The notes under the pieces: model-generated
The model's database searches: none
Seen by the model: only the letters and a program-made list of their open reading frames with translations
Told to the model about the DNA's origin: nothing
In this document: one piece after another, positions 1 through 53,503 of the stretch
Layout of the letters: every line of letters starts with the position of its first letter
Numbering within the stretch: the stretch's first letter is position 1
Assembly (NCBI RefSeq): GCF_023910635.1
Contig: NZ_JAAVVZ010000017.1
Coordinates: 1-53,503 of the forward strand
Direction: 5' to 3'
From: Sphingorhabdus sp.
GTDB taxonomy: Bacteria > Pseudomonadota > Alphaproteobacteria > Sphingomonadales > Sphingomonadaceae
Length of the DNA: 53,503 bases
Translations under genes and position numbers: made by a program

Positions 1-362
1 GACGACATCGCCAACTGCCCCTCTGGCTGAACGGGGCGTCGACAACAGCCGTCTGCACGTCTCGGCACATTGATTTAGGTGAGACCATAGTGTGACTTTT
101 CGCGGATAAGACGTGGTGTTTTCTGGCGCAGCTCGCCCTTGACCCCCGCCCCCTGCCCGCCTATACCGCCATCAACATCCAACCCATCGGGAATGGCCTT
201 GTCGTCGCGCAACTTGGCTAACGTATTGATGGATATGGGTTTTCACATACGCGAAACGGCTGCACGGCAGGACCCGATTCTTCGGGGCATTGCTATGCGG
301 CCTTTTCTTGTCTGTGGAATGGCACGCCGCGACTGACATTTCTAACTGAGGCAAAGCACCTT
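1..362. other. gene-free region upstream of rpoB
   Basis: No convincing coding frame is present; short open frames here lack a ribosome binding site and family resemblance. In related genomes this is the rplL-rpoB intergenic leader, but rplL itself is not in the window. A small inverted repeat (GCCCC at 17-21, GGGGC at 33-37) could be an attenuator or processing hairpin, with no T-run after it. The rpoB start is preceded only by a weak GAGG about 11 nt upstream. Confidence 0.5.
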
Positions 363-4520
<4,158 letters not shown>

Positions 4521-4528
4521 CACTTGCT

Positions 4529-4635
4529 CCCCTCCCGCAAGCGGGAGGGGTTTGGGGGTAGGCGCGAACGTAAAGTGCGCGTGCTGCCCGAGATGACAGA
4601 AACCCACCCCTAACCCCTCCCGCCTGCGGGAGGGG
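4529..4635. repeat. pair of facing palindromes between rpoB and rpoC
   Basis: Two perfect hairpins share the same 10-bp stem, CCCCTCCCGC/GCGGGAGGGG, at 4529-4550 (loop AA) and 4614-4635 (loop CT). Each is flanked by a G-rich or C-rich tail (GGGGTTTGGGGGTAGG, 4547-4562; CCCACCCCTAACCCC, 4603-4617). The two units are therefore inverted copies facing each other and could also pair together. Such units are dispersed intergenic repeats in sphingomonads. There is no T-run, so read-through into rpoC is expected. The rpoC Shine-Dalgarno (AAGGG) lies just after the second unit. Confidence 0.8.
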
Positions 4636-4655
4636 AAAGACAAAGGGAATACAAA

Positions 4656-7600
4656 ATGAACGAACTGAGCAAATTCAACAATCCCATCGCCAAGGTCGAA
4701 ACCTTTGACCAGATCCAGATCGGGATCGCGTCGCCGGAGAAAATCCGCAGCTGGTCTTTTGGCGAAATTAAAAAGCCGGAAACCATCAACTATCGCACGT
4801 TCAAGCCAGAGCGTGACGGCTTGTTCTGCGCGCGCATTTTTGGTCCGGTAAAGGATTATGAGTGCTTGTGCGGCAAGTATAAGCGTATGAAGTATAAGGG
4901 CGTCGTCTGCGAGAAATGCGGCGTTGAAGTTACGGTCACCAAGGTGCGCCGTGAGCGCATGGGCCATATCGAGCTTGCGGCGCCTGTTGCGCATATCTGG
5001 TTCTTGAAATCGCTGCCTTCGCGCATTGGCCTGTTGCTCGACATGCAGTTGAAGCAGCTTGAGCGCGTGTTGTATTTCGAAAACTATATCGTGACCGAGC
5101 CTGGCCTGACCGCGCTGGAGAAGTTCCAGTTGTTGAGCGAAGACGAATTGCTCGACGCGCAGGACGAATATGGCGAAGACGCTTTCACCGCCAGCATTGG
5201 TGCCGAAGCCGTCAAGACCATGTTGATGGACCTCGACCTTGAACAAGAGCGCACCGACCTGCTCGACGAGTTGGCCGTTACCAAGTCCGAACTCAAGCCA
5301 AAGAAGATCATCAAGCGTTTGAAGGTCGTCGAAAGCTTCATCGATTCCGGCAACAAGCCAGAGTGGATGATCCTCGACGTCATTCCCGTAATCCCGCCAG
5401 AATTGCGCCCGCTGGTGCCGCTCGATGGTGGCCGCTTTGCGACCTCTGACCTCAACGATCTCTATCGCCGCGTCATCAACCGTAACAACCGTTTGAAGCG
5501 CCTGATCGAATTGCGCGCGCCGGACATCATCGTCCGCAACGAAAAGCGTATGTTGCAGGAAGCTGTGGACGCATTGTTCGACAATGGCCGTCGCGGTCGC
5601 ACGATCACGGGCGCTAACAAGCGTCCGTTGAAGTCGCTATCCGACATGCTCAAGGGCAAGCAGGGCCGTTTCCGCCAGAACCTTTTGGGCAAGCGCGTCG
5701 ATTATTCGGGTCGTTCGGTTATTGTGACTGGTCCAGAATTGAAATTGCATCAGTGCGGCCTGCCAAAGAAGATGGCGCTCGAACTGTTCAAGCCGTTCAT
5801 TTACTCGCGTCTGGATGCCAAGGGTCTTTCGATGACCCTGAAGCAAGCCAAGAAGTGGGTCGAAAAGGAGCGCAAGGAAGTTTGGGACATCCTCGATGAG
5901 GTTATCCGCGAACATCCCGTCTTGCTGAACCGTGCGCCAACACTGCACCGTTTGGGCATTCAGGCGTTCGAGCCTGTCCTGATTGAAGGCAAGGCTATCC
6001 AGCTTCACCCATTGGTCTGTTCGGCATTCAACGCCGACTTTGATGGGGACCAGATGGCCGTCCACGTTCCGTTGAGCCTTGAGGCGCAATTGGAAGCGCG
6101 CGTATTGATGATGTCCACAAACAACATCCTGTCGCCAGCCAATGGTAAGCCAATCATCGTTCCTTCGCAGGACATGGTCTTGGGTCTATATTATCTTTCG
6201 ATGGATCGCCGCGGCGAGCCAGGCGAAGGTATGATGCTGTCCGATATGGCCGAAGTGCATCAGGCGCTTGAAGTGGGTGCGGTCACGCTCCACTCCAAGA
6301 TCATCGCCCGCGTGCCACAGACGGGCGAAGACGGCGTAGAGCGCATGGTGCGCTTTGACACCACGCCTGGCCGTATGTTGCTGGCGGAAACGCTGCCCAA
6401 GAGCCACCGCGTGCCCTTCGAAACCGTCAACCGCCTTCTCACCAAGAAGGAAATCGGCGACGTTATCGATCAGGTCTATCGCCACACCGGTCAGAAAGAC
6501 ACGGTATTGTTCGCCGACGCCATCATGTCGCTTGGCTTCAAATATGCGTTCAAGGCCGGTATTTCGTTCGGTAAGGATGACATGATCATTCCGGAAGAAA
6601 AGACCGAAATGGTTGCCGAAACCAAGGCGATTGTTGCCGATTTTGAGCAGCAATATCAAGACGGCCTGATCACGCAGCAGGAAAAGTATAACAAGGTGAT
6701 CGACGCCTGGTCCACATGCGGTGACAAGGTCGCTAATGCCATGATGGACAAGCTGAAGGCTTCACCACTGGACGAGCATGGCCGCGAATTGCCGGTCAAC
6801 TCGGTCTATATGATGAGCCACTCCGGTGCGCGTGGTTCGCCAGCGCAGATGAAGCAGCTTGCTGGTATGCGCGGGCTAATGGCCAAGCCTTCGGGCGAGA
6901 TCATCGAAACGCCGATCATCTCGAACTTTAAGGAAGGTCTGACCGTTCTCGAGTATTTCAACTCGACCCACGGTGCCCGTAAGGGTCTGGCCGATACGGC
7001 ATTGAAAACGGCGAACTCAGGATATCTGACACGCCGTCTGGTCGACGTATCGCAAGATTGCACCATCGTTGAAGTCGATTGCGGAACCGAGCGTGCCTTG
7101 GAAATGCGTTCGATCGTTCAGGGTGGTTCTACTATCGCCTCGCTGGGTGAACGTGTCCTTGGCCGCACCACGGCGGAAGACATTATGGGCCTGGATGGCA
7201 AGGTGTTGATCCCATCGGGAACCTTGCTCGATGAACCAATGGTTGTCGCGATGGAAGAAACCGGTATTCAGGCGCTGAAGATCCGCTCGCCATTGGTGTG
7301 CGAATCCAAGGTCGGTGTTTGCGGCACCTGCTATGGCCGTGACCTTGCACGCGGTACGCCTGTGAACATCGGTGAAGCTGTCGGCGTTATCGCCGCCCAG
7401 TCCATTGGTGAGCCTGGTACACAGTTGACCATGCGTACGTTCCACATTGGTGGTGCAGCGCAGTTGAACGAGCAGTCCAACCTTGATGCCACGGCATCGG
7501 GTAAGGTCATGTATCGCGACCTGCCTAGCATCGTCGACAAGCGGAAGAAGCGTTTGGCGATGGCACGTAACGGTGAATTGATCATCGTTGACAAGGATGG

Positions 7601-8936
7601 CCGTGAAATGGAAATCCACCGTCTGCCTTATGGTGCGACTTTGGCATTCCCGGATGGCGCCGACGTCAATGTGGGTGACCGTTTGGCCGAATGGGATCCA
7701 TTCACCATGCCGATCATCACCGAAAAATCAGGTATTGTGAAATACCAGGACTTGATCGACGGCAAGACGCTGACCGAACAGACCGACGAAGCAACGGGTA
7801 TTGCCCAGCGCGTCGTTATCGAAGATCGTGCCGGAAGCCGCACCAAAAAGGAAGACCTGCGTCCGCGCATTACCTTGTTGGATGACGATAGCGGCGAAGC
7901 TGCGCGTTATTTGATTGGCGTTGGCACAATGCTTTCCGTGGAAGATGGTGCCATGGTGCAGGCAGGCGATGTTATCGCCCGTGTGACTCGCGAATCTGCC
8001 AAGACCCGCGACATTACCGGTGGTCTGCCACGCGTTGCCGAATTGTTCGAAGCGCGTATTCCAAAGGACAATGCGATCATCGCCAAAATCTCGGGCCGCG
8101 TTGAGTTCGTCCGGGATTACAAGGCAAAGCGCAAGATCGCGATCGTTCCGGAAGAAGGCGATCGTATTGAATATCTGATCCAGAAGTCCAAGGTGCTCGA
8201 CGTTCAGGAAGGCGATTTCGTTCGTAAGGGCGACAACCTGATTGCGGGTTCGCCGAACCCGCATGACATTCTTGAAGTCATGGGTATTGAAGCGCTGGCG
8301 GAATATCTGGTTGCCGAAATTCAGGAAGTGTATCGTCTACAGGGCGTGAAGATCAACGATAAGCACATCGAAACGATTGTCCGTCAGATGCTGCAAAAGG
8401 TTGAAATCACCTTCGGTGGCGACACGACTTTGCTTCCGGGCGAACAGGTCGACCGCGAAGAAATGGACGCGATCAACGCAAAGCTGACCAAGGGTCAGGC
8501 GCCAGCAACGGGTAACCCCGTATTGCTCGGCATCACCAAGGCTTCGTTGCAGACACGTTCGTTCATCTCGGCAGCATCCTTCCAAGAAACCACACGCGTC
8601 CTGACGCAGGCCGCTGTGGAAGGTAAGAAGGACATTCTGACTGGCCTGAAGGAAAACGTCATTGTTGGTCGCCTCATCCCTGCGGGTACTGGCTCTGCCA
8701 TGAACCGGATGCGGATTGCAGCGACGAGCCGCGATGTTGCGCTTCGTGCCAGCTACAAGAAGCTGCAGGAAAGCCTGATTGCGCCAGAGACAGCGGCTGA
8801 AGAGCATGCTGCCGAACTGGCACAGGGTCCTGAAGCCGCGATCGGTGACGATGTGTTGGCAAAGGTTATTTCAGATGACCTGACCACCACCGACGCAGCG
8901 ATCGACGATGTCGTTGACACGAGCGAAGAAGAATAA
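4656..8936 (+). CDS. rpoC: DNA-directed RNA polymerase subunit beta'
   Basis: Beta-prime subunit of RNA polymerase, carrying the active-site magnesium aspartates. The N-terminal zinc ribbon is seen at about residues 70-90 (CLCGKYK...CEKCGVEV) and the catalytic [12 protein letters not shown] at about 459-470. The second zinc site ([19 protein letters not shown]) lies near residue 883. The C-terminal region around the [17 protein letters not shown] motif is complete and is followed by a short acidic tail ending DTSEEE. Length 1426 is normal for alphaproteobacteria. The start is supported by AAGGG eight bases upstream. The gene ends the rpoBC unit and is followed by a strong terminator. Confidence 0.98.
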
Positions 8937-8955
8937 ACGTCGCTTTCAAGGCAAA

Positions 8956-8991
8956 CAAAAACCCGCCGGAGGTAATTCCGGCGGGTTTTTT
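8956..8991 (+). terminator. rho-independent terminator of rpoBC
   Basis: A GC-rich stem (CCCGCCGGA, 8962-8970, with TCCGGCGGG, 8977-8985) encloses a loop of about 6 nt. It is followed by TTTTTT (8986-8991) and preceded by an A-run, so it could work in both directions. It lies 20 bp after the rpoC stop. Confidence 0.92.
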
Positions 8992-9026
8992 GTTGGTCCG
9001 CTTTGCCCTCCCAAATTTGAGCGTTA

Positions 9027-10083
9027 GAGCGGCGCACTGAAAATGTGAATCATGTAATTCTTGGGATTCCCTTTGATTGAGAACTGTGATTCACTGCTCA
9101 TGGAGGTGGATCATGGGCAAAAGCAGTTCGTCGGATTTACGGGTTCGGATCGTTGGAGAGATTGAGAGCGGTCATTCATGCCGGGCAGCAGCTCGCCGAT
9201 TTGGGGTGAGTGCTGCCACTGCGGTTCGGTTGGCGCAACGCAAGGCGCGGACGGGATCGATCACGCCGGAGAGGCAAGGTCGTCCGCCGGGCAGGGGGCC
9301 GCTGTCGGCGCATGCGGATGTTCTGATCAGCTGGGTCGATGCCGAAGGCGACGTTACGATGCCGGAGCTGGCGGACCGGTTGTTTAAGGAGCACGGGGTG
9401 AAGGCGCATCCAGCTTCCCTGTCCCGGTTGCTGCTTGCGCACGGATTTACCGTCAAAAAAAACTCTGCTGGCGAGCGAAACCGATCGCGCTGACATTGTT
9501 CGTGCCCGGCGCGTATGGCAGACACACCGTCAGCCTTGGATGAAGAGGCGCCCGGAAAGGCTGGTCTTTATTGACGAAACCGGGACCACAACCAAGATGA
9601 CACGGCTGCGGGGGCGTGCCCGCCGGGGACAGCGGCTGAAGATGAAGGCCCCGTTCGGTCACTGGGGAACACAGACCTTCATCGCGGCCTTGCGCCATGA
9701 CGGCCTCACCGCTCCGTGGGTCATTGACCGTCCCATGAACCGAAAAATCTTTGAAACCTATGTGGAAACCCAGTTGGCGCCGACGCTCCAGCGCGGTGAC
9801 ATGGTCATCCTCGACAACCTATCGAGCCACAAAAGCGAGAAGGCCAAAGCCATCCTCAAAGAGCGCGGGGCGTGGTTCCTCTTTCTGCCGCCCTACAGTC
9901 CAGACCTGAACCCAATCGAGATGGCGTTCGCCAAACTCAAGGCGCATCTGCGCAAAGCAAAGGCCCGCACCATCGATGACCTGTGGAAGGCCGTTGGATC
10001 AATCTGCGACCTTTACACCCCAGAGGAATGCTGGAACTATCTCAAGCACGACGGCTATGTTGCAGATTAAATGCACGAAGCTC
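9027..10083 (+). mobile_element. IS630-family insertion sequence
   Basis: About 1.06 kb between TA dinucleotides (9025-9026 and 10084-10085), as expected for IS630, which inserts at TA and duplicates it. Outer ends read inward from TA as GAGCGGCGCACTGAAAAT on the left and GAGCTTCGTGCATTTAAT on the right, an imperfect terminal inverted repeat with 10 of 18 positions equal. It sits between the rpoC terminator and the stop codon of the downstream minus-strand gene. It ends 6 bp from that stop, so no gene appears interrupted. The boundaries are inferred from these ends and from IS630 target preference. Confidence 0.8.
9113..10070 (+). CDS. IS630-family transposase, two overlapping frames
   Basis: DDE transposase split over two frames. 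The first (9113-9493) begins with ATG after GGAGGTG and carries the helix-turn-helix half (SCRAAARRFGVSAATAVRL). The second (open from 9435 to 10070) carries the catalytic core, with DDE residues in VFIDETGTTTK, VILDNLSSHK and NPIEMAFAKLK. The frames meet at a run of eight A (9455-9462). A -2 or +1 slip there would give ...TVKKKTLLASE, the continuous sequence expected for the family. Either this is translational frameshifting on the A-run or a single-base loss from an A9 run inactivated the gene; the sequence alone cannot decide. Otherwise the protein looks full length. Confidence 0.85.
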
Positions 10084-10089
10084 TAAGGC

Positions 10090-12210
10090 CTAGAATTTAC
10101 CCGACAACGACAGTTGCAACAACGGGTCCCAGCTAAGCTCACGGCTCACAATCTGCCCAAGGCTGCCCGATGCCCGTGTCCCTGCATAAATGAAGCGATC
10201 GCGTCGGGATTCTGCCACGTCTGACACTTGAAAGCGGATCGTTCCCAATTTAAACTTGCTATATTCGATGAAGATCGTTGTCCAAGTGCCCTGTTGCTGT
10301 CGGCGCCTTTCGTTGAAGAAGTAGGCAAAATTGGCGTCCTGAACGCCGAACGATGCGCCATAGACGAGGCCTAAATCGGCCACATCATAACGAATGTCCC
10401 ATTGCTGATGCCATAATGGGGTGTATGATACGCGTCGGTTAAGGCCCGTCACAGGGTCTGTAACGCGGCTGCCATGATAATGGCCAAGATAGCGTACCTC
10501 TACACCCGCAAAGCCGATAGGCTTGGTCAGCCAATCCAGCGGCAGCGTGATTTCCAACTCGCCATTCCACTTTGTGCTTTTACCAATATTGCCCGCGCCA
10601 TCAAATTGGGCCGTAACATTGCCGCCAGCGTCGCGAACGGTAATCGGAACCAGATCCTGTGTATCGCTGACACGCTGATAATCGCCTCGAAACTGGACAC
10701 TGCCGCGATCCAAGAATTTATGCCGGATCAACGCCGATAATGTCGTGGTCTTCTCTGGCACCAGATCGGCATTACCTGCATCCACCTGATTTCCGGCGGA
10801 TACGTCCACCGATGTCGCAAATTCGTTGAAGTCCAATTGCGCCACCTGCCGCTCCGCCCGCAGTTCTAACGTCGTCTGAGGACTGATCGTCCAAGTGGCG
10901 ATTGCGCGTGGCTTGATAAAGGTAAAGCTGCGTTCTGCGGTGCTGTCACCGGACAGCGTCAGCTTCGAAAACTCGGCGATTGCGCCAGCTTCAATCTTCC
11001 ACGCTGGCCCAAGCGTCCATATATCGCTGACAAAAGGTTCGAACCGCGTTTCTTCGACCAAGACATTTGACGCCGGAAAGTTTGTGACGGCGCCTGCTAC
11101 GGAGTTCGCAGCACTGAAGCGTGCGGCCAAGCGATTATAAGCCATCTCAGCGCCGAATTGGACGGCATGCCTGCCAAGGCCGCCCAAATCATTCTGCATG
11201 CGTATAACGGCTTCTGTGGGGGTGTTTCGACTTCGTGTTTCGAACAGCGACACTGGCTGTGCAATACGGGCGGTTTCGATGCTGCTGTCGTTGCTCTCCT
11301 GCGCTGAACGATACAGCATGACAATCTTGGTATTGGTCTTGGGCAGGATGGAAAATTCGATGTCGCCGCCCAATTCATAACTCAGATCGCTGATTGGCCC
11401 GCTGCGGAGCAGTAGCTCATCACCTATATCTGCGCCATTACTGTTGAAATATTCCGCCTCGCGACTTCCAAAACCGTCGCTCCAGCGCAATTGGCCATTA
11501 AGATTAACCTTCGCACCGCCAAGCCTGGTTTTAATCGCGCCACCGAGCGCAGCCTGATCATTTCCGTCTTTACCATTGTAAAAGCGCCGTTCGATAAGCG
11601 CGGCGGAAGCTGTCTTAAAATCTTCAGGACCAAAACTCAGCAAGCGCTGCGAAGAAGACGAAAAATTTAATTCATAGCTGGTGTCGCCGCGGCGCATTGT
11701 CGCCGATGCATTGATTGACGGCTGGAACCCATAACGCGTTCCCGCCAATATGGTGGCCTCATATGTCCCGTTGATCTTTGCGGAACGCTTGCGGACGACA
11801 TTGACCACTTGACCTTGCCCCTGCGTTTCGGTGTCTGCACCCGCTTGCTCCGAAAGCGATATGAAGGCGACTTGGCTCGCGGGTATCCGTGATAGGATCG
11901 TAAAAATGTCATCGGATTTGGTTGCGGGACGATCACCGTCAATCAGAACATTGCCGGCATTTTCACCGAAACCCCGGCGACCCTCACCTTGATCGATTGA
12001 AAAGCCGGGAATGCGCCGCACCATATCAAGCGCGGTCACTGGCGCATAAGCCGCAAAAAAATCAGAGTCGAATTTCCGGCTACCCGTTGGCGTCACGGAC
12101 ATATCGGCGTTAGCGTTATCGTTATCGACATTCGCATTGGCAACGCCGGGCACAGACAAGATAGCCGTTGCTGTGGCCAGCAACGCCCGCTGAATTTTCA
12201 AACCAAACAT
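10090..12210 (-). CDS. TonB-dependent receptor-like outer-membrane protein
   Basis: Likely outer-membrane beta-barrel of about 706 residues. A signal peptide (about 25 residues, ending near GVANA) is followed by a plug-like region, VTALDMVRRIPGFSIDQGEG...NVLIDGDRP, typical of TonB-receptor plug domains. Then comes a long barrel with alternating hydrophobic strands and a C-terminal Phe (SLSGKF). No clear TonB box was identified and the substrate is unknown. The ATG at 12210 is preferred because GGGAG lies nine bases upstream; a GTG at 12234 is also in frame. The IS630 copy lies 6 bp beyond the stop and probably replaced or displaced the native terminator. Spaced TCGACAAAC sites lie upstream. 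Confidence 0.8.
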   Translation of the reverse strand: MFGLKIQRALLATATAILSVPGVANANVDNDNANADMSVTPTGSRKFDSDFFAAYAPVTALDMVRRIPGFSIDQGEGRRGFGENAGNVLIDGDRPATKSDDIFTILSRIPASQVAFISLSEQAGADTETQGQGQVVNVVRKRSAKINGTYEATILAGTRYGFQPSINASATMRRGDTSYELNFSSSSQRLLSFGPEDFKTASAALIERRFYNGKDGNDQAALGGAIKTRLGGAKVNLNGQLRWSDGFGSREAEYFNSNGADIGDELLLRSGPISDLSYELGGDIEFSILPKTNTKIVMLYRSAQESNDSSIETARIAQPVSLFETRSRNTPTEAVIRMQNDLGGLGRHAVQFGAEMAYNRLAARFSAANSVAGAVTNFPASNVLVEETRFEPFVSDIWTLGPAWKIEAGAIAEFSKLTLSGDSTAERSFTFIKPRAIATWTISPQTTLELRAERQVAQLDFNEFATSVDVSAGNQVDAGNADLVPEKTTTLSALIRHKFLDRGSVQFRGDYQRVSDTQDLVPITVRDAGGNVTAQFDGAGNIGKSTKWNGELEITLPLDWLTKPIGFAGVEVRYLGHYHGSRVTDPVTGLNRRVSYTPLWHQQWDIRYDVADLGLVYGASFGVQDANFAYFFNERRRQQQGTWTTIFIEYSKFKLGTIRFQVSDVAESRRDRFIYAGTRASGSLGQIVSRELSWDPLLQLSLSGKF

Positions 12211-12300
12211 CAAAAAAACTCCCGCAAGACCCACAATAACTTCATCAATTATGGTGTCATCATGGGCTAGCAGTGCGGGATGATCATCCGCCAGCCGCCT

Positions 12301-12362
12301 TCGACAAACGGACTATTGCGTCGACAAACAGCAAAAAGGGTTGCGCTTCAGTCGTTTGTCGA
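12301..12362. promoter_or_regulatory. candidate operator: three TCGACAAAC sites
   Basis: TCGACAAAC occurs at 12301-12309 and again at 12321-12329, exactly 20 bp (about two helical turns) apart, and inverted as GTTTGTCGA at 12354-12362. They lie in the 160-bp gap upstream of the TonB-receptor-like gene and downstream of the lipoprotein gene. The spacing suggests a dimeric repressor or activator, but the regulator is unknown. This is inference from pattern only. Confidence 0.4.
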
Positions 12363-12395
12363 TGTTCGTAGCCATTTGGTAGACAGTAAGTGTCG

Positions 12396-12716
12396 TTACC
12401 GACCGTCCCGCTCGTCCTCAATTTGATCGCGAATGTCTTGCGCTTTTTCGCAGGCATCTCTGTCGCCATCGGCGCAGCGTTCTTGGGCCTTGCTTAGCTG
12501 CCGTGACAGCTTACCCAAACTCTCTTCGCGCTTACGCATTTCGCGCCCACGTTTTTCGTCGGATTCCGACTGGCTGGTGGTGAGGACATCAGCGGTTTTG
12601 GACAAAACCTTCACCGGCGCTGTAACAACGCTTGAGACAACGGACGCAACGCATCCTTGCAACAAAATCATGGGCGCTATCGCCAACACCAAACGCCTAT
12701 TCCGTCCCACAAACAT
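12396..12716 (-). CDS. small putative lipoprotein
   Basis: A 106-residue protein of unknown function. The N-terminus has a basic stretch (GRNRR), a hydrophobic core and a lipobox LLQGC with Cys at residue 22, so it is probably lipid-anchored in the cell envelope. The rest is a charged, probably helical segment rich in Lys, Arg, Glu and Asp (about residues 50-106). The annotated ATG has GGGAG only one base away. A GTG two codons later (12710) has ideal spacing and may be the true start. It begins 15 bp after galU on the same strand and is likely cotranscribed with it. Confidence 0.7.
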   Translation of the reverse strand: MFVGRNRRLVLAIAPMILLQGCVASVVSSVVTAPVKVLSKTADVLTTSQSESDEKRGREMRKREESLGKLSRQLSKAQERCADGDRDACEKAQDIRDQIEDERDGR

Positions 12717-12731
12717 TCTCCCGGAAATAAT

Positions 12732-13601
12732 TTACTTCAGTAGATTCAATGCAATTGCTCTAATCTGCTCTGCCATATCTGGTCGCTGTAGCGCTAGTGC
12801 TAAGTTCGCTTCGATATATCCCACTTTTGATCCGCAGTCATAACGGTTGCCGTTAAATGTGACGGCGTTAAAGGGTTGCCGGCCGATCAACTGTGCCATG
12901 GCGTCCGTAAGCTGTATTTCACCGCCTGCGCCTTTTTCCTGACCTTCAAGTATGCGCATGACCTCCGGCTGAAGGATATAGCGCCCAGACACGATCAAGT
13001 TCGAAGGCGCATCCTCAACCTTTGGCTTTTCCACTAAGCCCAATATTTCGGTCACCGCGCCATTCGCCACGCCCGGTGCAATCACACCATAGCTGGCAAC
13101 ATCATTACGCGGCACTTCAAGCACGCTGATAATGTTCCCGCCAATCTGGTGATACGCATCGACCATCTGCTTCATACATCCCGGCGATCCGTGCATAAAC
13201 TCATCGGGTAGGAAGATGGCAAATGGTTCATCGCCAATGATATCGCGCGCGCACCATATCGCATGGCCAAGGCCCAAGGGCTCTTGCTGCCGAACATATA
13301 CGCAATTGCCGGGACTAAGCCGCGTGTTTGCCAAAACCGACACGTCTTTACCGCGTGCTGTCATGGTATGTTCAAGCTCAAACGCGATGTCGAAATGATC
13401 CTCAATCACGCTTTTGCCGCGACCCGTGACAAAAATCATCTGCTCTATGCCGGCCTCGCGCGCTTCATCCACCGCATATTGAATGAGCGGGCTGTCAACA
13501 ATCGGAAGCATTTCTTTAGGGATGGCTTTCGTCGCGGGCAGGAAACGCGTTCCCAATCCAGCAACAGGAAAAACAGCCTTTCGAACAGGTTTATGTGTCA
13601 T
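12732..13601 (-). CDS. galU: UTP--glucose-1-phosphate uridylyltransferase
   Basis: Makes UDP-glucose from UTP and glucose-1-phosphate for cell-envelope polysaccharides; cytoplasmic. The nucleotide-binding signature is at residues 14-32 (AGLGTRFLPATKAIPKEML), followed by the central LPDEF and the VEKPKVEDAPSN segment expected in GalU. Length 289 is normal. It is the first gene of a probable two-gene unit with the small lipoprotein. A copy of the dispersed three-arm repeat begins 33 bp upstream of the start, so its promoter must lie within or beyond that element. Confidence 0.96.
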   Translation of the reverse strand: MTHKPVRKAVFPVAGLGTRFLPATKAIPKEMLPIVDSPLIQYAVDEAREAGIEQMIFVTGRGKSVIEDHFDIAFELEHTMTARGKDVSVLANTRLSPGNCVYVRQQEPLGLGHAIWCARDIIGDEPFAIFLPDEFMHGSPGCMKQMVDAYHQIGGNIISVLEVPRNDVASYGVIAPGVANGAVTEILGLVEKPKVEDAPSNLIVSGRYILQPEVMRILEGQEKGAGGEIQLTDAMAQLIGRQPFNAVTFNGNRYDCGSKVGYIEANLALALQRPDMAEQIRAIALNLLK

Positions 13602-13633
13602 AAACTCCGCTTAACGCCTGAAACAACAAAGTC

Positions 13634-13900
13634 TAGGGTCAGGACCACTTAAATCCACCTTCGCGGTTTGAGGCCATACTGTTCAGTGCAAGGCGGCAAG
13701 CGCAGGGCTTAGTGGTTCTAAGTCCAAGCTTGCCAACGCGGCAATGGACAGTATGGGTCAAATCCGAAGGACGTCAAAATGGCTTTGTTCTCAAAGCAAA
13801 ATGCCCTTGCAGGCAGAATGACTGCCTGCGGCGGACATTTTCCTTCGATATCTTTGCCATTTTGACGCCGCGAAGGTGGATTTAAGTGGTCCTGACCCTA
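13634..13900 (+). mobile_element. three-arm palindromic repeat, copy 1 (MITE-like)
   Basis: A 267-bp element counted from TA to TA. The ends form a perfect 33-bp terminal inverted repeat (starts TAGGGTCAGGACCACTTAAA). Inside are two further inverted arms. Arm 1 has CCATACTGTTCA paired with TGGACAGTATGG and, within it, GGCAAGC/GCTTGCC and CTTAG/CTAAG. Arm 2 has CGTCAAAATGGC paired with GCCATTTTGACG and a perfect GCAGGCAG/CTGCCTGC tip. It encodes no transposase. Its right-hand TA with the last C forms the msrA stop codon (13898-13900). It differs from copy 3 at about 7 positions. It is probably a miniature inverted-repeat transposable element, mobilised in trans. Confidence 0.85.
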
Positions 13901-14437
13901 AGCAGACTTAGCAATCCGTGCGGCAAATCCTTTTTTCAACTTTGCCAATTTTGGCGGAATGACTGCGAGGCAATATGGGTTGCGCTGTCCTTCGCCGTCC
14001 CAATATTCTTGGTGATAATCTTCGGCAGGATACCAAATGGCAGGGCCCTCAATTGTCGTCACAATGGGTGTGGGCCAATCGCCTGCGGCCTTTTGTATAC
14101 CCGCTTCGGCCTCTGCACGCTGTTCGTCGGACAATGGAAAAATGGCCGAACGATATTGGGTACCGATGTCATTGCCCTGCCGATTAAGCTGCGTCGGATC
14201 ATGTGTTGCAAAGAATATTTCGAGCAAATCGGCATAGCTTATGACATCGGCATCGAATGCGATGCGGATTGCCTCTGCATGGCCCGTATTTCCGCCACAC
14301 ACGTCTTTGTAAGTCGGATCGACCGTGTGGCCGCCAATATATCCGCTTACGACACCGCTAACGCCATTCAGTTGTCCAAAAACGGCTTCGGTGCACCAGA
14401 AACAACCTCCGGCAAAAATGGCTTCTTCTTGCGGCAT
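13898..14437 (-). CDS. msrA: peptide-methionine (S)-S-oxide reductase
   Basis: Repairs oxidised methionine (S-sulfoxide form) in proteins and free methionine, using thioredoxin; cytoplasmic. The catalytic GCFWC motif is at residues 11-15 with Cys12 as nucleophile. The family blocks GYIGGHTVDPTYKDVCGGNTGHAEA and EDYHQEYW are intact. The ATG lies 3 nt after the stop of the RND pump gene, with its ribosome site (AAGGA) inside the pump gene's end, so translation is probably coupled. The TAG stop is supplied by the end of the dispersed repeat, so the ancestral stop region was rewritten by that insertion. Confidence 0.96.
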   Translation of the reverse strand: MPQEEAIFAGGCFWCTEAVFGQLNGVSGVVSGYIGGHTVDPTYKDVCGGNTGHAEAIRIAFDADVISYADLLEIFFATHDPTQLNRQGNDIGTQYRSAIFPLSDEQRAEAEAGIQKAAGDWPTPIVTTIEGPAIWYPAEDYHQEYWDGEGQRNPYCLAVIPPKLAKLKKGFAARIAKSA

Positions 14438-14440
14438 AAT

Positions 14441-17400
14441 CTATCCTTGAACTTGGGCGGAGTTTGCAGCCTTTGCCGCGTCCCCGCGCACCACCAGAAG
14501 GTACATGGCTGGCGTGACAATACGTGATAGCAAAGTAGAAGAAATCAACCCCCCGATTAACACGATTGCCAACGGTGAATACAGGCTGCCACCAAACAAG
14601 GCGAGCGGCATCAGGCCACCTATCGCGGTCACTGACGTGAGCAGGACCGGCAAGAATCGCACTTCACCGGCCTTTTCAATCGCTTCGCGCAAGCCAAGGC
14701 CGCGCTGCCGCAACTGCGTGGTGAAGTCGACTAGCAATATGGAGTTTTTAATCTCGATCCCGACCAAAGCGATAAATCCGATGATCGCAAGAAAGGACAG
14801 GTTGTTACCGGTGATCAGCAATGCGATTAGGCCGCCAAACGTGCCCAAGGGAATGACGCCGGCGACGACCAAAGCTTCCTTAAACCTGCCAAATTCGGCC
14901 ACCAATATGGCGAATATGCTGAACAAGGCCACCACCACCACCGGGCCGAAGCCTGCAAAGGTATCATTGATTTTTTCCGCCTCACCCCCCACCGCGATGG
15001 CGTAGCCGGGCTTGAGCGGAATCTGGTCCATCTGCTTTTTCGCATCGACATTCACCTTGGACACGACGACACCGTCGGTGATCTGGGCCGTGACGCCAAC
15101 ATAACGCTGCAGATTATAACGATAAATGGCGGCAGGCGTTGATTCCAGTGTCGGGTTTGAAATCTCCGCCAATTGAACGGCCTGTCCGCTTCGGTTCGAA
15201 ACATAGATCGATTCCAACGCCGAAACCGGCTGCGTCTCTGCCAATGGCAAGCGAACAACAACGGGGTAGCTGTCCCCTTCGGTGTCGCGATAGGTGCCAG
15301 CTCGTTCGCCACTAAGCGCAAGCCGTATCGCCCTCCGCGCGGCACCCGCAGGCACATCAAGCAACGCCGCTTTGGCATCGTCAACGCGTATGTCCAAATC
15401 GACCTTATCAAACGCAACCGGGTTGTTAATGTCTCTCGTGCCGGGGGTTTCGCGCAAGACTTGCTCCATTTGCCCCGCGAGACGTTTTAGTTCTTCCTGA
15501 TCAGGACCATAGACGCGGAATTCGACAGGGGCGTTGATGGGGGCGCCGTTCTGAAACAACATCAGCTTGATCCGCGCACCTGATATCTGGTCCAATTTCT
15601 GGCGCAACCTGTCCACCATCGCCCGCGATTTTGCCCCCTGCCAATTATCCATAATGGCGAGAACTTCTCCATGGGTCGGATTCTCTCCGCGTTGAAACAC
15701 ATTGTAGAAAACCGGCGGATTATAGGCGCCGACATTTTCTGCGCGGACTTTAATGGCGGGTTCGGTTTTCAGAACGGCGGATACCTGGGCGACAATGCGG
15801 CCCGTTTCGGCGACACTCGCGCCTTGCTGCGCTTCCACCGTAACGCGGAAATAAGATGTATCGGCGTTTGGAAACAGGCTGAACCCAAGTATCGGCACCA
15901 GCGAAAATGCCGCGCATGTGCCAATTAATGCGCCCCAAACGGAACGGCGAGGCCGGTCGAGCGCCCAATGGAGCATCGGGTGGTAAAAACGGTCAATTTT
16001 ACGCATCAGCCATTGCAGAAGCGGGCTACCTGCCTCCGGCTCATCGCCTTTCAGGATTCGGCTCGCCAAAAACGGCACGATAGTGAGCGAAACAATCATC
16101 GATGCCGTAATCGTTGCCACGATGGTGCCGATGAAGCTCTGGATAAACTTGCCCGCCCCTTCAGGCAAAAAGAACAAGGGCAAAAAGGCAAAGACCAACA
16201 CGCCGGTCGACCCCAAAACCGCCATCGTAATTTCTTTGGTGCCGTCTATCGCCGCTTCGCTGCGGCTTTTCCCCATGCGCAAGTGTCGCGAGATATTCTC
16301 GACCACGACAATCGAATCATCGACCAATAATCCCAATGTCAGGATGAAACCCGCAACCACCAATTGGCTAAGGTTAAAGCCATAAGCCGATATCGCCAGC
16401 AGACCCGATGCAATCGACAGCGGGATCGATATCATCACGATGACCGACGCCCGCCAGCCCAAGGGCAACAGAGTGATCAGCACAAGAAATAAGGCGATTG
16501 CAAAGTCGCGGGCGAGCTCGTTCAAGCGTTTCCGAATATCCTTGCTTTGGTCAAACTGGATGACGGCCTGTATATCGGGCGGCAACAACGCCTGTTGTCT
16601 TGCAAGTTCTTCGACCAACCGATTGCGTAACTTCGTGGCATCGGTACCCTGTTTTTGATTGGCGGTAATGAAGACGGCGCGCTTGCCATTATGGCTTACT
16701 TTCACGCGCTGTTCCGCAGCGCTGATTTTCACGTCGGCGACATCTCCGACACGGATTATCGACCCGTCGTTCGACCGGATCGGAAGATTGCGAATTTTTT
16801 CGAGGTCACGAAATGCGCCGCCCGTCTCCACATTGAATCTGCGTGCACCGCTGATGACCGCGCCAGCGGGCACATCCGCGCCGCCAACGCGGATCGCATC
16901 GACCACAACGCTTGCTGGCAACCGCAGCTCGGCAAGCCTGCCGGTATTAATCGCAACGCTGATTTCCGGTTGGGGTAGGCCGTAAATTTCTGCCTGACGG
17001 ACCTCTTTATCCCGCCCCAAGGCCTCGCTGACATCGCGGGCATATTTTTCCATCCGGTACCAGCTTGCACTATCGCTCAGCAGCGCAATTTGGAGAATTG
17101 ACGCATTTGTCGTGCGGATTTTTTCGAATTGCAGGCCCTGAAGATCCGCAGGTAATTGGTTCCGGATCGCTGTGACTTCACGCACCGTATCGTTGAAATA
17201 TTGGTCCGGATTACCCGCCCAATCGAACTCCGCCCGAATAACCGCATTGCCATCGCTGCTGGAAGATACGACACTTTGGACATCCTCCAAACCCTGAACC
17301 AGCTCCTCAATCGGCTTGGTAATGGTTTGCTCAATCTCTGCCGCATCGGCCCCAGGCTGCAATGCCACAATTGACACGACAGGCATCGAAAAATGCGGGT

Positions 17401-17509
17401 CAACCGCGCGGGGAACCTGCTGAAATGCAGAAAAGCCCAACGCGCAGAGCAAAGTGAACAGCACAAGGGTCAGCTGCCATCGACGAATTGCGAACTCCGC
17501 GATATGCAT
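14441..17509 (-). CDS. RND-family efflux transporter permease
   Basis: Inner-membrane proton-driven pump of the resistance-nodulation-division family, 1022 residues. It shows the N-terminal membrane helix, two large periplasmic loops and the second set of helices. The TM4 proton-relay motif LGLLVDDSIVVVENI lies near residue 400. It pairs with the membrane-fusion lipoprotein gene 3 bp upstream and overlaps functionally with msrA downstream. No TolC-like outer-membrane channel is in the window, so it presumably shares one encoded elsewhere. The substrate cannot be told from sequence; AcrB/MexB-like relatives export hydrophobic compounds and biocides. Confidence 0.93.
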   Translation of the reverse strand: MHIAEFAIRRWQLTLVLFTLLCALGFSAFQQVPRAVDPHFSMPVVSIVALQPGADAAEIEQTITKPIEELVQGLEDVQSVVSSSSDGNAVIRAEFDWAGNPDQYFNDTVREVTAIRNQLPADLQGLQFEKIRTTNASILQIALLSDSASWYRMEKYARDVSEALGRDKEVRQAEIYGLPQPEISVAINTGRLAELRLPASVVVDAIRVGGADVPAGAVISGARRFNVETGGAFRDLEKIRNLPIRSNDGSIIRVGDVADVKISAAEQRVKVSHNGKRAVFITANQKQGTDATKLRNRLVEELARQQALLPPDIQAVIQFDQSKDIRKRLNELARDFAIALFLVLITLLPLGWRASVIVMISIPLSIASGLLAISAYGFNLSQLVVAGFILTLGLLVDDSIVVVENISRHLRMGKSRSEAAIDGTKEITMAVLGSTGVLVFAFLPLFFLPEGAGKFIQSFIGTIVATITASMIVSLTIVPFLASRILKGDEPEAGSPLLQWLMRKIDRFYHPMLHWALDRPRRSVWGALIGTCAAFSLVPILGFSLFPNADTSYFRVTVEAQQGASVAETGRIVAQVSAVLKTEPAIKVRAENVGAYNPPVFYNVFQRGENPTHGEVLAIMDNWQGAKSRAMVDRLRQKLDQISGARIKLMLFQNGAPINAPVEFRVYGPDQEELKRLAGQMEQVLRETPGTRDINNPVAFDKVDLDIRVDDAKAALLDVPAGAARRAIRLALSGERAGTYRDTEGDSYPVVVRLPLAETQPVSALESIYVSNRSGQAVQLAEISNPTLESTPAAIYRYNLQRYVGVTAQITDGVVVSKVNVDAKKQMDQIPLKPGYAIAVGGEAEKINDTFAGFGPVVVVALFSIFAILVAEFGRFKEALVVAGVIPLGTFGGLIALLITGNNLSFLAIIGFIALVGIEIKNSILLVDFTTQLRQRGLGLREAIEKAGEVRFLPVLLTSVTAIGGLMPLALFGGSLYSPLAIVLIGGLISSTLLSRIVTPAMYLLVVRGDAAKAANSAQVQG

Positions 17510-17512
17510 GGA

Positions 17513-18568
17513 CTATGGCAGTCCCTTGACGATACGCACGGCAGACCCGTTGCGCAGTTTTTCCAAACCGGACGTTACGATCTTGTCGCCTGGCTGTACC
17601 CCACCCGACACATTAACGAAATCATCAGCGATCCGTTGTATGATGACATTGCGCGTTTCAACGCGGTTCTTGACATCCACCACATAAACCAAGCCTTCGC
17701 CCGCGCGGACGCCAAACAAAGCGCTTGCCGGAATTTGTAATATTGTCCCATCGTCCGACGCTGGCAACCTTATGGTTGCTGTCCCTATTTGCCCCGACCG
17801 CAATGTTGGCCGATTGGGCAGGCGAAATTGGACGGAGAACGCCCCCGTGGCCGCGTTTGCGCGACCGTCAATCTCCGATATCGTCGCCGTCAGCGGTGAA
17901 TCACCTGCGGATTCAATCAATATATCTGCCGCCATGCCAACGCGCAGTTTCGAGGCGTCACGATCAACGATTGGAACGCGGAAGACAAAGCCGTCGTCGG
18001 CCTCCCCCAAAATAAGCGCTGGCGTTCCAGCGGTGATGACTTGCCCGGCCTGCACATTGCGCATCAGCACAACGCCGTTTGAAGGGGCGTATAGTTGCGC
18101 CGTGTTGCGCGCAAAACCTGCCTGCCGCACACGCGCGTCTGCGCCCTTTAACGTTGCTTCAGCGGCCTCAAACCGCGCCTTGGTTATCCAGCCATCGGCG
18201 TAAAGCGCGCCAACACGGTCAAACTCTGCCCGGGCGCGATCACGCTCGGCTGTCGCAACACTCATGTCCGCACCAACATTCGTCGTGTCGAGCGCAGCCA
18301 ACAATGCGCCGCGCTTTACAACGTCACCTTCTTCGAAACGCACAACAGCAACCTTGCCCGCGGTTGTAAAACCCAGAGGTGTTTCGCGGCGATAGCGCAC
18401 CGTGCCAACGGCGTTGATCTCCCGATCTGCGCTCTGATTTCCTAAAGTGAATATCTCGACGGGTAAGGCGGTCTTGGGCGCGCGCTTGCTTTCGCCCGCA
18501 CTGTCGCTGCAACCAGAAAGGGAAATCAGCAGCAATAGGCCCGTCAAAAATTTCGAAGATACTGGCAA
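17513..18568 (-). CDS. RND efflux periplasmic adaptor (membrane fusion protein)
   Basis: Adaptor linking the RND pump to an outer-membrane channel, 351 residues. A lipobox (SLSGC, Cys20) suggests a lipid anchor facing the periplasm. A lipoyl-like hairpin region brackets an alpha-helical section (about residues 95-150), followed by beta-barrel and membrane-proximal domains (LRSGQIGTATIRLP). The start is TTG, chosen because GGGAGG lies five bases upstream and the next codons lead directly into the signal peptide. It is first in the adaptor-pump-msrA operon; no regulator gene is adjacent. Confidence 0.93.
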   Translation of the reverse strand: MPVSSKFLTGLLLLISLSGCSDSAGESKRAPKTALPVEIFTLGNQSADREINAVGTVRYRRETPLGFTTAGKVAVVRFEEGDVVKRGALLAALDTTNVGADMSVATAERDRARAEFDRVGALYADGWITKARFEAAEATLKGADARVRQAGFARNTAQLYAPSNGVVLMRNVQAGQVITAGTPALILGEADDGFVFRVPIVDRDASKLRVGMAADILIESAGDSPLTATISEIDGRANAATGAFSVQFRLPNRPTLRSGQIGTATIRLPASDDGTILQIPASALFGVRAGEGLVYVVDVKNRVETRNVIIQRIADDFVNVSGGVQPGDKIVTSGLEKLRNGSAVRIVKGLP

Positions 18569-18651
18569 ACGGTCCTCCCCTGCGCGGCTTTAATACGCAT
18601 GATAGTTGAATATTCGTCAGGATGAAATAGCGTTTTGATATGCAACTTATT

Positions 18652-19632
18652 TTACATTTTGCCCGGCGCTAGCAATGGGGGCGGCAGAGGACGATTTTCA
18701 GAAACTGTCTGCTGTATCAAGGCAATTTCACGCTGCATCACCTTTTGTCTATTCTTCCATCTTAAATGCGTTCCGGCGGAAAATATCCCAAGGTCGGTTC
18801 TCCGGCCATATCGTTCCATAAAATGCAACGCAGCCTGGGTATCATAGCCTGCATTCGCCATCAGCCAGACCGAAAGCCTGTCCGCCTCGATTTCGGTCTC
18901 TAATATCTGCTTATTGCTGTTGCCAGTGGCGGCGAGCCTTTGGCGGTGTCCGAGCAGGTTATGCGACATTTCATGTGCGACGACGGCCGCAAGCTGCGCC
19001 TCATCGTCGGCGGTAAACGCCATCAACCCTTCAGTCACGCGGACTGACACCCCGTCCGCGCCTGCGTCCAGTTTGGATTTGGTATCCACCCAAAAACGGG
19101 ATGCGCAGATAGCAAGCGGGGCAAGTTTCACCCTCCTGACGCCATCTGCCGTCATGAACGTGACGTCGGCAGTGCCGATTGTGTCCAGCGCCTCCCCCAG
19201 CATTTTTTGAAGTTTTTCCAAGCGCGCGCTGGCGCGTTTTTCTTTCACCAAATTTGGGCTGGTAAAATCAACTTCATTTACAGCGATTATGGCATCACCC
19301 GGCTTGATCCCCATCGCTTCCGCCGCGCCGCCCGAAACGACTGCAGACACGGCAACCGGCAGGCGAAATCCGAACGCGGCCTGCGCCATAGCGGGGTCAG
19401 GATATTGCGCCTTATCGTGCAGCACCCAGCCGGGGTTGCGGCTCTTGCGCTCGCAAAATGGCGCATTTGCTAGGGCCAAGCGATGGCCCACCATCGCCAG
19501 TCGCAAATCCTGTTCGGCCAATGCTTGGTAGTTGGCGATGTCCGGCGCGGACACCGATACCACCTGCGCCTGCGCCTGCGCCTGCGCGGGCACCAGCGCC
19601 ACCAAAATCATGATGGCGGCCAGCAATTTCAT
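18652..19632 (-). CDS. secreted M48-type zinc metalloprotease with PDZ-like segment
   Basis: A 326-residue putative periplasmic protease. The signal peptide (about residues 1-22) includes an unusual QAQAQAQA run encoded by tandem GCCTGC-type hexamers. A PDZ-like segment (about 88-125, AMGIKPGDAIIAVNEVDF) precedes the catalytic HEMSH at 220-224, and EIEAD (about 247-251) supplies the third zinc ligand. This is the M48 arrangement. The start overlaps the tsaC stop as TAATG, so the two are translationally coupled. A role in envelope protein quality control is likely by analogy with BepA/LoiP, but the substrate is unknown. Confidence 0.85.
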   Translation of the reverse strand: MKLLAAIMILVALVPAQAQAQAQVVSVSAPDIANYQALAEQDLRLAMVGHRLALANAPFCERKSRNPGWVLHDKAQYPDPAMAQAAFGFRLPVAVSAVVSGGAAEAMGIKPGDAIIAVNEVDFTSPNLVKEKRASARLEKLQKMLGEALDTIGTADVTFMTADGVRRVKLAPLAICASRFWVDTKSKLDAGADGVSVRVTEGLMAFTADDEAQLAAVVAHEMSHNLLGHRQRLAATGNSNKQILETEIEADRLSVWLMANAGYDTQAALHFMERYGRRTDLGIFSAGTHLRWKNRQKVMQREIALIQQTVSENRPLPPPLLAPGKM

Positions 19633-20591
19633 TACCTGACGGCTGCTCTTGCGAGCCTATCGTTCATTGCGATGCCTATACCCTCATGCGGAATTGGCGC
19701 GACCGCGATAGTATTGGCCAAACTCGCATCCGCATTGTGCAGCGCCTCAAACAAATGCGCCGCAGCCTGCGCCAGATCGCCAGTTGAGGACAAGTTTTCG
19801 TCGCCCGTTATTGCGCCAAAACCAATGAGATAATCACCCTTTTCTGCGACCGTGACGTTCAAGCGGACAGGTTTTGACGGCGCATAATGGCTGGCCATTT
19901 GGCCAGGCGCCTCAATCGCGCTTATGGGCATGGACAAAGGCGGGAATCCGAGCATCTGTTCAATTTCCATTGAGCTGACCGGCCCCGGTCTTAACACCTG
20001 CCACCCATCATCGCGCACGGCAACGATCGTTGATTCCAACCCCGCCGAACATGGCCCCCCGTCTAGTATCATCGGTACGGCCCCTCCAAGGCCTTTTAAG
20101 ACATGATCCGCCCGCGTTGGGCTGATTGCCCCGCTCCGGTTTGCAGAGGGCGCAGCGAGGCTTAAATCGCTTTTTAGGAGCAATGCCTGCATCACGGGAT
20201 GGGCGGGGCACCGAATGGCGATTGTCGGCAGCCCTGCGGTTACCGCGCGGGCAACCGGAGCGCCGGGTTGCAACGGCAAAACCAGCGTCAACGGCCCGGG
20301 CCAGAAGGCGTCGGCCAGTGCCTGCGCAGTAGCGTTAAACACACCAAGCTTTTCTGCGGCTTTCCGATCACGAACATGCACAATAAGCGGATTAAAATCC
20401 GGCCGCCCCTTTGCCGCATAGATGCGCGCAACCGCCTCTGCATTTTGCGCGTCTGCCGCAAGGCCATAAACCGTCTCCGTGGGAATCGCTACAATCTGTC
20501 CGGCGCGAAGAAGCTGCGCCGCAGCGGTAATCGCAGCGTCGTCAGCGGGCACAACCCAGCCATTCCCCAAGGTATTTGAGCCAAACATCAT
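19632..20591 (-). CDS. tsaC: L-threonylcarbamoyladenylate synthase (Sua5/YrdC/YwlC)
   Basis: Makes threonylcarbamoyl-AMP from threonine, bicarbonate and ATP, the first step of t6A37 tRNA modification; cytoplasmic. The YrdC-type domain (about residues 18-205) has IPTETVYGLAADA, KGRPDFNPLIVHV and the PSANRSGAISPT signature. The C-terminal extension (about 240-319) with ASHYAPSKP matches the Sua5 domain, so this is the long form. The gene is divergent from the acyl-CoA dehydrogenase and is coupled to the downstream protease gene by a TAATG overlap. The start at M1 or M2 is equally possible. Confidence 0.95.
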   Translation of the reverse strand: MMFGSNTLGNGWVVPADDAAITAAAQLLRAGQIVAIPTETVYGLAADAQNAEAVARIYAAKGRPDFNPLIVHVRDRKAAEKLGVFNATAQALADAFWPGPLTLVLPLQPGAPVARAVTAGLPTIAIRCPAHPVMQALLLKSDLSLAAPSANRSGAISPTRADHVLKGLGGAVPMILDGGPCSAGLESTIVAVRDDGWQVLRPGPVSSMEIEQMLGFPPLSMPISAIEAPGQMASHYAPSKPVRLNVTVAEKGDYLIGFGAITGDENLSSTGDLAQAAAHLFEALHNADASLANTIAVAPIPHEGIGIAMNDRLARAAVR

Positions 20592-20642
20592 AAGCGGCTA
20601 TAGGCGGAGGCAGACCAGATTTAACAGGAATATTTATTCAAT

Positions 20643-22379
20643 ATGGCGTTTTCAGCACCTGTCGCAGAACAAAATTTTGTCCTCAAGCATATCGTCGGCA
20701 TCGACGCATTGGCGCAGCATGCACGTTTTGCCGATGCGACGCCCGATATGGTGCAGGCCATAGTCGAGGGCATTGGTGCCTTTGCAGAAGGTGAATTTGC
20801 CCCGCTGAACCGCATTGGCGACACCGTTGGCGCGCGGTTAATCGACGGCAAAGTCGTGATGCCCGACGGTTTTGTTACGGCGTATAAATCTTATGTCGCC
20901 AATGGCTGGGGCGCGATCAACGCGCCTGCGGAGTTTGGCGGTCAGGGTCTGCCTTTCTCGCTGGCGACTGTTGCGCTCGATTCGCTTGGCGGCGCCAACA
21001 TGGCCTTTGCATTGTGCCCGATCCTGTCGGTAGGCGCGATTGAAGCGATCAACCATCATGGCACCGACCGGCAGAAAATATTGTTTCTGCCCAAGCTGTC
21101 AACGGGCGCATATTCTGGCACGATGAACCTGACCGAACCGCAGGCGGGGTCAGACGTCGGCGCGCTGAAGTCGACCGCGACCCCACGCGGTGATGGTACT
21201 TACCAGATTAAAGGCACGAAGATTTATATCAGCTTTGGCGACCATGACATGGCGGAGAATATCGTCCATTTGGTCCTTGCTCGCACGCCCGATGGGCCCG
21301 CCGGGACGAAAGGCATTTCCTTGTTTCTGGTCCCAAAATATCAAGTCCATGCAGACGGCAGCATCGGCAACGCTAATGATATCAAGGTCGTATCGATCGA
21401 ACATAAGATGGGTATTAACGCCTCGCCCACATGCGTTCTCGCTTTTGGCGAAGAAGGTGATTGCATCGGCGAACTCATCGGTCCAGAATTTGGCGGTATG
21501 CGCGCGATGTTCACGATGATGAATAACGCCCGCCTGAATATCGGCCTGCAAGGTGTGCAAGTTGCCGAAGCCGCCACGCAAAAGGCAATCTGGTTCGCGC
21601 GCGAACGCGTGCAATCGGCCAAGGCGAGCGGACCGTCGCGTGAATCGGTGGCGATTGTCGAACATCCCGATGTGCGCCGCATGTTGATGCGGATGAAGGC
21701 GGGGACACAGGCAATCCGCGCCTTATTATATCTCGCCTCCGGCTATGTTGATCGCGCCACGCTTGGCGAAGCAGGCGCGCAGGAGATGGTCGATCTGCTG
21801 ACGCCGCTGGCCAAAACCTATGGCACCGACATGGGCAGCGAAATCGCCTCGCTTGGCATTCAAGTGCATGGCGGCATGGGCTTTGTAGAGGAAACGGGTG
21901 CAGCCCAATATTACCGCGATATTCGTATTGCGGCGATTTACGAAGGCACCAATGGCATTCAGGCAGCGGACTTGGTTGGTCGCAAGCTCGCGATGCAAAG
22001 CGGCGATGTTATCCGCAACCATCTTTCGGCCATTTCGGCGGATGCGGCGGATCATGTTGGCCTGTCGGCGCTTGCTGCGGCAACTGCTGAAGTCACCGAA
22101 TATATGCTTGGCGCAGAAGTCGATGACCGTTTGGCGGGCAGCTACGCTTATACCAATATGATGGCGGTGGTCACATCGGGTTGGTTGATGTTGAGGCAAT
22201 ATCGCGCCGCGCAAGCCGACATCGCCAATGGCGGCAGCAGCGCATTTTTGCGCAGCAAGGTTGCGGCCTGCCGTTATTATCTGGACGTCATGGTGCCAGA
22301 GGCTGTGGCATATAAAGGGACCGCGATGGCAGGGGCGGAGTTGCTCTACGCGCTTGATGCAGAGGAGCTGGCTGCTTGA
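20643..22379 (+). CDS. acyl-CoA dehydrogenase, DmdC-like long form
   Basis: FAD enzyme oxidising an acyl-CoA thioester at the alpha-beta bond. At 578 residues it is longer than classic acyl-CoA dehydrogenases (about 380). It resembles the DmdC/long-form group with a C-terminal extension (about 450-578). Visible are MNLTEPQAGSDVG (FAD-binding loop, about 160-172), the EHKMGINASPTC segment and AIYEGTNGIQAADL (about 431-444) with the likely catalytic Glu. The physiological substrate is not known. The next gene starts within its stop codon (TTGA overlap), so the two are coupled. Confidence 0.9.
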   Translation: MAFSAPVAEQNFVLKHIVGIDALAQHARFADATPDMVQAIVEGIGAFAEGEFAPLNRIGDTVGARLIDGKVVMPDGFVTAYKSYVANGWGAINAPAEFGGQGLPFSLATVALDSLGGANMAFALCPILSVGAIEAINHHGTDRQKILFLPKLSTGAYSGTMNLTEPQAGSDVGALKSTATPRGDGTYQIKGTKIYISFGDHDMAENIVHLVLARTPDGPAGTKGISLFLVPKYQVHADGSIGNANDIKVVSIEHKMGINASPTCVLAFGEEGDCIGELIGPEFGGMRAMFTMMNNARLNIGLQGVQVAEAATQKAIWFARERVQSAKASGPSRESVAIVEHPDVRRMLMRMKAGTQAIRALLYLASGYVDRATLGEAGAQEMVDLLTPLAKTYGTDMGSEIASLGIQVHGGMGFVEETGAAQYYRDIRIAAIYEGTNGIQAADLVGRKLAMQSGDVIRNHLSAISADAADHVGLSALAAATAEVTEYMLGAEVDDRLAGSYAYTNMMAVVTSGWLMLRQYRAAQADIANGGSSAFLRSKVAACRYYLDVMVPEAVAYKGTAMAGAELLYALDAEELAA

Positions 22380-23191
22380 ACGAGCAGACGCTGAAACGGA
22401 TCGCCGAAGCGCTTGAACGGCTGTCGCCCCCGCCAGCGCCGCCGACCGATCTGTCGTCGTCGCCCGCTTACCATTGGAACGCAGCAACCTTGGCGGCGGT
22501 GCAGGGTTTTAAGCCATTGCCGATTGACCTAATCGTCGGGGTCAACCGGCAAAAGTCCGATCTGTACGAAAATTGCCGACGACACGCCTCGGGCGCGGCG
22601 GCGCATGATGTCCTGCTGTGGGGCGCGCGCGGCATGGGCAAATCAGCCTTGGTCAAATCGGTGGTGGCTGCACTGCAGGAAGATGGCTTCTTCATCGCCT
22701 TGGTCGAAGCGTCGTCAAGTCATTTGACGAGCCTGCCAGCCTTGTTTGAAGAGCTTGGCGCGTCGGGTCGGCGTTATCTGTTGTTCGTCGACGATATCTC
22801 GTTCGAACCGCATGACCAAAATGCGCGGCTGTTGCGGTCATTGCTGGAGGGCGGCGTTGAGGCGCGTCCAAACAATGTCCGGCTGTGCGTCACATCCAAC
22901 CGCCGAAACATCGTTGAGCGCGACAGCACCGACCAAGCGGACGCCATGAACGCCCGCGATGCCATGGACGACAGCCTGGCCTTGGCCGACCGTTTTGGCC
23001 TGAAACTGGGCTTTCAATATCCCGACCAAGACGCGTATCTGCAGATGGTCAGCAGCTACGCCAGCTATTTTGATCTGGACTGGGACGAATCCGACGCGCT
23101 GAGTTTTGCCCAAGGACGCGGCGGCCGTTCAGGCCGGATCGCGTGGCATTACACCGTCGAGCTCGCAGGCCGCGCGGGGCGGAAGATTTAG
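22376..23191 (+). CDS. DUF815-type P-loop ATPase
   Basis: A 271-residue predicted ATPase of the DUF815 family. The Walker A is GARGMGKS at residues 83-90 and the Walker B-like LLFVDD is at 135-140, with arginine-rich C-terminal segments as in AAA+ proteins. The start is TTG overlapping the preceding TGA, with AGGAG eight bases upstream (22363-22367), which supports it. Its function is not established. The tight overlap with an acyl-CoA dehydrogenase gene suggests coordinated translation rather than a proven joint pathway. It ends 10 bp before the convergent sugar dehydrogenase gene. Confidence 0.85.
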   Translation: MNEQTLKRIAEALERLSPPPAPPTDLSSSPAYHWNAATLAAVQGFKPLPIDLIVGVNRQKSDLYENCRRHASGAAAHDVLLWGARGMGKSALVKSVVAALQEDGFFIALVEASSSHLTSLPALFEELGASGRRYLLFVDDISFEPHDQNARLLRSLLEGGVEARPNNVRLCVTSNRRNIVERDSTDQADAMNARDAMDDSLALADRFGLKLGFQYPDQDAYLQMVSSYASYFDLDWDESDALSFAQGRGGRSGRIAWHYTVELAGRAGRKI

Positions 23192-23201
23192 GATCAGAAT
23201 C

Positions 23202-24524
23202 CTAGTTTTTCGCCCGCACGCGCCAAATGATATTGCCAACGTCATCGCTGACCAACAAGGATCCATCCTTTGCCATCGCAAGCATCGTTGGGCGGCCTTG
23301 CGCATTGCCATCCTTGTCCAAAAAGCCTGTGAGGACATTGATTGGCTTGCCAGAGGGTTCGCCCTTGGCAAAAGGAACGAAGATCACGTCATAGCCCGAT
23401 ACGGGCTTGCGGTTCCACGAACCATGGCGGGCAACAAATGCCCCTTCGGTCAGGCCCGCACCCAGCTTGCCATTATAGCCAAAAGCCAACCCAAGCGGCG
23501 CTGTATGCGCGCCAAGGGCATAATCCGGGCGGCGTTCATATTCGCGCTTTGCCGGCTTTGGCGGCGACACGCGGGCATCGGTAAATCCGCCCCAATAATG
23601 TTGCGGCCAACCATAATCGGCACCAAATTCAACGAGCGCCAGATAATCAGGCACCATATCGGAGCCCAGCATGTCGCGTTCGTTTACCACGCTCCACAAA
23701 CGACCCGATTTGTCCCAATCAAGACCAACGGGGTTACGCATACCAATCGCAAACGGAATTTTCTTGTCCTTCGCGATGTCATATTCCAACACCATAGCAC
23801 GGCCATTTTCGGTCTCGATGCCATTCTCGCCAATATTGCTATTTGACCCCACCGCGATGTAGATTTTTTTGCCATCGGGGGACGCCGCAAGGTTGCGCGT
23901 CCAATGGTTGTTCGGCGCAAGGGCGTTGAACTTTGTCAGCTCCTTACCCTTAACATTAATTTTTGTGTCGCCTTGCTTATAAGGAAAAACGACCAAGCCA
24001 TCGGTGTTGGCGACATATAGCTTCTCACCAATCAGGACCATGCCAAATGGCGAATTCAACCCCGTCAGGAACGGCGTTTTCAATTCGGCCTTGCCATCAC
24101 CATCGGCGTCCCGCAACAAGATGATGCGGTTGGCAGAGGGGACACCAGCACCCGCCTTACCCATCAGCCATTTCATCACGAAGCCTTCAATGCCGCCAGC
24201 TTCGCGGGGTGGCGAATTTGTCTCGGCGACCAAAATATCGCCATTGGGCAACGTATATAGGTTGCGCGGATGGTCGAGGCCTTCGGCAAAGCGTTCGACG
24301 ATAAGGCCCGGCGCAGCAATCGGTGCCTCGCCAGCTTGCCAGCGATCAACCTCCGCCACCTTTATGGTCGGGAAAGTCTGTGGGCGCGGCGCAGTAATTT
24401 CGGGCGAAGTGCCGGTAACGGCATCCAGCGGAAGTTTGGCAACATCGGGCCGGGTAATGTACCAAATGCCCACAAGCGCCAGAACAATAACGATCAAAAT
24501 GATGTTGCGCACATGCTTCCACAT
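23202..24524 (-). CDS. PQQ-dependent sugar (sorbosone-type) dehydrogenase family protein
   Basis: A 440-residue beta-propeller protein of the PQQ sugar/sorbosone dehydrogenase family. An N-terminal hydrophobic helix (about residues 6-24, IILIVIVLALVGIWYI) is a signal anchor, putting the propeller in the periplasm. The propeller begins around residue 75 (GLDHPRNLYTLPNGDILVAE), continues with RNLAASPDGKKIYIAVGSN, and closes with a WRVRAKN end. PQQ binding is inferred from the family, not shown; genes for PQQ synthesis are not in the window. The electron acceptor is unknown. It lies directly downstream of a small membrane-protein gene on the same strand. Confidence 0.85.
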   Translation of the reverse strand: MWKHVRNIILIVIVLALVGIWYITRPDVAKLPLDAVTGTSPEITAPRPQTFPTIKVAEVDRWQAGEAPIAAPGLIVERFAEGLDHPRNLYTLPNGDILVAETNSPPREAGGIEGFVMKWLMGKAGAGVPSANRIILLRDADGDGKAELKTPFLTGLNSPFGMVLIGEKLYVANTDGLVVFPYKQGDTKINVKGKELTKFNALAPNNHWTRNLAASPDGKKIYIAVGSNSNIGENGIETENGRAMVLEYDIAKDKKIPFAIGMRNPVGLDWDKSGRLWSVVNERDMLGSDMVPDYLALVEFGADYGWPQHYWGGFTDARVSPPKPAKREYERRPDYALGAHTAPLGLAFGYNGKLGAGLTEGAFVARHGSWNRKPVSGYDVIFVPFAKGEPSGKPINVLTGFLDKDGNAQGRPTMLAMAKDGSLLVSDDVGNIIWRVRAKN

Positions 24525-24537
24525 TTTACCTGCTCCC

Positions 24538-24720
24538 TTAATGACGCTTGCGATCCATGATCCAGATCACCACCGCAATAACGGTGCCGATTGCCATGCC
24601 GATGACGGTCCCGGCAGAGGCTTGGTCCATAGCGACGCCAATTATGGCCCCGATTAATAGCCCAAAGGCGATGAAGATGCCACCGGCAAAGCGGGGCTGA
24701 CTGTTTTGTGTTTCGGACAT
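24538..24720 (-). CDS. small two-helix membrane protein
   Basis: A 60-residue protein with two adjacent hydrophobic segments, FAGGIFIAFGLLIGAIIGVAM (about 11-31) and TVIGMAIGTVIAVVIWIM (about 38-55). It ends in DRKRH, consistent with an inner-membrane hairpin. The start MSETQNS at 24720 is chosen over the upstream in-frame ATG because AAAGGGG precedes it at suitable distance and it removes a non-conserved extension. It is 13 bp upstream of the PQQ-type dehydrogenase and probably cotranscribed; its role is unknown. Confidence 0.7.
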   Translation of the reverse strand: MSETQNSQPRFAGGIFIAFGLLIGAIIGVAMDQASAGTVIGMAIGTVIAVVIWIMDRKRH

Positions 24721-24765
24721 AAGGCCCCTTTGCCACCAACAGCGATGTTCAAGCAAGCGCCTTGT

Positions 24766-27732
24766 TTAACCGTCATCCAATGACAGCAACGACGCGTTGC
24801 CGCCCGCGCTTGTCGTATCCGTGCTCGTCGTGCGTTCTGCGCAAAAGCGATAGAGATAATGTGGCCCGCCCGCCTTGGGTCCGGTGCCGGACAGGCCTTC
24901 GCCGCCAAAAGGTTGGCTGCCGACCACCGCGCCAATCATGGATCGATTGATATACAAGTTACCGACGCGCGCCAGTTGTTCGACCACAGCACTGCTGCCT
25001 GCAATCCGGCTGTGTAGCCCCATCGTTAGGCCAAAGCCCTTTGCATTTATCTTGGCAATGGTCGCTTCCAACGTGCCCGCTTTCCACGTGGCCACATGGA
25101 CCAAAGGGCCGAAAAATTCGCGGTTCAGGTCGTTTATGTCGTCTAGTTGGATGACCGTCGGCGGCACGAACAGGCCATCTTTTGGAACAATTATTTCATG
25201 GATGATCCGGTCTTTCACGCTGGCACGATAGGCCATCAATGAATCATACGCCGCCTGATCAATCACCGGCCCGATGTCGGTGGCTGGGTCAGCCGGATCG
25301 CCCATATTGAGCGTATCCATCGCGCCGCGGAGCATTTCTAGCGTGTGTTCGGCAATATCTTCTTGCAACAGCAACAGCCGCAGCGCCGAACAGCGTTGGC
25401 CAGCAGATTGGAAGCCCGATACGATGACATCGCGCACAACTTGTTCGGACAAAGCGGTGGAATCGACAATCATTGCGTTCAAGCCGCCCGTTTCGGCGAT
25501 CAAAGGGACCAAGGGCCGGTCGTCATCGGCGAGCAAATGACGCGCAATCGCCTTGGCGGTCGGAACCGAGCCTGTGAAAACTACACCAGCGATACGTGTG
25601 TCCGCCGTAAGTGCCGCGCCAACATCACCTGCGCCCGTCACGATCTGCAACGCGCCCTTGGGCACGCCAGCCGCATGCGCCAGTGCCACTGCGAACCTGC
25701 CGATGGCGGGAGTCTGCGGCGCTGGTTTGGCAACAACGGTATTGCCTGCGACTAAGGCGGCAGCAACCTGGCCTAAGAAAATCGCCAGCGGAAAATTCCA
25801 CGGGGCAATCGCGATCCACACGCCGCGGCCTTCATGGCGCAGGACATTGCGTTCACCCGTTGGCCCGGGCAATTCAACAGGGACCAAGTCGGTGCGCGCG
25901 CGCGCGGCGTAATAACGACAAAAATCAATCGCCTCGCGGACTTCGGAAAGCGCGTCGGGAATTGTTTTGCGGGCCTCTTGCACCGCAATGGCCATCAACC
26001 GGCTGCGGTTTTCCTCCAATAAGTCTGCCAGACGATCAAGGCAATCGGCGCGCGCTTCGACATGTGTGCCGGACCATTCAGGATAGGCCGCAAGCGCCGC
26101 CGTCACGGCATCGGTTGGATTGACGCGCACGTCATCGTCCAACTTTAATGGCGTTGCGATTTCGGCAGCGGTTTCTTTCAATATAACCGCGTCATCCAGA
26201 TCAAGGCCATTACTGTTCACGCGCTCCGGCTGAAAAAGGTCGGCAGGCGCGGCAATCGCAGGGTGGCGTGTGCTGCCAACGGCCATGATTTTTTCCACCG
26301 GGTCCGCCAATAATTCGTCTTCGCTGATCGATTGATCTGCCAATTGGTGGACGAAACTGCTGTTCGCGCCATTTTCCAACAAGCGGCGGACTAGATAGGC
26401 CAGCAAGTCGCGGTGTCCGCCGACCGGCGCATATGTGCGGCAGTTATAGCCGTCCTCACGCACAAGGCGGTCAAACAGCCCCTCCCCCATGCCGTGGAGC
26501 CGCTGGAATTCAAAATCGCGCTGTGCGCCTGTCCATTGGAGGATGGTCGCGACCGTCAAGGCATTGTGCGTCGCAAACGCCGGACGGATATTGCGCGCGG
26601 CGAGCATGTCCTTCGCGCAGGCAAGATAGGACACATCGGTCGCGGCCTTTCGCGTGAACAAGGGAAAGTCGGTCAGGCCGCGTTCCTGCGCATGTTTGAT
26701 TTCGCTGTCCCAATACGCGCCCTTCACAAGGCGTACTTGTAGGATGCGCGACGTGTCCCGGCCCAACGCGTCGGCCCAGGCGAGGACGGGACGGGCGCGT
26801 TTAGAATATGCCTGCACCGCCATGCCAAATCCGTCCCAGCCGGATAAGGCCGGATCGCGCGCGACCGTTTCAATGATGTCGAGGCTCATCTCCAGCCGCG
26901 CCGCCTCTTCGGCATCAACGGTGAGTTGGACACCCCGCGCGGACGCAGAACGCGCCAGTTCGCGCACCATCTCGGCAAGTTCCGGAACGCATTTTGCGCT
27001 TTGCGCGGTTTCATAGCGCGGGTGGAGCGCGGATAATTTGACCGAAACGCTATGGCCCCGGGAAGGATTGCGGCCAACGGCGGCAACGGCGGCGGCATAG
27101 GATTGGAAATAACGTTCGGCATCCGATTTGGTCCGCGCCGCTTCGCCAAGCATGTCAAAGCTCGCGGTAAAGCCGCGATTATCCTTCGACTCCATGCGTT
27201 TCATGGCTTCGTCAATGTCACGGCCCATGACAAATACTTGCCCCATCAGGCGCATCGCTGCGCCCACTGCCTGACGCACAAAGGGTTCGCCTGCCTTTGC
27301 AATCAGGCGCTTCAATGTGCTCGTGCTGTCGCCCAGAACGGCCTTACCCAGCACCAAACCCCAGGTGGCACTGTTGACCAGCATGCTGGACGATTGCCCT
27401 TTATGATCGCTCCAATCGGCGTCTGTCAGCTTGTCCGCAATCAACATGTCCGCCGTCTGCGGGTCTGGCACGCGCAGGAACGCTTCGGCCAGCGACAAGA
27501 GCGCTGTGCCCTCTTCTGTGCCAAGGCGGTATTGTTGCAGAAACGAGTTTACCCAGCCATCGGCCTGCACGGCCCGCAAATCGTCCAGCAGGCTGCGCGC
27601 AGTGCGCACGATTTCGACCCGCATGGCCGCATCGACCGTAGCCGCCACCACGAGAGGTGCCAGCACTTCAGTCTCTGACTTGCGGTGATAGGGCCGGATG
27701 GACAAGCGAGCGGTTTCTAGCGATGCATTCAT
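24766..27732 (-). CDS. putA: bifunctional proline dehydrogenase / glutamate-semialdehyde dehydrogenase
   Basis: Converts proline to glutamate in two steps: the FAD-linked PRODH domain (about residues 1-430) and the NAD-linked P5C dehydrogenase domain (about 480-950). The ALDH catalytic Cys is in GQRCSALR (about residue 780) and the conserved Glu in AETGGLNAMIV. At 988 residues it is the minimal class: it lacks the N-terminal ribbon-helix-helix DNA-binding domain and extra C-terminal domain of E. coli PutA (1320). It therefore cannot be its own repressor in the E. coli way. No regulator lies next to it. The glutamate it makes could feed the NAD-glutamate dehydrogenase at 34.5-39.2 kb. Confidence 0.96.
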   Translation of the reverse strand: MNASLETARLSIRPYHRKSETEVLAPLVVAATVDAAMRVEIVRTARSLLDDLRAVQADGWVNSFLQQYRLGTEEGTALLSLAEAFLRVPDPQTADMLIADKLTDADWSDHKGQSSSMLVNSATWGLVLGKAVLGDSTSTLKRLIAKAGEPFVRQAVGAAMRLMGQVFVMGRDIDEAMKRMESKDNRGFTASFDMLGEAARTKSDAERYFQSYAAAVAAVGRNPSRGHSVSVKLSALHPRYETAQSAKCVPELAEMVRELARSASARGVQLTVDAEEAARLEMSLDIIETVARDPALSGWDGFGMAVQAYSKRARPVLAWADALGRDTSRILQVRLVKGAYWDSEIKHAQERGLTDFPLFTRKAATDVSYLACAKDMLAARNIRPAFATHNALTVATILQWTGAQRDFEFQRLHGMGEGLFDRLVREDGYNCRTYAPVGGHRDLLAYLVRRLLENGANSSFVHQLADQSISEDELLADPVEKIMAVGSTRHPAIAAPADLFQPERVNSNGLDLDDAVILKETAAEIATPLKLDDDVRVNPTDAVTAALAAYPEWSGTHVEARADCLDRLADLLEENRSRLMAIAVQEARKTIPDALSEVREAIDFCRYYAARARTDLVPVELPGPTGERNVLRHEGRGVWIAIAPWNFPLAIFLGQVAAALVAGNTVVAKPAPQTPAIGRFAVALAHAAGVPKGALQIVTGAGDVGAALTADTRIAGVVFTGSVPTAKAIARHLLADDDRPLVPLIAETGGLNAMIVDSTALSEQVVRDVIVSGFQSAGQRCSALRLLLLQEDIAEHTLEMLRGAMDTLNMGDPADPATDIGPVIDQAAYDSLMAYRASVKDRIIHEIIVPKDGLFVPPTVIQLDDINDLNREFFGPLVHVATWKAGTLEATIAKINAKGFGLTMGLHSRIAGSSAVVEQLARVGNLYINRSMIGAVVGSQPFGGEGLSGTGPKAGGPHYLYRFCAERTTSTDTTSAGGNASLLSLDDG

Positions 27733-27786
27733 GCGCCTGCTTTGCCGGATAAAGCGAAAGCAGACAAGTTTCAGTTGTAACGAAAA

Positions 27787-27883
27787 GGCCAGCCTTCAGG
27801 AGAAGACTGGCCGCACGCGTCAGGTCGAAACCTGAATGACATTCTGCCCGGCGCTTAACAAGGTTCAGGAGCAGCGCCGGGCA
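27787..27883. other. cluster of three hairpins between putA and the glycine-zipper gene
   Basis: Three perfect stems lie in tandem: GGCCAG/CTGGCC (27787-27812, long loop), TCAGGT-CGAA-ACCTGA (27820-27835) and TGCCCGGCGCT/AGCGCCGGGCA (27845-27855 with 27873-27883, 17-nt loop). They lie between the ends of a minus-strand gene and the start of putA, also minus. None is followed by a T-run on the minus strand, so intrinsic termination is unproven. The last stem may protect or terminate the upstream transcript, or form part of the putA leader. Confidence 0.5.
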
Positions 27884-27901
27884 AAATATGGTAAGCTTTT
27901 T

Positions 27902-28279
27902 TTAGCGATAGCGACGGCAGTTGCTGTCCGACTTGTCGATGGCGCGCCCCGCGAGGGCACCGACTGCTGCGCCGATGATGCTGCCTTCGGTCTTGTTACC
28001 GCGACGTGCAACTTCATTACCCAGCAGGCCGCCTGCAACCGCACCGATTATCGTGCCGCCTGTGCCCTTGTCGCAACGCGCATTGTTGCGATAATTATTG
28101 TTACGGTAATAACGGTCACCACGGCGATAGTCACGGCGGTCATAGCTGCCCTGACGATCATCACGGCTGTAATATCCGTCATTATATTGTTCGCGCGCCA
28201 TGGCTGGCGCTGCCGAAAATCCGGTCAGTGCCGTTGCTGCAAGGACCAGTGCACCGATGCTTTTCTTCAAATTTCTCAT
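27902..28279 (-). CDS. glycine-zipper outer-membrane-type protein
   Basis: A 125-residue exported protein. The signal peptide (about residues 1-28, ending APAMA) is followed by a Tyr/Asp/Arg/Asn-rich linker (RRDYRRGDRYYRNNNYRNN). The glycine zipper follows (GTIIGAVAGGLLGNEVARRG and SIIGAAVGALAGRAIDKSD), as in the 17-kDa-antigen/2TM zipper family. The start at 28279 is set by GGAG eight bases upstream; the longer in-frame extension to 28513 has no such site and lacks a signal peptide. The protein probably inserts in the outer membrane or periplasm; function unknown. It is divergent from the gene at 28443. Confidence 0.82.
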   Translation of the reverse strand: MRNLKKSIGALVLAATALTGFSAAPAMAREQYNDGYYSRDDRQGSYDRRDYRRGDRYYRNNNYRNNARCDKGTGGTIIGAVAGGLLGNEVARRGNKTEGSIIGAAVGALAGRAIDKSDSNCRRYR

Positions 28280-28442
28280 TTTCGATACTCCATGTTTTTT
28301 CAGGTTCGGTCCGCGTGAAGCAAATCGGCGATTTGTTTTGCTAACAATTGCCTTATGGACACCGGCTATTGCACCGAAGCTGAATGCGATTGTTATCCCT
28401 CGTTCATCTTTAGGCGCAAAACAATGAACGGTTGGGAGTGTC

Positions 28443-29441
28443 ATGACGGCAAAGGTGAAACGTCTCGCGCTTGGCATCATCTTGGCGGTGCTCACCGTTG
28501 GCGGCTTTCGCACGATCTATCCGAGCGACAGCCAAGTCATAAGTTTGCGACGACTTGCCCTCAATCCCGATAATGCCGCCCAACGGCAGGTGGGCGCTCT
28601 GGAATTCATCGCGGCATGGGAATTGCGCAGCCGCAACGAAGGTTTTGGCGGGATTTCGGCACTCGTTTCTGTGGGAGATAGTCGTTTTGTCGGGATTGGC
28701 GATGCCGGGACTGTCATTGGCTTCAGATTGACCGAGGATGGACGGATCGACCGCACCACAATCGCGCCGCTGCCAAATGTGCACGGCCCGAATGTGTCTT
28801 ACAAAGACCGCGATAGTGAGGGGCTGGCTTATGACCCCGATAGCGGCCAATATTGGGTCAGTTTTGAAGGCAATCACGCGATCCGGCGCTATTCAAAATC
28901 CTTTGCCCAACAAACGGGCATGATTCGCCCCGCAATATTGCAGAAATTGCCCCGCAATAAAGGCGCGGAGAGCATCGTTCGCCTGCAAGATGGTCGGTTT
29001 ATCATCATCGCCGAGAGCCTTGACGATGACATGCACAGCGCATGGATATTTTCTGGCGACCCAATTGAAAGCGCGACCACCATAACGCCCTTCACATTCC
29101 GTCCGCCCGCCGGCTACCGCGTGACCGATGCGGCGCAATTGCCCGACGGGCGAATCGTCCTTCTCAATCGCGCCATCGGCTTTCCATCGGGCTTCACGGC
29201 GAAGGTGTCGCTGCTCAACCCCGATAGCATAGGTCGCGACCGCGTGCTTTCGGCTGACGTCATTGCGTCGCTTTCGGCCCCATTGCTCGTCGACAATATG
29301 GAAGGGATTGCCGTCACCAGCGATGGCGACAGCATGTTCCTCTGGCTGATCTCGGACAATAATTTCACCCTGTTCCAGCGGACGATATTGATGAAGTTCC
29401 GTCTGCCCGATCAACCAGACAGCAAAAAGCCGGAGGCATAG
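28443..29441 (+). CDS. esterase-like activity of phytase family protein
   Basis: A 332-residue secreted beta-propeller-like protein of the phytase-type esterase family (PF13449-like). An N-terminal hydrophobic segment (about residues 8-22) acts as signal anchor. Family blocks include FGGISALVSVGDSRFVGIGDAG, KDRDSEGLAYDPDSGQYWVSFEGNHAI and VDNMEGIAVTSDGDSMFLWLISD. The ATG follows GGGAG at 5 nt. Biochemical substrate is unknown; the family name reflects weak esterase activity of some members. It overlaps the likely terminator of the convergent rpmB gene at its 3' end. Confidence 0.85.
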   Translation: MTAKVKRLALGIILAVLTVGGFRTIYPSDSQVISLRRLALNPDNAAQRQVGALEFIAAWELRSRNEGFGGISALVSVGDSRFVGIGDAGTVIGFRLTEDGRIDRTTIAPLPNVHGPNVSYKDRDSEGLAYDPDSGQYWVSFEGNHAIRRYSKSFAQQTGMIRPAILQKLPRNKGAESIVRLQDGRFIIIAESLDDDMHSAWIFSGDPIESATTITPFTFRPPAGYRVTDAAQLPDGRIVLLNRAIGFPSGFTAKVSLLNPDSIGRDRVLSADVIASLSAPLLVDNMEGIAVTSDGDSMFLWLISDNNFTLFQRTILMKFRLPDQPDSKKPEA

Positions 29442-29455
29442 ACCGCCCCCGGCTT
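29423..29455 (-). terminator. rho-independent terminator of rpmB
   Basis: Reading the minus strand, AAGCCGGGGG pairs with CCTCCGGCTT (one mismatch) across a loop of about 9 nt, followed by TTTTT then GC. It lies about 45 bp after the rpmB stop and overlaps the last codons of the convergent phytase-like gene. Confidence 0.65.
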
Positions 29456-29497
29456 ATGATTCGCTTTTGCAAAAGGCCGCGTCAGCAGCCTACAGCC

Positions 29498-29788
29498 TCA
29501 CGCCGCAGCTTTGTGCTTCTTGGCAATTTCTTTTTTCACTTTGCGCGCATTGGTCGAAAGCTTCTCGTCCGAAGTCTTCAACAACCAATTGTCGAGACCA
29601 CCAACATGCTCAACCGAACGCAGACCGTGGGTCGACACGCGGAACTTGTAGCCTTGCTCCAATGCGTCCGACAACAACGTCACATTCTGCAGATTTGGCA
29701 GGAATGTACGCTTCGTCTTGTTGTTGGCGTGGCTCACATTGTTGCCGACCAGACGGCCCTTACCGGTGAGTTCGCAGATGCGCGCCAT
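29498..29788 (-). CDS. rpmB: 50S ribosomal protein L28
   Basis: Structural protein of the large ribosomal subunit, 96 residues. It begins [29 protein letters not shown], the conserved L28 start, and continues with [19 protein letters not shown]. The in-frame extension to 29875 is not part of the protein; AGGAC just before the ATG at 29788 sets the start. A possible minus-strand promoter (TTGACC at 29875-29870 with TTAGGG near 29850) lies in the gap divergent from tadA. A T-run hairpin follows the gene. Confidence 0.96.
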
Positions 29789-29919
29789 GATGTATGTCCT
29801 GTATAAAATGAGTGTATGCGGAATCACTGACCCGCGAAAGTCGCTGCCCCTAACCTTCCACACCGAAAAGGTCAAGCCGATGTGTGGCCAAAAGCGGGAA
29901 TCTGCGCTAGCAAAATCTC

Positions 29920-30375
29920 ATGTCCCTAACCAAAGCTCGCGAAATGATGCATGAAGCGCTCAATCTTGCCCGCGCTGCGGCTGCGCAGGGCGAAGTGCCC
30001 GTTGGCGCAATCATCGTCAAGGATGGGGTTATTATCGGGCGCGGGTCGAACCGCCCGCTGGAAAGCCATGACCCCACCGCGCACGCCGAAATCATCGCAA
30101 TCCGCGCGGCGGCGGCATATCTTGGCAATGACCGCCTCACTGGATGCGACCTGTGGGTAACGCTGGAACCCTGCGCGATGTGTGCAGGCGCGATTGCCCA
30201 TGCCCGCATCGCGCGGCTCTATTATGGCGCGGACGATCCCAAGGGTGGCGCTGTGGCGCATGGTCCCCGTTTGTTTGAACAACCCACAATGCACCACAGG
30301 CCGGAGGTATATGCCGGCATCGCCGCAGACGAATGCGCCATTTTGCTCAAAAATTTCTTTGCGGAACGCCGTTAA
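29920..30375 (+). CDS. tadA: tRNA-specific adenosine(34) deaminase
   Basis: Deaminates adenosine to inosine at the wobble position of tRNA-Arg(ACG). The 151-residue zinc deaminase has HAE at residues 55-57 (zinc ligand His and proton-shuttling Glu) and PCAMC at 84-88 with the two Cys ligands. The C-terminal YGADDPKGGAVAHG segment is of the TadA type rather than generic cytidine deaminase. The stop shares a TTAA with the convergent hydrolase gene (30372-30375). It is divergent from rpmB. Confidence 0.95.
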   Translation: MSLTKAREMMHEALNLARAAAAQGEVPVGAIIVKDGVIIGRGSNRPLESHDPTAHAEIIAIRAAAAYLGNDRLTGCDLWVTLEPCAMCAGAIAHARIARLYYGADDPKGGAVAHGPRLFEQPTMHHRPEVYAGIAADECAILLKNFFAERR

Positions 30376-31277
30376 CGCAGATTTTCGTCAAAAAACGCAA
30401 GCGTTCGGGCCCAAGACAAATTTGCCGCCGCTGTGTCGAAACGCGGCGTGCTGTCATTGTGAAAACCATGCTGCGTGCCGGGGTAGAAATGCACCTGAAA
30501 ACGTTTCTGGTTTGCGATCAGCGCGGCCTGATAGGGTAACCAACCTGCGTTGATACGTTCATCGACCTCAGCATAATGGATAAGCAACGGCGCGTTAATC
30601 GCAGGCACTTCTTCCACCCTCGGCTGGCGACCATAATAAGGCACCGATGCCGCCATTTCGGGATAGGCCACCGCCAACGCATTGCACACGCCGCCGCCAT
30701 AGCAGAACCCGACCGCGCCTACCTTGCCCGTGCTTTCGGGATGATCGCGCAGATATTCAAAGCTGGCAAAGAAATCCTCCAGCAATTTGGCCGGGTTCAG
30801 CTTCGCTTGATATTCGCGGCCCGTTTCGTCATTGCCGGGATAGCCGCCGACCGAGGAAAGGCCATCGGGGCCAAGCGCCATATAGCCCGCCTTGGCCAAA
30901 CGCCGCACGACATCCTCAATATAAGGGTTAAGCCCACGATTTTCGTGGATAACGAGCACCGTCGGCAGCTTGCCCTTTGCCCTTGCGGGCTTGGCCAGCA
31001 AGCCATTGATGCTGCCATGGCCATCAGGACTTGGCACCGTCACGCGGGACGTGACGATAGCAGGGTCATCCGCCTTCACTTGCTGCGCCAGCGCGTAATC
31101 GGGCTTTAGCTGATTAAGAATCATCAGGCCCGTAACACCAGCAGCCGCAAACTTACCCGCCTCACGCATGAATTCCCGCTTGGTCAGCTTGCCATGGACA
31201 TAGCCATCAAAGATTTCGAGAATATAGGGATGAAAATCGCTGGCCTTCATGCGGGTTGGCGTATCGGATTGCTTCAT
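30372..31277 (-). CDS. dienelactone hydrolase family protein
   Basis: An alpha/beta hydrolase of about 301 residues. An N-terminal extension (about residues 1-60) includes TKREFMREAGKFAAAGVTGL, resembling a degenerate twin-arginine export signal (Lys-Arg rather than Arg-Arg), then the hydrolase domain. Nucleophile Cys is in VGFCYGGGVCN, the catalytic Asp in the HYAEVDERINA region and His in YPGTQHGFHND. The ATG at 31277 is preferred because AAGGA is seven bases upstream; earlier in-frame starts overlap the regulator gene. True dienelactone activity is not implied; family substrates vary. It follows the LytTR regulator gene closely and may be in the same operon. Confidence 0.86.
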   Translation of the reverse strand: MKQSDTPTRMKASDFHPYILEIFDGYVHGKLTKREFMREAGKFAAAGVTGLMILNQLKPDYALAQQVKADDPAIVTSRVTVPSPDGHGSINGLLAKPARAKGKLPTVLVIHENRGLNPYIEDVVRRLAKAGYMALGPDGLSSVGGYPGNDETGREYQAKLNPAKLLEDFFASFEYLRDHPESTGKVGAVGFCYGGGVCNALAVAYPEMAASVPYYGRQPRVEEVPAINAPLLIHYAEVDERINAGWLPYQAALIANQKRFQVHFYPGTQHGFHNDSTPRFDTAAANLSWARTLAFFDENLR

Positions 31278-31287
31278 GCCCATTTCC

Positions 31288-32088
31288 TTAATGGACGAAC
31301 CGGGCGACGACATCGCGATAGGACCGGCTGACCTTCACCTGCGCGCCCGATTCCAGCACCAAAAAGCATTCGCCGTTGGTATGGGGCTTAACCTGACGGA
31401 CCTGATCTAAATTGACGATCGTGGAACGGTGCACACGTTGGAAGGTGCGCGGGTCCAACCGTTTTTCCAAATCCTTCATCGTCTCGCGCAGGATCAGTGA
31501 GTTGTCGGCAGTGTAAATGCACATATAATCGCCCGCCGCATCGATCCGTTCAATGCTCGCGACATCGACGCGGAAAATCTGGCCGCGATCCTTGATATTG
31601 ATCAGCTTTTCAAAGCGGGTGGATGCCACATCGTCATCCAATGACCCCAAATTGTCCGCCGCATTTGGCGCGACTTCGTTGATAACCGTACGCAGGCGGT
31701 CGAGTTCTTCCGATGTCCGCTTGTCGGAAAGCCTGCCGCGCACGCGGTCCATGGTATCGGCCAGCCGTTCGGGTTCCACCGGTTTCATCAGATAATCTAT
31801 GGCCTGCGCCTCAAACGCCTTAATCGCATGTTCGGAATATGCGGTCACAAACACGAACAAGGGCGGGTCGATGTCCATCACGCCTTGCACAACCGAAAAG
31901 CCGTCAAATCCCGGCATTTGAATATCGAGGAAGACCAAGTCCGGCTTTAACGTCTTGATCTTGCGAATGGCCTCGCGACCATTGTGGCAGGTGGCCACAA
32001 TTTCGATATCATCAAAAGATTGAAGCCGTAATTCGAGACCCTGAATGGCCAGCTTTTCATCGTCGACCAATATTGTACGAATGCTCAT
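31288..32088 (-). CDS. LytTR-family response regulator
   Basis: A 266-residue transcription regulator. The receiver domain (about residues 1-120) has the phosphoacceptor Asp55 in LVFLDIQMPGFDG and the acidic pair DD at 9-10. A linker is followed by a LytTR DNA-binding domain (about 165-266, IKDRGQIFRVDVASIERIDAAGDY...HRSTIVNLDQVRQVKPHTNGE). The ATG overlaps the sensor kinase stop as ATGA, so the pair is cotranslated. It probably binds direct repeats upstream of unknown targets; none were recognised. Confidence 0.93.
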   Translation of the reverse strand: MSIRTILVDDEKLAIQGLELRLQSFDDIEIVATCHNGREAIRKIKTLKPDLVFLDIQMPGFDGFSVVQGVMDIDPPLFVFVTAYSEHAIKAFEAQAIDYLMKPVEPERLADTMDRVRGRLSDKRTSEELDRLRTVINEVAPNAADNLGSLDDDVASTRFEKLINIKDRGQIFRVDVASIERIDAAGDYMCIYTADNSLILRETMKDLEKRLDPRTFQRVHRSTIVNLDQVRQVKPHTNGECFLVLESGAQVKVSRSYRDVVARFVH

Positions 32089-33221
32089 GCGGATATTTTT
32101 CCTTGCCGTTGTGCCCCCGCTTGATTGTCTTCCCCTGCTGTAATCTTGCTTTGATAAGGGAGTTCCAACAAAACCTCAAACCCTCCCCCGGCTTTGACAT
32201 AATGTTCAAAGCGTTGGTCCTCACCATAAGCTTGCGACAGACGCTCACGCGTGTTCGCCATGCCGACACCTATGGATAGGCTGTGATCTTGTTGCCCCGG
32301 CTGCAAGCCCGGGCCAGTGTCCGAAACGGTGATCCGCACCCTTTGACCGACGAGTTGAGCGGTCACGGAAATATCAGCGCCCTCTTCCTTAGGCGTCACG
32401 GCATATTTGATGGCATTTTCCACAAGCGGTTGCAGCAACAACGAAGGGACCAATGCATTCTCAACCGCAGGTTCGATGATGAAATATGTCCGCAAGCGTT
32501 CTTCAAACCGCATTTTTTCAATATCGAGATACAGCTTTAGCGTCTCAATTTCCTGAGTCAGCGGCACTTTCGCCGCAGCCTCGTTGATCAACGTAAACCG
32601 CAAAAATGAGGACAGCCGCGAAAGCATGGCGTTGGCTTGATCCGTCTGTTTCAACAGCACTAAGGTCGAAATGCTATTCAATGTATTGAAAAGGAAATGG
32701 GGGTTGAGCTGATAACGCAGCATCGTAAGCTGCGCGCTGGTCGCCTGCGCCTCCAACCGCATCATCTGGTCGGCTTGCTCTTCAGCGCGCACAAAATAAT
32801 TGATGGCGTAATATAATGCGGACCATGCCGCCAGCAGCACCGAGTTAATGTAAATCGCCGCCAGCCATAACTGGGCAAAAGGCGTTTCATCAACTCCATC
32901 ACGAATGGTTTGAAGCACCCACACGTCCAAATAGGCATAGCCAAGCGTCGCGAGTGAGACAGACACGAAGGTCAGGCTCCACGTGATAAACGGCCGCTGC
33001 CCAATCAAGAACCGGTATATCACCGAAAGAAGCAGCGTGATCGAATAGCCCGTCACCGCAGAAATCAGGATTGGCACCAGGAAGCTGACGGGCTGCCCCT
33101 GCGCAATACCCGACGCAGCGCGCAGAATGACCGCGCCGGCCCAACCAGCCGAGTGCAAGTTCCAAAAAGCGCGGTTCTTGTCCGCGAAGAAGGGTTTATC
33201 TGTAAGCTCTAATACCGCCAT
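32085..33221 (-). CDS. LytS/YehU-type sensor histidine kinase
   Basis: A 378-residue membrane kinase partnering the LytTR regulator. Four hydrophobic segments lie in residues 25-140 (about 25-42, 47-70, 80-100, 118-142). The His_kinase domain with the phosphoacceptor His175 in QLNPHFLFNTLNSIS follows, then a degenerate HATPase domain ending SIGVGMANTRERLSQ. The extracellular signal is unknown. It overlaps the regulator by 4 bp and is divergent from the HD-domain gene. Confidence 0.92.
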   Translation of the reverse strand: MAVLELTDKPFFADKNRAFWNLHSAGWAGAVILRAASGIAQGQPVSFLVPILISAVTGYSITLLLSVIYRFLIGQRPFITWSLTFVSVSLATLGYAYLDVWVLQTIRDGVDETPFAQLWLAAIYINSVLLAAWSALYYAINYFVRAEEQADQMMRLEAQATSAQLTMLRYQLNPHFLFNTLNSISTLVLLKQTDQANAMLSRLSSFLRFTLINEAAAKVPLTQEIETLKLYLDIEKMRFEERLRTYFIIEPAVENALVPSLLLQPLVENAIKYAVTPKEEGADISVTAQLVGQRVRITVSDTGPGLQPGQQDHSLSIGVGMANTRERLSQAYGEDQRFEHYVKAGGGFEVLLELPYQSKITAGEDNQAGAQRQGKISA

Positions 33222-33310
33222 ATATTCGGTCTAGCCGCATTTCGCGCCCGCATGAAGCCCTTGTTTCGTCTGCCAACGATGTTAAACGTCAAAGGTGAGA
33301 GGATAGCAAA

Positions 33311-33904
33311 ATGGACAGCCAAGAAGACCGCGCACATTTTCATGATATGTCGCAGAGCACGCAAGAGGATTGGCAGATCATCATGCGGCACAATATCCCG
33401 TTTTCGCAAGATGGCGGTCGCCGGATTTTGGACCATCTCAAATTGCTTGATGGGGATTTCGGTGGGTTCGCGGTCGACCGGCTGACGCATTCGTTACAAA
33501 CCGCGACGCGCGCGCATCGTGATGGCCGGGATGAGGATTATGTCGTGATGGCTTTGCTCCACGACATTGGTGATACGCTGGGCGCGGCCAACCATCCGGA
33601 CATCGCCGCCGCCATATTAAAGCCGTTCGTTTCGGAAAAGCTCCTTTGGATTGTGCAAAATCATGGCATTTTCCAAGGACAAAATTTCTTCCACCATCTG
33701 GGCCTTGACCGCGACATGCGTGAGCAGTTTCGCGGGCATGAGTGGTTTGCCGATACCGAAGAGTTTATCGACAAATATGACTGCCCATCCTTTGATCCGG
33801 ATTATGACACGCTCCCGCTCGCATTTTTTGAACCGATGGTGATGAAGCTTTTCCGTAGTCCGCTCAATAGCATCTACAAGCGTGCGGCAGAGGCAGTCGC
33901 TTAA
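33311..33904 (+). CDS. HD-domain protein, PhnZ/TmpB-like
   Basis: A 197-residue HD-domain protein with His60, the HD pair His84-Asp85 in ALLHDIGD, His95 (NHPD) and His118 (QNHGIF). The layout of HSLQTA, then LLHDIGD, then a later His, resembles the diiron HD oxygenase group around PhnZ/TmpB more than signalling phosphodiesterases. Substrate is unknown; no phosphonate genes are adjacent. A GAGAGGATAGC stretch precedes the ATG. A possible hairpin (GGTCAG/CTGACC, about 33966-33985) follows the gene. Confidence 0.75.
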   Translation: MDSQEDRAHFHDMSQSTQEDWQIIMRHNIPFSQDGGRRILDHLKLLDGDFGGFAVDRLTHSLQTATRAHRDGRDEDYVVMALLHDIGDTLGAANHPDIAAAILKPFVSEKLLWIVQNHGIFQGQNFFHHLGLDRDMREQFRGHEWFADTEEFIDKYDCPSFDPDYDTLPLAFFEPMVMKLFRSPLNSIYKRAAEAVA

Positions 33905-34022
33905 ACCAGCCAGTTTGCCAGCGCCCTTATATTGCGGGACATGCATGCCTATCTTCATATATCTGGGTCAGTGCATCCTGACCTAGCAAAAAACCTGCAC
34001 GCCGCCCCCGAAGGAAAATATC

Positions 34023-34148
34023 ATGGCGAAGAGCCAAAAGAAATCGAGCCGCGAAGTCCGCAAGCCAAAGGCCGAAAAGCCCAAGAAGCAAAACGCGTCG
34101 AACCCGTCAACGAAGGGCAATCCAGCGAGCTTGGCGACAAAAAGCTGA
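34023..34148 (+). CDS. small Lys-rich protein, 41 residues
   Basis: ATG at 34023 with AAGGA eight bases upstream, stop TGA at 34146-34148. It encodes a strongly basic, low-complexity peptide (starts MAKSQKKSSREVRKPKAEK, ends LATKS) with Lys, Arg, Ser, Asn and Pro dominant and no hydrophobic segment. The base-three pattern is codon-like and the ribosome site is clear, so I call it a real gene. It could bind nucleic acid or ribosomes, but this is speculation; similar short basic proteins are found in related genomes. Confidence 0.6.
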   Translation: MAKSQKKSSREVRKPKAEKPKKQNASNPSTKGNPASLATKS

Positions 34149-34233
34149 GGCTTTAACGCTTAGACGCTGACCGCTATATGGGTAAGGCGGAGTGGCACCC
34201 AAAAACGTCACCCCCCCGACCATCGCCCCACAA

Positions 34234-34370
34234 CCGTCACCCTGAACTTGGTTCAGGGTCCATTTATCGTCTCTACCCTTCGGCCTGTGTGGCACGATGG
34301 ATGCTGAACCGAGTTCAGCATGACGTTTGGGGGAAACGCGTCGTCTTTTCCCCGTCGCCCCAGCGTAGGC
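34234..34370. repeat. intergenic repeat unit A, copy 1
   Basis: It contains two perfect hairpins, ACCCTGAAC/GTTCAGGGT and ATGCTGAAC/GTTCAGCAT, joined by about 45 bp, then a CCCCGTCGCCCCAGCG tail. Copy 2 starts 181 bp further along and is about 90% identical by eye. The CACCCTGAACTTG...CAGGGT part is a common sphingomonad dispersed repeat. It lies between convergent genes, so it may act as a bidirectional transcription barrier. Confidence 0.8.
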
Positions 34371-34414
34371 TGGAGTGACGGTACTTATGGGGGATTAGAC
34401 ATTTTGCCTTCTTA

Positions 34415-34546
34415 CCGTCACCCTGAACTTGTTTCAGGGTCCATTTATCAGCCGAAAACTTCGGCCTGCGTGGCACGATGGATGCTGAACCGAGTTCAGC
34501 ATGACATTTGGGAGAAACGCGCTCTCTTATCCCCGTCGCCCCAGCG
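34415..34546. repeat. intergenic repeat unit A, copy 2
   Basis: Second tandem copy with the same two hairpins (ACCCTGAAC with loop TTG and one T-for-G change; ATGCTGAAC/GTTCAGCAT) and the same CCCCGTCGCCCCAGCG tail. It ends 2 bp from the stop codon of the glutamate dehydrogenase gene (34549). Together the two units fill the 400-bp gene-free stretch between the 41-residue gene and that stop; nothing else coding is seen there. Confidence 0.8.
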
Positions 34547-34548
34547 CT

Positions 34549-37500
34549 TTAACGCCCGAGCAATACCCGCGCCTGCCCCGCGACTTGTGCCAACATGGCG
34601 GGGGTCGGCGCACCCGTCATCTGGGCACGGTCCACCATCGCCTTGAACGCCCGCACGCGCACCGCGTTGGCCACCAACCAGTCTTGCGTATCCTCAAGCG
34701 ATTTTTTTGCCGCACGACGCCGCAGAAAGTCCAGACGCATGGTTTGGAAGTCTCGTGCGAGGCCAGCAACCAGCAACCGTTCCCACGGATCGTGCGGGTC
34801 GACCTGCATTGCGGTTCCCTGCGCCCAACTTAAACCCAGCGCATCGCCAAGGGCGGTAAAGGCGCGCGTCAATGCGGTCACATCGCCCTTTTGCGTGGAT
34901 GAAAGCGCCGCCAGACCAATTGCGCCATCCAACTGCGCCAATTGCACCAGACGGTCCGCGATTTTGCGTGGCGCGCCATTTTCGGTCAACCGCGCGCCAA
35001 AGCGTTCGGTCTGAAGCCGGACATCATGGGGCAATAGCCCGTCCAATGCCGCCGTTAGCTTTTGCACCACGGGCGCATACACCCCCGTGGCCGCAGCGAC
35101 ATCGCGACCTTCATGGGCATTGCGGATGATATCCGCCATTTGCGCGCGCACTTCTAAGGCCGCTTGATGGAATAGCATCAGCCGCGTGGATTCCGGCATC
35201 GCTGTCGTATCAATGGCATTCCACAAGGAAGGCAGATCGTAAATGCTCTCGGCAATGGCAAAGGCCGCAGCAACATCGCCAAGACTACAGCCTTCCTCTT
35301 CCGCCAATTCAAATGGGTGCAACATGCCAAGCCGGTTGATCATGCGGTTGGCCAATTTCGTGGCGATAATTTCCTTGCGTAGCCGGTGTCCCAAAATCGC
35401 CGACTTATGCGATTTGACCATCATGTCCGGGAATGCCGCCAGAAGTTCGCCGTCCATCGACTTGTCCTGCGTCAAAGGTGCTTCCTCAACCCCATCCTGC
35501 GCCGCAAGCTTTGCTGTGGAGAGCAATATCGCCAATTCTGGCCGCGTTAGGCCATGCCCTTCGCTGGCACGGCGGAACAGTTCTTCATTGGGCGCAAGCC
35601 CCTCGACCACACGGTCCAGTCGGCCAGCACCTTCAAAAATTTCGATAAGCCTTACATAGGCTGGCAAATCACCCGCGCCGCCGGTTTCCGCGATGGACAA
35701 GGCAAGCGTCTGAAGACGGTTATCCTCCAACACCAAATGCGCCACCGCATCGGTCATCTCCGCAAGTAAGACGTTGCGGGCTGGCTCCTTCAACTTGCCT
35801 GCGCGCATTTGCGCATTCAGCGCGATTTTGATGTTCACTTCATTGTCGGAACAATCGACACCAGCGCTGTTGTCGATGAAGTCTGTATTGATACGGCCAC
35901 CGCGCAAGGCATAACCAATGCGTCCAGCCTGCGTCACGCCAAGGTTCGCGCCCTCGCCAATGACTTGTGCCCGCAGTTCTGCGCCGTTCACACGAATAAA
36001 GTCATTGCCAGGGTCGCCGACGTCCAAATGGCTTTCGCTCCGGTCCTTGATATAGGTTCCTATTCCGCCGAACCACATCAATTGAACCGGCGCTTTTAGT
36101 ATCGCGGTCATCAATACCGATGGTTCAATTTCCTTTGCATCAATGCCCAACAAGCTTCTGATTTCAGATGTTGTTTTGATGATCTTATCCGTACGCGCGA
36201 ACACGCCGCCGCCCTTGGAGATCAACTTTGCGTCATAATCGAGCCAGCTCGAACGCGGCAGGTTGAACAACCGCTGACGTTCTTTCCAACTGGTCGCGGG
36301 ATCAGGATCGGGATCAAGGAAAATGTGGCGATGGTCGAACGCGGCGACAACTTTCAATGTCTTTGAAAGCAACATGCCGTTGCCAAAGACGTCACCGGAC
36401 ATATCGCCGACGCCAGCCACCGTGACCGGTTCCTTTTGGACATCAATACCCATCTCGGCAAAATGGCGCTGCACCGATAGCCAGCCGCCCTTTGCGGTAA
36501 TGCCCATCGCCTTATGGTCATAACCGACCGATCCACCGCTCGCAAACGCATCGCCAAGCCAGAAATTGCGTTCCAGCGCGATGGCGTTCGCGGTGTCGGA
36601 GAATGTCGCCGTGCCCTTGTCGGCAGCCACAACGAAATAGGGATCGTCGCCGTCATGGATCACCACATTATCGGGATGGACGACCCGGTCGTTCACGATG
36701 TTGTCGGTAATCGACAGCAAGGTCCGGATGAAGATTTTATAGGCCTCTGTGCCTTCGGCAAACCATGCATCGCGGTCGACGCGCATATCGGGTAGTCGCT
36801 TGGGGTAGAAGCCGCCTTTTGCCCCGGTCGGCACGATAACTGCGTTTTTAACGCGCTGCGCCTTCATCAGGCCCAAAACCTCGGTGCGGAAGTCATCACG
36901 CCTGTCGGACCAGCGCAAGCCACCGCGCGCCACCGGGCCAGCGCGCAAGTGAATGCCCTCCACGCGGGGCGAATAAACAAACACCTCACGCCAAGGCTTC
37001 GGCGCAGGCAGGCCGGGCACTTTTGCGCAATCCAGTTTGAACGCCAAGGCTTCGGCCGCTGCTGCGGAAAACGCATTAGTGCGCAATGTTGCCAGCACCA
37101 CCGCCAAAAACCGCCGCAGGATTCGATCTTCGTCAATCGCCGAAACCGCCGCCAAATCAGCGTTGATTAATTTTTGATATTTTGCCGCTTCCTTGTCGCG
37201 GCTGCCGTTGGTTGCAGGATTATGCAAGGCATCAAACAACGATATGATGGACCGCGTCACATTGGCGTTTTTGGCCAAGGCGGACACCACCGTTGGCATC
37301 CCATATGCTACACCTGTTTGGCGTAAATAGCGGTAATATGCGCGCAGCCAGATGACCGATTGCGGCGCAAGCCCACCAATCGTAACGAGTTGGTTGAAAA
37401 CGTCATTTTCAAAACTGCCGTCCAAAACTTGGCTCAGCGCACCTTCAAGGACCTGCGGCTTTTCGACGACGGTTGAAATATCACCGCCACGCAAGGCAAG

Positions 37501-39198
37501 ACGGAAGTCATGAATATAATGACCATCGCCCAATGCGGTTGGCGATTCCTCCAAAACATCAAAACCGAAATTCTCCAGCGCTGGCACGACATCGCTCAAC
37601 GGCAATGCGCCGCCATTGCTGTAAATTTTTAGGCGTAGCTTGCCATCTTCTACGAACAGCCGGGTGATCTTGCTGTGGTCGCGTTCCATGGCGAGCAAGC
37701 CAATCATGTCCCGCGCAGCTTCGTCGGTCGAATAGGTGCTGCGATAATTGGCCGGGAACCCGGCCCCATATCGGACAAGCATGGCGGCGGCGCGCTTTTC
37801 ATCGGTCAGATGTGCCAATGCCGCCTCAACCGCTGGCTCCCACCCACGCACCATCAGCTCAAGCTTTGCATCCAGGCTAGCTTCGTCCACTGTCTGTCCA
37901 CGGTCCGGCAGATCTAGCGTATACCGCAGCAAGGCTACGCCGCCATCTTCCAAACCGATTGTCCAGCCTAATAAAGACCCGCCCGTGGCATCCATCAGCA
38001 TCGTCTGGATCTGCTTACGGATGCCCGTGGATACGTCGTCGCGTGGCAACCATACAAAGATATACAAATGACGTCCAAGTGGCGACCGCAGCGCAATCAG
38101 CTTGGGGCGCGGTCGGTCCGTTAGCGACATGGCGGTCAGCGTTACGCGTTCCAGATCATCCAGCTTGAGCGCGACCAAAAGGTCGTGCGGCAGCGCCGTG
38201 AGCGCATGGGCCATCGCCTTGCCAGCATGGCCCGAAGGGTCGAAGCCATAACGCGCCATCAACGAAGCCAGATGCGTTCTGAGCACAGGTATGGTTTCCG
38301 GAGCAGTTGCAAGCGCCGCGCTGGTCCAAAGCCCTGCTGCGACGGCTAAGCCTGTTACCCGATCTCCCGTTTGCACCGGCATAACGATTAGGTCCAATTG
38401 AACACTGCGGTGGACATTGGAAACACGGTTGGATTTCAGCACCAAGGGCGCGATGCCCCCGGCTTCAAACCAGTTGATAGCAAGGCTGACGCTATCTTCC
38501 GAAAGCACGGGGGCGTCGCTCACGCGCGACAATCCAAGGCGGTTGGAACGCGTGCCATCGCTGCTGATCCGTTCATGCGCCAATATGGTCATATTATTAT
38601 CATGGAACCAACGGATTAGCGCGGTACCTTCGCTATCAGGCAGGCTGTCGGCGTCGGCGGACAAGGCCGCGAGCATGTCGCGCCAATCCGTCACCGCACC
38701 GCGAACGTCGGCGAGAACAGCCGCCAAATGCGCTTCAAGCTGACGGCGTTCCTTGGCGTCGACGCGCGCTGTTTCGAGGTAAATGAAGGATTCGCGCGGC
38801 TGCCCATCAATGCGTTTCCGGCTGATTGATGAAAGTGTATTGGCTTCATCGCGGGTAACGCTCAGCACCGGATGAATGATGCGATTCACAGCTATGCCAT
38901 AAGCGGCGACTGCTGCAGACACCGAATCCACCAAAAAGGGCATATCGTCATTATTCAGCGATATGCGCATCATCAAACGGCCATGCGCATCGGTAAAGCT
39001 ATCCAGTGCAATGGCCGCGCTGCCCGCCTTGCGATGCAGGCCGGTTTCGATGGTGAAACGCGCGGCATCCTCCGCCGCTTTGGCGTCAAAACCCTCATTC
39101 TCGCCCGGCAAAGCCGTCTCGGTAAAGGCGCAGACCATATCCTTCAAAAGGGTCTTGTCGATTTTTCCGGTATTTTTAGCAATTTTGGCGGCCGCCAT
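34549..39198 (-). CDS. gdhB: NAD-specific glutamate dehydrogenase, large type
   Basis: Large (about 1549 residues) NAD-dependent enzyme that deaminates glutamate to 2-oxoglutarate. It belongs to the about 170-180 kDa class known from alphaproteobacteria and Pseudomonas. The N-terminal regulatory half is poorly conserved. The catalytic region at about residues 755-790 reads RGGLRWSDRRDDFRTE and then QRVKNAVIVPTGAKGGFYPK, and the Rossmann-like GEGANLGVTQ lies near 1080. The start at 39198 is chosen for GGGGAG eight bases upstream; longer frames to 39306 begin with TTG or lack a site. Allosteric or stress control is typical for the class, but no operator is visible. It completes proline-to-oxoglutarate catabolism with PutA. 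Confidence 0.93.
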   Translation of the reverse strand: MAAAKIAKNTGKIDKTLLKDMVCAFTETALPGENEGFDAKAAEDAARFTIETGLHRKAGSAAIALDSFTDAHGRLMMRISLNNDDMPFLVDSVSAAVAAYGIAVNRIIHPVLSVTRDEANTLSSISRKRIDGQPRESFIYLETARVDAKERRQLEAHLAAVLADVRGAVTDWRDMLAALSADADSLPDSEGTALIRWFHDNNMTILAHERISSDGTRSNRLGLSRVSDAPVLSEDSVSLAINWFEAGGIAPLVLKSNRVSNVHRSVQLDLIVMPVQTGDRVTGLAVAAGLWTSAALATAPETIPVLRTHLASLMARYGFDPSGHAGKAMAHALTALPHDLLVALKLDDLERVTLTAMSLTDRPRPKLIALRSPLGRHLYIFVWLPRDDVSTGIRKQIQTMLMDATGGSLLGWTIGLEDGGVALLRYTLDLPDRGQTVDEASLDAKLELMVRGWEPAVEAALAHLTDEKRAAAMLVRYGAGFPANYRSTYSTDEAARDMIGLLAMERDHSKITRLFVEDGKLRLKIYSNGGALPLSDVVPALENFGFDVLEESPTALGDGHYIHDFRLALRGGDISTVVEKPQVLEGALSQVLDGSFENDVFNQLVTIGGLAPQSVIWLRAYYRYLRQTGVAYGMPTVVSALAKNANVTRSIISLFDALHNPATNGSRDKEAAKYQKLINADLAAVSAIDEDRILRRFLAVVLATLRTNAFSAAAAEALAFKLDCAKVPGLPAPKPWREVFVYSPRVEGIHLRAGPVARGGLRWSDRRDDFRTEVLGLMKAQRVKNAVIVPTGAKGGFYPKRLPDMRVDRDAWFAEGTEAYKIFIRTLLSITDNIVNDRVVHPDNVVIHDGDDPYFVVAADKGTATFSDTANAIALERNFWLGDAFASGGSVGYDHKAMGITAKGGWLSVQRHFAEMGIDVQKEPVTVAGVGDMSGDVFGNGMLLSKTLKVVAAFDHRHIFLDPDPDPATSWKERQRLFNLPRSSWLDYDAKLISKGGGVFARTDKIIKTTSEIRSLLGIDAKEIEPSVLMTAILKAPVQLMWFGGIGTYIKDRSESHLDVGDPGNDFIRVNGAELRAQVIGEGANLGVTQAGRIGYALRGGRINTDFIDNSAGVDCSDNEVNIKIALNAQMRAGKLKEPARNVLLAEMTDAVAHLVLEDNRLQTLALSIAETGGAGDLPAYVRLIEIFEGAGRLDRVVEGLAPNEELFRRASEGHGLTRPELAILLSTAKLAAQDGVEEAPLTQDKSMDGELLAAFPDMMVKSHKSAILGHRLRKEIIATKLANRMINRLGMLHPFELAEEEGCSLGDVAAAFAIAESIYDLPSLWNAIDTTAMPESTRLMLFHQAALEVRAQMADIIRNAHEGRDVAAATGVYAPVVQKLTAALDGLLPHDVRLQTERFGARLTENGAPRKIADRLVQLAQLDGAIGLAALSSTQKGDVTALTRAFTALGDALGLSWAQGTAMQVDPHDPWERLLVAGLARDFQTMRLDFLRRRAAKKSLEDTQDWLVANAVRVRAFKAMVDRAQMTGAPTPAMLAQVAGQARVLLGR

Positions 39199-39316
39199 GA
39201 AATGATCTCCCCAGCCCGCAAGCATCTGGTTATGTGCCATGTTCAACGATAAATTTCGTTGTAATTTTATTACAATACTTATGACGCGCTTCTCAAGCTT
39301 AAACAAGTCGCGTCTG

Positions 39317-39584
39317 TAGGGTCAGGACCTATTAAATCCACCTTCGCGGCGTCAAAATGGCAAAGATATCGAAGTAAAATGTCCGCCGCAGGCAGTCATT
39401 CTGCCTGCAAGGGCATTTTGCTTTGAGATCGAAGCCATTTTGGCGTCCTTCGGATTTGACCCATACTGTCCATTGCCGCGTTGGCAAAGCTAGACTTAGA
39501 ACCACTAAGCCTGCGCTTTGCCGCCTTTCACTGAACAGTATGGCCTCAAACCGCGAAGGTGAATTTAATAGGTCCTGACCCTTA
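39317..39584 (-). mobile_element. three-arm palindromic repeat, copy 2 (MITE-like, inverted)
   Basis: Same element as at 13634, inverted, 268 bp. The terminal repeats read TAGGGTCAGGACCTATTAAA, where copies 1 and 3 have CCACTTAAA. Both ends carry the same two-base change, so the outer stem is kept. In arm 1 the stem is GGCAAAGC/GCTTTGCC, one base pair longer than in copy 1, again changed on both sides. The left end has a TA flank; the right end reads GACCCTTA, with one extra T before TA. It lies upstream of the symporter gene (start 39649) and of the glutamate dehydrogenase gene (start 39198) and may carry or displace promoter elements. Confidence 0.85.
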
Positions 39585-39648
39585 CTTGTTGCGACGGCCA
39601 TTGCTCCTGTGTAGCGTCTTTCGGAACAACGAATGTTCGGAGGGTTGC

Positions 39649-40992
39649 GTGGATAAACGGCTGACATTGTGGATATTGGCAGGAATGATCCTGGGCGTGG
39701 CGGTTGGTTTCGCGGTCCACGTCAGTTTTGCGCCGGATAGCACGCAGTTTGAATATTTAACCAAAACATTCAAACTCCTCTCTGATATATTTCTTAACCT
39801 AATCAAATTGTTGGTTGCCCCCCTGATCCTATCCACGATAGTCGTGGGTATCGCGCATATGGGCGACAGCTCGGCGCTCGGTCGCATCGGTTTTCGCGCC
39901 ATTACATGGTTTATTATCGCCAGCTTTATCTCGATTGGCCTTGGCCTATTGATGGTAAACCTGTTTCAGCCAGGAATCGGTGCGCCAGTGGACAGTATTG
40001 GAAATGCTGCGGCAACCATTGGCGAAGTCAAAAAACTCGACTTTTGGGAATTCATTCTTTCGATTTTCCCCAAAAACGCGTTCGAGGCGATGGCGACAAA
40101 CAATATCTTGCAGATTTTGGTGTTTGCATTGTTCGCAGGCATCGCGCTTTCGGCCTTAGGTGAAAAGGGCGCACCTTTGGTGCGGGGTGCAGAGTCACTT
40201 GCGGAAATGATGCTGCAGATTACGCATTATGTCATGCGCTATGCCCCGGTAGCGGTGTTTGGTGCATTGGCAGCCGTGGTCTCAAAAAGCGGCCTTGCGA
40301 TCCTTGCAACCTATTTAGAACTGGTGACGGAATTCTATCTGTCGCTGGCGTTATTGTGGGTGATTCTGCTGTCGCTGGGCGGCATTTTCCTGGGCCGGCG
40401 TATATGGACACTCATCCGCTACATCCGCGAACCTATGTTGATCGCATTTTCGACAGCATCCAGCGAAGCGGCCCTGCCGAAGCTGTTTGAACAGCTCGAC
40501 CGTTTTGGTGTCCCGCGCCGGATTTCGGGCTTCATGCTGCCATTGGGCTACAGCTTCAACCTTGATGGTTCGATGATGTATATGAGCTTCGCGACCATCT
40601 TCATCGCGCAAGCTTATGGCATTGACCTATCCATCGGCACGCAGATCCTTATCCTGCTCACGCTCATGATTTCGTCCAAGGGCGTCGCCGCCGTGCCGCG
40701 CGCGTCGTTGGTGGTGATTACCGGCACGCTGGCGATGTTCGACCTTCCGGTGGAAGGCGTCGCGCTCATCCTTGCGATTGACCAATTCCTCGATATGGGC
40801 CGCACCGCGACCAATGTCGTCGGCAACGCCGTTGCAACGTCCGTCATCACCAAATGGGAGGGCATGTTGGAGGTTGAGGAACCCGATTATGTTGAACCGC
40901 CGCATGCACCCGCGCACACCATAGCGGACGGGAAAGCGGGGCTAGACCTCGCAGAAGATATGGTCACTGACGCGCGAAAGACGAAGCTTTAA
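39649..40992 (+). CDS. dicarboxylate/amino acid:cation symporter (DAACS family)
   Basis: Inner-membrane Na+/H+-coupled transporter of glutamate, aspartate or C4-dicarboxylates, about 447 residues. Family signatures include the reentrant loop AFSTASSEAALPKLFEQLDRFG (about residue 265) and GYSFNLDGSMMYMSFATIFIAQ (about 304), with SSKGVAAVPRASLVVI after it. The start is the GTG at 39649, preceded by GGAGG at 5-6 nt. The longer ATG-led frame begins in the adjacent repeat and is discarded. The stop overlaps the convergent methyltransferase stop in a TTAA (40989-40992). Its place next to the glutamate dehydrogenase gene supports glutamate uptake, but specificity is inference. Confidence 0.92.
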   Translation: MDKRLTLWILAGMILGVAVGFAVHVSFAPDSTQFEYLTKTFKLLSDIFLNLIKLLVAPLILSTIVVGIAHMGDSSALGRIGFRAITWFIIASFISIGLGLLMVNLFQPGIGAPVDSIGNAAATIGEVKKLDFWEFILSIFPKNAFEAMATNNILQILVFALFAGIALSALGEKGAPLVRGAESLAEMMLQITHYVMRYAPVAVFGALAAVVSKSGLAILATYLELVTEFYLSLALLWVILLSLGGIFLGRRIWTLIRYIREPMLIAFSTASSEAALPKLFEQLDRFGVPRRISGFMLPLGYSFNLDGSMMYMSFATIFIAQAYGIDLSIGTQILILLTLMISSKGVAAVPRASLVVITGTLAMFDLPVEGVALILAIDQFLDMGRTATNVVGNAVATSVITKWEGMLEVEEPDYVEPPHAPAHTIADGKAGLDLAEDMVTDARKTKL

Positions 40993-41726
40993 GCGGGGTG
41001 TTTGTGTCCAAGCAAGGTGCCCTTGGCACCTTGGCTGTCGAGCATGAATTCCATGTTGCGATGTTCTTTGCGCCAGCGCCGCGCAACCATGCGCTCACCG
41101 GGACGCGCGGCGTCATCCAACAGCACCCTGCCGCCGGGACGAATAAGCGGGAACAGGCTTGCGGCCGCGCCGCGCACATGCGGATGGATTGCCCAAGGCG
41201 GGCCATCGACGATAAGCAAATCAATTTCTGTCGGCACATCGGACAATTGATACCAGTGCCCCGGCCAGCCAGCTGGCGATGCGCCTAACGGGGCGTGCCA
41301 AATTTCCGCATCCATCTTGTTGTCGCTTATCCAGTCTTGAGTCGTTTGCGCGAACGCCGCATGTTGGTCAAAACTGACAATCTTTCCGCCGCCAAAAAGC
41401 TGCAGAGCGCGCGCCGCAACAAAGGTGGACGCGCCGCAGCCAAGTTCGACAACCTGCGCCGGTCGCATGTCTTCGATTGCGGAAACGATATGCCACAAAA
41501 AATTTGTGTCGGCTTTCCAGCTTCCCAAATTGGGCAGCGCATCGAAAGGCAGGTCGAGATAGGCGAGCAATGCCGCCTTATCTTTCTTGCGCCCGCCATC
41601 GAGGCTACGCAACAACCATGGCCATTGAATCGCGCCATAGGCCATGACCATGCAACGATCCCCCAATGACAGGCTAAGGTCCAAATCATTGAGGGGCATG
41701 TACGCCGTCGTTTCGCGTGTAGTCAT
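40989..41726 (-). CDS. class I SAM-dependent methyltransferase-like protein
   Basis: A 245-residue protein with a Rossmann-like SAM-binding motif, QVVELGCGASTFVAARAL (about residues 90-107). Later acidic strands (IDLLIVDGPPW, about 165; GGRVLLDDAARPGE, about 195) fit the Methyltransf_24 group. Target molecule unknown. The ATG at 41726 and an in-frame GTG two codons upstream are both possible starts, with a GGGGTG site close to the ATG. It is divergent from the MFS gene and converges on the symporter with shared stop bases. Confidence 0.78.
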   Translation of the reverse strand: MTTRETTAYMPLNDLDLSLSLGDRCMVMAYGAIQWPWLLRSLDGGRKKDKAALLAYLDLPFDALPNLGSWKADTNFLWHIVSAIEDMRPAQVVELGCGASTFVAARALQLFGGGKIVSFDQHAAFAQTTQDWISDNKMDAEIWHAPLGASPAGWPGHWYQLSDVPTEIDLLIVDGPPWAIHPHVRGAAASLFPLIRPGGRVLLDDAARPGERMVARRWRKEHRNMEFMLDSQGAKGTLLGHKHPA

Positions 41727-41847
41727 TTTCACCCCAAAGCCGTGAAGCGCGCATCAGTCAATGAAAGAGTTGTCGGCCCGACTGATTTTACGCAGTCATG
41801 GCACAGCCCGCCGTTGACAAGGCGCGCGCAACGAACGTTTCAAGGCT

Positions 41848-41876
41848 TTGACAATATCAAAATTTATTCCATAACA
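41848..41876 (+). promoter_or_regulatory. sigma70-type promoter for the MFS gene
   Basis: TTGACA (41848-41853) and a weak -10 ATAACA (41871-41876) are spaced 17 bp. The start codon follows 22 bp later with GAGGAG between. The -35 is perfect; the -10 is weaker, so this is a likely but unproven promoter. Confidence 0.5.
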
Positions 41877-41898
41877 CAGGAAGGAAGAGGAGATATTC

Positions 41899-43200
41899 AT
41901 GGAAGACAGCCGGACCGCGCCTGCGGCAAAACCGACGATTACAAATCCGAAATTGCTGCTGTGGATATTGATGGTTGTTTATGTGCTTAATTTCCTCGAC
42001 CGGCAGATTGTCAATATTTTGGCCGAACCGATCAGCCGGGATCTCGACCTTTCCGATACCCAAATTGGTTTGTTAACTGGCCTTGCCTTTGCGCTTTTCT
42101 ATACATTGTTGGGCATCCCCATCGCCCGTTATGCGGACAATAGCAGCACCAATCGCGTTGGTCTGATCTCCATATCCTTGGCGGTCTGGTCCGCGATGAC
42201 GGCCTTATGCGGGTTGGCGCAGAATTTCGCCCAACTCGCGCTCGCCCGCGTGGGCGTTGGCGTAGGTGAGGCAGGGTGCACCCCTGCCGCCCACTCGCTC
42301 ATTACCGACAGCGTCCCACCGGAAAAAAGATCATCAGCCATCGCGTTTTACGGCCTTGGCATTCCGATTGGCAGTTTATTGGGCCTCGTCATTGGCGGCG
42401 CATTGAACGATGCCTATGGCTGGCGCGTGGCATTCATGGCGGTCGCCATTCCAGGTTTGATATTGGCCGCGTTGCTGCCCTTCATATTGCGCGAACCACG
42501 CAAGGCCGAGGCGGCTGCCCGCGCATTATCGGGCGAAAAGGCGCGCGAGGTTCTTTCGACCAAAGACGCGCTCAAAGAAGTGTTCAGCTCGCGCGCCTTT
42601 GTGATGTTGGCAATCGCGGCATCATTCACGGCGTTTCTTTCCTACGGCAAAAGCGTTTGGGCGGTGATCTTGTTCATTCGCTCGCATGGCCTTAGCCCAG
42701 GGGAAACCGGCCTTTTGCTTGGCCTTGGCTTGGGCGTGGCGGGCATGATCGGCACCTGGCTGGGCGGAATGATGGCCGACAAATTTGGCAAGATCGATAA
42801 ACGTCATTTGCTGACCACGCCCGCCATCGGCATGGTCATTGCAACACCCATATTGTTCTTGGGCTATTTCGCAACCGACTGGCGCGTGGCGATACTTTTG
42901 TTATTTGTGCCAACGGCATTGAACGCGGCGTATTACGGCCCGACCTATGCCACTGTGCAAGGATTGGTAAAGCCGGAGGCCCGCGCTGTCGCCGCCGCCC
43001 TCATGCTGTTCGCGCAAAACCTGATCGGCCTTGGACTTGGACCGTTATTGTTCGGCATGATGTCGGACGCGTTCAAGCCGCTGGCGGGCGATGAAAGCGT
43101 CCGTTGGGTGCTATATGGCGCAGCATGGCTTGGCCTCATCCCCGCCTTTTTCTTCTGGCGGGCAAGCTTGCGGTTAAATGCTGAGCTTAAAAGCGGTTAA
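41899..43200 (+). CDS. MFS transporter, Spinster-like
   Basis: A 433-residue major facilitator protein with twelve predicted membrane helices. The N-terminal half contains [32 protein letters not shown] in the loop 2-3 region and [19 protein letters not shown] in TM4. These match the Spinster-like group common in sphingomonads. The substrate is unknown. ATG is set by a strong GAGGAG six bases upstream. The stop overlaps the convergent purA stop in a TTAA (43197-43200). Confidence 0.9.
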
Positions 43201-44486
43201 TCGGCAAAAGGATCACGCACCAAGATCGTATCTTCGCGCTGCGGCGAGGTGGATACCAAGGCAACGGGTGTTTCGATCAACTCCTGCACACGCGTGATAT
43301 ATTTGATCGCTTGTGCCGGAAGGTCGGCCCAACTGCGCGCGCCTGCGGTGGTTTCCTGCCAACCGGGCATTTCTTCGTAAATGGGCTCGACGGCGGCTTG
43401 CTCTGCCGCATGCGCTGGCAAATAGTCATAGACCTTACCGTGCAGGCGATAGCCGGTGCAGATCTTGATCGTATCAAACCCGTCGAGCACATCCAGCTTA
43501 GTCAGCGCAATGCCGGTCACACCAGATACGGCGCAGCTTTGACGCACAATAACGGCATCAAACCAACCACAGCGGCGCTTGCGGCCCGTGACGGTGCCAA
43601 ATTCATGGCCGCGCTCCCCCAGCCTTTGGCCGGTTTCATCCTCAAGCTCGGTCGGGAATGGTCCTGACCCGACCCGCGTGGTGTAGGCCTTAACGATACC
43701 CAGCACAAAGCCCGCCGCACTTGGCCCAAGACCGGAGCCGGACGCCGCTGTGCCTGAGACAGTGTTGGACGAGGTTACGAACGGATAGGTGCCATGGTCA
43801 ACGTCAAGCAAGACGCCTTGCGCGCCTTCGAACAATATCCGTGCGCCGGCCTTGCGCACCTTATTCAATCGCCTCCACACCGGCTCGGCATATTCCAGAA
43901 CAAAGGGTGCGATTTCTTTCAGATCGGCGATCAAGCGCGCGCGATCCACCGGCGGTTCGCCAAATCCGGCGCGTAAGGCATCATGATGCGCGCAAAGCCG
44001 GTCAAGCTGGGTATCCAAAGCATCGAGATGCGCCAGATCACACACGCGGATCGCGCGGCGGCCCACCTTGTCTTCATAAGCAGGGCCAATGCCGCGGCCT
44101 GTGGTCCCGATCTTGCCCGAACCCGCTGCGGTTTCCCGCAAACCATCCAAGTCGCGGTGGATTGGCAAGATCAATGCGCAATTGTCCGCCAACGCAAAAT
44201 TCTCGGTCGTGATCGAAACGCCCTGCCCGCGCAGCTTCGTCATTTCATCGCGCAACGCCCAAGGGTCAAGAACCACGCCATTGCCGATGATCGACAGCGT
44301 GCCAGTGACGATCCCCGACGGCAGCAACGATAATTTATAGACATTGTCACCAACGACCAAAGTGTGGCCGGCATTATGCCCGCCTTGAAAGCGGACAACA
44401 GCATCGGCGCGTTCCGCCAGCCAGTCTACAATCTTACCTTTACCCTCGTCGCCCCATTGCGCGCCAATTACGGTTACATTCGCCAT
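43197..44486 (-). CDS. purA: adenylosuccinate synthase
   Basis: Converts IMP and aspartate, with GTP, to adenylosuccinate in AMP synthesis. The P-loop [13 protein letters not shown] lies at residues 11-23 and the catalytic His is in [12 protein letters not shown] (about 35-46). [21 protein letters not shown] (about 125-147) and the C-terminal substrate loop are intact. Length 429 is normal. A ribosome site AGGGA precedes the ATG. It lies downstream of hisZ on the same strand, separated by 138 bp containing a hairpin. Confidence 0.97.
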
Positions 44487-44531
44487 CAGATATTCCCTGT
44501 CAAAGCCAGATAGCTCTGGGGCCTTTTTCTG

Positions 44532-44551
44532 CGCAGGAGATTTTTCCTGCG
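44532..44551 (-). other. hairpin between hisZ and purA
   Basis: On the minus strand CGCAGGA pairs with TCCTGCG over a six-base loop, followed by CAGAAAAAGG rather than a T-run. It could be an RNA-processing or weak termination site in the hisZ-purA gap. A second smaller hairpin (CCAGA/TCTGG, 44506-44519) lies nearer purA. Confidence 0.4.
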
Positions 44552-44624
44552 AAGGGATTCGCCATGGGCTCCGTTATGATTATGCGAGGCTGGCGTCCAC
44601 CCTAAAGCTGCGTGGGAGACGATT

Positions 44625-45737
44625 TCAGACGGGAATGGCTTGACCGTTTATCCAAATATGGGTGCAGCGCAGAACAGCGGCGCTGTCACCCTCATCCAAT
44701 GCCGATACCGTCACCCAACCTTCATGGCGCATTTTTGCGCCGGTCACGGCGTCGGTGCCAAGTGGCAGGAAAAGACGCCGGATGAAGCCTTCGTCAGCCA
44801 GATCAATCAACGGGTCGGGATAGAGCGAGAAGCCCGTTGCCGGTTCCGATGGTCCATCGGCACGATCAATATAATAGGTGCCCCCGCGACCAAGTGCAGC
44901 GCTATACCCTTTGGCGAAGATCGTGAAGCCGAACCAGCTTTGATATTCAAAGCCATGCCGTTCGGTCGGATCAAGCGTCACATTGGCGCGGCCCGCAATA
45001 TTGCTAGCAATGGCTTCCAAGGCACGGATTCGCGACGCGAGCGCCCCGCCAGCATCAATCGCCCGCAGCTTCTGAACCGCGTCTGCAAATGGGCCAGTCG
45101 CCGCAAGCAGCGGCAAATAGGCATCCGCCCCAAGCGCACTTAGTCCACCTGCATCCTTCATATCTAGCTCGGAGCGAACGGCATCAATCTTGTCCTTCGC
45201 CAAAGGCAGCGCCTTTTCCGCCAGCCGTTCCACAAGATCAGGCAAGGTGAAATCAATGGTGATGTCTTTGACGCCCGCCGCCTCAAGCGCATCAATGGCA
45301 ACGCCAACAATTTCGCAAGCGGCCGCGACGCTGTCATTGCCGACCAATTCTGCGCCCAATTGCGTCAGTTCCCGTTCGGGTCGCAATTGCTTGGCGCGCA
45401 AACGCAGCACCTGACCATGATAGGCCAAGCGCAGCGGTCGCGGCGCGTCCTTCATCCGGGTCGTGGCGATGCGCCCGACCTGCACGGTGATATCATCGCG
45501 CAGCGCCAGCGTGTGGCCCGACACAGGGTCGGTAAAGCGCAAATGCTGATTACGCGCGGCATTGCCGCTATGTTTGGCGAGCACCGATTCAAATTCCGCC
45601 ATGGCCGGTGCCACGCGCGCATAGCCGTAGCTTGCCAGCACGTCGATCATCGCCCGCGACACCCGCACCGCAACCTCCGCTTGAGGCGGAAGGCGGTCGC
45701 GATACCCTTCGGGCAGCAAATCAGGTGGATTATTCAT
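44625..45737 (-). CDS. hisZ: ATP phosphoribosyltransferase regulatory subunit
   Basis: A 370-residue paralogue of histidyl-tRNA synthetase that activates short-form HisG in the first step of histidine synthesis. It has the class II synthetase-like fold. The motif-2-like segment is LALRDDITVQVGRI, and a later block reads FGFTIFAKGYSAALGRGGTYY. It lacks the anticodon-binding domain. hisG is not in the window. The start at 45737 (ATG with AAAGAG nearby) is preferred to the GTG two codons upstream. It lies just 43 bp downstream of the third copy of the dispersed repeat on this strand. Confidence 0.9.
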   Translation of the reverse strand: MNNPPDLLPEGYRDRLPPQAEVAVRVSRAMIDVLASYGYARVAPAMAEFESVLAKHSGNAARNQHLRFTDPVSGHTLALRDDITVQVGRIATTRMKDAPRPLRLAYHGQVLRLRAKQLRPERELTQLGAELVGNDSVAAACEIVGVAIDALEAAGVKDITIDFTLPDLVERLAEKALPLAKDKIDAVRSELDMKDAGGLSALGADAYLPLLAATGPFADAVQKLRAIDAGGALASRIRALEAIASNIAGRANVTLDPTERHGFEYQSWFGFTIFAKGYSAALGRGGTYYIDRADGPSEPATGFSLYPDPLIDLADEGFIRRLFLPLGTDAVTGAKMRHEGWVTVSALDEGDSAAVLRCTHIWINGQAIPV

Positions 45738-45780
45738 GCGCACTCTTTACCGCAAAAGTCGTGGCGGGGAAGCCCCAGCT

Positions 45781-46047
45781 TAGGGTCAGGACTACTTAAA
45801 TCCACCTTTGCGGTTTGAGGCCATACTGTTCAGTGCAAGGCGGCAAGCGCAGGGCTTAGTGGTTCTAAGTCCAAGCTTGCCAACGCGGCAATGGACAGTA
45901 TGGGTCAAATCCGAAGGACGCCAAAATGGCTTCGATCTCAAAGAAAAATGCCCTTGCAGGCAGAATGACTGCCTGCGGCGGCCATTTTCCTTCGATATCT
46001 TTGCCATTTTGACGCCGCGAAGGTGGATTTAAGTGGTCCTGACCCTA
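45781..46047 (+). mobile_element. three-arm palindromic repeat, copy 3 (MITE-like)
   Basis: A 267-bp copy in the same orientation as the one at 13634, differing at about 7 positions. TA flanks both ends. In the outer stem the left arm carries T for C at two places (GGACTACTT, CCTTTGCGG) opposite unchanged G in the right arm, which would still pair as G-U in RNA. The two inner arms, including the GCAGGCAG/CTGCCTGC tip, are intact. The last C with the right TA forms the serA stop codon (46045-46047). It lies between serA's end and hisZ's start, both on the minus strand. Confidence 0.85.
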
Positions 46048-47628
46048 AAACTTCAGCGCCTTCACGGTTTTCACACCGGGAAGCGTACCAAGCTGTTCAA
46101 GGACAGATTCAGGGATCGCCGCGTCCATCGAGAGCAGTAAAACTGCCTCACCGCCCGCGCTGCGACGGCCCAGATGGAATGTGCCGATGTTCAATCCAGC
46201 CTCACCCAAGGTCGTGCCGACACGGCCAATGAAACCGGGCGCATCTTCGTTGACGATATAGAGCATGTTGCCTTCCAGCTCCGCCTCAAGGCTGATGCCG
46301 AAAATCTCGACAAGCCGTGCTTCGCTATTGGCGAACAATGTACCTGCAACCGAGCGTGGGCCTTGCGCCGTGTTGACGGTGACGCGCACCAATGTGTGAT
46401 AAGCGCCAGCCTTGTCATGGCGGACTTCGCGAATGTCAAAGCCACGTTCTTTGGCTAAGAATGGCGCGTTGACCATGTTCACCGCGTCGGAAAAACGTCG
46501 CATGAAACCGGCAAGAACCGCCGCAGTAATTGGCTTGATATTGAGCTCCGCCGCAGCGCCCTCAACCTCAATCGCAATATTGTCGAGATTGTCGTGCGCC
46601 AATTGGCCAACCAGCGAACCCAATTTTAGTGCAAGGGTCGTGTACGGCTTCAACTTCGGCGCTTCTTCAGCAGACAGGCTTGGCATGTTCAGCGCATTGG
46701 TAACGCCGCCATTGACGAGATAATCCGCCATTTGTTCGGCGACCTGAAGCGCGACATTGACCTGTGCCTCATTGGTCGATGCACCCAAATGCGGGGTGCA
46801 GATGAAGTTTGGCGTGCCAAACAGGGGCGATTCCTTCGCTGGCTCGGTCGCAAAAACGTCCAAAGCTGCGCCGCCGACTTGGCCGCTGTCCAACGCCTCT
46901 TTCAATGCCTCTTCATCGATCAACCCACCACGTGCACAGTTAATGATGCGAACACCCTTTTTGGTTTTCGCAAGATTTTCCCGCGACAATATATTGCGGG
47001 TTTGGTCGGTCAGCGGCGTATGCAAGGTGATGAAGTCTGCCTTGGAGAGCAAGGTATCGAGGTCGGCCTTTTCAACGCCCATTTCAATCGCGCGGTCGGC
47101 GGTGAGGAACGGGTCAAAGGCCACGACCTTCATCCGCAATCCCAGCGCACGGCTCGCGACAATCGATCCGATATTGCCAGCGCCAATAAGGCCAAGTGTT
47201 TTGCCCGTAACCTCAACGCCCATGAAATCATTTTTCGGCCATTGACCAGCTTGCGTTTGCGCATTCGCCTCTGGCAATTGACGCGCGAGGGCGAACATCA
47301 ATGCGATGGCATGTTCGGCCGTGGTGATGGAATTGCCAAAAGGTGTGTTCATGACGACCACACCTTTGGCCGACGCATTCGGGATATCGACATTATCGAC
47401 GCCAATGCCGGCGCGGCCAATAACCTTCAGGTTCGTAGCCGCATCCAATATGTGTTTCGTCACCTTCGTCGACGACCGAATGGCCAAGCCATCATAATCG
47501 CCAATGATCGCGGCAAGTTCGTCGGGCGTTTTGTCGGTGATGACATCAACGTCACAGCCGCGTTCAGCGAAAATCTTGGCGGCGTTTGGATCCATTTTGT
47601 CGGAAATAAGTACGCGTGGTTTGGTCAT
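46045..47628 (-). CDS. serA: D-3-phosphoglycerate dehydrogenase
   Basis: First step of serine synthesis: oxidises 3-phosphoglycerate with NAD. The 527-residue protein is the long form. It has the catalytic and Rossmann domains (about residues 1-310, with GLIGAGNIGSIVASRALGLRM, NCARGGLIDEEAL and HLGASTNEAQ), an allosteric substrate-binding domain, and a C-terminal ACT domain (about 455-527) for serine feedback. The TAG stop comes from the inserted repeat, and the C-terminus VKALKF appears normal, so the protein is probably unchanged. It follows serC by about 107 bp, which holds an intergenic repeat. Confidence 0.96.
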   Translation of the reverse strand: MTKPRVLISDKMDPNAAKIFAERGCDVDVITDKTPDELAAIIGDYDGLAIRSSTKVTKHILDAATNLKVIGRAGIGVDNVDIPNASAKGVVVMNTPFGNSITTAEHAIALMFALARQLPEANAQTQAGQWPKNDFMGVEVTGKTLGLIGAGNIGSIVASRALGLRMKVVAFDPFLTADRAIEMGVEKADLDTLLSKADFITLHTPLTDQTRNILSRENLAKTKKGVRIINCARGGLIDEEALKEALDSGQVGGAALDVFATEPAKESPLFGTPNFICTPHLGASTNEAQVNVALQVAEQMADYLVNGGVTNALNMPSLSAEEAPKLKPYTTLALKLGSLVGQLAHDNLDNIAIEVEGAAAELNIKPITAAVLAGFMRRFSDAVNMVNAPFLAKERGFDIREVRHDKAGAYHTLVRVTVNTAQGPRSVAGTLFANSEARLVEIFGISLEAELEGNMLYIVNEDAPGFIGRVGTTLGEAGLNIGTFHLGRRSAGGEAVLLLSMDAAIPESVLEQLGTLPGVKTVKALKF

Positions 47629-47646
47629 TATTTTATCCTTTTGGGT

Positions 47647-47735
47647 CGTCGCCCCAGCGAAGGCTGGGGCCTATCTCGCCTGTCAATGACAAACGAGAGA
47701 CGTGATGGGCACCAGCCTGCGCTGGTGCGACGGGG
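47647..47735. repeat. intergenic two-hairpin repeat B between serC and serA
   Basis: Hairpins CCCCAGC/GCTGGGG and CACCAGC/GCTGGTG are separated by about 45 bp and flanked by CGTCG and CGACGGGG. The same unit, with its second hairpin cut short, recurs downstream of pheA at 53264-53337. A shorter part (CGTCGCCCCAGCGTAGGCTGGA) is near 34354. It fills the serC-serA gap right up to the serC stop codon and may modulate read-through into serA. Confidence 0.75.
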
Positions 47736-48860
47736 TTATACTTTTGCGCTGTGGTACGCCCAATCGAGCCATGGCCCGAGCGCCCGAATATCGGCGGTAT
47801 CAACGGTCGCACCGCACCAAATGCGCAAGCCCGGCGGGGCGTCTCGATATCCGGCGATGTCATAGGCCGCATGCTCTGCCTCAAGCAAAGACGCCATTTT
47901 CTTGATCATCGCTTCGTCCGCACCCTTCACGGTCAAGCAAACCGATGTTTTCGAACGAATAGCGGGATCAGCGGCGAGGAAGCCAAGAAAGTCGCTTGCC
48001 GCAACAATGTCATCCAGTGCCGCCGCATTGGCGTTGCTGCGCGCCATCAGGCCCTGCAATCCGCCAACGGTCTGCGCCCACTCAAGTGCAAAGATGACAT
48101 CTTCGACTGCGAGCATCGACGGTGTGTTGATTGTTTCGCCCTTGAAGATACCTTCAGCCAAGGCGCCTTTGGCCATAAGCCGGAAAATCTTGGGCAGCGG
48201 CCATGATGGCGTGTATGTTTCGAGCCGCTCGACAGCGCGTGGTCCGAGGATGATTACGCCGTGCGCACCCTCCCCGCCCAGGACTTTCTGCCAAGAAAAG
48301 GTCGTCACGTCGAGCTTGTCCCAAGGCATGTCATACGCAAAAACCGCGCTGGTCGCGTCGTTAAAAGTCAGCCCTTCGCGGGTATCGCTGATCCAGTCGC
48401 CATTGGGAACGCGAACACCCGATGTGGTCCCGTTCCAGGTGAATAGCACATCGTGGCTTTGGTCAATCGACGCCATGTCGGGCAATTGCCCGTAATCGGC
48501 ACGGATTACAGTGGGATCGATTTTAAGTTGCTTGACTGCGTCAGTCACCCAGCCTTCGCCAAAACTTTCCCACGCCGTGGCGGTCACTGGACGTGCGCCG
48601 AGCATGGTCCACATCGCCATTTCATAAGCGCCCGTGTCAGATGCCGGGACAATGCCAATGCGATGCGTATCGGGAACCTGGAGCACTTCGCGCATCAGGT
48701 CGATGGCAAGTTGCAGGCGTGACTTGCCGATTTTCGCGCGATGCGAACGGCCAAGTGATTCGGTTTGAAGTTTTTCCGGGCTCCAGCCTGGCGGTTTCGC
48801 ACAGGGTCCGGAGGAAAAGAACGGACGCGCCGGTTTAACGGCGGGGGGTACTATAGTCAT
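47736..48860 (-). CDS. serC: phosphoserine aminotransferase
   Basis: Transfers the amino group from glutamate to 3-phosphohydroxypyruvate in serine synthesis; PLP-dependent, cytoplasmic. The catalytic Lys is in FSWQKVLGGEGAHGVI and the N-terminal substrate region is FFSSGPCAKPPGW. The start at 48860 (about 374 residues) is chosen because AAGGAGA lies seven bases upstream; the longer frame to 48944 runs through the leader RNA and is rejected. It heads the serC-serA operon behind a serC-type leader. Confidence 0.95.
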   Translation of the reverse strand: MTIVPPAVKPARPFFSSGPCAKPPGWSPEKLQTESLGRSHRAKIGKSRLQLAIDLMREVLQVPDTHRIGIVPASDTGAYEMAMWTMLGARPVTATAWESFGEGWVTDAVKQLKIDPTVIRADYGQLPDMASIDQSHDVLFTWNGTTSGVRVPNGDWISDTREGLTFNDATSAVFAYDMPWDKLDVTTFSWQKVLGGEGAHGVIILGPRAVERLETYTPSWPLPKIFRLMAKGALAEGIFKGETINTPSMLAVEDVIFALEWAQTVGGLQGLMARSNANAAALDDIVAASDFLGFLAADPAIRSKTSVCLTVKGADEAMIKKMASLLEAEHAAYDIAGYRDAPPGLRIWCGATVDTADIRALGPWLDWAYHSAKV

Positions 48861-48944
48861 GTAAGCTTCTCCTTGCAGAGAGCAGCGCGGCGTTGGGACC
48901 GCGTGGCCCGGAGCCGCGTTTAGGCGCGGCCCCGGCTTTGTCAA
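48861..48944 (-). ncRNA. serC leader with promoter and hairpin (serC RNA motif)
   Basis: On the minus strand a TTGACA (48944-48939) and TAAACG (about 48922-48917) could start a short leader of about 50 nt. The leader holds a CGCGG-TCCCAACG-CCGCG hairpin (48903-48886), then GCTGCTCT and the AAGGAGA ribosome site. This arrangement, a small hairpin followed by the serC ribosome site, resembles the serC RNA motif known from alphaproteobacteria. A second strong GC-rich stem (about 48936-48906) overlaps the presumed -10 region. The motif's ligand, if any, is not known to me. Confidence 0.55.
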
Positions 48945-48963
48945 TGACTATTACAAAAAGCTA

Positions 48964-49278
48964 TCAATAACCCGTCTTGCGAAACAATACTTCGCCACGG
49001 CGGCTGACATATAATTTCTCGAGCGTGACGGGGTGAAAATAGGCCTCGACGCGGTCGCCTTCGGGGGTGGTGCCATAAACTTCATAGCAGCCGCCATCGA
49101 CTTTCGACTTACGCACAGTCCAACCTTCTTTGGTCAGCTTGTCGGTCAGCGCCTTTTGGCTTTTCCATCCGGAAACGGGCCCTGATTTGCAGGTGATTGC
49201 GCCGGTTGCCGATGCGGGAACCGATGCAAAGGCGATAGTGGCCACAGCGGCCAGCGAAAGAGGTGTCCATAAACGCAT
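48964..49278 (-). CDS. PepSY-domain secreted protein
   Basis: About 104 residues. The signal peptide (about residues 1-24, ending PASA) is followed by a PepSY-like domain: KALTDKLTKEGWTVRKSKVDGGCYEVYGTTPEGDRVEAYFHPVTLEKL. Two Cys (ITCKSG and GGCYEV) could form a disulfide. The start at 49278 has AAGGAG seven bases upstream; an ATG two codons earlier overlaps the preceding gene's stop (ATGA) but is only one base from that site. It is cotranscribed with the MsrQ-like membrane gene; such PepSY proteins often accompany haem or ferric-reductase-like membrane proteins, so a redox role is inferred. Confidence 0.8.
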   Translation of the reverse strand: MRLWTPLSLAAVATIAFASVPASATGAITCKSGPVSGWKSQKALTDKLTKEGWTVRKSKVDGGCYEVYGTTPEGDRVEAYFHPVTLEKLYVSRRGEVLFRKTGY

Positions 49279-49280
49279 AT

Positions 49281-49868
49281 TCATGCTCCTTTAAAAATGG
49301 GTCTGTTGGCAAGGAAATATCGTGCGGCAACGAGCAGCACGAGCGGGATGAAGTGCACGAGCGCTGGTCCTAAATTATTGTGGATGAATATCCAATGGAC
49401 AAGAACGAGCAGAGCGGCAGGATAGACAAGGCGTTGAAGACGTTTCCAGCCAGCCTTTAACGCACGCATGGACGCATCATTGCTGGTCACCGCCAAGGGC
49501 ACAAACAATAATATCGCGGCCCAACCGGTCCAGATACCAAGCGCCCAAAATTCGGCGAGAATATCGTCGAGATTCGCCATATCGATGATGTAAAAAATCA
49601 GATGTAAAATCGCATAGCCAAAAGCCGCAACGCCCAATGCCCGACGGCGCTGAATAAGCCAGCTCAGCCATGGCCGAGGCCCAATCAGCGACAATAAGGG
49701 ACTAAGCACCATCGCGGCAATCATGAAGCGTGCCGACCATTCGCCCGTTGGGTGCAGCATATCCATCGCGATTACATCGCCGAAAACATAAGGGCGCATC
49801 ATCAACATAGCGGGCAGACACAATAATGCCCAGAATGTCGGCTTCTTATTAAGAATGATTCGCAACAT
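49281..49868 (-). CDS. MsrQ/ferric-reductase-like haem membrane protein
   Basis: A 195-residue inner-membrane protein with about six hydrophobic helices. HPTGEWSARFMIAAMVLSPL, RRALGVAAFGYAILHLIFYI and YPAALLVLVHWIFIHN match the YedZ/MsrQ haem-b family, with His in the third and later helices as probable haem ligands. MsrQ normally passes electrons to the periplasmic reductase MsrP, but no msrP is in the window; here the partner gene encodes a PepSY protein. The end overlaps that gene's possible first ATG. Electron acceptor unknown. Confidence 0.8.
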   Translation of the reverse strand: MLRIILNKKPTFWALLCLPAMLMMRPYVFGDVIAMDMLHPTGEWSARFMIAAMVLSPLLSLIGPRPWLSWLIQRRRALGVAAFGYAILHLIFYIIDMANLDDILAEFWALGIWTGWAAILLFVPLAVTSNDASMRALKAGWKRLQRLVYPAALLVLVHWIFIHNNLGPALVHFIPLVLLVAARYFLANRPIFKGA

Positions 49869-49971
49869 GCATCGGCGATAATCGCCTGTCGCGCGCTATG
49901 CAACGCGCAAATTGCAACATCGGCCGTCATTTTTTGGCTGCGCAGAACAATTTATGCGTTAAGACGCTTTT

Positions 49972-50631
49972 ATGACATTGGGCCTGTTTCAAAGATTTCT
50001 GCTGATCGCTGGCGTCTTTGCGCTGGCGTCGTGCGGTGGACGGGAAAAGCCGCAATCGCCGCGATCCAGCGAAAACATGACGTCGGACAGTGCCCGCCAA
50101 TGCTTGGCTGGCCTTAAGTCCAAATCGGTGCGCTTTGCAGGGCTGCCTAGCAAAAGTTTCGACGGCGGATGCCGCATGATCGACACTATCAAGCTCATGG
50201 ACTTTGGCACGCAGGCAACAAATTTGGGGGCGATGACATGCCCACTTGCGTCAAGCTTTACCGATTGGGCGCGCTATGCCGTGGCACCTGCGGCCAAGCA
50301 ATATCTTGGCAGTCCGGTGATCAAGATTGAGACCATGGGCACATTCAACTGCCGCGCTGTTAATGGCGGTCGATCCGGCAGACTATCTGAACATGCATTT
50401 GCGAATGCTGTTGATGTATCCGCCTTTGTCCTGCGCGATGGACGGCGGATATCCGTGCTGAACGGTTGGCGCGGATCACCCGAAGAACGGGCATTCCTGC
50501 GCCGTTTACACCAATCTGCCTGCAGGAGATTTGGCACCGTCCTTGGCCCGGACTACAACGCCGCGCATGCAAACCATTTCCATTTTGATATGGCCAAATC
50601 GATGCGCGACGGCACCGCTTATTGCCGATAA
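49972..50631 (+). CDS. extensin-like C-terminal domain lipoprotein
   Basis: A 219-residue envelope protein. The lipobox LASCGG (Cys21) follows a hydrophobic signal. The extensin-like domain (about residues 40-219) shows C...GGCRMID, ARYAVAPAAKQYLG, NGGRSGRLSEHAFANAVDVSAF and HANHFHFDM. His and Asp spacing (SEHAFANAVD, HFH) resembles the D-Ala-D-Ala carboxypeptidase fold, so a peptidoglycan role is possible but unproven. The start is the ATG at 49972; no strong ribosome site is seen. Confidence 0.85.
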   Translation: MTLGLFQRFLLIAGVFALASCGGREKPQSPRSSENMTSDSARQCLAGLKSKSVRFAGLPSKSFDGGCRMIDTIKLMDFGTQATNLGAMTCPLASSFTDWARYAVAPAAKQYLGSPVIKIETMGTFNCRAVNGGRSGRLSEHAFANAVDVSAFVLRDGRRISVLNGWRGSPEERAFLRRLHQSACRRFGTVLGPDYNAAHANHFHFDMAKSMRDGTAYCR

Positions 50632-50671
50632 GGGCTGGCAAAAGCAACTTGTTCGCCCTACATGCAGGGTA

Positions 50672-51538
50672 ATGACAGACACAAAAATTAACGATCGCCG
50701 CTTCTACAAAGCACAACAAGAAGCGGATTTTGCTGAACAGCAACTCTCTACGCCGCAAACGCAAAGCAAGTCATATCGACTGGCCTTTCAGGATACGGAC
50801 TTCCTGCTGCGCGAAGACCTGCGCCCTGTGCGTTTCCAGTTGGAACTGCTCAAAACCGAAATGTTGCTTGATGAGGCAAACATCGGTTCGATGCTGGTCA
50901 TCTACGGTTCGGCGCGCATTCCTGAACCCGCCGCCGCCGACGCTTTACGCGCCGCTGCGCAAGGGAAGCGCGCAACCATCATCGCCGAACGGATGAAGGA
51001 AAAATCCCGCTTTTACGAAGAAGCGCGCCATTTGGCGCAATTGGCCGGAAAAGCCAATGTTACCGATCAAGAAGGCCGGCGCCATTTCGTGGTATGTTCA
51101 GGCGGTGGTCCATCCATCATGGAAGCCGCCAATCGCGGCGCGCATGATGTCGGCGCAGAATCGGTTGGCCTGAATATCGTTCTGCCGCATGAACAAGCGC
51201 CGAACCTGTTCGTAACGCCCCGTTTAAGCTTTCAATTCCATTATTTCGCTTTGCGCAAAATGCACTTCCTGCTGCGCGCACGCGCCGTTGCGGTTTTCCC
51301 CGGCGGCTTTGGCACTTTTGATGAATTTTTTGAGCTGCTGACGCTAGTTCAGACCGGCAAGATCAAGAAGATGCCGATCCTGTTGTTCGGGCGCGAATTT
51401 TGGAACCGCGTTGTGAATTTTGAGGAGCTTATGCTCGAGGGCGTTATCAGCCCGCCTGATCTGGAGTTATTCCAGTTCGTAGAAACCGCAGAAGAGGCAT
51501 GGGATGCCATCTGCAATTTCTACGAAGTGTCACATTGA
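50672..51538 (+). CDS. LOG-family (TIGR00730) Rossmann-fold protein
   Basis: About 288 residues with the lysine decarboxylase-like/LOG signatures SGGGPSIMEAANRGAHD (about 143-160) and PGGFGTFDEFFELLTLVQ (about 210-228). Homologues include cytokinin-activating phosphoribohydrolases and PpnN-type nucleotide hydrolases, so a nucleotide 5'-monophosphate glycosidase is plausible. The ATG at 50672 (MTDTK) is chosen; the longer frame runs into the preceding gene. It ends 10 bp before the convergent cytochrome gene. Confidence 0.88.
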   Translation: MTDTKINDRRFYKAQQEADFAEQQLSTPQTQSKSYRLAFQDTDFLLREDLRPVRFQLELLKTEMLLDEANIGSMLVIYGSARIPEPAAADALRAAAQGKRATIIAERMKEKSRFYEEARHLAQLAGKANVTDQEGRRHFVVCSGGGPSIMEAANRGAHDVGAESVGLNIVLPHEQAPNLFVTPRLSFQFHYFALRKMHFLLRARAVAVFPGGFGTFDEFFELLTLVQTGKIKKMPILLFGREFWNRVVNFEELMLEGVISPPDLELFQFVETAEEAWDAICNFYEVSH

Positions 51539-51548
51539 TTTAACCGGA

Positions 51549-52175
51549 TTATTTCGCGGCAGGTGCTGGTGCTGCTCCGGCTGCTGGTGCGGCGGCAGCA
51601 TCACCCGTTGAGGCAGGGGCGGCTGCTGCATCATCGGCAGGGGCTTCTGCCACAGGGGGTGTTGGCAATGGCAAGTTTGAACCTTGCGCGTTCATATACA
51701 AGATCAGGTTCGCGCGTTCTTCCGGATTGCCCAGACCAGCGAAGGTCATTTTGGTACCCGGCGCATATTTCTTAGGATTGGCCAACCATTTGTCCATGCC
51801 TTCCCAATCCCAGTTACCTGGAACGCTTTTCAACGCGTCGGAATACGCAAATCCGGCGACATGACCATGCGCCTTACCCATGGCTGCCCACAGATTCGGA
51901 CCAATGCCGTTTGCGCCACCTTGTGCAATCGTATGGCAAGCCGCGCACTTCTTGAACACAGCTTCGCCCTTGGCGATATCTGCGGTTGCAAGCAACGTTG
52001 CGATTGGCACAACCGCAGCGCCACCCGCTTCGCCCGCCGCCTCAGCCACAACGGCAAAGCCCTCTTTCTCGGGCGTCTCTGGGTGGAAATACATGCCCGT
52101 GACGATGCTTAGTCCAAGCGCGACGATGCCGCCTGCCAAAACCCAGCCTGCAATTGTGTTACTACGATCATCCAT
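51549..52175 (-). CDS. membrane-anchored cytochrome c
   Basis: A 208-residue class I cytochrome c. An N-terminal helix (about residues 9-30, AGWVLAGGIVALGLSIVTGMYF) anchors it in the inner membrane with the haem domain in the periplasm. Haem attachment CAACH is at 77-81 and the distal Met probably in PGTKMTFAG (about 144). The last 40 residues are Ala/Pro-rich and probably disordered. It resembles CycM-type cytochromes that carry electrons to terminal oxidases, but the partner is not in the window. It converges with the LOG-family gene. Confidence 0.92.
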   Translation of the reverse strand: MDDRSNTIAGWVLAGGIVALGLSIVTGMYFHPETPEKEGFAVVAEAAGEAGGAAVVPIATLLATADIAKGEAVFKKCAACHTIAQGGANGIGPNLWAAMGKAHGHVAGFAYSDALKSVPGNWDWEGMDKWLANPKKYAPGTKMTFAGLGNPEERANLILYMNAQGSNLPLPTPPVAEAPADDAAAAPASTGDAAAAPAAGAAPAPAAK

Positions 52176-52321
52176 TGTTTATCAGCCTTGAAAGTGCGTT
52201 AAAACACCGGCGCAGAATGATGGCCGGTTCTAGGGGCCCCTCTAATGGCGCGCGTTGGCGGGTGCAAGTGTCCAAATCCACACTTGCCCGATAAGTCTGC
52301 CTATCCTAACGACTGCGCAGC

Positions 52322-53215
52322 ATGAACAGTTATCCCGCACCCGCACTGGCAATCGTCAAAGACATGACGCTTGCTGCACAACAACATCCCGCAAAAGCGA
52401 TTGCCTTTCAAGGCGCGCCAGGGGCAAACTCGCATTTGGCAGCGTTGGAATATGACGCCGATTGCCTCCCCCTGCCCTGTTTTTCGTTCGAAGACGCCAT
52501 TGATGCAGTCAAGGACGGAACGGCCGCGTGCGCGATTATCCCCATTGAAAATTCGCTGCATGGCCGCGTGGCCGACATCCACTTTCTGCTGCCAGAATCG
52601 GGCCTCAGCATCATATCCGAGCATTTTATGTCGATCCGCCATTGCCTCATGGCAAAATCGGCAGATGCCATTCTCAAAACCGCCATGAGCCATCCGCAAG
52701 CGCTTGGCCAATGCCGCCATTATTTACGCGCCAACGGCATTATCCCTGTGGCCTATGCGGATACCGCCGCCGCCGCTGCGTTTGTCGCTGCCAATGACGA
52801 CCCGTCGGCGGCGGCCATTGCGCCCCCGATTGCCGCGGACCTCTATGGCCTCGTCGCCATTAACGACGCGGTGCAAGACGATGACAGCAACACCACCCGC
52901 TTTGTGGTGCTTTCACGCACGCCAGCCGACCGGAGCACCCTGACGGGCACGTTAATGACCACGCTGATTTTTGAGGTGAAGAACATCCCCGCCGCTTTGT
53001 ACAAGGCGATGGGCGGCTTTGCGACCAACGGCGTCAACATGACGAAACTGGAAAGCTATCAAAACGGCGCAAGCTTTGCCGCAACCGAATTCTTCGCCGA
53101 TATCGAAGGCGCACCGGGCGACCCAGCCGTCGACCGCGCATTGGAAGAGCTACGCTTCCACTGCAACTCGGTCCGCTTGCTCGGCACCTATATGCAAACC
53201 CGCGAGCGGGGTTGA
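52322..53215 (+). CDS. pheA: prephenate dehydratase
   Basis: Converts prephenate to phenylpyruvate in phenylalanine synthesis. The 297-residue protein has the PDT domain (about residues 20-205, including FQGAPGANSHLAALEY, IPIENSLHGRV and the catalytic NTTRFVVLSR). A C-terminal ACT domain (about 215-290, FEVKNIPAALYKAMGGFATNGVNMTKLESY) binds phenylalanine for feedback control. There is no fused chorismate mutase, typical of alphaproteobacteria. The start has no strong ribosome site; an ATG at 52364 is an alternative. Confidence 0.95.
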   Translation: MNSYPAPALAIVKDMTLAAQQHPAKAIAFQGAPGANSHLAALEYDADCLPLPCFSFEDAIDAVKDGTAACAIIPIENSLHGRVADIHFLLPESGLSIISEHFMSIRHCLMAKSADAILKTAMSHPQALGQCRHYLRANGIIPVAYADTAAAAAFVAANDDPSAAAIAPPIAADLYGLVAINDAVQDDDSNTTRFVVLSRTPADRSTLTGTLMTTLIFEVKNIPAALYKAMGGFATNGVNMTKLESYQNGASFAATEFFADIEGAPGDPAVDRALEELRFHCNSVRLLGTYMQTRERG

Positions 53216-53263
53216 GGCTGGCGGGAACAGCGTCAAGGCTTTTCTCCGCCCACCAACTTTCCC

Positions 53264-53337
53264 CGTCGCCCCAGCGCAGGCTGGGGCCCATCACGCCTGT
53301 CGATCTAGCCAGACACACGTGATGGACACCAGCCTGT
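53264..53337. repeat. intergenic repeat B, truncated copy downstream of pheA
   Basis: It matches the 47647 unit (CGTCGCCCCAGCG.AGGCTGGGGCC.ATC.CGCCTGTC) and keeps the first hairpin. It stops after CACCAGCCTG, so the second hairpin is incomplete. It lies about 50 bp after the pheA stop and adjoins the next repeat block. Confidence 0.7.
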
Positions 53338-53344
53338 ACTTATT

Positions 53345-53503
53345 CCTCCCCCACCGGGGGAGGGGGACCAGCGAAGCTGGTGGAGGGGCACGTTCAGGGT
53401 ATCACTACGCCAAAAGGTCCGGATAACCAGAGCGTGCCCCTCCCCCATGCTTCGCATGGTCCCGCTGTTGCTCCGCAACGCCTACGGCTCCCTTATTCTG
53501 GGG
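53345..53503. repeat. repeat block with facing GC hairpins, runs off the window
   Basis: Stem CCTCCCCC/GGGGGAGG (53345-53363), stem ACCAGC/GCTGGT (53367-53381), then GGAGGGGCACG (53382-53392), which pairs perfectly with CGTGCCCCTCC (53433-53443), and CCATGC/GCATGG (53445-53459). Two inverted copies of a G/C-rich repeat face each other with about 40 bp between. The family resembles but is not the same as the rpoB-rpoC pair. The last 45 bases show no further gene. Confidence 0.7.

Follow-up and report, generated by a model that had tools for sequence, protein, structure and literature searches.

What moves a short repeat that is paired over nearly its whole length, and what keeps it paired? The question is raised by a 53,503-nucleotide stretch of Sphingorhabdus sp. 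DNA (the window; contig C8 of a 3.05-Mb genome), in which a preliminary description made from the letters alone had singled out three copies of a miniature inverted-repeat transposable element (MITE) with a stem and two palindromic arms.

Copies in the Window and in the Genome

All three copies are present at full length, copy 1 at 13634..13900 (+), copy 2 at 39317..39584 (−) and copy 3 at 45781..46047 (+), and they are 92–97% alike in pairwise comparison. The paired terminal repeats described for them were likewise borne out, being 94–100% complementary over 32–34 bp inside each copy. In copy 1, the left terminal inverted repeat (13634..13666, +) is of the type termed A here (TAGGGTCAGGACC...) and the right one lies at 13868..13900 (+). 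Between them follow arm 1 (13667..13762, +), with a TTTGA...TCAAA closing helix and nested stems, a junction segment (13763..13771, +) that forms a 3-pair mini-hairpin TCC...GGA (helix 5), and arm 2 (13772..13867, +), which carries a conserved mismatched internal loop and the tip GCAGGCAG/CTGCCTGC. In copy 2, TAAGGGTC replaces TAGGGTC at one end, which is why its aligned match ends at 39582. At ~267 bp the element is too short for a transposase gene; copies 1 and 3 lack an internal ORF of 100 aa, and a mechanically called ORF (39332–39667, −) crosses copy 2.

The three window copies are real, but the family is not limited to them: of 163 candidate places in the genome 40 were scored, and at least 38 near full-length copies matched over at least 264 of 266 bp. 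Allowing at most one mismatch, the 13-base end TAGGGTCAGGACC is found 121 + 128 times in the genome (reversed-pattern control, 1 + 0), and the genome therefore holds about 125 end pairs of all sizes. The MITE is thus both multicopy and dispersed. No named description of it was found in the openly readable literature, where the exact string GGGTCAGGACC occurred once, in a paper on an animal startle screen.

The window also holds other repeats. A 133-bp direct repeat (34233–34365 and 34414–34546) is 89% identical between its units, 181 bp apart. Another palindromic repeat of ~41 bp (CCCCAGCG..GCTGGGG) is found in both orientations at 47647–47687, 47694–47735 and 53261–53304, and a 30-bp inverted repeat of C-rich hairpins occupies 4528–4557 and 4607–4636, 49 bp apart.

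Target Site, Ends and Candidate Mobilisers

Relatives without the element read CCGCTTAAAACTT where the filled site reads CCAGCTTA–element–TAAAACTT. Compared with the empty site, a TA target-site duplication is seen at three loci (L184, L186 and L192); the junction could be read at 9 of the 17 loci, six of which have a simple empty site. Judged from this TA duplication and from ends that match those of full IS5-family elements, the repeat is a MITE.

The IS630-type transposase ORF of the window (PF13358; 9435..10070, +) has no MITE ends on its borders. The preliminary description had held that the MITE ends are unlike those of this IS630, and this was confirmed: no TAGGGTCAGGACC pair bounds any of three IS630 copies of that kind (L080–L082), and IS630 was set aside as the mobiliser. 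A second IS630-type element (PF13358), with five matches in the genome, splits a MITE copy at the tip of arm 1 (L062, C12:204040–205479).

A search for full transposases bounded by the same ends, suggested at the outset, succeeded in part. Full IS5-family elements with same-type ends occur in relatives and on a viral contig; none found in the own assembly matches exactly, the nearest being the ends of C31 (GGCTCAGGATGCATTAAATT, 3 of 13 positions mismatched). The one on the viral contig (L128) is 838 bp long, is bounded by CTAGGGTCAGGACCTATTAATT and encodes its transposase across two frames (PF13340; PF01609/PF13586). Transposases like that of L128 lie between CTAGGSTCAGGAC... ends at four loci in the order (L156, L168, L169, L177) and adjoin one such end at others, and in Dinoroseobacter a matching end adjoins an IS5 transposase (L150). 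Further IS5-family loci with matching ends are L153 and L162, and the TCATTAAATCCACC of L156 and L169 is held in common with the MITE's own TTAAATCCACC. We take the matching elements to be of the IS427-like group. Insertion sequences of the IS5 family (DUF4096 + DDE_Tnp_1, two-frame, CTAG/TA target) thus have the end types GGSTCAGGAC... and GGYCGTRAACTCATAAA in common with the MITE, with TA flanks and sequence context alike, whereas the MITE lacks a transposase and has a conserved folded interior; among the loci examined, a profile search at E 1e-6 found no such interior in the matching insertion sequences.

Under a strict pattern, 25 of 67 full elements from named genomes have type A at both ends and 17 have type B at both; two and two have one end only, and 21 have neither type, many of these being drifted type A. 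Type B ends are also found on IS5-family elements in Sphingobium (L148) and others, and they match 62 plasmid records (20-bp-class hits). A third end type adjoins an IS5-like transposase in L164, where one end was found. One and the same interior is thereby shown to carry ends that differ between elements but match each other within an element, and at least two of the end types are those of the IS5 family. Two other end types were at first taken to mark further transposases. Type D (GGGGCCAGACTCC) was confined to one orthologous locus among the ends read and looks like joint drift in place, whereas type E (GGCTCACAGTGC), with ends read from two genomes at a single locus, remains a candidate. 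An unusual end pair, GGGGCCAGACTCCGCCC, is common to three genomes at one locus, and 23 of 30 fetched loci show the empty site, so that at least part of the joint end change may have taken place in situ.

Recognition by IS5-family transposases is suggested by the sequence match of the ends, and carriers of the transposase and of the MITE hardly overlap within the genus. With one 122-aa query and with some assemblies being drafts, a transposase match was obtained in 1 of 16 other MITE carriers (a weak one) and in 6 of 8 MITE-free genomes (p 0.001). Such near-disjoint carriage is the reverse of what current mobilisation predicts, and the MITEs of the genus may now outlive their transposase. The own genome has eight copies of a more distant IS5, with CTAGGTCACATACTCATAAA ends in the two that were inspected. 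At one of its junctions (L172, C1:45672 region), an IS5 with CTAGGTCACATACTCATAAA ends abuts a MITE end, with CTAG in common, and L093 has a similar junction; MITE ends thus seem to be places where IS5-family elements nest. Two inverted type A ends also stand 1,048 bp apart around an oxidoreductase-like ORF (L060, C2:74–1121). This 1.05-kb stretch was rejected as an autonomous element: on our reading of the sequence the ORF is host-like and of the quinone-oxidoreductase type, and no transposase is present. It has the look of either a host gene flanked by two solitary ends or a passenger that was captured.

Host Range

BLAST detects the MITE in 24 of the 36 other genomes of its genus and in none of 24 from other genera. 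The latter figure is a limit of BLAST. When a version of the element from Sphingobium served as query, matches came from 37 of 296 genomes of the order, spread over 12 of 79 genera. All but one of these 37 genomes belong to the same family, and the exception has a 41-base match only. Full-length relatives of 66–70% identity occur on plasmids of Sphingopyxis, Sphingobium and Novosphingobium, and the matches listed in the genome scan also include Stakelama, Tsuneonella, Sphingosinithalassobacter and Sphingomonas. Plasmid searches returned five and six records with matches, and a search of a phage collection returned none.

A covariance model of arm 2, run on 385 genomes of the class, recovered two elements outside the family, one in each of two other alphaproteobacterial families; with nine candidates scored per genome, the 382 misses of this search say little about absence. 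One of the two (L422) is 266 bp long with type A ends and the other (L423) 268 bp with TAGGGTCTGAACCCAATT ends, and each folds into the stem with its pair of arms and has the same small hairpin in the middle.

Insertion at Stop Codons

In the window, copies 1 and 3 each provide an adjacent ORF with its stop codon. The terminus of copy 1 makes the TAG at 13898..13900 (−) that ends ORF 13898–14437 (−), and that of copy 3 makes the TAG at 46045..46047 (−) that ends ORF 46045–47628 (−). The site of copy 3 is empty in relatives, where the same gene ends in TAA; insertion duplicated the TA and turned this TAA into the element's TAG. More widely, an ORF of at least 160 codons runs into 46 of 142 ends, 36 stopping at the element's TAG and 8 and 2 lying in the other frames.

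When the flanks are joined as if the element were absent, and genes are taken from crude longest-ORF predictions, the ratio of stop to intergenic sites is 9:10 in the own genome against 25:138 at other YTAR sites (p 0.002), and 25:22 against 23:168 in other genomes (p 8e-9). This test covered 90 of 156 elements, the others lacking a readable TA at an end, having short flanks or being duplicates, and six of the stop-codon insertions in other genomes coincide with the stops of two genes. Copies are thus shown to be enriched at stop codons.

A Fold Conserved Across Diverged Elements

The architecture proposed for the MITE, a stem with two arms, was recovered by folding. Copy 1 forms a closing stem and two branched arms; as RNA it has a folding energy of −165.4 kcal/mol, where shuffled sequences average −82.8 (z −16), and folded as DNA it gives z −18.5, with 0 of 200 shuffles reaching the observed value in either case. 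The covariation check called for on aligned copies was made on 29 elements less than 90% identical in the core, in a nearly gap-free alignment. RNAalifold finds 93 pairs, 71 of which have double changes that preserve pairing, and the inner palindromes are accordingly conserved, as had been supposed. Paired cells amount to 95.6%, against 75.7% in shuffled and at most 45.3% in slid alignments, and double-changed cells number 508 against 146.9 after shuffling (0 of 500 shuffles).

Within arm 2, three facing positions of the internal loop form a Watson-Crick pair in 0 of 56 elements (with one T-G wobble), and this unpaired loop is flanked by near-invariant stems. The interior of the MITE is conserved as a fold. 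An Rfam search found no match at or above gathering score, the best scores being at chance level (19.9–22.8 bits), and terminator-like matches within arm 2 were weak.

DNA, One RNA or Both Strands

Selection on one RNA strand is expected to tolerate G-U but not A-C. RNase P RNA, treated alike as a control and taken from 30 genomes of the order, shows 114 G-U and 11 A-C. In the 29 elements, the arm pairs that the consensus folds of the two strands share show 19 G-U and 26 A-C, and the terminal repeats 16 and 16; among 56 elements less than 92% identical, the ratios are 40:54 in the arms and 25:33 in the ends. Plus-strand arm pairs give 25 G-U and 29 A-C, plus two columns where G-U is the norm. 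Since A-C mispairs are as frequent as G-U, unlike in RNase P RNA, the pairing is preserved at the DNA level or for both strands.

These counts bear on the proposal that the MITE carries cargo in the form of its interior, a structured RNA specific to one strand, for which the strong covariation and the invariant unpaired positions would speak. G-U is not favoured over A-C in the helices, with two contrary sub-results: pairs from the minus-strand consensus alone show 66 G-U and 21 A-C, an excess that we ascribe to the folding program choosing pairs that allow G-U, and single changes that arose in situ, counted at two old loci, number 10 to G-U and 3 to mismatch, too few to weigh. Both would suit selection at the RNA level. 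Against them stand the pairs common to both strands, the mean folding energy, which is equal on the two strands (−162.3 and −162.0), and the lack of an Rfam match, so that a strand-specific RNA is quite improbable.

The terminal repeats, too, change together. In 32 diverged elements, the two ends are 9.9 and 8.9 of 32 positions off the consensus and 2.8 off each other, a mean that includes at least three rows mis-registered by one base (18–19 mismatches), whereas ends swapped between elements differ at 12.7 positions; 7 of 156 elements had no readable ends. Equal numbers of G-U and A-C are exactly what template switching can yield, and this process probably helps keep the stems paired. Its occurrence at hairpins during replication is documented in the excerpted text of PMC8794818.

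Template switching alone might then keep the stems, the fold having no function and the copies at stop codons surviving as other insertions get purged. The balanced mispairs, the matched drift of the two ends and the documented mechanism all agree with this reading, and it has a real though lesser chance of being correct. It does not explain the arm-2 loop, which is unpaired in all 56 elements although switching should extend through it from the near-invariant flanking stems. Old orthologous insertions have moreover changed more slowly than their flanks, one at 13/266 against 88/793 positions (p 0.002) and a second at 16/266 against 130/797 (p 8e-6), with a third comparison (12/266 against 93/794) that is dependent on the first. 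At one old insertion (L123/L124), the right inverted repeat reads GTGAGCCT where the downstream gene starts, and the left repeat matches; this element may now provide a start codon.

Deleted Forms and the Role of the Arms

Loss of the arms is frequent. Forms that keep both ends are known without arm 2 (181 bp), without arm 1 (162 bp), without both (84 bp) and with a shortened arm 2 (207 bp). Their breakpoints lie at short direct repeats, so deleted forms can arise repeatedly. These forms bear on the idea that the arms are needed for transposition, for example by joining the two ends or by resisting host nucleases. Element length would fit such a role, being 267–271 bp across the 29 aligned elements (267 or 268 in 26 of them), a range that is partly a selection effect of requiring near full-length matches, and the two distant relatives have nearly the same size. 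Against it, armless and one-armed forms with intact ends occur in several species, and one deletion is common to three dispersed copies of the own genome (L063a, L069 and L071), though recurrent deletion could also account for this. The deleted forms do not show what part the arms have in movement; their existence means that the arms may not be needed for it, and an indispensable role is unlikely.

Comparison with Known Repeats

ERIC/IRU and Correia/NEMIS insert at a TA target. Like the present MITE they are short, folded, intergenic repeats with terminal repeats. The present element differs in hosts and apparently in sequence, in combining one interior with several end types and in having putative mobilisers that are assigned to the IS5 family by their ends. 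Both ERIC/IRU and Correia/NEMIS are listed as bacterial MITEs in PMC3733652. CGTC-tagged REPs are palindromic repeats of Alphaproteobacteria including sphingomonads; they measure 20–40 bp, bear an unpaired CGTC end tag and have no known transposase (PMC3733652). The MITE, by contrast, is ~267 bp long with 33-bp paired ends.

A Probable Non-autonomous IS5-Family MITE with a Folded Interior

Taken together, the evidence makes it likely that the repeat is a non-autonomous IS5-family MITE with a folded interior, moved in trans, its ends exchanged, its stems matched by template switching and selection, and its insertions tolerated at stop codons. IS5-family transposases would recognise the outer part of the 33-bp ends and insert the element at a YTAR site with duplication of the TA, and the interior could be handed from one such transposase to another through exchange of the ends. 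The stems would be kept in that a change in one strand is matched in the other, partly through template switching during replication and partly through selection that acts on the structure, either in DNA or in the possible transcripts of both strands. An element that lands in a stop codon would end the gene with its own TAG; it would therefore be tolerated there and would form the 3′ untranslated end of a single gene or of a convergent pair. As to what the fold does, our leading guess is that it gives genes a folded 3′ end at their stop codons, one that is tolerated and perhaps useful; that it acts as a two-sided 3′-end structure is likewise a guess, in keeping with where the copies lie and how slowly they evolve.

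A bolder proposal, which we regard as tentative and rather doubtful, is a deep alphaproteobacterial lineage defined by a two-strand DNA three-way-junction fold and not by its transposase. About 27 bp would be exchanged at both ends, the ends would co-evolve in place, and copies at stop codons, including convergent ones, would be kept as two-sided 3′-end modules.

The usual view of bacterial MITEs is that they are the decaying remains of a single insertion sequence. In the present element, the interior has lasted longer than the ends, one fold being found with several IS5-family end types. The family thereby offers a natural test case, readable from genomes, for selection on structure versus mutational repair of palindromes, with G-U versus A-C counts, a conserved unpaired loop and matched ends evolving in place as its readouts. 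Furthermore, a terminus that is itself a stop codon gives a clear route for adding folded 3′ ends to genes.
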